The translations under genes and the position numbers were made by a program. The notes under the pieces were generated by a model that saw only the letters and a list, made by a program, of their open reading frames with translations, was not told the DNA's origin and made no database searches. From Crambe crambe (Eukaryota > Porifera > Demospongiae > Poecilosclerida > Crambeidae), in assembly GCA_963924555.1 (NCBI GenBank), contig OZ004594.1:3317563-3381562 (forward strand): 64,000 nt of DNA, read 5' to 3'. Positions within the stretch are counted from its first letter, which is position 1, and each line of letters starts with the position of its first letter. Shown here in pieces: positions 1-64,000 of the stretch.

Positions 1-31
1 CTTGGAGACACCTGACCATACATGTAGCTAA
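1..31 (+). CDS. 3' end of an SRCR-array receptor gene (partial, enters from left)
   Basis: The first 31 bases read in frame as LETPDHTCS and then TAA. This matches the last codons of the unit at 8570-10014 (around 9978-10014) almost base for base, and the match continues for about 200 bases into the 3' flank. It is therefore the end of the tail exon of another receptor unit, which shows that the array extends left of the window. Only nine codons are visible, so nothing can be said about the rest of the protein. Confidence 0.6.
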   Translation, partial: LETPDHTCS

Positions 32-737
32 CATGCATGTGAAGTAAGATTGAACTGCAACATAAGGATGTATACATAACACCAAGAAATACATGTAGAC
101 ATGCACGCACACACAAAGCTTATTGTTAATCAAATGTAGCTATATAGCTATGTACAGTAATGTTTATTGTACTATTTTTTGTGGCTAAGTCTAAAATTAA
201 CATTGTCTATTTATGCATAAACATTATCAGAGAGTGCGGTAGCACTCTCTAAGTAGGGATGGCAGGTCAAAGTCCATAGGACAGTATAAACTAAAAACTC
301 TTCTTTCTCTTCTACCCTTACTCTACAGGTTCTCAGAAGGCTACAGTGAATTATTATATCTACAAAGATGAGAGGAGAATGTTCAAAAGCCAAAAATTCA
401 TTCGCCAACATAAGAAAAAAACGAGTTCTAAAATTGACTTTTCGTTCTTTTTCTTTATAATAATAATAATAATAATAATGTATAAGATCGACGTACCGAC
501 TTACTGGCTATAGTCATCAAAATTCTGCTTTGGCCATCTCTTAGAGCGGCACCTAGAGGCTGATCTTTTGCTATTAGTTTTGACTAAGGCTCTACTTCAC
601 TATTCGATAGCACTCGGAACACAGCTGCTAATCTTTCTACGCCATTTTAAAGGGGGCGGGGCTTATGGGCGGAGCCACGTAAGCTTAAGTTTAGCTATAG
701 CCAAGGTCTTCATTCATTATCTGATGATGTTCCAGCA

Positions 738-1447
738 TAGACTATAGAGGTTCCAGAATGGACTGGAAATGATTAATTACATCCGCCTTGCGGTGTTCCG
801 TATATTTATGGTAATACTTACCGGATATTGTATTCTGGGCCGGCTGTTTCCATCAATTAATTAACTGTCTAGTGAATTTCTACAACCAAATATGTACCCC
901 AAATGGATAAAAACAATACCATGCAACACTGCAAACTTTATATGAACTGCTTATATTACAGTATGAGCTGGATAGGTTAAACTTGGTCCTAGAAAATTAC
1001 GCAAAGCAGGTATACTATTTGACAAAGAAAGGTGTAGTAGTTAGTAACAATGTAGTAGAAAGTTGATATGTATCTTTTAAAACAATTTACTAACATGTAC
1101 TTCAAGTCCTCAACCACATTAACTATGGATGATAGAACTACTTCAGGAGATAAAATTACACAAAGTATTTATATGCAATTTTAACTGCTAGAGCACACTT
1201 TAACTCGAGTTTTGCTCTGACAATAATCCCAGGGTCTTGGCATCTTGTAGTATAGTCTCCCTGGCAGAGTTCAGCCTCTTCATAGCCACTTACAAGCTTG
1301 TACAGTTAACCACTAAAGTGATCTTTCCTGTTCATGGAGATACAGCTGCAGCGCAATAGGCGCAACACGGATATCACACGACCGGAAGTGCTTGTTAATA
1401 TTAATTTAATAGGCGTTTCCAGTCCATGTAGGAACCTATATAGTCTA
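738..1447. mobile_element. Candidate MITE bounded by 32-bp inverted repeats
   Basis: Bases 738-769 (starting tagactatagaggttcc) are the reverse complement of 1416-1447 with a few mismatches. The 710-bp interval has no open frame longer than about 60 codons. It lies within the larger inserted block. A clear target-site duplication was not found, so the superfamily is not assigned. Confidence 0.45.
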
Positions 1448-1665
1448 TGGTTCCAGTCACTCCTTGCTGAATTACAGTACAGATGCTCATCCTATAGTAG
1501 CATTATAGCCAGTACTTGGCTGTAGTGTAGTCAGCTCACTTCACCATGCCGTGTACATGTCATTTACATTGCTGTTGCTGTAAAGTTTTATATCAACAAA
1601 ACTTAAATAGCTAAACAAATTCTTCAACCAGAGACACTGTATGTACCTACAAAAGAGGTTTATGT

Positions 1666-1843
1666 AGAGCTGGCTTTGTATAGTACTGTACTGTTGCCTC
1701 CCTCATTCAACTTCAAGCACTAAGAAAAAAGGATAGAAACAAGTGAGCGTAAAAAGAGCTGGCTTTGTATAGTACTGTACTGTTGCCTCCCTCATTCAAC
1801 TTCAAGCACTAAGAAAAAAGGATAGAAACAAGTGAGCGTAAAA
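1666..1843. repeat. Two-copy tandem duplication, 89-bp unit
   Basis: The unit beginning agagctggctttgtatag at 1666-1754 is repeated without visible change at 1755-1843. Identity this high indicates a recent duplication. It is non-coding. Confidence 0.9.
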
Positions 1844-2313
1844 AATTTCTTCAAATAAAAAGGTTAAGTAGGGATAGCCTAAAATCTAGCTGGGCTATCT
1901 ATAATGTGCTGCAGCCTCGTATGAAAAAAATCTTCGTGATATTACCTCATAAAAGGGGTGGGGCAATTAATAGCAGTTCTCCTCATATAACACCTGCACA
2001 GGATGTGGCCATTTGATGGCATCCACTATTATGATCACTACACCAAACACCAAATGCATAAACTCCCCATACTCCTCCCTCAAGCAAGACATACGTACCA
2101 TCTCAATAATTATTTCAGTGATCACATATGTAACAATTAGCTAATGCTGTTCACTTTTTAAAATGTTCACTCCTTTCAGTACTCCATTACACTGCAGATG
2201 ATCATCCTTCAAACTCTCCTCCCTGAACAGAATGAAATACTGATCATTTAGTTCAATCAAGGAAGCCTTTAGTGTCTATCAATTTTCATAATCACAAAGA
2301 AAAAGAATGCAAA

Positions 2314-2760
2314 CAAGTGAATGCAAAAAATTTCTTCGAAATAAAAATGTGAAGTAGGGATGCTATTATAACTGCAGCTTCATTATGAAAACCAAGTACT
2401 GCAGCATCAAAGCAGTATGGCCCAAAAATCTAGCTGGAATATGTATTATAACTGCATGCAAGAGAGTGAACTTAGTGAAGTGACCCTTACCCATCATCAA
2501 GTACAAGATACTATTCCTACTTCACTCCCATGATCAAGGGCCAAGGGAGTGAAGTAGGAATAGTATCTCGTACTTGATGATGGGTAAGGGTCACTTCACT
2601 AAGTTCACTCTCTTGCATGCAGTTATAATACATATTCCAGCTAGATTTTTGGGCCATACTGCTTCGATGCTGCAGTACTTGGTTTTCATAATGAAGCTGC
2701 AGTTATAATAGCATCCCTACTTCACATTTTTATTTCGAAGAAATTTTTTGCATTCACTTG
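2314..2760. repeat. Near-perfect palindrome, two 216-bp arms with 15-bp spacer
   Basis: Bases 2314-2529 are the reverse complement of 2545-2760. Only two mismatches were seen by eye, one in the agcatcaaagc/agcatcgaagc segment and one in the gtacaagat/gtacgagat segment. The spacer 2530-2544 is atgatcaagggccaa. The arms end sharply at caagtg/cacttg. A decayed relative of the outer arm sequence lies near 1835-1930. Such a structure fits a fold-back element or a recent inverted duplication, and its transcript would form a long hairpin. Confidence 0.9.
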
Positions 2761-2945
2761 TATAACTATACATCTACCATATCCCCCCCAAAATTACATC
2801 TACCAATACAGCACATACTAAAGGGCTCTGGAGAGAATATACCATGTCATTCAAAACATCAAGAGAAAGAAATCATAGCATAGAAACATACAACTGTTTG
2901 ACAATTCCACCTTGTAAGTGCTCAATGCAACTACTCCAGTATCCA

Positions 2946-3166
2946 GCATAGTTCACATGATGCACAGTCCACTGGTACCACTGGTCGGTCCCAAACGTGG
3001 CAACACATCGAACATCCAGGCTGATCTAACTACTTCCACATACGACATAATCCGGAAGTATGATGACCTTTCTGACCTCTCCACAGGGGAGGAAATGTAC
3101 CATAAGTATCGGAGCAGAAATCTCAAGGAGGAAAAGGAAAGTATCATGTTTTGGGGAAGTATATAG
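2946..3166 (+). pseudogene. Orphan cytoplasmic-tail exon fragment of the receptor family
   Basis: An open frame here encodes TTSTYDIIRKYDDLSDLS followed by GEEMYHKY and an acidic, lysine-rich end. It is clearly related to the tail of the 8570-10014 unit ([10 protein letters not shown] then ERIYHVI). STYDII keeps the S-x-Y-x-x-I spacing, but the later motif is YHKY rather than YHVL. No signal, SRCR or transmembrane exon was found in the preceding 2.9 kb, which is inserted DNA. The best reading is a tail exon cut off from its gene, although a spliced use cannot be excluded. Confidence 0.5.
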
Positions 3167-3231
3167 AAGTACTTCTTTCCAAGCCAAACAGACACTGATG
3201 ACCAGCTATTTACAATAAATGTATAGTAAAT

Positions 3232-3233
<2 letters not shown>

Positions 3234-3290
<57 letters not shown>
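3234..3290. repeat. (CA)n microsatellite
   Basis: About 28 uninterrupted CA units. The rest of 3167-3621 is AT-rich spacer in which nothing else was recognised. Confidence 0.97.
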
Positions 3291-3292
<2 letters not shown>

Positions 3293-3621
3293 TATAAACA
3301 GTTTTCATACGTATCATATGATTTCGAGTACACATTTACGAAATAAACGGTTCTGGGAATAGAATAGCTCTTAGCAAAAAAAAAAATAACAAAAACTGGA
3401 ATGCTCTGGATTCCAACTTAGCTAGCCACTATGAATATTAACTTACTAAAGCAAATTGAAAACTCATTCCCAACAATAAATTATCATTAAAAAATGTTAT
3501 TATAAATTATATAATCGTGTAATAATTTGTGTCACTGTAGCTACCTGTCTAGAAAGAGATACTTCATCTCTCAGTCTGCACATGTGTGTAGGGAATAGTT
3601 ACTTTGTTAGCTATAGCTACT

Positions 3622-4952
3622 ATGAATTCTAACTCCCTGAAGCAGGTACATGAACTGCTAGTCTACATTATGCTCTTCCAACTCCAACTAAATGGTATGA
3701 GCAATTTTTGATTCACAAAAGATACTGCAGCTGTAGAGACATGTGAGCAAGGTGATGTAAGACTGATGAATGGAACTGAATCAGATTCTGCAGGACGTGT
3801 GGAGATATGCTTACCTCATAGGAACACTGGTATGGGGAACAGTGTGTCACAAAGGTTGGGACATAATGACGCTAGAGTGGTGTGTCGTCAGTTAGGATTC
3901 AAAACCAGTACACTACCAGGTACCTCTAGTTAATTGTATTGTATGAAGGGCAGCAGTTTATAGTGATTCTATGCTATATTGAAGGTCCCATTGCCTGCAG
4001 GCTTGCCTGCTTTGGGGAAGGGACTGATCCAACACGCTACATGAATAATACTGATTGTAGTAGCACTGAAACTAGATTGGTAAACTGTGCAAGATCAGTA
4101 AAAGAAGGCCTCTGTGATCACAGTAGAGATGCTGGAGTGATATGTGGTAATCTAACACTATACTGTAGTTAGCTCAATGTATACATGTATCATGAATGCA
4201 TATTACTATGAGTTATCTACCACATGCAGAGTTATCCACAGCAAATGAATTGCACACTTGCGGTGACCTCAGTCCAACATTTCTTTAGTACCAGTCCAGG
4301 GGTCACGGCAATCAAAGTTGCAGGACTAGCTTGTGGTCTGGGATCCTTAACTGCTGTCATGACCTTGATAATTACTGTGGGTGAGGTTCTAGGATGGGTA
4401 TGGTCATGTCACAATAGGATAAAAAATTTCTCCATCCAGAACAAAGTGTAAGTAGCTATAAATTATGCTAAAAGTAACACCTTATATACAATGCAATATA
4501 TCCAGCACAAAAACTCAGATGACACAAAACCCTGCCTAGCTGTGCCGAATTATCAAATCTAATCCAAAAGATCCCCCTGACCCTATATCTTCCACATTAT
4601 ATGAAGACATCACTGGGATAGACAGTCATCCTCAAAAGCTGGAGGAAGATTATAATGTACTGCAACAACATCAAGTGGGAGAAAAGAAGCATCAAGTCCA
4701 ATATGAACAGCCTGACTATTCAAATGTTTTCCCCTCTGAGTTGTGCCAAACAGTTGAGTGTGGTCAGCAAAATACATTGGCTACCAATTCTCTATCCTTC
4801 ATGTCACAAGCTTATGATGACATCATTGGTGTTGGTAGCCACCCACAACCCCCAAAGGTGGAAGATTATAATGTATTGCAACACAAACCTCAAACATTAA
4901 GAAGAGTGGAAGAGGAAGAGTATCAAGTTCAGGGGGAATGGGAGTCTCAATA
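3622..4952 (+). pseudogene. SRCR receptor unit A, decayed copy
   Basis: All five exons of the unit seen at 5186-6643 are present: signal exon 3622-3694, SRCR first half from about 3731, SRCR second half from about 3986, transmembrane exon from about 4231, tail exon to 4952. Compared with its neighbour it carries an 11-base deletion near 3817 and a 1-base deletion near 3863 that together restore frame but scramble the WGTVC strand. It also has a 50-base deletion in the stalk near 4236 that shifts frame into a stop, and a 12-base deletion at 4537 that creates an in-frame TAG right after NPA. The tail would otherwise keep YEDI, YNVL and YQVL motifs. It is called a pseudogene on these breaks. Confidence 0.8.
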
Positions 4953-5185
4953 AAATACATAATTGTCCAACAGGCCAAGTAGTTGACCTACCACTAACTT
5001 AACTAATAAAACTCATTCCCAACAAAACTGTTGTCATAAATAAGTATTATCAAAAAAATTAGTTATCATAAACTATATAATCGCATATAATAATTCTTGC
5101 TACTACCTATACCTGCTTAGAGAGAGATTCTTTCATCTCTCAGTCTGCACATGTAGAAAAATAATTACTTTATTAGCTAGCTACT

Positions 5186-6643
5186 ATGAATTCTAACTCC
5201 CTGAAGCAGGGACACATGCTACCTAAACTGCTAGTCTACATTATGCTCTTCCAACTCCAACTAAAAGGTATGAACAATTTTTATTTACAAAAGGGATGAA
5301 AGTGTCTCCTCCATATGTAGCTACTGTAGCTGTAGAGACATGTGAGGAGACATGTGAGGAGCAAGGTGATGTAAGACTGGTGAATGGAACTGAATCAGGT
5401 TCTGCAGGACGTGTGGAGATATGCTTACCTCATAGTGATAGTAATGGAACACTGGTATGGGGAACAGTGTGTCACAAAGGTTGGGACAATAATGAAGCTA
5501 GAGTGGTGTGTCGTCAGTTAGGATTCAACACTAACACACTACCAGGTACCTCTAGTTAACTGTATTGTATGAAGGGCAGCAGTTTATAGTGATTCTATGC
5601 TATATTGAAGGTCCCATTGCCTGCAGGCTTGCCTGCTTTGAGGAAGGGACTGGTCCAATACACTACATGAATAATACTGATTGTAGTGGCACTGAAACTA
5701 GATTGGTAAACTGTGCAAGATCAGCAAAAGAAGGCCTCTGTGATCACAGTAGAGATGCTGGAGTGATATGTGGTAATCTAACACTATACTGTAGTTAGCT
5801 CAATGCATACATGTATCATGAATGCATGAGTCATCAGTGATACTACCACATGCAGAGTTATCCACAGTGGTGAACACCATCACACAGTGTACTGCAACAG
5901 TGACCAGTGAACAGCAGCAAATGAATTGCACACTTGCAGTGACCTCAGTCCAACATCTCTTTAGTACCAGTCCAAGGGTCACGGCAATCAAAGTTGAAGG
6001 ACTAGCTGGTGGTCTGGGATCCTTAACTGCTGTCATGACCTTGGTGACTGTGGGTGTGATTCTAGGATGGGTATGGTCATGTCACAACAAGATAAGAAAT
6101 TTCTCCACCCAGAACAAATCGTAAGTATAAATTATACTTAAAAGTAACACCTTATATGTACCATGCAATATATCCAGCACAAAAACTCAGATGACGCAAA
6201 ACCCTGCCTATCCAAATGTAGAGCTGTGCCGAATTATCAAATCTAATCCAAAAGATCTCCCTGACCCTATATCTTCCACATTATATGAAGACATCGCTGG
6301 GATAGAAGACAGCCATCCTCAAAAGCTGAAGGAAGATTATAATGTACTGCAACAACCTCAATTGGGAGAAAAGAAGCATCAAGTCCAATATGAACAGCCT
6401 GACTATTCAAATGTCTTCCCCTCTGAGTTGTACCAAACAGTTGAGTGTGGTCAGCAAAGTACATTGGCTACTGATTCTGTAGATGGAAGATCCTTCACAT
6501 CATCTTATGATGACATCATTGGTGTTAGCCACCCACAACCCTCAAAGGTGGAAGATTATAATGTATTGCAACACGAACCTCAAAAATTAAGAAGAGTGGA
6601 AGAGGAAGAGTATCAAGTTCTGGGGGAATGGGAGTCTCAATAA
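5186..6643 (+). CDS. SRCR receptor unit B (signal-SRCR-TM-YxxL tail)
   Basis: This is a predicted type I membrane receptor of about 396 residues. Exons: 5186-5267, 5330-5545 (an alternative acceptor at 5294 adds 12 residues), 5611-5772, 5856-6120, 6178-6643; the phases agree throughout (1,1,1,2). Exon 1 gives a hydrophobic signal peptide. Exons 2 and 3 form one SRCR domain with [25 protein letters not shown] and a C-terminal DAGVIC. Exon 4 gives a Thr-rich stalk and a helix at 5999-6079. The tail has YEDI, YNVL, YDDI, YNVL and YQVL; SSYDDI fits the ITIM consensus and the others are YxxL/I with 13-14 residue gaps. SRCR domains commonly bind ligands outside the cell; ligand and signalling role here are inference. 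The next two units follow with a 1.69-kb period. Confidence 0.82.
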
Positions 6644-6875
6644 AATACATAATTGTCCAACAGGCCAAGTAGTTGACCTACCACTAACTTAACTAATAAA
6701 ATTCATTCCCAACAAAAAATGTTGTCATAAATAAAAAAATTAGTCATCATAAACTATATAATCGCATATAATAATTCTTGTAGCTATAGCTACTACCTAT
6801 ACCTGTCTAGAGAGAGATTCTTTCATCTCTCAGTCTGCACATGTAGAAAAATAATTACTTTATTAGCTAGCTACT

Positions 6876-8337
6876 ATGAATTCTAACTCCCTGAAGCAGG
6901 GACACATGCTACCAGAACTGCTAGTCTACATTATGCTCTTCCAACTCCAACTAAAAGGTATGATGAGCAATTTTTGATTTACAAAAGGGATGAAAGTGTC
7001 TCTTCCATATGTAGCTACTGTAGCTGTAGAGACATGTGAGGAGACATGTGAGGAGCAAGGTGATGTAAGACTGGTGAATGGAACTGAATCAGGTTCTGCA
7101 GGACGTGTGGAGATATGCTTACCTCATAGTGATAGTAATGGAACACTGGTATGGGGAACAGTGTGTCACAAAGGTTGGGACAATAATGAAGCTAGAGTGG
7201 TGTGCCGTCAGTTAGGATTCAACACTAACACACTACCAGGTACCTCTAGTTAACTGTATTGTATGAAGGGCAGCAGTTTATAGTGATTCTATGCTATATT
7301 GAAGGTCCCATTGCCTGCAGGCTTGCCTGCTTTGAGGAAGGGACTGGTCCAATACACTACATGAATAATACTGATTGTAGTGGCACTGAAACTAGATTGG
7401 TAAACTGTGCAAGATCAGCAAAAGAAGGCCTCTGTGATCACAGTAGAGATGCTGGAGTGATATGTGGTAATCTAACACTATATTGTAGTTAGCTCAATGC
7501 ATACATGTATCATGAATGCATGAGTTATCAGTGATACTACCACATGCAGAATTATCCACAGTGGTGAACACCATCACACAGTGTACTGCAACAGTGACCA
7601 GTGAACAGCAGCAAATGAATTGCACACTTGCAGTGACCTCAGTCCAACATCTCTTTAGTACCAGTCCAAGGGTCACGGCAATCAAAGTTGCAGGACTAGC
7701 TGGTGGTCTGGGATCCTTAACTGCTGTCATGACCTTGGTGACTGTGGGTGTGATTCTAGGATGGGTATGGTCATGTCACAACAAGATAAGAAATTTCTCC
7801 ACCCAGAACAAATCGTAAGTATAAATTATACTTAAAAGTAACACCTTATATGTACCATGCAATATATCCAGCACAAAAACTCAGATGACGCAAAACCCTG
7901 CCTATCCAAATGTAGAGCTGTGCCGAATTATCAAATCTAATCCAAAAGATCTCCCTGACCCTATATCTTCCACATTATATGAAGACATCGCTGGGATAGA
8001 AGACAGCCGTCCTCAAAAGCTGAAGGAAGATTATAATGTACTGCAACAACATCAAGTGGGAGAAAAGAAGCATCAAGTCCAATATGAACAGCCTGACTAT
8101 TCAAATGTTTTCCCCTCTGAGTTGTACCAAACAGTTGAGTGTGGTCAGCAAAGTACATTGGCTACTGATTCTGTAGATGGAAGATCCTTCACATCACCTT
8201 ATGATGACATCATTGGTGTTAGCCACCCACAACCCTCAAAGGTGGAAGATTATAATGTATTGCAACACGAACCTCAAAAATTAAGAAGAGTGGAAGAGGA
8301 AGAGTATCAAGTTCTGGGGGAATGGGAGTCTCAATAA
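6876..8337 (+). CDS. SRCR receptor unit C (signal-SRCR-TM-YxxL tail)
   Basis: This is a near-duplicate of the preceding unit, starting 1690 bases later. Exons: 6876-6957, 7024-7239 (alternative acceptor 6988), 7305-7466, 7550-7814, 7872-8337, about 396 residues. Domains and order are the same. Coding differences are few: Lys to Glu in the signal region, Glu to Leu before the transmembrane helix boundary region, PQL to HQV in the tail, and TSPYDDI in place of TSSYDDI. The SPYDDI site still fits S-x-Y-x-x-I. The near identity in exons and introns indicates recent tandem duplication or ongoing gene conversion. No frame breaks were seen. Confidence 0.82.
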
Positions 8338-8569
8338 AATACATAATTGTCCAACAGGCCAAGTAGTTGACCTACCACTAACTTAACTAATAAAATTCAT
8401 TCCCAACAAAAACTGCTGTCATAAATAAAAAAATTAGTTATCATAAACTATATAATCGCATATAATAATTCTTGTAGCTATAGCTACTACCTATACCTGT
8501 TTAGAAAGAGATTCTTTCATCTCTCAGTCTGCACATGTAGAAAAATAATTACTTTATTAGCTAGCTACT

Positions 8570-10014
8570 ATGAATTCTAACTCCCTGAAGCAGGGACACA
8601 TGCTACCTAAACTGCTAGTCTACATTATGCTCTTCCAACTCCAACTAAAAGGTATGATGAGCAATTTTTGATTTACAAAAGGGATGAAAGTGTCTCTTCC
8701 ATATGTAGCTACTGTAGCTGTAGAGACATGTGAGGAGACATGTGAGGAGCAAGGTGATGTAAGACTGGTGAATGGAACTGAATCAGGTTCTGCAGGACGT
8801 GTGGAGATATGCTTACCTCATAGTGATAGTAATGGAACACTGGTATGGGGAACAGTGTGTCACAAAGGTTGGGACAATAATGAAGCTAGAGTGGTGTGTC
8901 GTCAGTTAGGATTCAACACTAACACACTACCAGGTACCTCTAGTTAACTGTATTGTATGAAGGGCAGCAGTTTATAGTGATTCTATGCTATATTGAAGGT
9001 CCCATTGCCTGCAGGCTTGCCTGCTTTGAGGAAGGGACTGGTCCAATACACTACATGAATAATACTGATTGTAGTGGCACTGAAACTAGATTGGTAAACT
9101 GTGCAAGATCAGCAAAAGAAGGCCTCTGTGATCACAGTAGAGATGCTGGAGTGATATGTGGTAATCTAACACTATATTGTAGTTAGCTCAATGCATACAT
9201 GTATCATGAATGCATGAGTCATCAGTGATACTACCACATGCAGAGTTATCCACAGTGGTGAACACCATCACACAGTGTACTGCAACAGTGACCAGTGAAC
9301 AGGAGCAAATGAATTGCACACTTGCAGTGACCTCAGTCCAACATCTCTTTAGTACCAGTCCAAGGGTCACGGCAATCAAAGTTGCAGGACTAGCTGGTGG
9401 TCTGGGATCCTTAACAGTTGTCCTGACTTCAGTGCTAGTGGGTGTGGCTCTAGGATGGTTGTGTTCATGTTATAAGAGAAGAGGGAAATCAAGCACTCAG
9501 GAGAGGTGAGAGCAACAGCAATGATAACATTGATGACATAATATTCCATGCACACAGAGCTCATACATCCAGTGCTATTACAAGTCAAAAAATGATACTG
9601 GAGAATCTCACCTACTCTGAACCAGTGCAGTATAGTTCCATCGACCCTCATGGTACACATCCCTCTGTCAGTGCAACACAAAGCAAACTCTCCTCTACTT
9701 ATGATGTCATAAGGAATGAAAACATCTCTCCAAATATGGCAAGTGAAGAGAGAATCTACCATGTGATTGAGAATGATTCGGCTCAAGAGGAAAAGGAAGG
9801 GGTCTACCATGTTCTGTCAGAAACGGAATATGGATGCAAGGTCACAGGTCAAAAAAATGATGCAGGATATCGAAAGGATGAGGAGAGGGTCTATCATGTT
9901 ATATCGGAAGTGGAGGCACCAAGAAGTAAGGTCTCAAGCCGAAAGGTCGAAATGGAGGAGGAGGGGGTTTATCATGTCTTGGAGACACCTGACCATGCAC
10001 ATGCATGTAGCTAA
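8570..10014 (+). CDS. SRCR receptor unit D, chimeric tail
   Basis: Predicted receptor of about 392 residues. Exons: 8570-8651, 8718-8933, 8999-9160, 9244-9505, 9558-10014, with consistent phases. The signal peptide, SRCR domain and stalk are almost identical to the two units before it. From about 9413, inside the transmembrane exon, the sequence switches to another subfamily, and the tail is of the YHVL type: SSTYDVI (fits the ITIM consensus), IYHVI, VYHVL, VYHVI and VYHVL. Its 3' end matches the partial gene at bases 1-31. The unit therefore looks like a recombinant between two receptor subfamilies. The frame is open throughout, so it may be functional. Confidence 0.8.
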
Positions 10015-10350
10015 CATGTGAAGTAAGATTAAACTATACACCTCCACATGCAACACAAGAAGTACATGCAGACATGCACTCATGCACATGTAGGCACCAC
10101 ACACACACACAAAGTAATTGAATGTAGCACAGTAATGTTTATAATATATATTTTTGGGGTTTACATAAAAATTTCAACTTATTGCATAAACATTATACAG
10201 TATACACCTATCATTCCCCCCAAAAATTACATCTACCAATACAGCACATATTAAAGGGCTTTGGAGAGAATATAACTGCATGTTATCCAAAACATCAAGG
10301 GAAAGAAATCATAGCAAGTAACATAAAACTGCCTGAATTATGATTTACAT

Positions 10351-11190
10351 GTGTCGCTTGAGTGATTGAAATACAGCAGTGAATGAGAATGAAGTGAGAT
10401 TGGTGGAAGGAACTGATTATGCAGGACACAGAAGTTTGAGCACAGACAATTCTTCTGCCATATATATATCCTTTGAGTGTCTTCTTCATAGTTTTGTCAG
10501 CAGCAGGGAGGCTGCTGTTGTCACAAGTTGTGCACTAATACCCCGCTGGACTTGTTGACTTGTATGCTGTCCATGGTAGCACAATACAATATGCAACATA
10601 GGTTGGAGTGCATGAGAGTGACGGTAGAGCATTGAGCATCAGTCCCATGGATATATAGATAGTCCAAAATTAATCGTTATCATAAGTATAACTATTGTTT
10701 AGCAATATGTGGGTTATACTGCTAAAGAAGGAAAAAAAAAACAATTATCTATCTATACATAAACATTATACAGTTATACACATCTTGACATTTCCCTGAA
10801 AATTACATTATCAATACAAGAGTATATACTGCACATCTGCATGTTATTCCCAGGTGCTGGAGGAACTGAGTATGCAGGACGTAACTATTGTTTAGCAATA
10901 TGTGGGTTATACTGCTAAAGAAGGAAAAAAACAATTATCTATCTATACATAAACATTATACAGTTATACACATCTTGACATTTCCCTGAAAATTACATTA
11001 TTAATACAAGAGTATATACTGCACATCTGCATGTTACTCCCAGGTGCTGGAGGAACTGAGTATGCAGGACGTATAGAAGTTTGTTCTAATATCAGTGATG
11101 ATGATGGCATGGGGAACAATATGCGACATAGGTTGTGATGCTTGAGCAGTGTGTCATCAGTTGGGACAAGTAAGGAATGCGTAAATACTA
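10351..11190 (+). pseudogene. Decayed SRCR exon fragments, partly duplicated
   Basis: Three short stretches resemble the start of the first SRCR exon: 10387-10440 (EVRLVEGTDYAGH), about 10850-10880 and 11040-11110 (GGTEYAGRIEVCS). None continues into a usable domain, and frames break within 40 codons. The 10689-11072 part is a tandem duplication of a 193-bp unit. No signal exon is visible upstream, and 10015-10350 is spacer similar to 32-228 and 2761-2900. These are treated as relics of one or more receptor units. Confidence 0.6.
10689..11072. repeat. Two-copy tandem duplication, 193-bp unit
   Basis: The segment from taactattgtttagcaata to tatgcaggacg occurs at 10689-10881 and again at 10882-11072 with very few changes. 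Each copy ends in a fragment of an SRCR exon. Confidence 0.88.
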
Positions 11191-11334
11191 ATACACTCAA
11201 GACCATGACATATTTCATTCTACTATCATAGCTCACTTTTTAGCTCACTTCAAAGGAGAAAGAGGTTGTATGAATGCATTTATAAAAAATTCCAGGAGAT
11301 GTAGCTAGTGCTTATCGATTCACTGATTATCTCA

Positions 11335-11640
11335 GAGTAGTAAGAGAGGCAAGGGCTAGGAACACTCCCTCTCAATTCCTATAATTGGGGAGGATGTCTG
11401 GTCTGACATTCACTCCCCTAAATCTCCGGGGCTTACAAAAAGGATTTTGGACAGACAGTCCACAGATGAGTGGATGTTCCCGGTCTAGGGGACAAATAGA
11501 GTGTAAAGGGCCCGTCAGTTGGCCTGGGATGGGTCAGGCATCCCACCCACACGAGGGGAGTGGCCCTTGTAATTTTCCAACCTTTTCTCCATCTCGACAT
11601 GAGTTACGGAGATTAATTAGTTAGTGCAAAACCTGCACAA
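11335..11640. other. GC-richer segment of unknown origin
   Basis: About 300 bases are visibly richer in G and C than the surrounding spacer and have no counterpart in the paralogous spacers of the other units. A 79-codon frame (11385-11624, +) has no recognisable domain. It could be a fragment of a mobile element. No terminal repeats or target duplication were found. Confidence 0.4.
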
Positions 11641-11843
11641 TGTTAAAGGTGTCTTTAAGCCTACTTGTGGTTAATCAAAGCACTGCTACTTGGTTGTAAT
11701 TCTAGTACAGGGACTACCACAGGGTGATATTGATACAACCCATGAAGTTTGTCGGGGTGATATCAATATCACCATGTTTTATGATAACAATGCCCAATAT
11801 GGTGCCTGAGTGGTTGTACGTACAATGTTCTTATCGCATACAG

Positions 11844-12622
11844 CCACAGAGCTTCCATCACCTTCACCATGCAGTACAGTGGTAGTAAGTACCTCCACTC
11901 AGACTAACCAGTGTGTGAATAGTGAGCAGCATGCCGTCACACAGAAAGAACATAATCCAGTGACAATGACCACCATCAAACAGTGTACACCAAGTCATAT
12001 TCCAGTGGTGACCACTATCACACAGAGAGAACAGTGTGCACCAAGTCACATCCCAGTGGTGACCACTATCACACAGAGAGAACAGTGTGCACCAAGTCAT
12101 ATCCCAGTGGTGACCACATCAACAGTGAATTGTGTTTCAGTGGTGAGCACCATCACACAGAATGACCATGTCACAGTCATAGTTGTGGAAATGAGGAATA
12201 CATCCGTGGGACAAACAGCTAGTTATGCAGGATTAGCAGGAGGTTTGGGAGTTTTAACAGCTGTCATGACTTTGCTGCTAGTAAGTGCGGTTCTAGGATG
12301 GGTGTGGTCATATCATAAGAGGACAAGAAGTTTCTCCATCAAGAAAAAGCTGTAAGTATCAATATAGTGTTGAAATGCTTAATATATTATAATCTCCAGT
12401 ACAAAAACTCAGACGACACAAAACCCTGCATATCTGAAAGTAGAACTCGTCAAATCTAATCCAATTCTCCAGACACTTATGATGATATCATTAGCCACCC
12501 ACTACCCCCCTAAGTGGAAGATTACAATGCATTACAACACAAGAAGAGTGGAAGAGGAAGAGTATCAAGTTCCGGGGAATGGGAGTCTCAACATAATAAT
12601 ATATGATGCCCCACAGACTTAG
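11844..12622 (+). pseudogene. Receptor unit E, 5'-truncated stalk-TM-tail
   Basis: The stalk/transmembrane exon 11844-12351 is open. It encodes a Thr/Ser/Val-rich stalk with repeats of CTPSHIPVVTTITQRE type and then a helix with a basic stop-transfer end. The tail exon 12400-12622 starts normally (TKTQTTQNPAY) but internal deletions move it out of the family frame, so YEDI and YNVL are lost and only EEEYQV remains before a TAG. No signal exon or usable SRCR exon lies upstream, only relics. It may be a dead 3' half or a piece spliced into another transcript. Confidence 0.6.
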
Positions 12623-13723
12623 CATTATAGACCTACCACTAGATATAATTTAAACTCATTCTAGTCCAATATTAAAAGTATTACTGCAATATACTTGATG
12701 TGTTGCTGTTAAGAAGTCCAAAATAATAAACAACTAAACACTACACAGCTATATCTTGTTGACATTCCAAACATTAGATGAGGGAAAACCATTAATAATC
12801 CTCCTCCTCTCCCCTTAGTCCAATTCCAGCAGCTCGGAAGAGCAACCAGTGACCCATTGGATTCCCTGGCTCCATGTCCACAGTCTCTCGTGACATAGTA
12901 ACATACATATAAATAAAATAGTTACAGCAGTCTATGCATGGCTTGAGTGAGATACGAGACAGAAGCTTAGCACTATGATTCGTAACTCCAAACAGGTCCA
13001 AGTGTTACTTGTACTGCTGGTCCATATCATGGGGAGTGAAATGTCACAGGAACTAGGTAAATATTTTACTAATCATGAGCATAAAGTATTCAAGACCAAC
13101 CTCCAGTCCTGAATAATAATACTAGTTTTGAAAGAGTTTAACTCTTTGTGTAGAGTCGTGAATTGGCAGGTATAAGTAAGATTGGTGGGAGGAACTGATT
13201 ATGCAGGACGAGTTCAACCCTGGAAATTGGTCAGGGTGACATCAGATAACAATACCCATGGTGCCTGAGTGGTTGTGGAATAACCTATACGTACAATGTT
13301 TTTATTGTATACAGCCACAAAGCCTTCACCATGCAACATGAGCACCACCACTCAGACCAACAAGTGTGTGAACAGCGAGCAACATACCGTCACACAGAAA
13401 GATCATAATTCAGTGATGACAACAACCATCACACAGTGTACACCAAGTCATATTCCTGTGGTGACCACCATCATACAAAGAGAACAGTGTACATTAAGTC
13501 CAGTGGTGACCACTATCACACAGATAGAATCGTGTAAGTGTACACCAAGTGATATTCCAGTGGTGACCACCATCATACAAGGAGAACAGTGTACACCAAG
13601 TCACATTCCAGTGGTGACCACATCCACAGTGAGTAGTCTTCCATTGGTGAGCACCATCACACAGAAAGAACTGAGTGTCACTGTCACACTTGGCACTACG
13701 GGAATGAAAGATGTGTCCGTGGG

Positions 13724-14150
13724 TAGGGACTGGCACATTCTGCCAGCATAGTTTTGGGAATAATAGGTCTATCAAAGCAGGAAGCATAATGCTGGCATAA
13801 TAGGCTATGGAAAGTGAACTCCATGGATGCTTTTATCATGTGTGCCTATACTATACACTGTAAAAATGAAAGTGTGTACTGCACACTAAATTGTCCCAAT
13901 ACACACACCAAAAACAAAAACAGTGTGTGAATTGGGACAAAATGGTGTGCAGTAAACACTTTTGTTTTTACAGTGTATAGCTAGCCTAGTTTGACCAATA
14001 GCTATTTACATAGTCTTCAATACATATGACATCAGCTACGAGCATAATTAAAGAATAATAGATCAGTAAAAAAAGAATAATGACTTTATACAGCTGGAAT
14101 TAAAGAATGGAATAATAGGGAAGCAAAAAAGCATAATGTGCCAGTCCCTA
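13724..14150. mobile_element. Non-autonomous hAT-like element, 427 bp
   Basis: The ends are inverted repeats: TAGGGACTGGCACATT at the left, and its complement AATGTGCCAGTCCCTA at the right. The element is flanked by a perfect 8-bp direct repeat TCCGTGGG (13716-13723 and 14151-14158). An 8-bp target duplication with a TAGGG-type terminus is typical of the hAT superfamily. There is no transposase frame, so it would need one supplied from elsewhere. The uninterrupted target is seen in the paralogous exon at about 16016-16032. Confidence 0.85.
13849..13978. mobile_element. Fold-back element nested inside the hAT-like element
   Basis: About 58 bases starting ctatacactgtaaaaa are complementary, with several mismatches, to the last 58 bases ending tttttacagtgtatag. 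The short centre is A-rich. It lies within the 427-bp hAT-like insertion and so is either part of that element or a later insertion into it. Confidence 0.7.
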
Positions 14151-15149
14151 TCCGTGGGACAAACAGCTAGTTATGCAGGATTAGCAGGAGGCTTGGGAGT
14201 TTTAACAGCTGTCATGACTTTGCTGCTAGTGGGTGTGGTTCTAGGATGGGTGTGGTCATGTCATAAGAGGACAAGAAGTTTCTCCATCAAGAAAAAGCTG
14301 TAAGTATCAATATAGCTACATAAATGTTGAAATGCTTAATATAATTATTATAATCTCCAGTACAAAAACTCAGATGACACAAAACCCTGCATATCCGAAA
14401 GTAGAGCTGTGCCAAATCATCGAATCTAATCCATCTTGTATCGATTCCCCTAACCCAATATCTTCCACACTGTATGAAGACATCACTGGGATAGACAACC
14501 ATCCTCAAAAGCTGGAGGAAGATTATAATGTACTGCAACATCCTCAAGTGGGAGAAAGGAAGTATAAAGTCAAATATGAACAGCCTGACTATTCAACTGC
14601 TTTCGCCTCTGAGTTGCACCACACAGTTGAATGTGGCATGAAAGATACATTGTCTATCGATTCTCCAGACACTTATGATGACATCATTGGTGTTGGTAGC
14701 CACCCACTACCCCCAAAAGTAGAAGATTATAATGTATTGCAACACGAACCTCAAACATTAAGAAGAGTGGAAGAGGAAGAGTATCAAGTTCTGGGGGAAT
14801 GGGAGTCTCAACATAATACATAATTGCCCCAAGCAGTATATAGACCTACCACTAACTTAAATTAATTTCATTCTAGCCCAAAATTAAAAGTATTTTATTG
14901 CAATATACTGCTAAAGTTGATGTGTTGTCGTTAAGAAGTCCAAAATAATAAACAACTCTATATCTAAACACTACACAGCTATAATTTTGTCGATATTTTC
15001 CCGAAAAATACATTATCAATACAGCACATAAGGATCTATACTGCGCAACTTCATGTTATTCAAAACATTAGATGAGGGAAAATCATGACATAGTAACATA
15101 TATATAAATAAAATAGTCTGAGTGAGATACGAGACAGAAGCTTAGCACT

Positions 15150-16557
15150 ATGAATCGTAACTCCAAACAGATCCAAGTGTTACTTGTACTGCTGGTCCAT
15201 ATCACGGGGAGTGAAATGTCACAGGGACAAGGTAAATATTTTACTAATCATGAACATAAAGTATTCAAGACCAGATCTGTGTCTCCTCCAGTCCTGAATA
15301 ATGATAATACTAGTTTTGAAAGAGTTTAACTCTTTGTGTAGAGTCATGTGAATTGGCAGGTATAAGTAAGATTGGTGGGAGGAACTGATTATGCAGGACG
15401 AGTTCTACAGGGTGATATTGATACAACCCAGGAAGTTGGTCAGGGTGATATCAGATAACAATACCCAAATAAGGCTATAAATAGGTTATACCACAACCAC
15501 TTAGGCTGCATGGTGCCTGAGTGGTTGTGGAATAACCTATACGTACAATGTTTTTATTGTATACAGCCACAAAGCCTTCACCATGCAGTATGAACACCAC
15601 CACTCAGACCAACAAGTGTGTGAACAGCGAGCAACATACCGTCACACAGAAAGATCATAATTCAGTGATGACAACAACCATCACACAGTGTACACCAAGT
15701 CATATTCCTGTGGTGACCACCATCATACAAAGAGAACAGTGTACATTAAGTCCAGTGGTGACCACTATCACACAGATAGAATCGTGTAAGTGTACACCAA
15801 GTGATATTCCAGTGGTGACCACCATCATACAAGGAGAACAGTGTACACCAAGTCATATTCCAGTGGTAACCACCATCATACAAGCAGAACAGTGTACACC
15901 AAGTCATATTCCTATGGTGACTACATCCACAGTGAGTTGTGTTCCATTGGTGAGCACCATCACACAGAAAGAACTGAGTGTCACTGTCACACTTGGCACT
16001 ATGGGAATGAAAGATGTGTCCGTGGGACAAACAGCTAGTTATGCAAGACTAGCAGGAGGTCTGGGAGTTTTAACAGCTGTAATGACGCTAATGCTAGTGG
16101 GTGTGGTTCTAGGGTGGGTGTGTTCATGCCACAGGAAAAAATCTATCAAAAAAAGGTAAGGGGTAGCATATCTAATGATTCAACATTGCATGCATCATAA
16201 TTGTGTTATAGAACCAATACATGTACAACAAGAACAACAACTCAAATGATGCCTGCCCACATGAATAACTCCCACTCTAAACCATCCCAAACGGTTCAAA
16301 ATAGTTCCATTGGTCCACAAGACACACCCCCTATCAGTCTCCCTATTTCTTCCACATACGATGTCATCAGGAAGGAGAACTTCCCTCTCCCCTCTGAGGT
16401 GGTGGAGGAAGGGGGGATATATCATGTACTAGAACAGGAACCTCAAGCAAAGGAAGAAGGAGAGGAGGAGGGAGAGTATCATATTCTGGCAGATTTGGAG
16501 ATACATGTGTATGATGTCCCAGGCCAAAAAACAGCAGCAACCACCAGTTCGTCTTGA
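15150..16557 (+). CDS. Receptor unit G, SRCR-less (signal-Thr/Cys stalk-TM-YHVL tail)
   Basis: This is a predicted 338-residue membrane protein. Exons: 15150-15231 (signal peptide, phase 1), 15567-16155 (stalk plus helix), 16212-16557 (tail); the phases agree and no stop interrupts. Only a decayed SRCR fragment remains between the first two exons (about 15345-15410). The ectodomain is instead a Thr/Ser-rich stalk with repeats such as CTPSHIPVVTTIIQ, each with one Cys, likely O-glycosylated. The helix is at about 16048-16128. The tail has STYDVI (ITIM consensus), IYHVL, EYHIL and VYDVP. The protein could be a receptor with a mucin-like ectodomain or a partner subunit; that is inference. Its tail type matches the neighbour at 25797-27502. 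Confidence 0.75.
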
Positions 16558-17620
16558 TGTACTCTATGTATACAGTACATCCAACTCACGTGAATGATTC
16601 AGTTTGATACTATGTGATAGTTTCAGGTAGAAGTCATGTTTTGGATATATTTAAGCTACATGTATACTTGATTGTAGTTCAATGATACTTTATGTGGCCC
16701 AATTTTTATGGAGAGTACACTTGAGAAAATCAGACACCAAGGCCGGATCCAGAGGTGAGGTTGAGGGGATTGCAACACCCCAGCCTGTAGCTAAAATGGT
16801 GCACTGTGGTGCCTCAAATTTAACTACGCCTACATAGCCCATATGTGTTTTTGTTCTACAAACAGAATAATAATACGTATATGTATGGGAATGCCTTAAT
16901 TACGTTTAACATCTTTAGGAATCAAAGCTAATTATGTATGTATATAGGCTGACTATCTAGAGGTGCCTGTGTGAATAGAAAATAGTCTGTGTATACATGA
17001 TACATCCATATTGCACTTTGTACTTTCAAGGTCACACATTAAATAAATCTCAGTGCATACCTTACTGTGATTTCTTTTTAACAATCACACCTGTGACCAT
17101 GCACATGTCACTTCAAAGATGATTGAGTGTAACTGTGCAGTTTTGGGGGTACCTTGCACCCCTTTACTTCCTCTCATGCAGGCAATCACACAGTGCATGA
17201 AGCAAGTCACACCTTACTAGTCCTACCACTTACTAGTACAGGCCTGCCAGTAAACCAAATATGGGTCTTCCAATAATTCCCATACTCCCTCATCATGTGT
17301 GTGCGCTGTGAATGATTTAAAATAAACTGAAAGCAATCACAATAGCAATGCTACAACTACCTATATGACAATACGTAGCACAGTAGTAATGACTTTTGGC
17401 TTAATGATATGCAGCAACTACTCCATACTACAGGTTATTGATGACCATAGAGTAGTGTGTGTGCTTTCAGTTTATTATGACGCACTGCATGTAATCCCCA
17501 GGAAGTATATACAGCTAAATGTATACAATGCATGCATGCATGTGCAGTAGTCTATGTCATGTAACAGTGGTAACTGCATGCATGTATACTATACTCAGTT
17601 TGAATTAAAATTATCAAACT
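16558..17620. other. Array spacer
   Basis: AT-rich spacer. No frame or repeat of note was found apart from stretches shared with the spacer at 27520-28080 (for example the gtacagtacatccaactca region and the gtaatgacttttggctta region), which supports duplication of whole units with their flanks. Confidence 0.6.
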
Positions 17621-20600
17621 ATGTATCAGAGCTTCAAAAAAGTACTTGTGTCGCTACTGCTGGCTTGTATCATGGAAAATGCAGTGTGCTATCAAAGTGG
17701 AAAAGGTATTGCCACCAGAGAGAACTAGCTACTGTATAATACAGCTATGAAAATGAGTGATTAATCAACTATAAAATAAATACTGTGGGAGATATTATTA
17801 TGCATTGAAAGAATATTGTGTGTATAGGAATGACATAATACTGAAATGAACATCAAAAATCAGTATTATAGCACTAGGGTTGTTCGTGTAACATATTCAA
17901 TTGGCAATATACTCTTGTCTCAAAGTGCATGTTTCTTTATCCTTGTGAATGACAATTTTTTTAACAATTCTGTCTCCATAGCAAATACACACATGCTCTC
18001 ATTGCAATGATGTGGAAATACGAATGTATTAGAAACAATAGATTTACGATTTGATCAAAAGGCTGCAATAAATCTGGTCATGATTGAATTGCTTTTATGA
18101 TCTGTTTAATATCATTAGGAATCATAGCATAGGCCAATGATTTAGGAACCAATGTGGTTACTACAGGCACCTTAATAATCATCTACCTTAGGTCAAAGTG
18201 ATGTGAAAAGAAAATAGTCATAGAAAATAATCTATCCACATATTGCACTGTGTACTTTCAAGGTCACACATTAGATAACTCAGTGCATACTAACTGTTAT
18301 CTCCTTTAGCAATCACACCTGTGCACCACTTCAAAAAGATGAACTGGGGGTATCTTATCCTTTGCCACCACTCATGCAAGTGATCACACACCACACACAC
18401 ACCTTCCCCATTCAGTGTATGTGCTGTGCGTGCTTCTAGTCTTGTAACCCCACCCAGTGTGTAAACTTCTCTTTGGCCACACAATTCTAACTTTAGTCGG
18501 ACATTCTGTCAGAACAAATTCAAGAAGTCACATCATATAGATATCCAATGACCAGCAAAAGTGCTACAATGTCGGATCAAAGTTGGATATGGTCAGACAA
18601 AATGTCCTATCAAACTGAAACTCTTATTTTGCACACATGTCCACCTGTCTAAAAATCCTGGATCCATGGCCCTGGACATTGTCAGAGTACATGACAGAAG
18701 TTAGGGACAATTGTTCATCACAGCATGTTAGAGTAGTTATCAGAAGATTGGAAAAAATTGTTCATCACAGCATGTTATTCAATTATATACCTGGAACTAT
18801 AATACATAGAATAGGTATAATGTATACATAAGAATGAACAAAGTATACTGAAAGTGATCACAATAGCTGCTACAACTTCCTATCGTGTACATAGTAATGA
18901 CTTTTGGCTAATAATATGCAGCAAATAGAGTAGTGTGTATCACAGTCCATCCTTCGGTTCATTATAATGCACTGCGTAATCATTAAAATCCCCTCCACGA
19001 AGTATAAATATATACTATGTATTCATGCATGTAACAGTGGTAACTGCATGCATGCATGTATACTATATTCAAAAATTGATAGAAGTTAGAACTATGTATC
19101 AGAGCTCCAAAAAAAGTACTTGTGTCGCTACTGCTGGCTTGCATCATGGAAAATGCAGTGTCCCAACAAAATGGAGAAGGTATTGCCACTGGAGAGAATT
19201 AGCTACTGTATAATGTAGAGTTAAAATAAATGCTGTAGGAGATACTATTATGCATTGAAGGAATATTGTGAGTAGGAATGACATATCTGAGTTAGAATAA
19301 ATGCTGTGGGAGATATTGAAAGAATATTATGAGCAGGAATGAAACATCACCAAAATGAATAACAAATTCAGTATCATACAACATATATACTCCTGTCTCA
19401 AAGTTCACCTTGTAAATGATTCTGTCTCCATAGGAAATACACATTGCAATGATGTGGAAATATGTGCTTGTGACATACATATTATATATCTCAAATCTCA
19501 ATTTGCATGATGGGGGGGGGGGGGGGGGGGGGGGAGGAGCTCACATATTCATACCTTGGAGTCTGGATTCAAGACTAATTATAACCACACTGAATATATG
19601 CATGTTTAACAGGCTCTATAAGGCTGTTAGTCATGATTGAATAGTTGATGCCCATGCATGGATGAATGCACTCAACATGTTATTTCATCTATAGACCAAC
19701 AGTTTAGGTATACAAAGGTGGTTATGCACACATTTGCTTTTCACACTGGGATTGAGCTCACACATATGATAGCTACATTAACAACACATGGCACATTGGA
19801 AGTGATGAATGTATCAGGTTTGATACAGTTCATGATGAGTAGAGTGGTAATGTTTATTATAGGATATTTATGATCACTTATCTATTCAATCAGTGCCGCA
19901 CATTGGTGTAAATCACCTATGTATACACAAGGTTTATTGATCATATATAAATATACAGAGACTTGTAACTCAAAAGGTACCACAATGGAAAATTACACCC
20001 AAGCCATCAAAATATGCTTACCATCAGAACGTTCTGGACAAGAATTGGTATGGGGAAGATTATGCCACGGATATCCACATGATGGGATATGTAAGAACAG
20101 CATAAACAACTTACTTTTTGCATGATGCTATTATATATTTTTTGTGTGTGCAGGTTACATAAATATTTCTAATGGAGATAAAATTGATATAATATGTAAT
20201 AATGAGTATAACTGCATGGAAGCAATGAATTTCATCAGACAAATAACAAACAGCTGTTATCATTTACTGAATGATCACGGAGTGGAATGTGGTAAGGAAG
20301 ATAGATTTTATTTCAGTATGCATTTAATATGAGATTACATCATCATCTGTAGTACACACAATAGTGAGTACTATCACACAGAAAGATAAGTGCACTCGTA
20401 AAGTGGCTCTTTCAAGTACTACTGGAATTATGGGGACAGCTAAAGATACAGAAGTGCTGTCAAACAAGTGTGTGGGACTAGTAGGAGCCCTGGGAGTTTT
20501 TGCAGCTATCATGAGCTTGGGATTGATAGGTGTGGTTCTAGGATGGATGTGGTCATGTTATAAGAGAACACAAAATTCAAGTGTCGAGGAAAGGTGAGAA

Positions 20601-21447
20601 TACAAGCATGCATCATACAACCCAACTTAATATTATACTCACTTGCTTTTTACCATATTATAGAGCCAATACTTCTGCAAGTGGAGCTCATCAATCAGTC
20701 CAGTATAATAGCTCCAGTGAGCCTCGATATGTAACCCCACTTGGGCAAGTATCTGGCATCACTAGAATGGATAACCAGCCTTCACTAATGGAGGAAGAGA
20801 GGGTATATCATGTGTTAGAGCAGGAGCCTCGGGAAATGAAAGAAGAGAGGGTCTATCATGTGTTAGAGCAGGAACCTCAGGAAGTGAAAGAAGAGAGGGT
20901 CTATCAAGTGTTAGAGCAGGAACCTCAGGAAGTGAACGAAGAGAAGGTCTATCATGTGTTAGAGCAGGAACCTCAGGAAGTGAAAGAAGAGAGGGTCTAT
21001 CATGTGTTAGAGCAGGAACCTCAGGAAGTGAAAGAAGAGAGGGTCTATCATGTGTTAGAGCAGGAACCTCAGGAAGTGAACGAAGAGAGGGTCTATCATG
21101 TGATGGAGCAGGAACCTCAGGAAGTGAAAGAAGAGAGGGTCTATCATGTGTTAGAGCAGGAACCTCAGGAAGTGAAAGAAGAGAGGGTCTATCATGTGTT
21201 AGAGCAGGAACCTCAGGAAGTGAACGAAGAGAGGGTCTATCATGTGATGGAGCAGGAACCTCAGGAAGTAAACAAAGAGAGGGTCTATCATGTGTTAGAG
21301 CAGGAGCCTCAGGCAAGAATGGAAGAGAGGGTCTATCATGTGTTAGAAGAGGAGCCTCAAATGAGAGGAGAAGAGAGAGAAGGGAAGGTCATTAGAGAAG
21401 GAGAAGATAAAGCCCAGGGCCAAGAAACTACTGCTATCCTTCCATAA
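17621..21447 (+). CDS. Receptor unit H, divergent SRCR-like ectodomain with 12 YHVL-type repeats
   Basis: This is a predicted 459-residue type I receptor. Exons: 17621-17705 (signal peptide, phase 1), 19959-20090, 20154-20291, 20353-20593 (short stalk and helix), 20664-21447 (tail); all phases agree. The two ectodomain exons keep only part of the SRCR pattern: ICLPSE, LVWGRLCH and a terminal DHGVEC. The usual RLVNG start and VVCRQLGF are missing. The tail contains twelve 16-residue repeats of the form ERVYHVLEQEPQEVKE (two with YHVM, one with YQVL), so YxxL/M motifs recur with 12-residue gaps. This is at the edge of loose ITAM definitions; ITIM does not fit because Arg is at Y-2. The long first intron contains a second, frame-broken signal exon at 19094. 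Assignment of the first exon is the weakest point. Confidence 0.72.
19094..19178 (+). pseudogene. Decayed duplicate of the signal-peptide exon
   Basis: This segment matches 17621-17705 closely but has one extra A in the run after AGCTCC. The frame shift destroys the hydrophobic core, and the exon would end in the wrong phase. Flanking sequence is also duplicated from about 17350-17770, so a block of about 1.4 kb appears to have been copied. Confidence 0.7.
19512..19534. repeat. Poly-G tract (23 G)
   Basis: An uninterrupted run of G on the + strand lies in the long first intron, before a gagctcacata motif. Paralogous positions are a 31-G run at 29703-29733 and only a short interrupted gagggaggggg at about 23025. 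Confidence 0.95.
20805..21375 (+). repeat. 48-bp coding minisatellite, about 12 units
   Basis: The unit gtctatcatgtgttagagca... has a 48-base period and encodes a 16-residue repeat within the tail of unit H. Units are nearly identical at the DNA level, differing mainly as gtgaaag/gtgaacg and ttagag/atggag. Related arrays with about seven units lie at 24478-24830 and 30276-30640. Confidence 0.93.
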
Positions 21448-23463
21448 AATATTGATTCCAGCATAATATACCTATAAGCACAATACTTGTACAATAATAA
21501 CAGCATTTTTTTTTCATAATTTGTATGTAAAGGTTTATTAATTACTATTATTCTTCTGATGTATAATTTGTAGGTTTATAAAATAATAAAATTATTCTTC
21601 CGATGTACTCATAATTTGGTTTTCATTATCATGTTATCTGAAATCCATATAGTAAGCAAAGGATGAGAGCATATGTCACTCCATAATGCTAGTAGTTATG
21701 TTATTCAATTATACCTGGGACTGAATATGTAGAATAGCAAGTGTTAGGTATAATGTATACATAACTTCTTAATAAGAATGAACAAAGTATACTGAAAGCG
21801 ATCACAATAGCATATTATAACTACGTATCACTAGGAATTGCTTGTAAAGCGTTGTTGGGCGAGCGAAGCAATGTTGATAATGTGAAGTTATGTCCTCATG
21901 CACATACATGCAGTTTATTGGATGTAACAGTGGGAGGGGCACATGCTAGGCCTCTCATTTATTTCGTCCAGCCTAGTTCTTATCTCTTTCTCTGTCTCCG
22001 TTTTTAGCCTTTGGTGGCTCCATACTATGGTAGCTAATCGTCAAATTCACAAGATTAGTTTTTGCTCATCAACATTAAAATGAGTTGTCACTTAGCAATT
22101 GGTTCAGCACATGCGCAATGATAATTTTTTTACGTACATATATATATATATATATATATATTTATAGCCCGTTGCCATGGTAACGGACCGATTTACATGG
22201 ATTTATAAATGTGATACAGTGCATGTAATTGTAGCCTGGGGTGGTGTTTACAGGGAAAAGTTAGATATAGATTCTGCAAAGTTGATATTGCACTTTAAAG
22301 GAGTTGTGACCAGACTGAAAGGTGAGTATGTGACAGTATAGAGTTCTGTCCTTATACTAACTATTCTCAGAAAAGAATTTTAATATTATTCATTGAACAC
22401 GTTGCGCACGCTATAATGATATTCATTGACCACATTCCACATTTCAAACCCAACAAGCTTTTCAGAGAGTAGCCAGCATAAAAGGCAGAACTTGCGAGCT
22501 GTGTAACAGCGTGGCTGGTATTCTGCACTAGCTGCCCTACTTGTCATTCAGCTCCAACCATAATTATGACGCTGTGCCCCTACCTTACGTGAGTGGGTGG
22601 GTTATAGACTGAAAGATAGTTCGGTACCGTATGAGTCACGACGTTGAAGTACGTGGGATGGCCATAATTCTTGTTAGCAGCCAAAAAGTAACATCGCTAT
22701 AGAGACAGAAGCACTGAGCATGCGTAGTACACTCGCGCGGGCTATAAAATAGTTATTAACCGTGCGCGTGCGGTTTGTAGTGAATTATAAGCACTCGCCC
22801 CTCGGGCTTCGCCCTCGGGCCTCGTGCTTATAATTCGACTACAAACCTAGCGCTTGGTTAATAACTATTACATATATCTCGAGCTCCCGTTGACATGACC
22901 AGAGAGTGGCTCGCTTCGCTCACCAATAACTATATACATGTGTAGTAATGACTTTTGGCTAATGACATGCAGTGAACTGATGATGTGGAAATACATATGT
23001 ACATAATCTCAATTTGCATGATGAGGGAGGGGGAGCTCACATATAGTCTCATACCTTGGAGTCTGGGTTCAAGACTAATTATAACCACACTGAATTTATG
23101 CTATAAGGCTGTAATAAACTTAGTCATGATTGAATCGTTGATGCCCACATGCATGCATGGATGAATGCACTCCTGTCAACATGTTATTTCATCTATGAAC
23201 CAACAGTTTAGCTATACAAAGGTGGCTATGCACACATTTGCTTTTCACACTGGGATTGAGCTCACAATATGAAAGCTATACATTGGAAGTGATGAATGTA
23301 TCAGTTCATGATGAGAGAGTGGTAATTCATTATAGAATGCTTGTGATCACTTGTCTATACAAAATTATCAATCAGTGCACATTGGTGTAAATCACCTATA
23401 TGCATTTATACACAAGTACAAGTCAATGAAAGGTTTCAATAATGTTCATATATAAATATACAG
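21448..23463. other. Spacer with a 1.1-kb insertion and deleted signal exon
   Basis: Spacer like that at 28980-29340 is interrupted at about 21833-22926 by foreign sequence. The insertion includes a (TA)n run at about 22139-22160, a GC-rich stretch with the text ctcgggcttcgccctcgggc, and a palindrome at 22748-22869. After the insertion the spacer resumes (gtgtagtaatgacttttggc), then jumps from about 22972 to the part found at about 29645 in the other copy. About 500 bases including the signal exon are therefore missing. Confidence 0.55.
22748..22869. mobile_element. Fold-back element with 45-50 bp arms
   Basis: The left arm starts aatagttattaacc and contains gaattataagcac; the right arm is its imperfect reverse complement, ending ggttaataactatt. 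The loop is the GC-rich tcgcccctcgggcttcgccc segment. It lies within the larger inserted block. No coding capacity. Confidence 0.8.
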
Positions 23464-24845
23464 AGACTTGTAACTCAAAAGGTACCATAATGGGAAACAT
23501 CCCAGGTATCGAAATATGCTTACCATCAGAACGTTATGGACAAAAATTGGTATGGGGAAGATTATGCCACAGAAATCATGATGAGACATGTAAGAACAGC
23601 ATAATGTATGATGCTAGCTATTATATTTTTTGTGTGTGTGCAGGTTACATAAATATTTCTAATGGAGATAACAGTCATATGATTAGTATATGTAATGAGT
23701 ATGAAGCAATGAATTTCATCAGACAAATAACAAACAGCTGTTATCATTTAATGAATGATTGCGGAGTGGAATGTGGTAAGGAAAATAGATTCCTTCTTTT
23801 TTCAGTATGTGCTTAATATTTACTTCTGACAGAGATCACATCATCATCTGTAATACACACAGTAGTGAGGTGTACTCGCGAAGTGGTACCCACCTCAACT
23901 CTGCATCTTTCAAGTACTTCTGGAATTATGGGGACAGCTAAAGATACACAAGTGCTGTCAACCATGGGGGCAGCTATTGATACAGGAGTGCTGTCAACCA
24001 TGGGGACAGCTAAAGATACACAAGTGCTGTCAACAATGGGGGCAGCTATTGATACAGGAGTGCTGTCAACCATGGGGACAGCTAAAGATACACAAGTGCT
24101 GTCAACCATGGGGGCAGCTATTGATACAGGAGTACTGTCAAACAAGTGTGCAGGACTAGTAGGAGCCCTGGGAGTTTTTGCAGCTATTATGAGCTTGGGA
24201 TTGATAGGTGTAGTTTTAGGATGGGTGTGGTCATCTTATAAGAGAAGCGTCAAGGAAAGGTGAGAATACATGCATGTATAGAGCACTTATTTTTACTATA
24301 TATATAGAGCTGATGGTTCTGCAAGTGGAGATAATCCTACTTATTCAAGTACCTCTTTTTCTCAACCAGTCCAGTATAATAGCTCCAGTGAGCCTCGATA
24401 CATAACCCCACTTGGGCAAGTATCTTCAACACATGGCATCACTAAAATGGATAAACAGCCCTCACTACTGGAGGAAGAGAGGGTATATGATGTGTTAGAG
24501 CAGGAGCCTCGGGAAATGGAAGAAGAGAGGGTCTATCATGTGTTAGAGCAGGAGCCTTGGGAAATGAAAGAAGAGAGGGTCTATCGTGTGTTAGAGCAGG
24601 AGCCTCAGGAAGTGAAAGAAGAAATGGTCTATCATGTATTCGAGCAGGAGCCTCAGGAAGTGAAAGAAGAGAGGGTCTATCATGTGTTAGAGCAGGAGCC
24701 TCAGGCAAGAATGGAAGCAGAAGAAGAGATGGTATATCATGTGTTAGAAGAACCACCTTGGGCAAAAATGGAAGTAGAAGAAGAGAGGGTCTATCATGTG
24801 TTAGAAGAGGAGCCTGGGGGAAGAGAGAGAAGGGAAGGTCATTAG
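23464..24845 (+). pseudogene. Receptor unit I, no signal exon, about 7 YHVL-type repeats
   Basis: This unit is a paralogue of unit H. Exons: 23464-23589, 23644-23775 (divergent SRCR-like halves), 23833-24259 (stalk and helix), 24308-24845 (tail); they join in the family phases. The stalk contains three copies of a 24-residue repeat (GTAKDTQVL then GAAIDTGVL), a 72-base coding repeat absent from unit H. The acceptor used in H is mutated here (ctgtag to ctgtaa), so an upstream ctgacag is assumed. The tail has about seven YxxL-type motifs, and its last codons are frame-shifted against H. The signal-peptide exon is missing because of a deletion upstream, so the unit is probably not secreted and is called a pseudogene. 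A distant first exon is possible. Confidence 0.6.
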
Positions 24846-25796
24846 AGAAGGAGAGGATAAAGCCCAAGATCAAGAAACACTTCTGCTATCCTTCCATAAA
24901 AATATTGACTCCAGCTATATGCACAATACTTCTTCAATAATAACAGTTGTACAAAAAGGTTTATAAATTACTATTATTCTTCTGATGTACTCATAATTTG
25001 GTTTTCATCATTATGTTATCTGAAATCCATATAGTAAGCCAAAGATGAGAGCATATGTCACTCCATAATGCTGCGCTGGTAGTTACTAAAAATAGACACA
25101 CATGCAGTTGGTTACTGACCAAGGGAAGGAATTTGCATGCCACAAACTTCATAGGAAGGAAAGAAGGTAGTCAATGAATTGAGTACTACCATATACCCAA
25201 ACTATAAGCCTGCAGTAGGGCAATGTGTAACATTAGACAGCGAGCAAGCAAGAAGCAAGTATAGTATTCCTATGCCTTAGAGTTGATAGGCTCTTATTCA
25301 TTTATGCTTCAAATCTTTGCTGTTGAGTGATGTAAGTGGCAGGCAGCTACATGCATAGAAAGCTGTAGTACTTGCACGACACGTATGTATGCACATACAT
25401 ATGCCTGGGGCATTTTGGAGTGTAGACATTGAACGACCTGAGAGTTATACAGAGCAATATGGAGCGACTAGGTTGGAATACTGATTCAACTACATCATGG
25501 CCTTGGAGATATAATATAGTTAGAGCAACTTGAATGATTACATTCACCAGCAAGCCATAAAACTTATAGCAAGTAGATCACATACCATATATAGCCATAT
25601 TATAGCTAACATTATGATACAGTTACACATCAGCATCACGTGGCATGTTTTAGATATTGAAACTGGTATGGAATAGTTATCTATCTCAAATTAGATCATA
25701 ACAGTAATCAAGAAATCAATTCAAACATAGCTACGTAGTATAGTATATGACTTTGACGAAAAGAAATCTTTATTGAAAGTTTAGTGTAGTGCAGAT
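24846..25796. other. Array spacer
   Basis: AT-rich spacer, closely paralleled at 30714-31540, including the tcactccataatgctg region and the run into the next signal exon. No gene was recognised. Confidence 0.6.
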
Positions 25797-27502
25797 ATGA
25801 ATTATAAGTGTGAACAGTTACTTATGTTAGTACTTCAACTGCTAGTCAGTATCATGGGGAGTACAGTCTTTAGACAAGGAAGCCAACATGGTTAGATTAT
25901 GATACCTCCATGGAGAACTACAGTATTATTATCTTGTCACGCAGTGCCGTGAACGAGGTGCAGTGAGGCTAGTCAATGGTATAGCATCAGCTCCATAGGA
26001 CGTGTAGAAATCTGCTCATATGATGCCAATGGTGGATTAGTATGGTATGCCACAGACATTGGAATAACTCTGATACTCAAATAATGTGCCATGAGCTTGG
26101 ATACACAGAGCTAGGTTACTTTACAAGAACTTTCTATGCAAAGGGGCCTGTATACGTGCACAATCTATTTGGCATTAATATATGTACACCCCTACTATAA
26201 TTTTACCCATGCAGGTCCAAAAATAACTTGCACATCTGCCTGTTTTGGGAGTGGTAATGGTCTGATATTCATAAAGGACAATGAAAATTGTAACATACTG
26301 ACTAGTACTTGCATCAGACTAGTAGAAAATAATGAATGTGATCACAGCATGGACACTGGAGTGATGTGTGGTAAGGATAAGTAGCTATAGTTGATATAAC
26401 TTCTGTAACCTCTGCTGTTAAAAAACATATAAGCGGTCTTATCTCTCTAATGCATTGTGTTCAAATTCAGAATTTGGTTGAAAATTTTACAAGATGATTC
26501 TTAAATACATGATATCATGCTATGATCATAGAGATTCCACTGCAAGGGATGCAATGTGCTGCGGTAGCAAGAGAGATACACTTTCCTCAGACACAGCAGT
26601 GTACCCAGTGGTGACCACTATCACACGAAAAGAACAGTGTACACCAAGTTATATTTCAGTGGTGACCATATCCACAGTGAGTTGTGTTTTATTGGTGAGC
26701 ACTATCACACAGAAAGAACTGAGTGCTACAGTCACATGCAGCACACTTGGCACTATGGGAACTATGGGAGAAACGGCTAATTGTGCAAGACTAACGGGAG
26801 ATCTGGGAGTTTTAACGGCTGTAATGATGCTAATGTTAGTAGGTGTGGTTCTAGGGTGAGTGTGTTCATGCCACAGGAAGAAAGATAGTTTTTCCATCAA
26901 GAAAAGGTAAGGGCTAGCAGGAAAAATGATAGTCTCAAAGGTTAGCATTATAATGATTCAATGTTGCATGCATCATAATTGTGTTATAGAACCAATACCA
27001 CAAGAATGACAACTCAAATGATGCCTGCCCACACGAATAACTCCCACTCTGAACCATGCCAAACAGTTCAAAATAGTTCCATTGATCCACAAGACACACT
27101 CCCTATTGGCCTCCCTATTTCTTCCACATACGATGTCACCAGGAAGGAGAACCTCCCCCTCCCCTTTGAGGTGGTGGAGGAAGAGGGAATATTAGAGCAG
27201 AAGCCTCAAGCAAAGGAAGAAGAAGAAGAGGAGGGAAAGTATCATATTCTGGCAGTTGGAGGTACATGTGTATGATGTCCCAAGCCAAAAAGCAAGTCCC
27301 CTTGCTTCATCCTTGTGGAGGTTCCCATGTCCAATCCAGTGCCATTGATAGTCAACCTATACTGCCTCCTGCTATGGGGCCAAATGCTGGCTCCACACTG
27401 CTCACTGTAGGCAACACCACCATGAATCGGGCATGCAGCGGCTATGCCAGAGCTATCCATGATAGAAACCTCCACTCAGCAGCAACCACCAGTTCGTCTT
27501 GA
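25797..27502 (+). pseudogene. SRCR receptor unit J, decayed
   Basis: The signal exon 25797-25890 is intact (phase 1). The first SRCR exon (from about 25951) is broken compared with unit K: an in-frame TAG follows AATGGTATAGCATCAGC, the WGTLC strand lost bases, and a TAA replaces the codon after TQI. The second SRCR half (about 26215-26370) is intact. In the stalk/helix exon the Trp codon after VVLG is TGA (26857-26859). The tail exon from 26992 keeps STYDV and YHIL, then a stop at 27273. Relative to unit G it has about 185 extra bases (about 27292-27477) before the shared terminal codons. With several independent stops this is a pseudogene. Confidence 0.8.
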
Positions 27503-29347
27503 TGTACTCTACGTATACAGTACATCCAACTCATATGAATGATTCAGTTTAATACTATGTGATAGTTCCCATGTTTTGGATATATTTAAGCTAGCTATAC
27601 TTGATTATTAGTTGGAGTGGAGATAGTTCGATGTACATACATATTGATTGCTATGAGCACTCAGCAGAATGTGCCCTTAAACTTACAGTAGCTGCATTTC
27701 ATGCACCCCTTTACCTCCTCTCATGCAAGTGATCACACAGCCTACTAGTCCTACCACTTACTACCAAATATGGGTCCTCCATACCATATTATGCCCTCCC
27801 TCATCAAGTGTACATGCTGTGTACACATAAGAATGATTCAAAATAAGCAAAGTATACTGAAAGCAATCACGATAGCAATGCTATGACTACCTATAATAAC
27901 AGTAGTAATGACTTTTGGCTTAATGATATGCAGCAACTACTCCATACTACAGGTTATTGATGACCATATAGAGCAGTGTGTGTGCTTTCTGTATCATAGT
28001 CCATCTTTCAGTTTACTATGATGTACTGCATGTAAATCCCCAGGAAGTATATACAGCTAAATGTATACAATGCATGCATATAAGAATGTTTCTGTGTGCA
28101 TTTTTTGTATCACCCTGATGAAGGCTAGAGTATTCTGGTTGAAACGTTGGTGGTTTGTTTCATAAGCTAATTTTACAAGAACTGATTCTATTGAATTTTG
28201 TCTCCATAGCAAATACATGCATGCTCTCTCATTGCAATGATGTGGAAATATGAATGTATTAGATTTACGATTTGATCAAGCTCTATAGCTAAGGCTGCAA
28301 TAAATCTGGTCATGATTGAATTGCTTTTAATCAAGATCTTATTGCCTGTGGTGAAGTGTCTTACTGGTGAATAGTCTGTGGGTGGTGTTATTGGGTTAGA
28401 AAATGGTATGCCAGCTCATTTGTAGTGGTACGGCCATGCATAGCTACCATCTGGGGGGGGGGGGGGGAGCCCTCCAGTAAAATTTAAATGTTATTGATTC
28501 GATTTCAATCCATGTACTAACTTATGAGTCATTGTTGTTATTCAAATTGCATACACACACATGTACACACACAAAACAAAACAAAAAAACTCTGAATGGT
28601 GGTACAGCCATGGTCGTACCAGCCGTAGCAGTGCCTCCGGCCATGTATGCATAGTATGCTTTGATCTTTAGTCCTTTATCAGGTGCTCAGTCTCATGAAG
28701 ATCTACCCACCACTCATCCAAGTGATCACATAGTGCATACCCCCTCCCCCCACACACACCTTCCCCATTAAGTGTATGTGCTGTGTGTGCCTCTATAGTC
28801 TTGTAACCCCACCCAGTGTGCAAATTTCTCTTGACATTATCAGAGTACATGACAGAAGTTTGGGACAATTGTTCATCACAGCATGTTATTCAATTACACC
28901 TAGTTATCAGTAGATTGGGACAATTGCGAGTAGTCATCAGTAGATTCGGATAATTGTTCGTCACAGCATGTTAGAGTAGTTATCAGAAGATTGGGACAAT
29001 TGTTCATCACAGCATGTTATTTAATTATACCTGGAACTGGAATATGTAGAATGTATACATAAAGTATACCACAATAGCATGTTACAACTTCCTATCATAT
29101 TTAAAATAACTATATACATGTGTAGTGATGACTTTTGGCTAATAATATGCAGAAAATAGAGTAGTGTGCATCATAGTCAAGCTTTCAGTTTATTATAATG
29201 CACTGCATAGTCATTAATTAAAATCCCCTCCAAAAGTATAAACTATGTATGCATGCATGTGCAGTAGTCTATGTTATGTAACAGCGGTAACTGCATGTGC
29301 ATGCATGTATACTATATTATTCAAAAATTGATAAAAGTTAGAAAACT
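27503..29347. other. Array spacer with hammerhead-like motif
   Basis: AT-rich spacer paralleling 16558-17620 and then 18000-19090. It contains a 15-G run at 28453-28467, repeated fragments of gacaattgttcatcacagca (28866-29010), and a motif resembling a hammerhead ribozyme at 28109-28154. No protein-coding exon was found. Confidence 0.55.
28109..28154 (+). ncRNA. Hammerhead-ribozyme-like motif (candidate)
   Basis: The order of elements is that of a type I hammerhead: stem I strand ATCACC (28109-28114), core CTGATGA (28115-28121), stem II GGCTAGA/TCTGGTT with loop GTAT (28123-28140), core GAA (28141-28143), palindromic stem III ACGT (28144-28147), cleavage-type U (28148), stem I return strand GGTGGT (28149-28154). 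All six stem I pairs and seven stem II pairs form if G-U pairs are allowed. One A (28122) is extra between the core and stem II, which may weaken or abolish activity. Similar short motifs are known in Penelope-like retroelements, so this may be a retroelement relic. Confidence 0.35.
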
Positions 29348-29439
29348 ATGTATTAGAGCTCCAAAAAGTACTTATGTTGCTTGTACTGCTGGCTTGTATT
29401 GTATCATGGAAAATGCAGTGTCCCAACCGAATGGAGAAG
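29348..29439 (+). pseudogene. Decayed signal-peptide exon of unit L
   Basis: This matches 17621-17705 but reads ATG TAT TAG, a stop at the third codon. A later ATG at 29374 opens a hydrophobic stretch (MLLVLLACIV) but ends in a phase that does not fit the next exon. Confidence 0.65.
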
Positions 29440-29699
29440 GTATTGCCACTGGAGAGAATTAGCTACTGTATAATAAATAAATGCTGTGGGAGATTATTAT
29501 TATTATGCATTGAAAGAATATTGTGAGCAGGAATGACATATCTGAGTTAAAATAAATGCTGTGGGATTCAGTATCATACAACGTATTCTCCTGTCTCAAA
29601 GTCCACCTTGTAAATGATCTGTCTCCATAGGAGATACACATTGCAATGATGTGGAAATACATGCTTGTGATGTACATATTATAAATCTCAATTTGCATG

Positions 29700-29702
<3 letters not shown>

Positions 29703-29733
<31 letters not shown>
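29703..29733. repeat. Poly-G tract (31 G)
   Basis: The longest of three G runs in the array (others: 19512-19534, 28453-28467). It lies at the paralogous position to the run at 19512. Such tracts can form G-quadruplexes and are hard to sequence, so the length may be uncertain. Confidence 0.93.
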
Positions 29734-29734
<1 letters not shown>

Positions 29735-29933
29735 GCTGACATATAGTCTCATACCTTGGAGTCTGGGTTCAAGACTAATTATAATCACACTGGATATATG
29801 CATGCTTAATAATATTGAATCATTGATGCCCATGCATGGATGAATGCACTCAACACGTTATTTTATCTATGGACCAACAGTTTAGCTCTACAAAGGTGGC
29901 TATATGCACACATTTGCTTTTCATACTGTACAG

Positions 29934-30713
29934 AAGTGCTGTCAAACAAGTGTGTGGGACTAGTAGGAGCCCTGGGAGTTTTTGCAGCTATCATGAGCTT
30001 GGGATTGGTAGGTGTGATTCTAGGATGGATGTGGTCATATTATAAGAGAACACAAAATTCAAGTATTGAGGAAAGGTGAGAATACAAGTACAGACCCCAA
30101 CTTAATATTATACTCACTTGCTTATTACAATAATTATTATAGAGCGAACACTTCTGCAAGTGGAGCTGTCCAGTATAATAGCTCCAGTGAGCCTCGATAT
30201 GTAACCCCACTTGGGCAAGTATCTTCAACACATGACATCACTACAATGGATAACCAGCCCCCACAAATGGAGGAAGAGAGGGTATATCATGTGATGGAGC
30301 AGGAGACACGGGAAATGAAAGAAGAGAGGATCTATCATGTGTTAGAGCAGGAGCCTCAGGAAGTGAAAGAAGAGAGGGTCTATCATGTGTTAGAGCAGGG
30401 GCCTCAGGAAGTGAAAGAAGAGAGGGTCTATCATGTGTTAGAGCAGGGGCCTCAGGAAGTGAAAGAAGAGAGGGTCTATCATGTGTTAGAGCAGGAACCT
30501 CAGGCAAGAATGGAAGCAGAAGAAGAGAAGGTATATCATGTGTTAGAAGAGGAACCATCTCGGGCAAAAATGGAAGCAGAAGAAGAGAGGGTCTATCGTG
30601 TGTTAGAAGAGGAGCCTCAAATGAGAGGGGAAGAGAGAGAAGGGAAGGTCATTAGAGAAGGAGAAGATGAAGCCCAAGGTCAAGAAACTACTACTGCTAT
30701 CCTCACACAATAA
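29934..30713 (+). pseudogene. Receptor unit L, lacks ectodomain, 7 YHVL-type repeats
   Basis: Transmembrane exon 29934-30075 and tail exon 30143-30713 are open and in the family phases, encoding about 237 residues from the helix onward. The two SRCR-like exons of unit H are absent. The sequence passes directly from the equivalent of about 19740 to the transmembrane exon, which indicates a deletion. The signal exon upstream has a stop. The tail keeps VQYNSSSEPRYV and seven repeats with YHVM, YHVL and YRVL, two of them with extended MEAEE linkers. It may be a dead unit, or could supply a membrane-tail cassette by trans or read-through splicing. Confidence 0.6.
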
Positions 30714-31010
30714 ATCGTATTCATAATTTGGTTTTCATTATCATGTTATCTGATCGTATAGTAAGCAAAGGGATGAGAGCGTATGTCACTCCATAATGCT
30801 GGTGGTTACTAAAAATAGACAACACATGCAGTTGGTTACTGACCCCTTACCATGCAATCCAAGGGAAGGAATTTGCATGACGCAAACTTCATAAGAAGGA
30901 AAGAAGGTAGTCAATGAATTGGGTACTACCATGTGCCCAAACCATAAGCATGCAGTTGCTTTATTATACAGAGCAACATGGAGTGACTAAATTTGAATTA
31001 GTACGTCATG

Positions 31011-31195
31011 CACTGCAAAAACGAAATTGTTAATTTAACAAACCTACTTAGTTAGGCGAGGTAAATCATTTGAAATCTGTCAAAATGACACTATATTTTT
31101 GGTGAATATAATTATATAACAAACTGGTTATTTCAACAATGATTAGTCTTGCCTAACAGTTATGTTTATAGAAATAACAATTCTGTTTTGCAGTG
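31011..31195. mobile_element. 185-bp MITE with CACTGCAAAA termini
   Basis: The ends are inverted repeats (cactgcaaaaacgaaattgt and acaattctgttttgcagtg). The paralogous spacer near 25495 (tcatggccttggag) lacks it and shows the empty site, so it inserted after duplication. The termini resemble the cactgtaaaaa ends of the fold-back at 13849-13978. Confidence 0.75.
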
Positions 31196-31540
31196 TGGCC
31201 TTGGAGATACAGAATACTAGAGCAGATTGAATGATTATACATTCACCAACAAATCATAAAACTTATAGCAAGTAGATCACATACCATATATAGCCATATA
31301 TTATAGCTAACATTATGATACAGTTACACATCAGCATCACGTGGCATGTTTTAGATATTGAAACTGGTATGGAATAGTTATCAAAACAACACTCATTGAG
31401 AACAACACTCATTGAGAGTAGCTATGTATCTCAAATTAGATCATAACAGTAATCAAGAAATCAATTCAAACATAGCTACGTAGTATAGTATGACTTTGAC
31501 AAAAAGAAATCTTTATTGAAAGTTTAAGTGTAGTGCAGAT

Positions 31541-32859
31541 ATGAATTATAGGTGTGAACAGCTACTTATGTTAGTACTTCAACTGCTAGTCAGTATCATG
31601 GGGAGTACAGTCTTTGGACAAGGAAGCCAACATGGTTAGATTATGATACCTCCAATACCATGGGGAACTACAGTTTGAATATTATTATCTTGTCATGCAG
31701 TGCCATCATGCAGTCAACGAGGTGCAGTGAGGCTAGTTAATGGTAGCATCAGTTCCATAGGACGTGTAGAAATCTGCTCATATGATGCCATTGGTGGATT
31801 AGTATGGGGTACACTATGCCACAGACATTGGAATAACACTGATACTCAAATAGTGTGCCATGAGCTTGGATACACAGAGCTAGGTAAGCTAAATACTACT
31901 TTACAAGAACTTTCTATGCAAAATGGCCTGGGTATACACAATCTATTTGGCATTATGTACACCCCTATAATTTTACCTATGCAGGTCCAAAATTAGCTTG
32001 CACATCTGCCTGTTTTGGGAGTGGTAATGGTCCGATATTCATAAAAGAAAATGATAATTGTAACATACTGACTAGTACTTGCATCAGACTAGTAGAAAAT
32101 AATGAATGTGATCACAGCATGGACACTGGAGTGATATGTGGTAAGGATAAGTAGCTATATAGTTGATAAAAACATATGTATTGTGTTCAAAATTCAGTAT
32201 TTGGTTGAGAATTTATAACAAGATGAAATAAAGATTCTTAAATACATGATATCATGCTATGATCATAGAGATTCCACTGCAAGGCATGCAATGTGCTGCG
32301 GTAGCAAGAGAGGTACAATTTCCTCAGACACAGCAGTGCACTCAAAAAATTACCCAATGTACAAGAATGGCAGGAGGTCTGGGGATTATAGCATCTCTCA
32401 TGAGTTTGGGACTTATGGGCGTGGTTCTAGGATGGGTGTGGTCGTGTAAAAGGAAAAAGAGGAGCTCTACCATCAGGGAGACAGCCCAGAGGTGAGAATT
32501 GTAGTCTGTATGTTATTGATCAGTTCCATAAACTTCATAGAGATGATATCTCACGCCATGAAACAAGTGAAGAAATCACGAAAAATCCTGCTTACAAGAT
32601 AACAGTTCACTCCGAAGCATGCCAATCCGTTGAATACGGTACGATTGATCCCCAGGATTCACAACCACCCCCTCCTAATAGTTCTCCTGATCAAACACCC
32701 TCCATTTTATATGATAATATCATCGATAATCCTCCAAGGAGCTGGAGGGTGGAGGGAGAACACAGGGTACGTGATGCACAAGACACATCCCAACACACTG
32801 TCAGACTCCCAAGAGAAGAAGAGGTGGAAGCCAATGAAGTACAAATCTCTTATGTGTAA
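31541..32859 (+). CDS. SRCR receptor unit K with two ITIM-consensus motifs
   Basis: This is a predicted 312-residue receptor. Exons: 31541-31634 (signal peptide), 31701-31883 and 31985-32140 (one SRCR domain), 32305-32491 (short stalk and helix), 32541-32859 (tail); phases agree (1,1,1,2) and the total is divisible by three. The SRCR domain has AVRLVNG, GRVEI, WGTLCH, IVCHELGY, ACFGSGNGPI-like spacing and a terminal DTGVIC. The helix is followed by a KRKKR stop-transfer signal. The tail differs from all others: no YHVL repeats, but VEYGTI and ILYDNI both fit (S/I/V/L)xYxx(I/V/L), and it ends ISYV. This suggests recruitment of SH2 phosphatases, hence an inhibitory role, which is inference. It is the last unit of the array. 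Confidence 0.8.
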
Positions 32860-33448
32860 CACAAATAAAATCAAGCCAACTAGCTAGCAAGATGCATGAG
32901 TTATCGGTTTTTTATTTCAAAGTTGTTACAACAGTAAATGACCAATGTATGTGGCATTACCGTACTACTATTCTTACCTGTAGCTAGCTATGTTGTGTGA
33001 GCTGATACAAAATATATCACCATGCTACATACATGGCATTACTGCACTACTATTCTTACCTGTATAGCTATGTTGTGTGAGTTGATACAACCATGCTACG
33101 TACAGTATACATAGCAGGGAAAATATAATGTCAGGATGTCACTTTCCATGGATGAATACCTCCATGCACACATGAACCTGACATTTTTTAGTTGAGCTGT
33201 ACTGAGTTATACTTTATACTAGCATAATGTTATTGGTTATCACTTCAAAGTTAACAGTAAATGACCAATGCCAACATTGATTTTGTATGTGGGATTGTTG
33301 ACCATTCTTACCTGTTTCTTTGTAAAATTGAAGCGTGGACCATAAATTCTCTCATGAAATCCACAAATTTTACCCCATGGACCATTTCATTTTATCCCAT
33401 GAAAAAATATAATGTCCCTGATGTAGCATTGCTTACATACCACAACTA
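32860..33448. other. Spacer between receptor array and KATNIP-like gene
   Basis: An 82-base unit containing ctactattcttacctgta and tatgttgtgtga occurs twice (32952-33033, 33034-33111), and a fragment recurs near 33300. Nothing else was recognised, and in particular no exon for the expected end of the KATNIP-like gene. Confidence 0.5.
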
Positions 33449-40391
<6,943 letters not shown>

Positions 40392-40513
40392 GAAAAGAGT
40401 TCGCGGCGATTGTTTGTAAAATACGCCTAATTAATGCGCACCTTGACAACGAGGTTCGGGTCAAAGGTGAGTTTCTATTTGATGCACACTTATTCAAAGA
40501 CAAGGGAACAAAA
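40392..40513. promoter_or_regulatory. Bidirectional promoter region, KATNIP-like / DNAJC11
   Basis: Only 122 bases separate the two start codons, which point away from each other. The segment must hold both 5' untranslated regions and shared promoter elements. It contains gttcgcggcgatt and the sequence ccttgacaacgagg. No TATA box is obvious. Confidence 0.6.
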
Positions 40514-42187
40514 ATGACGGATGATTTCTATGCATATGATGAAGAGATTCTTCGTGAACTGAAGGAAGAAGAGGAAAGTTATGAGTATTATACACTCCTC
40601 AATGTAGGCAGAAACGCTGACCAGGATGAGATTAAGCGAGCTTATCGCCGCCTCTGTAGAATCTATCATCCTGACAGATATCAAGATGAACAAAAGCAGA
40701 AGACAGCTACAGAGCTTTTCAGACGCATCCAGGAAGCGTACAAGATTTTAAGTGATCCTCGGACGAAATCCATCTATGATAAGAGAGGCAGAGCAGGTCT
40801 GGATGACGATCTGGCTGTGATTGAGCGTACAACCTTACCATCTGAGCTCATAGAAGAGTATGAGAAACTAAGAGAGTTATGGGAAGAGCGTACATTCATC
40901 CAAGATTGTAATCCAGCTGGGAACTTCAGGATGGACATAAACGCAAGTTCCTTGATTGACAGGGGAAGAAATCTAGTTACTGTCGATAAATTCCAGGTCC
41001 AGCAATCGGTTGATGCAATGGTATCGAAATCAGATATTGGTAAAGTTACAGGAATGCTCTCTGTTCCAAAACAGCAGCCAGTGTTTGGTGGAATCCAGTT
41101 ATCTCTCCAGCATATTTTCACCAGTCAGAACTGGGTGAGATTTTCAACAATGATGAATAATCAACCTAGCATTGGAGTTGAAGGCTACCATGCATTGGGT
41201 AGTAATATGTATCTCACGGGTAGTTCCATCTTCAGTATTACGAATACTGGACAAATCGGTTTGGGGATGAATGCCAGTATCACTCGAAAGCTGAGTGATT
41301 CTACATCAGGCACTATATCTGTTAAGAATCTGGGTGCTGTTTCTTCCATTAGAGTCATGCACCATCTTTCGCCCACTACTAGTCTTGTTGGAGAAGCATC
41401 AGTTGGCGAGGAAGAGTCTTATATGAAAGGTGTACTACATTACGAGCCCTTTGCTTCATATTCACTCAATGCTGGATTACAGATTGGTACAATGGGGACT
41501 GATGTCCTTTATGGAGTGGAACACAATTTTGCCAAACTCACCACAATTGGGGCAACCGTTCTCTTCGGTCCAGTTCACGGAGTGGTCCTGAAGATGAAAT
41601 TCTCACGAGCTCTCATGAATTTCCGTCTAAGGATCAAACTCTCTGACTTTATTGGTTTATCTGGTATATTCTACGCCACTACCATCCCACTGGTTTTGTA
41701 TGCCTTGATCAAAGGTCTTGCAATTGCCCCAATACTGAGGAGAGAGAGATTACAGGAAATCATGGAGAAGAAAAACGAGAGAGCAAAGGAGATTTTGAAA
41801 AAGAAGAAAATGGCCGAATCTGCCATTGAACTGATGCAAGAAACATTCGAACGGATAATGAGTACGGAACAAGCAAAGCACGGGCTACTGATCATCGAGG
41901 CATGGTATGGAAAGCTCATTGATCACCATTCTGATGATGGATTATTGGAACCAAAAGTTATCAACGTGCAAGTTCCGTTACAGTGCTTGGTGGTGGATTC
42001 GAAATTGATTCTACGAGAGAACAGTAAAGCAGATCTTCCTGGATTTTATGATCCTTGTATAGGGGAAAAGAAATCTCTTCGAGTGATATACGAATTTCGG
42101 GGGATGCCTCATGAAGTGACAGTGGGCAACTCAGAGCCTCTTATCATTCCTAGAATGTCACACAGGGTGGTCAACCTGGTTGACTAA
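40514..42187 (+). CDS. DNAJC11: DNAJC11 family J-protein, single exon
   Basis: One uninterrupted frame of 557 residues, close to the vertebrate protein length (about 559). The J domain spans roughly residues 24-90 with the HPD motif at 52-54 and the DPRTKSIYDKRG end. A beta-rich middle follows, then a hydrophobic segment at about 380-405 (GLSGIFYATTIPLVLYALI), a charged coiled-coil (EIMEKKNERAKEILKKKK), and the conserved C-terminal DUF3395-type region with RVIYEFRG. DNAJC11 associates with MICOS/MIB complexes at mitochondrial inner/outer membrane contacts and supports cristae. The absence of introns among intron-rich neighbours is notable and could reflect an old retroposition or intron loss. 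It shares a 122-bp promoter with the KATNIP-like gene. Confidence 0.95.
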   Translation: MTDDFYAYDEEILRELKEEEESYEYYTLLNVGRNADQDEIKRAYRRLCRIYHPDRYQDEQKQKTATELFRRIQEAYKILSDPRTKSIYDKRGRAGLDDDLAVIERTTLPSELIEEYEKLRELWEERTFIQDCNPAGNFRMDINASSLIDRGRNLVTVDKFQVQQSVDAMVSKSDIGKVTGMLSVPKQQPVFGGIQLSLQHIFTSQNWVRFSTMMNNQPSIGVEGYHALGSNMYLTGSSIFSITNTGQIGLGMNASITRKLSDSTSGTISVKNLGAVSSIRVMHHLSPTTSLVGEASVGEEESYMKGVLHYEPFASYSLNAGLQIGTMGTDVLYGVEHNFAKLTTIGATVLFGPVHGVVLKMKFSRALMNFRLRIKLSDFIGLSGIFYATTIPLVLYALIKGLAIAPILRRERLQEIMEKKNERAKEILKKKKMAESAIELMQETFERIMSTEQAKHGLLIIEAWYGKLIDHHSDDGLLEPKVINVQVPLQCLVVDSKLILRENSKADLPGFYDPCIGEKKSLRVIYEFRGMPHEVTVGNSEPLIIPRMSHRVVNLVD

Positions 42188-42376
42188 TGTATCTCTTCTC
42201 ACATACAATATGATTATTATCTCAAAATTATTATTGCTTCAGTTTATTTTTCCCGCCAAATACCACGAAATCACTATAGCAACTAGAACAAGCAGGCAGG
42301 GTGGGCACAAACAAGGAAAGTTTGCTTATTAAGAGCTCTGCTTTTAGAAACCTGTACGTCGGGACTAGCTAGATAA

Positions 42377-43967
42377 ATGCCTCTGGTGCTCAGAGCGAAG
42401 TGCGTGTTGGTTGGTAAGTGCTGGGGAAACGGAGGGTGTATGATTTTATCCTCAACCTATGCCTTGTATGTTGTGATAAATAACGATATAGGAGATAGCA
42501 CAGTAGGTAAGAGTGCTCTCACTCAAGCCTTTGCCAGTGATGGAACTCATATTCCTAAAGCCTATACCATGGTAAGTTTGATAGCTTTCTCATGTGTTGT
42601 ATTGGGCATATAGGCCTATAGGTAATGTTGATATGTTGATATTTTTCTCTAGACCACTGGTGTTGATGTCTGTGTCAAATCAGTTCAGATGCAGAAATCT
42701 GAAGATACAGTGGTGAGTTAACCATCATGAGGTTCCAATTGCATGCCCCTTCCCTTTGGCCTTCAAGCCCTATTTATATCAAGCCTGTAGACAAGCTAGA
42801 TAAGAAACTCCTCCTCTCAAATCGGGGCACTTTTTTTCTGGTTCCTGAAGTGAGAGGTTCTGCTGTGTCTTTTATAATGACTAGGAGCTTTATATCTACG
42901 ACTGTGCTGGGAAGGAGATATTCTATGACTATGTTCAACAGTTTGTGAGTTATTTTAATTAGCAATAATGACCATTAGATGACAAGGTTTGATTCTTATG
43001 TTTAGTGGGACGATCCCAGTGTCATTATGATAATTTATGATGTGACTAATAAAGAATCATTCGATTCATGTGCCAATTGGTTTAAGAGAGTAGTAGCACG
43101 GAAAAGCTCTCCTGATGTTTTCCTACCAGGTATGTTAGTTTTTAATTTAGCTACCATCTTGATTACTACCTAGAGAAGCATTTTGATTGGGAAAATTCAT
43201 AGCATTACAGTGAAACCTCTGACAGGATAACCTCTAAGTATAGGACACTTGTTTTAATAGGACCAGTCATTATCTTCTGTATAAAGGATACCGGTAAAGC
43301 AGAGCTATTGCGAACGGCGGGGCTATTCCGAACAAAATTCCTTGAGCTTATGAGCTCTATTTTGATATATTCTACTATTATAGTAGATTATATCTTCTAA
43401 CATTGAGCTCAGAAGTCTCAGTATAGTATCAGAAATATTTGGTTACCTGCCGTTCGGAATAGCCCCGCTTCAAAACACAAAATTCTTGTCCGTTATTGAG
43501 AGGTTTCACTGTACCAGGGCACATTGAACTAGCAAGTAGCTTCCTGGAGGGTTCTTTATCAGAGGTTTGGTGGCCATTTTTGGTACATTTCCTCTGTTAC
43601 ATGTACTGGTCCTTTAACCTGTATTATCATCTTGATTTGAAGGGGCTCTGGTTGCTAATAAGGTAGACATTGAGGACCAGAGAGTGGTGGATATGAAAAT
43701 GGGACAGGGGTTTGCTGCCAACAATTCCCTTGATTATTTTGAATCCTCAATTGTAAGTTAATTCTTCTAGTGAAACCTGCCTACTGATGCCAGGGCATGT
43801 TTTATTGTTGTTGTTTTTTGGTGTTTTTTTTGCATTTCATCTTGTATTTACTGACTTAATTTTTGCAGAATCACCATGAAAACTATATGTTTCCTTTCCA
43901 TTCACTTGCTGAGAAGTTTTATCAGCATTACCAAGAGAAAATAAAAGCATTTAAAGCCTTAACATGA
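42377..43967 (+). CDS. IFT27: IFT27 (RABL4) intraflagellar transport GTPase
   Basis: Seven exons join in frame: 42377-42413, 42492-42571, 42653-42712, 42885-42944, 43006-43129, 43643-43752, 43869-43967, giving 189 residues (vertebrate IFT27 has about 186). G-motifs are visible: P-loop GDSTVGKS, DCAGKE (G3), NKVD (G4). Other family blocks are YTMTTGVDV, IIYDVTNKESFDSC and the C-terminal FYQHYQEKIKAFKALT. IFT27 is a small Rab-like GTPase of the IFT-B complex that pairs with IFT25 and helps the BBSome leave cilia. It lies 190 bases after DNAJC11 on the same strand. The 5th intron contains inverted-repeat elements. No typical C-terminal prenylation cysteines are present, as known for this family. 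Confidence 0.95.
43206..43513. mobile_element. Inverted-repeat element in an IFT27 intron, with nested hairpin
   Basis: The ends are tacagtgaaacctct and agaggtttcactgta. A second perfect 17-bp inverted repeat, gcggggctattccgaac (43317-43333) and its complement (43452-43468), is nested inside. The outer ends match a family also seen in introns at 50.7, 53.4, 56.97 and 60.4 kb. Confidence 0.75.
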
Positions 43968-44151
43968 GTAAGGCGAATAAACATTCAACTTCAGTAGCTG
44001 GCAATAGTTCAGAGCAGCTGAAATGAATACCCACAGATCACTTATTCATGTTCTTGTCAAAATAAACGTTGCGCATGCGCATGAGGGCGCGTTCTAGCGT
44101 GGGCAGCTGAACTGGCAGCTCCGGATAGCTCTTGAGGGCCAGGGGAGAAGC

Positions 44152-47100
44152 ATGGATTATTCTCCTTCCACCACCCCTCTACACGATGCAGCACAATCAG
44201 ATAATGTGGAAGGAATCAGAGATTTACTGAAAAGTGGTGAGTGCAAAGTGAACTGTACTGATTCCAAGGGGAATACTCCACTGCATTATGCCTGTGCTAA
44301 AGGCCACCTAGGCACGATTTGGGCTTTACTTTCAAATAAAGCTGACGTGACAGCTAAAGATAAGTCTGGACGCACACCAATCATGCTGGCAGCCAAGAAT
44401 GGCAATAACACTGTAGTATGCACTCTGATGAAGGACTATGGATGCCTGGGTAATATAGTTGATAGCAATGGAAATACAGTGCTTCACTATGCCTGTTACA
44501 GTGACAGCATCACTCTAGTTCGGTTCCTTATAAAAGAATGCAGTGCTGATGTATCTGCTAGAAACAAAGATTATGACACACCGCTTCTTATTGCTGCTTC
44601 ATGTGGAAGAAGTACTGTTATGGACTGTCTGATTAGAGAATTCAATTGTGATACTGACGTCAAAGGTTGGTTGGGACGATCACTGCTGCACAATGCATGT
44701 AAAACTGACAACGTTGATCTAGTTCAGAATCTTATTTTGGAGCACAAGGCTGACGTGAGAGCAAAGGACGATGCCAATGACACACCACTCCACATTGCTG
44801 CTGAGAGTGGAAGTGAGAATGTTGCATTGCTCTTAATCAACTCATTTGGATGTGATGTCAAAGGTCGGGGTTCAATGAGAAGGAATTTGCTACATAAAGC
44901 ATCCATGGGCGGATGTGTGGTCCTGGTGAAAACATTGATACGTCAGTTTAAAGCCAATGTCGGAGCTCTTGACCAAGAGAATGATACACCACTCACTCTG
45001 GCTGCCCTATCTGGAAGGAAAACTGTTGTATTCTCCCTAATCAATGACTTTGGATGCAGTGTTGCAACACTTGGTTCTATGCAGGGAACTTTATTGCATC
45101 ATGCCTGTGAAAGTGGGAATATGGAGTTGGTGAGAGCACTCATCATGGATCACAACGCCGATACCACTAAGAGAAACGCTGAGAATAACACAGCACTCCA
45201 TGTGGCAGCACTATGCGGCAATACTGAGGTCACTTTATCACTGATTGATAGATTTCAGTGTGACCCTAAAACAACTGGATGGCTGGGAAGATCAACACTG
45301 CATCTAGCATGCATTGGAGGCAATGTCACCCTAGTTAGAACTCTGATACAAGATTATAAGTTGGATATCGATGCTCTGGATGAAAATGGTGATTCAATCT
45401 TGCATTTGGCTGTTTTGTATGGAAGAGAAGAAGTAGTGATGACACTAATCAAGCAATTTGGTCTTGGCATAAACATCAGAGGCAATCTAGGCAACTCTGT
45501 GCTGCATCAGGCATGCAAAGCCGGGAACCTTAATATAGTTCGAGCTCTGATTAAAAACTACAATGCCGATATTAACGATCGAGATATGAGTAATAATACC
45601 CCAGCTGACACAGCAGCATTGAATGGAAGAGATGATGTAGTATTGGCCTTGGTTGATGAATTCGGATATGATATTAATTCCAAAGGTGCCTTAGGTGGAT
45701 TGCTGCTTCATCAAGCATGCATAGGTGGCCATCTTGGTCTTATTCGAGCCTTAATACTGAAACATAAAGCTAATATCAATGCTATAAATGATGATGGCTA
45801 CACGCCACTGCAGGTGGCTGCTCTGACAGGAAGAGATGACGTTGTAACAGACTTTATCGAAACGCATAATTGTGATATCAGTATAAAAGATTCAAGTGGT
45901 AAATCATTGCTGCATTTGGCATGTAGAAATGGCTCTCTGCCTTTAGTTCAAAAACTGATACAGAAGTATAAGCTGGATCCAACTTTACCGGATTGTCTTG
46001 GTGATACACCTCTTCATATAGCAGCAATGTGTGGGAAGGAGGATGCCATATTCTATATGATCAATGAGATTGGCTGTGACTGCAATATCACTGGTAGCCT
46101 GCACAGGACACTGCTCCATCAAGCTTGCAGAGGAGGTTGTGTTAACCTTGTTCGAAATCTGATTGAGGAGCATAACCTTGATATTAATGCTCATGATCAA
46201 GAAGACTATACTCCTTTTCACATGGCGGCTTTATTTGGAAGAGAAGAAGTAATGGTAACCTTGACTAGAGATTTCCAATGTAATATCGGTGTTAGGGGAT
46301 CTGATGGCCAATCGTTGCTTCATTTAGTATCCAACAAAGAACATGTTGAAGCGATACCAATACTGTGTAAGTGGATGCCTTTATTGATAGCCGATAATGA
46401 AGGAAATACTCCTCTTCACACTTGTTCAGCCCTGGGTAACGTTAACAGCGCCAAGACACTATTGAAACAGAATGTCCCTGTTAAGATCAGGAACAAATTA
46501 GGAAAAACTCCAAGAGATGTAGCAACCGCTGAAATCAAGAAAGTAATTGATGGTTACCTAAGTGCAACAGTATCACATGTTGACTATAGTGCTTTACAAG
46601 ACTACGCCAAGAAGAAGTATTGTGCTACATCTCCACTTCAGAGAGTGTTCGTAGTTGGTGATTCTGGAACGGGTAAAACATCTCTCATTCGATCACTGAA
46701 AGGAGCAGGAAGAAAGGGAATTAGTGTCATACCCACAGCTGCAATAGACTTCAGCATCCACACTTGTAAACAGTTTGGGAGGACACTATACTACGATCTC
46801 TCTGGAGGTCTCGAGTATCACGCCTCGCATTCTGCCATCCTTGACACTTATACTACTTCCAATATTGGTGACAACATCTTTATTATCGTTGTTGACCTCA
46901 GACAAACGGTACAAGGCATCAAAGACTCCTTGTATTATTGGTTCTTATTCATCATGAACCAAAATTACTATTCTGGGAAAGGTCCTCATATATGTATAGT
47001 TGGAAGCCACTCAGATTTAGTACAATCAAAGCAAGATTTAAATGAGAAAACTGTGATTATCAGAGAAATTGGCGATGCTTATGATTTTCAGAAAGGGGTT

Positions 47101-49148
47101 TCAAGTGATATACAATATTTCATGTTACACTGCTCCAGACCAAGACCAAAAACAATTCAGACTATGCAAAGAGATGTGGCAAGTTTGACAGGAAAATCGC
47201 TTCCTTATGATCTATCACTTCCAGCAAGTATACTTTTGGGGTTGCTAGAGAGAGACTTTGTTGCTACGAGTGCCTGCTCCATTAATGTGATCATCTCACG
47301 CATCCAAGACAGTGGAATCTACCTGCCAACAAATGCTGCTTCACTTTATCCGTTTTTCGCTGAACTACATGCTGTGGGGGTATTATTTTTAGCAGGTGAT
47401 GCTACAGATAATGATCTACAAGTTGTATTGAATATCAATCAGTTCCTTACTGAAGTTCATGAAATTCTATTCTCGAGTGAGGCAGTGCTTAAAAGGGAAT
47501 GTTTCTCAAACAATGTTCCTTCCCCTTGCACTGGAATCATACCAGAGAAAATTCTTTGCCACTCTCTGAAAGATCCGGGCACAAAGGAATGCTTACTGCA
47601 TCTTCAGTACTGTGTAAGGATCAACCATAACCTCATCAATTATTTTTATTCACAACCTCAGTCATATTCAATCGACTCCAGCCGTTTCTTGCTATTTCCT
47701 GCCCTCTGCAGTTTGGAGAAAAGAGATGTTCTACATGGTGTTCGTCCTTTAAATAAATACCACACTGGCTATGGTTGGCTTGCACAATGTAGTGATATCC
47801 ACAAGCGTTTTCCTCAGCGTTTCATGCATATCCTCCAACTCAAGATTATTTCCAGTTTCACAGTGAAATCATGTGGGGAGCAGCTAGATGTGTTACCCAA
47901 ACAGAGGACTCATCAGCATTACTGTGCCATTTGGAAGACTGGCCTCCGTTTTATGACTGAGGAGGGAGTCGAGTGTACAGTTGAGATGGTAAACTGGAAT
48001 AACGGTGTGGTTATCATCACCAAAGGAGAAGATGAGCTCACGAATGAAAACTGCATTTATATCTTCCGGAGAATAGTCGGGTTTGCTTTGGAGATAAAGT
48101 CACAGTTCTGCCATTTCATTAAACCTCAGTTCTTTCTGCTTGACACCACAGACGAGGCTGAGTTCTTCCTCAAAAGTGACAACCTTCACCTATTCAATGA
48201 TGTGGAAAAGATATTACTTTCTCCCAGTGGACATGACTTTAGGAAGGTCCAGGCTGTACAAAAATACACATGGTTACAAAAATACACACTGTGGAACTGT
48301 CTCTTCAATATTGACATTCTTTCAATTCTAAAAGTGACAAAAACTGCTGATAGTGCTTGGCTGAAGCTTATAGCCATGTTAGGTCTGTCTCCCCAAGAAG
48401 TGAACTCTTTGACCTCATTGTCTGACAATCCAAGTGATTCAAAGAGACAAAGAACTGAAATTCTTCACAGCTGGATTGATTTTAAACTGAAGAATTCAAA
48501 GTATGGCCATATTTGCTGGCAAGACCTTGTGAGCAGCCTGGAACAAGTGGGGAATCATGGCACAGCTTCAGCTATCATCCAAACTTATGGTATATAGCTA
48601 GCTATGGTTGCATGCTAGCTACTTTATATAGTCCAGATTATTCCTCCTGGCATTAAGTTTGGCTTGTGTTACATATGGACCACAATAATTATGGTTGAGA
48701 AGGGTGTGTATAGTAGCCTCATGTCAAGATTTAAGATACATGCTAGAGAATGTCTACATATTGACCATTAGCTATTTATAGTGTAGCTATGACTATAGCT
48801 ATGGGTATCTTCTAAAGGAGTGTTCAAACACTAGCACTTATTATCCATGCAGGTATGCACATTGAGCTTCAACAAGAACTGCTGGACCCAGCCAATCACG
48901 ATCTTACTCCAACCCATGGCTTCATGAAAAGGTTTTCTCGACTGCTGCAGTCAAACTGGCAGCCCCTAGCTTGCCTGCTCTCCATTAGTAGCAGCGAGAT
49001 TGAACAACTGACTAGAGAAGGAAAAGGACTTTTGAAAAAAGACCTTTGCTTGAACATGCTGAAAAAGTGGAGCTCTAATGAAGGATCCACGTATGGTCAG
49101 CTATGCCAGACTTTAAGGTCTTTTTCACCTTTTCAGGACTTTAGTTAG
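44152..49148 (+). CDS. Ankyrin-ROCO protein with two C-terminal death domains
   Basis: Two exons: 44152-48589 and 48853-49148, joined through a split Gly codon, 1577 residues. Residues about 8-800 are some 22 ankyrin repeats (motifs such as GNTPLHYACAKGHL, DTPLHIAA). A Roc-type GTPase follows, with P-loop GDSGTGKTS near 838, DLSGG as G3 and SHSD in place of NKxD. A COR-like region then runs to about 1330. A first death domain lies at about 1400-1480 (AWLKLIAMLGLS... ILHSWIDFKL... DLVSSLEQVG), and exon 2 adds a second one (NWQPLACLLSISSSEIEQL, MLKKWSS, LCQTLRSF). The order resembles DAPK1 without its kinase. A role in death or inflammatory signalling is inferred. If the intron is kept, translation ends two codons later and the second death domain is lost. 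It is convergent with BBS1. Confidence 0.85.
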
Positions 49149-49277
49149 ACCAGACTGTACAACCCTTCCCCCTTTTGTAATGCTTTTTTTTTTTAAATAC
49201 CTTTTTATTTTCATTACAATGATAATTATGATGATGGATAGCTATATGGTTACTATTACAGTAAGAGTCTGCTCAGT

Positions 49278-52200
49278 TCATACAGTTATAACGTTCTCAC
49301 TCAGGGGCATTCTAATGGCAGCAGTCAACAAAGGGACTGCATTGTCTTTCTGTAGGACAAAAACTCGGATGTTCTCTGCTCGACCTAGGTCATCCAAACT
49401 CTCCACCATGGTCTCGAATTTGTACTTTAGCTGTGGAACTAGCATTGGAAGCTGTAGGGGGAGGTTTGATGAAAGGTTGACTACATCATTAGCTTTGTAC
49501 CCAGGCCCGCTTTTCGTGGGGCAGAGGAAAAGCAAAAAAGCAGGCCTGAGTTAAAGGCCTCTCCCAGGTCAACTGACCTTAATAAGTTTTTTCTCCATAC
49601 GATAAAGAGTCTCATCACACTTGAATGTGATGTAGAGGTCTGTGGGCAAGTCGGTGGGAGAGGAGTTCTGAACATTGACTGTCAGTCGGAACATGGGACC
49701 TAAACCTTGAACCTGCACACAATGTAATCTCGTGGACACACCAACATTGAGGATTTTGAGGTTGCATGCACAGTTCAATTAATATCAATCGAATCTCATC
49801 AAGGTAGAGATTTTTCACACTATACAATGTGTCTCATATTAGTGGACTTTTTAAACCCAAAGTATGCTTGCTCTAATTTTTGGACTAGTTGTATAACATA
49901 CTTCAGCAGATATATTAAGGGAGGTACCACCACTGTCTGAAGTGATGACAGGGGCAAGAGATGACGAGAGGACTTTAGTATATGCACGTGCTGTGGTCAG
50001 TTTCAAGCGAAACATGTCTCTCTGAAATATATTGTGCATATCTGCAAGAAAGAGAGAGAACGAAGTAATGCAAGGACTGTTAAAGAATTAAAGAATCAAT
50101 AAAAATATGAAGGGGAGGGAGAGGAAACCAATACATCATTAAGTACAACACTTTGACATACCAATAAAAGACTCCCTCTCTCTCACTGTTTGGTCCACAG
50201 TGACCTTTGTCTTCTTTGGGAGGTTGAACTTAGCTGCCTGTGCCCTATGGGTGGCCCCTTTGGAGTCCTTTGCCTCGAGAGAGGTATTCCTCTTCAGGAT
50301 CTTGATGATCAACGACCCACCCTGAGTCACCATCAGCAGAGAGCCATCTTCACGACCAAACTGCCCAAATTTCAAACCCACAACTACATCCTGAAAATAG
50401 TGAAAAGAAAATTATATGGTATAAAATGTTAATATTTGATCTTTTGGCCTTAAAAAAATAGTTGTAAATAGTACTTTATCTTACATTGACTTTAAAGTAG
50501 TTTACAAGGTATTTCTCCCTGTAAATTCTGATTTCCTTGTTCCTTAGGGCCACTATGACCCCCTTGACCCCCTGTGTCCTGTAGTCCAGTGTTTCAAGGA
50601 CAGTGATCACATCAGGCATCTTCTGTGACCAGTGACGCTTACCCTGAATAAAAATAATAATAATCCAAGAGCAGAATTTCATGTGCTAGCAGTAGCTGCA
50701 ATAGGCCAAATCGTCACAATACAGTGGAGCCTGGACACTCCAAATAAAGGACACCTCTCTGCAAAGGACACTTGTTGCTGTCCCACCATAGTACTCTGTG
50801 TATTGAATGACCTCTGAATAAAGGTCACCTCTCTGTAAAGGACACTTGTTGCTGTCCCACCATAGTACTCTGTGTATTGAATGACCTCTGAATAAAGGAC
50901 ACCTCTCTGTAAAGGACACTTGTTGCTGTCCCACCATAGTACTTTGTGTATTAAACGACCTCTGAATAAAGGTCACCTCTCTGTAAAGGACACTTGTTGC
51001 TGTCCCACCATAGTACTTTGTGTATTGAATGACCTCTGAATAAAGGACACCTCTCTATAAAGAACACTAATTATTTCAGTGGCCCCAACTTGTCCATTGT
51101 TCGAAGGTTCCACTGTATTGGAGTGGTGGGAATAATTAAATTCGATAGGTCATTTGTAACTTTTTCATTGAAGCAATTGGTGTGCTAAATGATCAGCAGT
51201 TTTATTTCTCACATGCCCTTTTCAATAAGATTTGTGCTTCGAAGCTATGTTCATGTATATACACTTAATTCTAACCTTGAGGGAGAAGCAGCTGATTGTT
51301 TGGTCCATGCAGCCGATCACCACATGATGCTGATCCACCCTCACCATCCCACAGCACTGGGAACTGAAGGGCAGGCGGTATTTGGGGGTGTGGCTCCCTC
51401 CCTTGATGGTGTAGAGGCAGGCATCTCGGCAGACCACAGCCACCTGGTACTCTACATCATACTGCCCATTTGGACTTAGGAAGACAGGTACTGCTGGCAC
51501 AGAGAGCTGCAGTGTTTCAAACATTAACCACTATGTGTAAGTTTAGTACACTACTTTTGAGGGCCCCCAATTACTAAAATTCTCCATGTAGTCTCGCTAG
51601 ATATTATCCCTGTACACTGTTTAGTGAGAAGCTCCATATTATCATTACCTTCGTCAGTATTGTGAAGGCCTCTGGATCCAGGATATAGATCTCCTTGTTT
51701 TCTGTGCCCACAACCAGGCAACTGACAGCATTCTCGTCTGCATGGCTCTTATTGATTGTGGACATACACGTGATCACAGTCTACATGCAGAAAAGCTTGG
51801 CTATTATTTTTATTAAGAATGCTACATACTAATTACTGAACTAATTCACGCACCTGTCTCTTTAATGGAACATGTTTGAAGATATCCACAAAGGACTCTA
51901 AATCTTCAGTCTCCAGCTGAAGGAATCTGAGAAACAAAACCAATCAACAACAATGCCTGTACCATAGCAGGAAGAGATTGGGTCATAACAAACTGTCAAG
52001 CTCTGTGTACATTCAGTACTACTTACTTGTGTGTGCGTACTGTAAAAGGTCTATCCATCACTTCATTATTCATATTTCCGAATTGCTGGTACATCGTAAG
52101 AGCATTAATCTTATCCTATAGCAACAATCAAGGGGGAATAGATTAGTCATGCTCTCTAGCTAATTCATATTATGTTACTTCTTTAGCTTGTTCCCAAAGT

Positions 52201-52956
52201 TCAGCCTCTGTGGAATTTATCTGCAAAAATGATATGTAATTTAGCTATCTATAAAACACACAGAAACACTAGGATATCAAACCTGCAAATGAGGCACAGT
52301 GAACTTGAAGTAGGGACGCAAGTTCTTGTAAATATAGATGCAGGCACCAGATGACACAGCAACGGCCGGTGTGCGAGGCTCAGTATTATCCATGTAGAAT
52401 GTGCACAGGGCAGTGGGTAGATCAAGGAGTGGTGTTTCAAAGTTGAGTTCAGTGCCTTTGTAGACTCTGAGTTTCATGTCCATCTGGCCAGTACCTAGAT
52501 TCCCTACCAATAGCTTGTGGTCTCCATCCAGATTTAAGTCAGCCAGAGCTGCAGTGTAAAGTTAATGCAGGCATGGATTGGCTGTAGCTATAGGACATGA
52601 AAGGATCAGGTCCTTGTAAACCACAACCTATTTCCTTATGGGTTTACACAATAAAGCCACATCCTCACCATGGCAACAATTTCCAACAAACACAGCTAGC
52701 TAGTTGCACTGATACCACACTGACTAAACTTACCCATGCAAGATGAAAATGTATAAAGCGAAGCTATTGGATCATAGTGCGCATCTAACCAAGCCTTGCC
52801 GCTAAAAAGAGAGAGAATAGCTTACAGAATTCCAATTAATACGCACCTCAGAAACATACTGCTATCTTACCCATCTTCAAGTTTTTTGTCCACTTCCTTA
52901 GTAGAAGTAGCACTCTCTCCCCGCGGGTGAGTCGGCACTGTGACCATAGCCATCAT
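49278..52956 (-). CDS. BBS1: BBS1, BBSome subunit
   Basis: Thirteen exons join in frame to 607 residues (vertebrate BBS1 about 593): 52871-52956, 52734-52801, 52283-52548, 52179-52220, 52027-52115, 51854-51926, 51649-51780, 51276-51506, 50485-50643, 50162-50390, 49902-50041, 49578-49712, 49278-49451. Diagnostic blocks are [64 protein letters not shown] and [16 protein letters not shown], with the C-terminal MPLSENV. BBS1 has an N-terminal beta-propeller and a C-terminal GAE-type domain; it binds ARL6 and cargo signals as part of the BBSome on ciliary membranes. Two start codons are adjacent (52951-52956); the first was used. The 8th intron holds a 74-bp tandem repeat array. Confidence 0.94.
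50720..51117. mobile_element. Inverted-repeat element expanded by 74-bp tandem repeats
   Basis: The element starts acagtggagcctgg and ends ggttccactgta, so its termini are inverted. Inside, a 74-base unit (gacctctgaataaaggtcac... tgtgtattgaat) is repeated about four times. It lies in a BBS1 intron. The same terminal sequence marks elements at 43.2, 53.4, 56.97 and 60.4 kb. Confidence 0.8.
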
Positions 52957-53130
52957 CCAGGGTTCGTTTCTCTAGTCTCCTCTCCGACTCACACCCGGGC
53001 CCCCAGGTGCTGTATTAATGGGCAGCTGCAACGCCTCCACCTTTTTTGCATGGTGGGCGTATAGTATTTGTACAAAATTCATACAAAATCCCACAAAATT
53101 CAATCACAAAATAAAAAATTCTTAACCTAG
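52957..53130. promoter_or_regulatory. Gap between BBS1 start and kinesin 3' end
   Basis: A short GC-rich stretch (acacccgggcccccagg) precedes BBS1 and probably holds its promoter and 5' untranslated region. It also abuts the 3' end of the next gene on the same strand. Confidence 0.4.
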
Positions 53131-56100
53131 CTAGCTATCAGAGTCAGGTTTTCTGCTGAGAGTCTTAATGTGTAGTCCTGCCCCAGTATCACCTAAGAGA
53201 AGAGAAAAATCATAACTGAGTTAGCGATAATAATCTAATGCACATACCAGGTTTAGTGTTCATGAGAGAGAGATTATGATAAGAAGAAGGAAACTGATCA
53301 TCTGCCCTCACTACACATAATAACAATAATTCACATACTAACTATTAAGAAAGGAAAATTAATTTTTGGTTTCAGCTTAAGCGCTTGAAGATAATTTCTT
53401 CATAACTATTGAGACTTCCAATTCCTGAAATAGTTTCTACAGTGGAAACTCTGATAAAGGACACGATGATCGACGATTATCATGTTTTTGCTACATACAA
53501 AAAAAAAAAAACTGACTACCTTTTTACAAAGGACAAAAGGATGGGTCCCAAGTGTGTCCATTATTTGGAGGTTCCACTGCATGGATTTGGATTTGAAGCA
53601 CTCCTGCTTTATGCAAAGAGCTAGCTTCTGAAGAATCATGTTTGACTACTAGACACAAGGTAATCTTAGGACCATGCATGTTGGCCTGTGCCAGACATTC
53701 GAAGCATTAGATTCCTTATTTAGCTATAAGAGCTAACCTCTTGCCATTTGGAGTTCTTTTCGTGGCAATAATGGTCGTTTCCTCTTGCCAACCATGGGTA
53801 CGCCCCTCGTCTTATTAGTGGTACGTGCATTCCCAAAGCTATGAGGAAGCTGAGATGAGATTTTCATGGAAGTCTTATCAAACATCATGCTATGCTTGCC
53901 ACCACGGTGCAAATAACCTGGAGATTTGCTCATCTGAGCGAAAGATTTCCTCAAAATGGGTTTGGATAGAGTTTGCTTGCTACCATCTTTATGTGCTGGC
54001 GACTTGTAAGTAGACAAAAGCTTACTATGCCTTTCTTCTAAATCTCTTGATTTATTGGATACTAGTTTATTGAATTTTGCTTTTTGATGACTTGATTGCG
54101 CCGATTTTGTGTAAGGATGCTTTCCCACACGCCTGTGGGTCATTGGAGGTTTCAAATTCTGCTCTCCTAGAACATGTTTCATACTTTGAGTTGCTTTAGA
54201 AGGAGAAGAATGGTCTAGATAAGATTTAGCTTTCTGTCCGTGAAGCATAGTTACAGATTTTGTCTGTAGGGGATGAGATTTTAAGCTTGTGGAGGTAGAG
54301 GCTTCATTAGACTCGAGATCAATGACTGTTGGTGAATTTCCATGAGTCAGTGGGGAATCGAATTTTGTTTCATTGTTCTGCCAAGGCAAAAATGTTGTCA
54401 ATTTGGCTGGTTCTCTTACAGGTAATTTTTTAGTTCTAGTTCTGCGAATTCTCTCCCCATCAAGCGTTCCTGCGATTCTTTCATCGCGAGACTTCTTTGC
54501 TGCATCCAAGAGGTGAGCAATTTCTGAGTGCTTTAAAGAGGTCTTTTTGTGGGTCTTGTGACCTTCCTCTGCAGGTGATTTGTTCTGATGTGAATTATTA
54601 ACTGGTGGAAGGGAAAGTAAAGAAGTAAACTCTGATTGATGGTTGTCTGGGTTTTGAGCAGCCTGAGAATGCGGATTTTGAGCAGCCTGAGAGTGCCTTA
54701 AAGGTGAGATGGTTGGAAAGTGCTCATTGCTGCAGAAACAATAAGTCCATGTTAGCTAATGCACCCACACCAGTCCAGGTAGAATACATACTCGAGTTAA
54801 TACTAGCGGGGAAATTTTTGCAGGTCTAATCATACTTAATTTTTGTACCTGGACACAGATATATCAGCATGAGAGCAAGAGGATGCATTAGTCTGTTCAT
54901 CGTCAGATGTTCCTTTTGGAATATAATAAGTTTGATCTTAATGATGACACAACAATGTGGATAACCCATAATAGATGTAATAATTCACCCCTGAATGGAT
55001 TCATTGCTAAGTTCCATTGATAAGTTCCTACAATATAGTTACCTTCTCTGTTGATTGAGAACTTAGACAATCTTGATATACTTGGAAGCTAAGGAGGTAA
55101 GAGAAAAATACATTCATTTTTTATCTTCAGTATTTGCTAGAACTGCAAATACCAAGATAAGAGTTCTTCTAGCTAGCAACTTAGCTATAGCAATACTGCA
55201 CCTTGAGCCTATCATCCTGCTGCATTTCACTCTTGTCATCTATAGTCAACATTTTAATCTCTGCGACTTCAGCAGTTAACCTCTTCTGCTTATCAGACAA
55301 CTCCCCAAACTGCCGAGTCAGCTCCTCTGGGATTTCCACCCTCCCTCCGGCTCCCCCCTCGGTCATGAGTGACCTATGTTGTGCGAGCATGCTCGTTAGC
55401 AGAGAACACTGATGGAGGAGTCGGTCGATGAGAGAGAGGTGCTGGGTCAGATGCATACCCATCACCATCGACGAATGGCTGTGCTCAGCTCTCAGGGAGT
55501 CCAGGTCACAAGTTTCCTCAAGGAGGGACACCATTTCTTTCCTCAATGGCAGGAAACCTTCACACTCAGTTAATTTCTGTGCATATGAAGAGGAAACAGT
55601 AAGATAGTCTGTCTGTCTGTCTATTAATTGTCTATAACTCTCTCTTTTTTAGTGCAGCTAAAGTTCTAATTTTGATGCCACAAAACTTAGAATTTATCTA
55701 AGGACATTAGTAACCTACATGTTACTGATCTAGCCATAATGGTACCTTTTTTATAACAGCCATACAGGCCTTGTTCTCCTTCAGCCTCTTCTCTAGTCTC
55801 TTATGCTGAGTCAGCAACTTCTGTTTCTCGGCAGTGAGAGTTGCCACTTCCTCCCGGGCAGCTGACACAGTAAGAGGCTCTGGCTGATCCCCAATGCCAG
55901 GCACTGTTAGAGACATCTCTGCCCCTGAGTCGGGACTCACTGATTGGAGTAAACCATGGGCCAGCAGAGGAGAAGCATTATCTAGTCTGTAGTTGAAAGC
56001 TCCACCACCTACATACAACATATGTAACAGTGAGTCCCAAGGATCAGTGGAGATCAAATTTCAGTACTTAATAATATAAAGTGATTATAGCTCTAACAAA

Positions 56101-59100
56101 ATTGTATTTTATCCCTGGTAGAATTCGATGCTCATTGAATATTGTACTAGTATATAGTTACCTGAAGATGCTTCTCCAATCGAACGTTCATCATCACTCC
56201 CAATAACAGCAGTGGTGGAAGTGATCTTCTTGGGTGTAGAGGTCAACACATTCCCAGCTTGCTTGAGGGTGATAGAGTCGTTCCTGGTTGTTAAATGACG
56301 TCCACACGAACAGGTTTGAGAGTAGAGCCTCACAATCCGAGCATTCTTAGTCGGTGATGGATTATTGTCTGAGATCGGTTGCTCAAAGTTGGAGGAGTCT
56401 GATTTGACTAAGATGGGAGGGTCAGGGGTGAGAGAGGGACTAGGATTGACGGATGAGGTAGCAGTGGTGGCAGCAGGGTCTAGAACATCTCTTCTCTTCT
56501 CCCACTCTTCAATTATAGCCATCTGCTTCCGATAATCCAGCAGGTTTTGGATAACACTGCACTCAATATCCAGCATCCCGTGCCTAAAGAAAAATGAGTT
56601 CAATGTCCAGTTACTCTATCTAAAAGAGGGATTTGGTAAAATCTTCCCCCCTCCAAATCTCTCATGCTTACATTTATCATAATGAGATAAATTTAAAGTA
56701 AGTGTGCCGATTTTAAGTTAAGAAATCTTCCACTTCCTCACCTTATTTCCTTCTGTTCAACAGCAAATGCTTTCAATTCATTGCATAATTTGGTGACTTC
56801 CAAACTTTCAGTTACAGTGCCATTGGATTTGTTGTCCAGTTGTTGCCTCAGCTGGATTACCTGACCCTGCAGTTCTTCAATGATGTGCAAGTACTGGGTC
56901 ACATGACGATTCACGTCCACCACATTCTGATGAGCCTGTTTAAGGGGTAGCATGCCGTATAGTTCATTGTACAGTGAAACCTGTTTATAGCAATCACCTC
57001 TTGGCCACCAAAAGGTGGTCTCTTTACAGGTCAAAATGTATGGTATATTGGGAGGTATAGTCTCTTAATACACGTTTCACTGATGGCAAGGCAGTAATAA
57101 TACATAAAATATAATCTCTTTATTCCCCTTGGTTCTACCCATTACTAGTGAGAGCAATTTTAAACAGGAATTCAAACTGGCTTCACTTGTATAACACTCC
57201 ATGCATGATAAGTTAGTGATTCATTTCATGGATACACTCGACATAAATATCATTAAGTTTTAAAGACCTACCTTATTTTTGATTTTCTTGCTCCTCTCAG
57301 CATAGACCATGGTGTTTCTGGTCTCCTCGTAAGAAGTGGATGCCGGACTGATATGAGCAATCATCATGGTCTTACAGTTTCCCCCCAGGGCCTCCTTCAG
57401 GATACGAGTGAGTTTGGAGTCTCTATAGTTAACATAGCTCTGGCTGTTGGAGCCGAGGGCATTGATGCAGTTTGCAAGGGCCAGGAGAGAGCGGTTGATG
57501 TGAGCGCCTTCCACCTGACGCTGCCCACGATTCTGAAGAGAATGAAAGAAACATCACAGGTTAAAAGAATAGCCACATTCTCTGACATGTGGTCATTATA
57601 GGGCTTATTTAGAGTGTAATAATTAGAGGGGCTGCCTCATCTTGAGTGTTATAATTGGAATAAGGGGGGTATAATAAGACAATAATTACTAAGACAAGCT
57701 GACTAACCTTAGACACACGAGCTCTTTCTGAGCCGGCCAAGTCCACCAAGTAGAGTGAGCCGCAATGAGTCTGCTGTTTCACACTGGACGAACGACTGTG
57801 CTGTTCTACACTAATCTAATAAGAAGGGTGAGACAAAAATATTAGCAACTACCAATCAAAGTGGCCCAGGTCCTTCAGAAATTATCTGCTGCTACATAAT
57901 ATGTACTTTGAGTATGGCGTGTGATCTAGAAGAAGTTTTATTCGCAAACGTTGGCTCGCTGGTCCTATTCTTGTTCCCCATTCTGAGCATGCCCAAAATC
58001 ACATCAGTGGAAGAAGCAGAGATGTCCAAGAGATTGGTGATGGTGATGGAGCCATTGGCATCCTCCCTCAGCTCCAGGGAGCCACTGTCTGGGCAGAGCA
58101 GATCTCGCACTAATTCGTTGTAGATCTGTAGGGAAAGAGAAAGAGGCAGAGAGGGTGGAGGGGATCCCAGTATGGTTAGAGTCTACAAGTGTGGGTACTG
58201 AGGGTTAAGGCAATCCATTTAGGATTGTCAAGTATTTATGGATGTATGAATACAGGTTTTGGGGTATGAATATTACACTTTACTTTTGCTATCCAGCTAT
58301 ACTATCTGGTACATAATATTCATGTACGAGTGTATATACCTCTAAGTATCCCATGGAGACTTGATAGTGGATGTCACCTTTAGTCTCCTCTATTCTTCTG
58401 AAGAGGTTGTTGAGGGTGTGCACCATGATGCCAGGTTCCTCATGGGTCCCCAACATTGTGTGTGTCTTCCCTGTACCTACAGTGTGTCATGCACATTATG
58501 AAAGAATGCTTTTGATGAAAATTATTTCCTAAAACTTCTGTTATGCGTTAATACATGTGAGATAGTGTAATTTCATGTGTACAAAATATTTCAACAATGA
58601 ATAAAATATATCAATACTCAATATCATGATTCTTATAAGGAAATTCGATTTCAATAGATTCCGTATAAGGAAACTACCCCAACACACACCTGTAGCTCCA
58701 TATGCAAACACAGCACAGTTGAAGCCAGAGAGAACATTGTCTATCATGTTCTTCTCCTCCACCAATCTGTACATGTCCTCCTGAGTAGCGTCAGGATTGA
58801 AAACCATATCAAAGACATAGTGCTTCTCACGAGAACGATTTGCTCTCAGTATGTCGTCAGTCTCCTCATTTGGATCCATCAGAACTATGAGCTGAAAATA
58901 GATCCAGGAAAAGGTATTTAGATTCAATATAGAGACAACTAGAAAAGATTCGTACAATGAAGCTAGCAGTCCTGGCTGGCCATCATCCGGTGCATGCATG
59001 TACAAAGGACTACCGATTTTCTAGTTTGGGTATAGCTCAGATAGCTGATACAATCAGCTCAGATCATACTCATTGATAGAAATTATCCCTTACCTTTTCT

Positions 59101-59491
59101 AACAAGCTAAACTATATGGGTACCTTGTCATCTACGGGATAGACAAGCTGTTTGGCTCCTGCTTTATACTCAGTCTTGTTCATGGGACGAACACGTATCG
59201 CCACCTGCACACAGTCATAGATCATGAATCCTCACACAGTAAAATAAAGCTTGGTAGTATTATTATACAGTAGCTAGCTGGTAACCACTAGGATAAAGCT
59301 AAGAAGCCAGAGATTTATAGCTAACTATAACACAACTAGCTAGATAGCTGGCTATATTAGCTAACCACTACTGGCACTAGGATAAAACTAGGAAGCTAGC
59401 TATGATTGAGATCAGCTAACTATAACACCACTAGCTAGTATGCTATGATAGCAATCTCACTCACCGTAAGGGGTTCAGAAAACCCTGGCAT
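53131..59491 (-). CDS. KIF19: KIF19-like kinesin-8 motor
   Basis: Fourteen exons join in frame: 59465-59491, 59124-59204, 58690-58891, 58340-58476, 57907-58125, 57708-57815, 57272-57532, 56742-56935, 56162-56583, 55746-56008, 55202-55576, 55043-55088, 54849-54912, 53733-54729, about 1131 residues. The N-terminal motor (to about 345) has VAIRVRP, P-loop GATGTGKT (101-108), NKTSSRSH (switch I), DLAGSE (247-252) and [35 protein letters not shown] is typical of KIF19. Neck and coiled-coil segments follow, then a long basic, disordered tail with [21 protein letters not shown]19 is a plus-end motor that depolymerises microtubules at ciliary tips and limits cilium length. A possible extra last exon (53131-53192) would splice from within MARG and change the terminal residues; otherwise the stop is at 53733. 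Confidence 0.88.
53438..53580. mobile_element. Short inverted-repeat element
   Basis: Ends tacagtggaaactct and ggaggttccactgc, with aaaggacac and ggacaaaagg inside. Same family as in the BBS1 and PHF5A introns. It lies just 3' of the main kinesin stop codon. Confidence 0.7.
56970..57082. mobile_element. Short inverted-repeat element in kinesin intron
   Basis: Starts tacagtgaaacctg and ends cacgtttcactga. It is internally diverged from the other members but shares the termini. Confidence 0.55.
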
Positions 59492-59834
59492 TGTTTTTCC
59501 TCCAGTCTAAGACTTCGTCCTTCTTTTTTGCATGGTAAGCACGTAGATCCTTGCTGTTCTTTTTCCCTCACGCTTTATAACTTTCTCATAATCTGACTAG
59601 CTCGGCTGCTTGAGGCGGAGCTAGTTAGCATAGTAGAAGTTAGCTTCAGGCATGCAGTACGGTGCAGCTAGCTGCAGGCAAAAGCGTTGATGATCCGTTG
59701 CTATGACAATAATTTCACGTATTAACCCATTCCGAACGTGCGTTAACCCTTTCTAATCTCAATAACGTTGTAATGACGTTTTGCGTTTCAAGTCTTGATC
59801 CCTAGCTTTCAGCCTTTCTTGATCGGGAAAAACC
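59492..59834. promoter_or_regulatory. Bidirectional promoter region, kinesin / PHF5A
   Basis: The two start codons are 343 bases apart and divergent. The region includes accgtgcagct-like and GC-rich text (ggcggagctag) and cattccgaacgtgcg. No TATA box was identified near PHF5A. Confidence 0.5.
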
Positions 59835-60646
59835 ATGGCTAAGCATCATCCAGATCTGATCATGTGTAGAAAACAACCAGGAGTCGGTAAGTCCTCATAC
59901 ATTTAGATATAAGTGTTCATTACTATTCTTCCTCTCTGTACAGCTATTGGTCGACTATGTGAGAAATGTAAGTTGAGTTCATTATACTACATCGGAAATA
60001 CTGGTGTAGTTTGAAACATGTCATTCTCAGCATTAAGTCGTGGTGATATACCCCCCATGCTTATAAGGAGGATACTAAGTAAAGAAAGAGACTCTTAATA
60101 GGTTCTTTATGATTCAGTATCCTAAAGTATTTGGAGGGAGTTTCCCTTCACTTTTGATACCATTGTATTAGGTGATGGAAAGTGTGTGGTGTGTGACTCT
60201 TATGTGCGCCCCTGCACTCTGGTGCGCATCTGTGATGAGTGCAACTATGGATCCTACCAAGGTCGATGCACCATATGTGGAGGGCCTGGAGTCTCAGATG
60301 CATACTACTGCAAGGAATGCACCATCTGTGAAAAAGATGTAAGGACATAGCAGTGCACCATAGTAAGGACAAACCTCTCCACATATAAAATGACCTCAAA
60401 AACGAGGACAACTTCTCTACAAAGGACAAAAGGAAGGGTTCAAGTGTATCCGTTATTTGGGGGTTTCACTGTATCAAGACCTTTCCTTACTGTGAAATTT
60501 ATAGCTCATATATAGAGTACTAAGGGTGATTCCTTGTGCCTTGCTTTCCTTTGCAGCGAGATGGTTGTCCAAAGATTGTTAACTTAGGGAGCTCCAAAAC
60601 AGATTTGTTTTATGAAAGAAAGAAGTATGGTTTCAAGAAGAGATGA
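59835..60646 (+). CDS. PHF5A: PHF5A, SF3b splicing factor subunit
   Basis: Four exons, 59835-59886, 59944-59967, 60172-60338 and 60557-60646, encode exactly 110 residues, the same length as the human protein. The sequence starts [17 protein letters not shown] and ends [11 protein letters not shown]. It is almost identical to other animals, and its CxxC pairs bind three zinc ions in a knotted fold. PHF5A (Rds3 in yeast) is part of the SF3b complex of the U2 snRNP and helps recognise the intron branch site. Exon 2 has only 24 bases. One change from the human form as recalled is Cys for Gln in TICEKDRDG. The third intron carries a repeat of the ACAGTG family. The gene is convergent with the PIDD1-like gene. 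Confidence 0.98.
60350..60473. mobile_element. Repeat element in PHF5A intron 3
   Basis: Contains tctctacaaaggacaaaagg and ends gggtttcactgta, like the elements at 53.4 and 50.7 kb. The left terminus is degenerate. Confidence 0.6.
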
Positions 60647-60952
60647 AGGAAACACACTTTTGTAGCTGAACACTTAACTATTCATAATGGAACACAAACA
60701 ATACTGCTGCAAATGTCATTTCATGATGTCACAATCACATGAATAAAATTATTTGGACCAGTGAGTGGCTGGTTCGCTCTTGCAGAATACTCTCAACTTC
60801 ATATCAGGTCAGATACGGAGATTAGCTGGATCCACATTCATTATTCATCTTCGGAGCACCCAGTGATAACGCTAGACATCACCAGTATTCCTGTGGTTAA
60901 ATCTTGCTGTAGTCTCAGAAGCACATAGCATGTGCAGCAGCTGCTTGGAGGC

Positions 60953-63900
60953 TTAGGTACCGCCTTCTGTGGTGTAGCAATACTTAGCAGCAATTCTATT
61001 CAGTCCGATATTTTCCAGAGCCCTTGCAAGCACTTCATAGTTAAAATCCCTTCCTTTCCACTCTTGGAGAACTTCAAATGCTTTCAAGTGTTCATTCTTC
61101 CCTTCATGTCGACTGACCCTATTCATTATCGTTGGATAGGTAAGTCCCAGACTGATTCCCAGATCCAGGTATCTGGATCCACACTCATGAGAGATACTCA
61201 TCAATTCTTTATCAGTAATCTCAAAGTCGTGATCCCGTATTGAGAGTGAGAGTTTACATCTTGGGGTGTCAACAGGGAGAGATAACCCGCTTTCCCTTTT
61301 TCTCTTTCTCAACCACTGCCCACTTTCCGTCTGATTTTGAAGATCCGGGTCAGTACATGCAGTGTCCATGAAATGTTCCGGCACAGGACTTCGTGGTGGT
61401 GTGAAGTCTGTAAAGAAAAAATATTTTCCTGTGTAAATTTTGGAGTAACTATGTAGTGAAGAGGTCAGTTCACCCTGCCCACCACATAGTTCACACTACC
61501 CACCACACTTAAAATACGGACACTGTGCAGCTGGTCTGGCTATATATAGTGGGGTGAGCATGCATACTCAGTTTAACCAAGGTCATCATGAAAAGAAACT
61601 GCAACGTACCATTGGAACATAACATACAATACCTAGTGTGGGGCGCTTGCCCCAGTTACAATCTTGGCCAATTACAAACTACTGGTCTACAACTCACCAG
61701 GGTTTTGAAATCTAGTAAAACCTGCTGAAGGCATTACTGGTGTGCTTGTTTGGGTACTTGCTGGAATGGTCGAAGAGGGCTATGAATTTGCACACAATAA
61801 TAATATTAGTAAGATCATAAATAATGGATCCTTGAAAATACAACTTACCATAATCAGATTGAATGATTTATAAATGGGATTTGTCTCTTCCCACTGAATG
61901 AAACGAACTTTCCCTAAAACCTGGCCTTCTTGCAGAGGTAGGGGCACATCTGACTTTAGATTCAATACAAATTCAAATCGCTCACAGAAATCCTCACCGA
62001 TGAAGTTCACAATTTTACCATCACTTTCAAGTTTCTCTCCAACACTTTCGTTAGCAGAAAACAAGCCTTCGATTCTCACATGCAAGTCGCCAATCCTCAG
62101 ATGCAAGCGTTTGGCACCGCTATCAGCAACAAGAAGCGGGTAATTGCCAGGAGGAACGAGAGGATCCCCAAATTTGTATACTAATACGACAAGTCCAAAC
62201 GTCAAGGACGGCCCGTGAGGATTGGACATGAAGGCTTGGAATCTTATTGAAATGTATTTTGATCGACTTGATAGCTGGTTATAAAGGGAGGCCGCACCCA
62301 GACCAAGTTTTTGCAGAGGAGCTGTGCAGATGCTCCAAAGAAATTCATACCAACTGAAGTGATCTGTCGTGAACTTTGCCACTATGTGATGTTTATTAGC
62401 TCCTGCATCATCTTCAAGCTTGAAGTCGATGTCCTCAACTTGGTTCCAGTCAGTGGGAACATCTGGATTACTTGCACTCCTTTGAGAATACCAAAGTGTC
62501 AATACCAATTCTGGAAAACGTGCTTTTATCTCAGCATAATGTGGTATGGGGATCGAAACTTGAACCGGACAATCAAATTCCATTCCATGTGGTTCTATTC
62601 CAATACAAGCAGAAGCTGGAGCATTGTCATTCGAGACTCTGTACGATCGATCACAGTAATAGGCAGTCCCCTTGATATCCACAGCTCCTCCCTGATTGCC
62701 GATGCTCCCACTTGGAATGTGTAAATTAAAACCAGGTAGCTCTGGAATGGAAAGATCTGCACTCATATTGGGTTGCACGGTGCACGATGCCGACGGATAC
62801 GGATATGAAATAATCCCTGCAAATAAGCTGAAATGATGTGTTGAGAACATGATGCGATCTTCAAAAATCTCGCATTTAGGATTCAAAGGTAACCACTTGG
62901 TCGTTTGGTACTGCTTTGTGTTGCTGCACATTGGAATCAAATTCATGGCGATCGAGTGATTATTTTTTGCACAGTGAGAAAGCACAATGATAGCAGGTTT
63001 GGAAGGAAAGGTAAGACCATGTGGAGTTACCCTAATAACAGGAGTTACCAGCAACTCGTTATCTTTCAGTATTGGATGCAAGGATATATCCTTGACTTCA
63101 CAAATTTCAATATCAGATACGCAATTGTCGGGAATATAGACTTTGAATAATTGGGTGCTTTTTTGCTCTGTGTAACCGTTAGGGACTTCATCAGGGTTAA
63201 ATTTGCGCCATGGAACGAATTCAGCAGAACCAAATTCTGATTCAGTATCTGAAGTCTCTGAGAATTCTATATCTGTTGGCATACTTGAAGTACTACCAGA
63301 TGAAATAGTTCGCCTGTTAGATTCATAACCACTCTCAACAGATCCTTGGTGGCTTAAAATATATCGCCGGAGATCACCACAGTTTTCCAAACTTGAAACA
63401 GAAATACTGGAAGTCCTTTTTATCCTGGGTCGTCTGTTTTCTTCCAAGGTGTGTGGCATCGGTAATGGCTCCACATTTAAGTAACTTCTCATCCTCCCAA
63501 CACCTTCTCTGCAGATTTCCTTTGGTATGTTCATAAGAGGATTGTTCAGCAACAAGCATTGCTTCAGGGATGGAATTTGGAGCAGAGCTGAAGGTATGTT
63601 ATGAATAACATTCCCCGAGAGGTTTAGGTAAGTCAGATACATTAAACGAGTTATTCCTTCAGGACAAGCTTCAAGTTTGTTTCGAGAGAGATCCAAATCT
63701 GTTAGATACTTTGGCCAAGAGATGTCGTCGCTCATCTTCAAACCACAAGATTTAGCATGCAGGATTTTAAGATTCACAAAGTGTCTGCAGAGTGAGTTTA
63801 TAGTTGAGCCATTGGCCATGCTGTAGCTAATGTCCAGCTGTGATATTTGAGAAGCATGAGGTTTCGATTGGGCCAACACTTCAGACAATGCTGGAGCTAG

Positions 63901-64000
63901 TATGAAGTTAGTTCCACGTAAATTTAAAGATTTGTTATTCAGATCTGGAGAGAGATGTGCAGATGGTGACGATACTTGCAGCTGATTGTAAATAGATTTC
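60953..64000 (-). CDS. PIDD1-like LRR-ZU5-death domain protein (5' end outside window)
   Basis: The frame is open to the right edge, so the N terminus is missing. Exons: 61849 to beyond 64000, 61698-61779, 60953-61407, joined in frame. Order: leucine-rich repeats (LNLRGTNFI, LTDLDLSRNKLEACPEGI, LTYLNLSGNVIHNIP); a spacer with Ser-rich text; two ZU5-type domains; a UPA-like region; a death domain near the end (LMSISHECGSRYLDLGISLG, VLQEWKG, VLARALENIGL). Both ZU5 domains end in HFS (62827-62835 and 62353-62361), the sequence at which PIDD1 cuts itself. PIDD1 assembles the PIDDosome with RAIDD and caspase-2. The fit to PIDD1 is by domain order and the HFS sites, so orthology is likely but not proven. 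A UNC5CL-like relative is the alternative. Confidence 0.82.

Follow-up and report, generated by a model that had tools for sequence, protein, structure and literature searches.

The window (the whole stretch of DNA that was analysed, 64 kb in length) carries a one-strand (+) tandem array of receptor genes, from ~3.0 to 32.9 kb, in which ectodomain and tail are decoupled, and this is best read as a paired-receptor-like swapping of tails. The products are probably single-pass SRCR receptors that signal via phosphotyrosine and SH2 proteins. The modules of the array follow each other in the order of signal exon, two SRCR exons, stalk and TM exon, and tail exon (Table 1). Within the window there are 12 TM-bearing units plus relics. 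The initial annotation had described about eleven receptors in tandem on one strand over 33 kb; the tandem arrangement and the strand are correct, while the count was too low and the array does not start within the window, since bases 1-31 already belong to the tail exon of another unit (positions 32 to ~2900 showed no unit). Upstream, the array runs ~51 kb further on the contig, where 22 extra TM exons reach C17:3266477, so that the whole array has 34 TM exons in 84 kb. Moreover, such TM exons number at least 94 genome-wide and fall into several clusters: 34 in the present array, 16 at 5.38-5.50 Mb of C17, 23 on C16, 16 on C11, four on C10 and one on C3. Thus, the view of the array as a local curiosity of ~11 genes was dropped.

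Table 1. Units, relics and inserted element in the array of the window
Feature	Positions	Strand	Exons	Content and basis
Unit -1, 3' end of tail exon (type C)	1..31	+		Stop codon 29-31; gene starts upstream of window; spliced alignment (last exon -443..28) and tblastn
Tail-exon relic, type C-like	3002..3145	+		STYDII; tblastn E 0.001
U1, broken	3622..4953	+		SRCR part with 2 frameshifts; in-frame TAG in tail; spliced alignment
U2, complete, 396 aa	5186..6643	+	5186-5267, 5330-5545, 5611-5772, 5856-6120, 6178-6643	Signal, SRCR, short stalk, TM, tail A; hand model, recovered by aligner with U3 query
U3, complete, 396 aa	6876..8337	+	6876-6957, 7024-7239, 7305-7466, 7550-7814, 7872-8337	Tail A; hand model, served as query in spliced alignment
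U4, complete chimeric gene, 392 aa	8570..10014	+	8570-8651, 8718-8933, 8999-9160, 9244-9505, 9558-10014	Tail C; SRCR protein that of U3
SRCR-like relics, upstream of U5	10370..11130	+		First-SRCR-exon fragments, by sequence reading; one inside a 195-base direct repeat, 10689-10883/10882-11073, 97% (self-comparison)
U5	11810..12600	+		Thr/Cys stalk and TM open; tail exon decayed; intact SRCR absent
U6	12975..14823	+		Signal, Thr/Cys stalk, TM, tail A; without SRCR
Inserted element in U6	13724..14150	.		Terminal inverted repeats TAGGGACTGGCACATT; flanking 8-base direct repeats TCCGTGGG
U7, complete without SRCR, 338 aa	15150..16557	+	15150-15231, 15567-16155, 16212-16557	Signal, Thr/Cys stalk repeats, TM, tail with STYDVI
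U8	19959..21447	+	19959-20090, 20154-20291 (Cys-containing ectodomain), 20353-20593 (TM), 20664-21447 (tail B)	Signal exon not found; 48-base repeat, 11.8 copies
U9, plan as U8	23464..24845	+	23464-23589, 23644-23775, 23833-24259, 24308-24845	Tail B retaining NPTYSS; signal exon not found
U10, broken	25797..27502	+		First SRCR exon with frame change; TM exon with stop
U11	29934..30713	+	29934-30075 (TM), 30143-30713 (tail B)	Only these two exons, ectodomain absent; signal-like relic at 29374-29439
U12, complete, 310 aa	31541..32859	+	31541-31634, 31701-31883, 31985-32140, 32311-32491, 32541-32859	Tail D; marks downstream end of array

Complete signal-to-stop models could be built for U2, U3, U4, U7 and U12, five of the 12 units in the window, and complete spliced models of three genes (L023, L025A and L025B) came from two further clusters. 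The intron phases in these eight models are 1,1,1,2 (1,2 in U7), with the last phase of L025B assigned by reading, and each model has a single hydropathy peak, at the TM, apart from a second peak at the signal peptide of U12. The statement that every unit is made of the same modules goes too far: it fails for U7, U8 and U11 and for the broken units U1, U5, U6 and U10. U7 lacks SRCR, U5 and U6 are stalk-type, U8 and U9 have a Cys-containing ectodomain, and U11 has none. Intact, chimeric, truncated and dead copies do stand side by side, as had been proposed, according to both the unit models and a spliced alignment that was queried with our own hand models, U3 among them, and that missed U5 and U10. 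Part of the near-identical copies could be assembly error. The in-frame tail TAG of U1 is also present in unit -6.

As for the ectodomains, the SRCR assignment of the initial annotation was confirmed by the Pfam search, in which the domain scored above the cut-off in U2 (E 1.9e-20), U4 (E 6.3e-21) and the diverged U12 (E 4.7e-13; 52% to U3), and also in L023, L025A and L025B, so that all six SRCR-type models scanned pass, with one SRCR stretch per model. No Pfam match was obtained for U7 or for the ectodomain of U8, and calling the latter SRCR was dropped, since its likeness is one of exon position only; the matches of whole U8 (Ribosomal_L13 and two others) include no passing stretch and seem to be artefacts of its repeats. 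Ig families were absent from the Pfam scans of U2, U4, U7, U12, U8, L023, L025A and L025B. Among the nine units with tail-A-like tails, the SRCR pN/pS stays below 1 (0.56 when their 36 pairs are pooled), thus the domain taken whole gives no hint of diversifying selection, and the idea of positive selection diversifying the SRCR domains found no support in this comparison.

The units diverge most in the tail. The SRCR proteins of U3 and U4 are 100% identical and their tails 28%, and the switch point lies inside the TM exon, where identity falls from 1.00 to 0.78, 0.62 and 0.44 over consecutive 50-base steps that start at 7711. SRCR domains at least 85% identical are combined with tails below 50% in 27 of 276 unit pairs. 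Furthermore, dS is lower in the SRCR than in the tail in 241 of the 276 pairs, a count that includes pairs of unrelated tails, and in 31/36 pairs of the nine units with tail-A-like tails, with one tail value saturated. Tail B stands behind a non-SRCR or missing ectodomain, not behind a shared SRCR. The family had been likened to birth-and-death evolution, which agrees with the range of copies from intact to dead; a simple form of it with a diversifying ectodomain does not agree, as it is the tails that differ most. We consider it unlikely that the array is mostly relaxed duplicating debris round a few ordinary receptors, with tail exchange as a by-product of unequal crossing-over that has no signalling consequence. 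It is true that broken units make up at least four of the 12 in the window, that near-identical tandem copies indicate recent duplication, and that the stalk/TM exon of U6 is split by a 427-base inserted element, which we take to be hAT-like in two respects, its terminal inverted repeats and its 8-base flanking direct repeats. However, U4 has an intact tail C, the tail C of units -1 and -7 is still open, if partly frame-altered, the tyrosine columns described below are kept across clusters, and the pooled tail pN/pS is 0.60 over 36 pairs, though single close pairs exceed 1.

The tails are ~100-270 residues long, with conserved tyrosine blocks. Their richness in YxxL/I-type motifs, noted at the outset, holds against shuffled sequences: YxxPhi occurs 81 times in 19 tails versus 23.3 expected (0/2000 shuffles as high), a count to be read with the facts that the tails are related, that the tail of unit -6 is mis-modelled, that of U6 cut short, and L025B missed by the pattern. 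YxxPhi takes up 81/136 tyrosines in tails versus 23/66 in ectodomains; L023 and L025A have one such motif apiece. In 24 aligned tails from four clusters, tyrosine is the best-conserved residue type, and the six consensus-tyrosine columns average 0.88 conservation versus 0.55 elsewhere (permutation P 0.0003). The ITIM pattern is [SIVL]xYxx[ILV], and motifs like it (SPYDDI in U3, STYDVI in U4 and U7, ILYDNI in U12) number 17 in the 19 tails versus 6.5 expected (1/2000 shuffles as high); it is absent from the tails of U8, U9 and U11, and in many YxxPhi sites the -2 residue that a strict ITIM demands is missing. ITSM-type motifs (3 versus 1.0 expected, 166/2000 shuffles as high) are not clearly above chance. 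The ITAM pattern is a YxxL/I pair with a spacing of 6-12 residues; with V also allowed, 7, 2 and 3 such pairs are found in U8, U9 and U11 versus 0.16, 0.09 and 0.06 in shuffles, one in U4, not clearly above shuffles, and none in U3, U7 and U12. Tail B is a row of YHVL motifs, one per 16 residues.

YxxPhi and NPxY are endocytosis signals as well, and YxxPhi suits adaptor binding. Accordingly, the family could consist of scavenger or phagocytic uptake receptors, with SRCR binding particles and the tail motifs serving as clathrin- and phagocytic-adaptor signals, without ITIM/ITAM-type signalling. The excess of NPxY (9 in 19 tails versus 0.4 expected; 0/2000 shuffles as high) and the place of NPTY among the best-conserved tail blocks of the four clusters speak for such a role, but several conserved blocks (YEVP, QYSSxGPQD) suit neither sorting signal well, and a tail with 12 YHVL-type repeats is not easily accounted for by sorting. 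In addition, acidic residues, which are typical ahead of the tyrosine in kinase substrates, are enriched ahead of the YxxPhi tyrosines (76/208 versus 330/1829 overall), with much of this coming from the tail B repeats. Uptake as the main function is rather unlikely in our judgement.

We prefer phosphotyrosine signalling, with moderate confidence. The family would comprise small type I membrane receptors at the cell surface, with a signal peptide, one SRCR or only a Thr/Cys stalk, a TM helix and a tyrosine-block tail. An extracellular ligand would most likely be bound by the SRCR domain, and the tail, phosphorylated by a tyrosine kinase, would become a docking site for SH2 proteins. Exons for SH2, SH2 and PTP, known as separate exons, lie in this SHP-type order at one locus, C18:6539084-6540942 on the minus strand. 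Tails A, C and D with their ITIM-like motifs would probably recruit such an SH2-SH2-phosphatase, and tail B would rather serve as a multi-dock of ITAM type. Recombination within the array may have kept the SRCR exons of some neighbours identical and joined them to different TM/tail exons, and hence a single binding surface could be connected to different kinds of output, in the manner of vertebrate paired receptors, possibly with an immune role. Opposing signals are not indicated, because an ITIM-like motif is present in tail A as well as in tail C, the two types found behind one and the same SRCR. If signalling of this kind is true, a shared recognition domain with exchangeable phosphotyrosine tails would represent a general solution, at which a basal animal arrived with SRCR as the scaffold. 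A countable gene set in a single genome would then allow the origin of ITIM/ITAM-type signalling to be tested.

Matches of full U2 outside the genome came in through the SRCR part. Named proteins were sought with full U2, and all of the matches listed (120 of 660) carry SRCR domains; its TM and tail had no match at E<=1 among 195 candidates. A profile of eight members gave 19 matches at E<=10, no named protein among them, with 8000 candidates, limited by length, scored. The tail P0137, from a 2398-base contig, has at most 44% identity to this genome and suggests that the TM and tail blocks occur in other genomes too. A sponge family of such receptors is not described among the papers listed in our literature searches, which covered a minority of subscription papers. 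Seven exon-derived proteins of a 1131183-base public contig (P0121-P0124, P0127, P0135 and P0139) reach at best 59-96% identity to the array in their longest alignments, and the best full-length place of P0121 in the whole genome has 77% (87% over part), whereas six of a 1213060-base contig show 98.9-100%. This suggests variation of array content between assemblies, and the content may differ between haplotypes or individuals. The public protein P0131 was dropped as evidence of expression; it looks genomic, since its reading continues through an intron donor. The divergence of the public contig would also fit polymorphic self/non-self (allorecognition) receptors, as the initial annotation suggested. 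However, the compared contigs bear no individual or species label, and homogenisation, not diversification, is what the ectodomains of the array show, with the SRCR pN/pS below 1 as given above, and we hold this reading to be quite improbable. Extending our preferred reading, we put forward only tentatively that a genome-wide system of paired receptors, with SRCR as its scaffold, arose in an early-branching animal independently of the vertebrate ones. One ancestral tail, with five or six tyrosine blocks, would be common to dozens of receptors that have a single SRCR and are spread over several clusters; recombination within the arrays would swap ITIM-type and multi-YHVL tails behind homogenised ectodomains, array content would vary between haplotypes, and an expanded tandem-SH2 gene set would read the tails.

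The vertebrate paired receptors Siglec-11/16 and CEACAM1/3 have Ig-type ectodomains and opposing signals, in contrast to the present SRCR family, which is known from its genes, and the ectodomain of Hydractinia Alr is Ig-like. As far as the available parts of the sources go, Siglec-11/16 and CEACAM1/3 combine near-identical ectodomains with different outputs, Siglec-11/16 being held alike by gene conversion (PMC5701461, PMC5112662), and in this they resemble the 27 pairs found here. The available text on invertebrates describes ITIM/ITAM-type tail tyrosine motifs in Alr and in Botryllus FcoR, the latter with a bare YxxI/L/V core in addition and an ectodomain of Ig and sushi (PMC12065747); the present tails are similar, but no Ig family is found in the models scanned here, and Alr and FcoR are backed by allorecognition genetics. 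The SRCR superfamily of the sponge Amphimedon queenslandica is likewise a large tandem expansion (296 genes, 158 of them in tandem arrays), yet the genes described there have from two to six SRCR domains, and most linked ones encode each SRCR in three exons, against a single domain in two exons here, and the parts of that account available to us do not mention tyrosine-motif tails (PMC10855680). Homology to tails like those of bovine WC1 was not met in the searches with full U2 and with its TM and tail. WC1, the mammalian SRCR co-receptors of gamma-delta T cells, have up to 11 SRCR domains (six in one molecule), unlike the one per molecule here. Nevertheless, as described in the available part of the source, WC1 is also a multigene transmembrane family, located in two regions with tails of different types, in which some members have highly similar extracellular domains and different tails and one tail tyrosine is required for signalling (PMC3511184), and the same combination of similar SRCR ectodomains with different tails marks the present array.

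The receptor family of the array is real and large, and its array extends well beyond the window. In the genome of Crambe crambe (143 Mb in 119 contigs), module searches over 60 kb upstream, together with a search of the entire genome for the transmembrane (TM) exon, place the 12 units of the window (U1 to U12) in an array of 34 TM exons across 84 kb, of which 22 are upstream (units numbered with a minus sign). The initial annotation had described about eleven units of one common build over 33 kb; the outline of this anatomy holds, while the evenness of the units and the extent do not. The full SRCR-type plan consists of a signal exon, two SRCR exons, a stalk and TM exon and a tail exon, with intron phases 1,1,1,2 and introns of 49–170 bases in U2, U3, U4 and U12. 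U7 is without SRCR exons, and its first intron (335 bases) retains, by reading of the sequence, an SRCR-like scrap. The models were made by hand and followed by spliced protein-to-DNA alignment across the entire array with the models of U3, U4, U7, U8, U9 and U12 as queries; since these are our own models, the alignment tests only the non-query units. It recovered the U2 model with the U3 query, gave models of the same exon plan upstream, and missed three of the 34 units (-10, U5 and U10), where it landed on a neighbour instead.

Five of the 12 window units (U2, U3, U4, U7 and U12) are complete from signal to stop. In U8 and U9 nothing interrupts the frame between the first recognised exon and the stop, and a signal exon was looked for in both and not found; U11 is a TM and a tail exon alone. 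Of the others, U1 has two frameshifts and one stop in the spliced alignment, U10 carries a frame change as well as a stop in its TM exon, U5 has a decayed tail, and U6 contains a short element. Upstream, units -8, -5, -4, -3 and -2 read from the first residue of the query to the stop with no frame change, and unit -12 is open with its start outside the model. Aligned to the U4 tail, units -1 and -7 have two frame changes, yet each keeps an open tail frame of 185 aa. An insert of roughly 5.5 kb, with a retroelement-like reading frame inside, apparently divides the tail exon of unit -6; this insert is absent from U1, a relative with the same TAG. Units -19, -18 and -17 run in parallel with -14, -13 and -12, and units -8, -7 and -6 with -3, -1 and U1, thus multi-gene blocks seem to have been duplicated, as judged from the searches and the alignment. 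Downstream of the array are DUF4457 exons, DNAJC11, an ankyrin-repeat protein and a kinesin fragment.

Coordinates of the array and of features discussed in the text
Feature	Location	Strand	Remarks
Window	C17:3317563-3381562
Array, first TM exon	C17:3266477
Array, last TM exon	C17:3349842-3350030
TM-exon units U1 to U12	window 3.0-32.9 kb	+
Palindrome	window 2313-2761		449 bases, near-perfect (97%); resembles a foldback or MITE-type element
Element in U6	window 13724-14150		427 bases; matching terminal inverted repeats, 8-base target duplication
Insert in tail of unit -6	about window -14.2 to -8.8 kb (L009/L010)
Ankyrin-repeat protein	window 44098-48597		single open frame, 1499 aa; Roc-GTPase match under Pfam's cut-off
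TM-family gene in L024 (C11)	L024 2590-3000	minus	short Cys-containing stretch at the expected SRCR place
Match of U4 tail	C11:4081138-4081323		E 4e-4
SH2, SH2, tyrosine-phosphatase exons	C18:6539084-6540942	minus
Paired SH2 exons	C5:1417826-1522148		tandem array; read in part (L039)

Genome-wide, 94 TM exons were found at E<=0.01 among 96 candidates: 34 in the array, 16 at 5.38-5.50 Mb of the same contig (C17), 23 on C16, 16 on C11, 4 on C10 and 1 on C3. The other clusters were sampled by four short stretches (L023-L026). The exon plan of the array and an SRCR domain are present in L023 and in both genes of L025, the second of which (L025B) has a second intron starting with GC. On reading, stalk, TM and tail scrap were seen in L024 and no SRCR; ectodomains may differ between clusters. 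Tail searches connect the other clusters mutually (32 and 27 matches), and the array is tied to them via the tails of U7 (E 0.007) and U4. All 23 matches of tail A, the type of U2 and U3, lie inside the array. Of the 32 matches, 20 were fetched and each was read in the frame richest in tail motifs, from a list that included tyrosines, up to a stop; L041 was left out because it equals L025A, and the alignment comprises 24 rows (19 matches, L023, L025A, L025B, U7 and U4). The aligned blocks are NPTYS, QYSSxGPQD, STYD[IV]I, YQVL/IYHVL, YEVP and DYSxLQHQ. Mean conservation is 0.88 in the six consensus-tyrosine columns versus 0.55 elsewhere (permutation P 0.0003, 104 columns) and tyrosine ranks first among residue types in the 24 tails, with rows chosen by similarity to one tail, which inflates conservation in general. 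Tail A has EEEYQVLG and one further 10-residue stretch, and tail B (U8, U9 and U11) repeats a VYHVLEQEP-type unit each 48 bases. Since both hold such motifs, the array tails look, in sequence, like rearrangements of blocks shared across the clusters. Acidic residues before the tyrosines of YxxPhi motifs are about twice the average, a figure in which the tail B repeats weigh heavily. The tyrosine-block tail common to the clusters is one of two new points.

The second is tail exchange behind homogenised SRCR heads. Among 24 of the 34 units (-14, -10, -6 and U5-U11 left out), SRCR had the smaller dS in 241 of 276 pairs when compared with the tail and in 172 when compared with the TM (medians: SRCR 0.21, TM 0.38, tail 1.15), the pairs being non-independent, some units broken, and unrelated tails poorly aligned and capped. 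In a fairer set of nine tail-A-like units, SRCR dS was lower in 31 of 36 pairs, with one tail value saturated (exceptions: -21/-20, -9/-8, -9/-4, -9/3 and -4/3), and pooled pS was 0.151 for SRCR, 0.328 for TM and 0.402 for tails. Moreover, 27 of the 276 pairs combine SRCR identity of at least 85% with tail identity below 50%. In 50-base steps, U3 and U4 are 94–100% identical in DNA across flank, signal, SRCR and stalk, and identity falls inside the TM exon, from 7711, the signature of gene conversion or recombination within the half that encodes the ectodomain. Pooled pN/pS over the 36 pairs was 0.56 for SRCR and 0.60 for tails, with no overall positive selection in either, and both are under weak constraint. 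Values above 1 occur in single close pairs (tails of -9/-4 and -9/3, 1.43 and 1.44) and likewise in a few short TM comparisons.

A profile search gave 19 public proteins, not one of them with a name. Six whose longest contig has 1213060 bases (P0126, P0129, P0132, P0133, P0136 and P0138) match the array at 98.9–100%. Seven from a 1131183-base contig reach at best 59–96% over their longest alignments, and part of them match better over a portion; the best full-length genome place of P0121 is at 77%. Because the searches placed tail A at the array alone in the genome, the 1131183-base contig probably carries a version of the array that differs in content and stems from a second haplotype, a different individual or a different species. 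P0137, whose tail has NPTY, QYSALGPRDTP, YEVPIQ and YNVLQHK, is at most 44% identical to the C. crambe genome and comes perhaps from another species. The TM of P0134 is distant and is accompanied by GVVMGWVWSCHRKK.

The encoded protein would probably act as a receptor that spans the membrane once, with SRCR as its head and a tail of the phosphotyrosine type, a function that we infer. The tails of U3 (SPYDDI, TLYEDI), U4 (STYDVI, VQYSSI) and U12 (ILYDNI, VEYGTI) carry motifs that fit ITIM/ITSM patterns. ITIM-like motifs exceed shuffled tails (17 versus 6.5 expected, 1 of 2000 as high), and ITSM-type motifs do not clearly do so (3 versus 1.0, 166 of 2000 as high); U8, U9 and U11 have YHVL chains, with ITAM-like pairs above shuffles. 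The exon order at the C18 locus is that of SHP phosphatases. On C5, SH2 exons stand in close pairs, about 12 by count, which possibly represent expanded readers of doubly phosphorylated tails; where the locus was read, Kelch-repeat reading frames separate the pairs. Matches to tyrosine-phosphatase domains number at least 183 in all, with many clustered on C9, C12 and C13.

No description of this receptor family was found in the literature searched, and the accessible text on sponges, ITIM and SRCR held just a general remark, in a review, on early ITIM/ITAM origins. In the parts available of the respective papers, more than 600 SRCRs are given for the Halichondria panicea transcriptome (PMC8242945) and 296 SRCR genes, 158 of them in tandem arrays, for Amphimedon (PMC10855680), and an oyster Ig receptor carries an ITAM (PMC11999971). 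Both tails behind the shared head of U3 and U4 have an ITIM-like motif each, and opposite outputs of the array tails remain putative. As far as the accessible parts of the sources go, paired receptors (PMC5701461, PMC3511184) join one head to different tails, as this array does.
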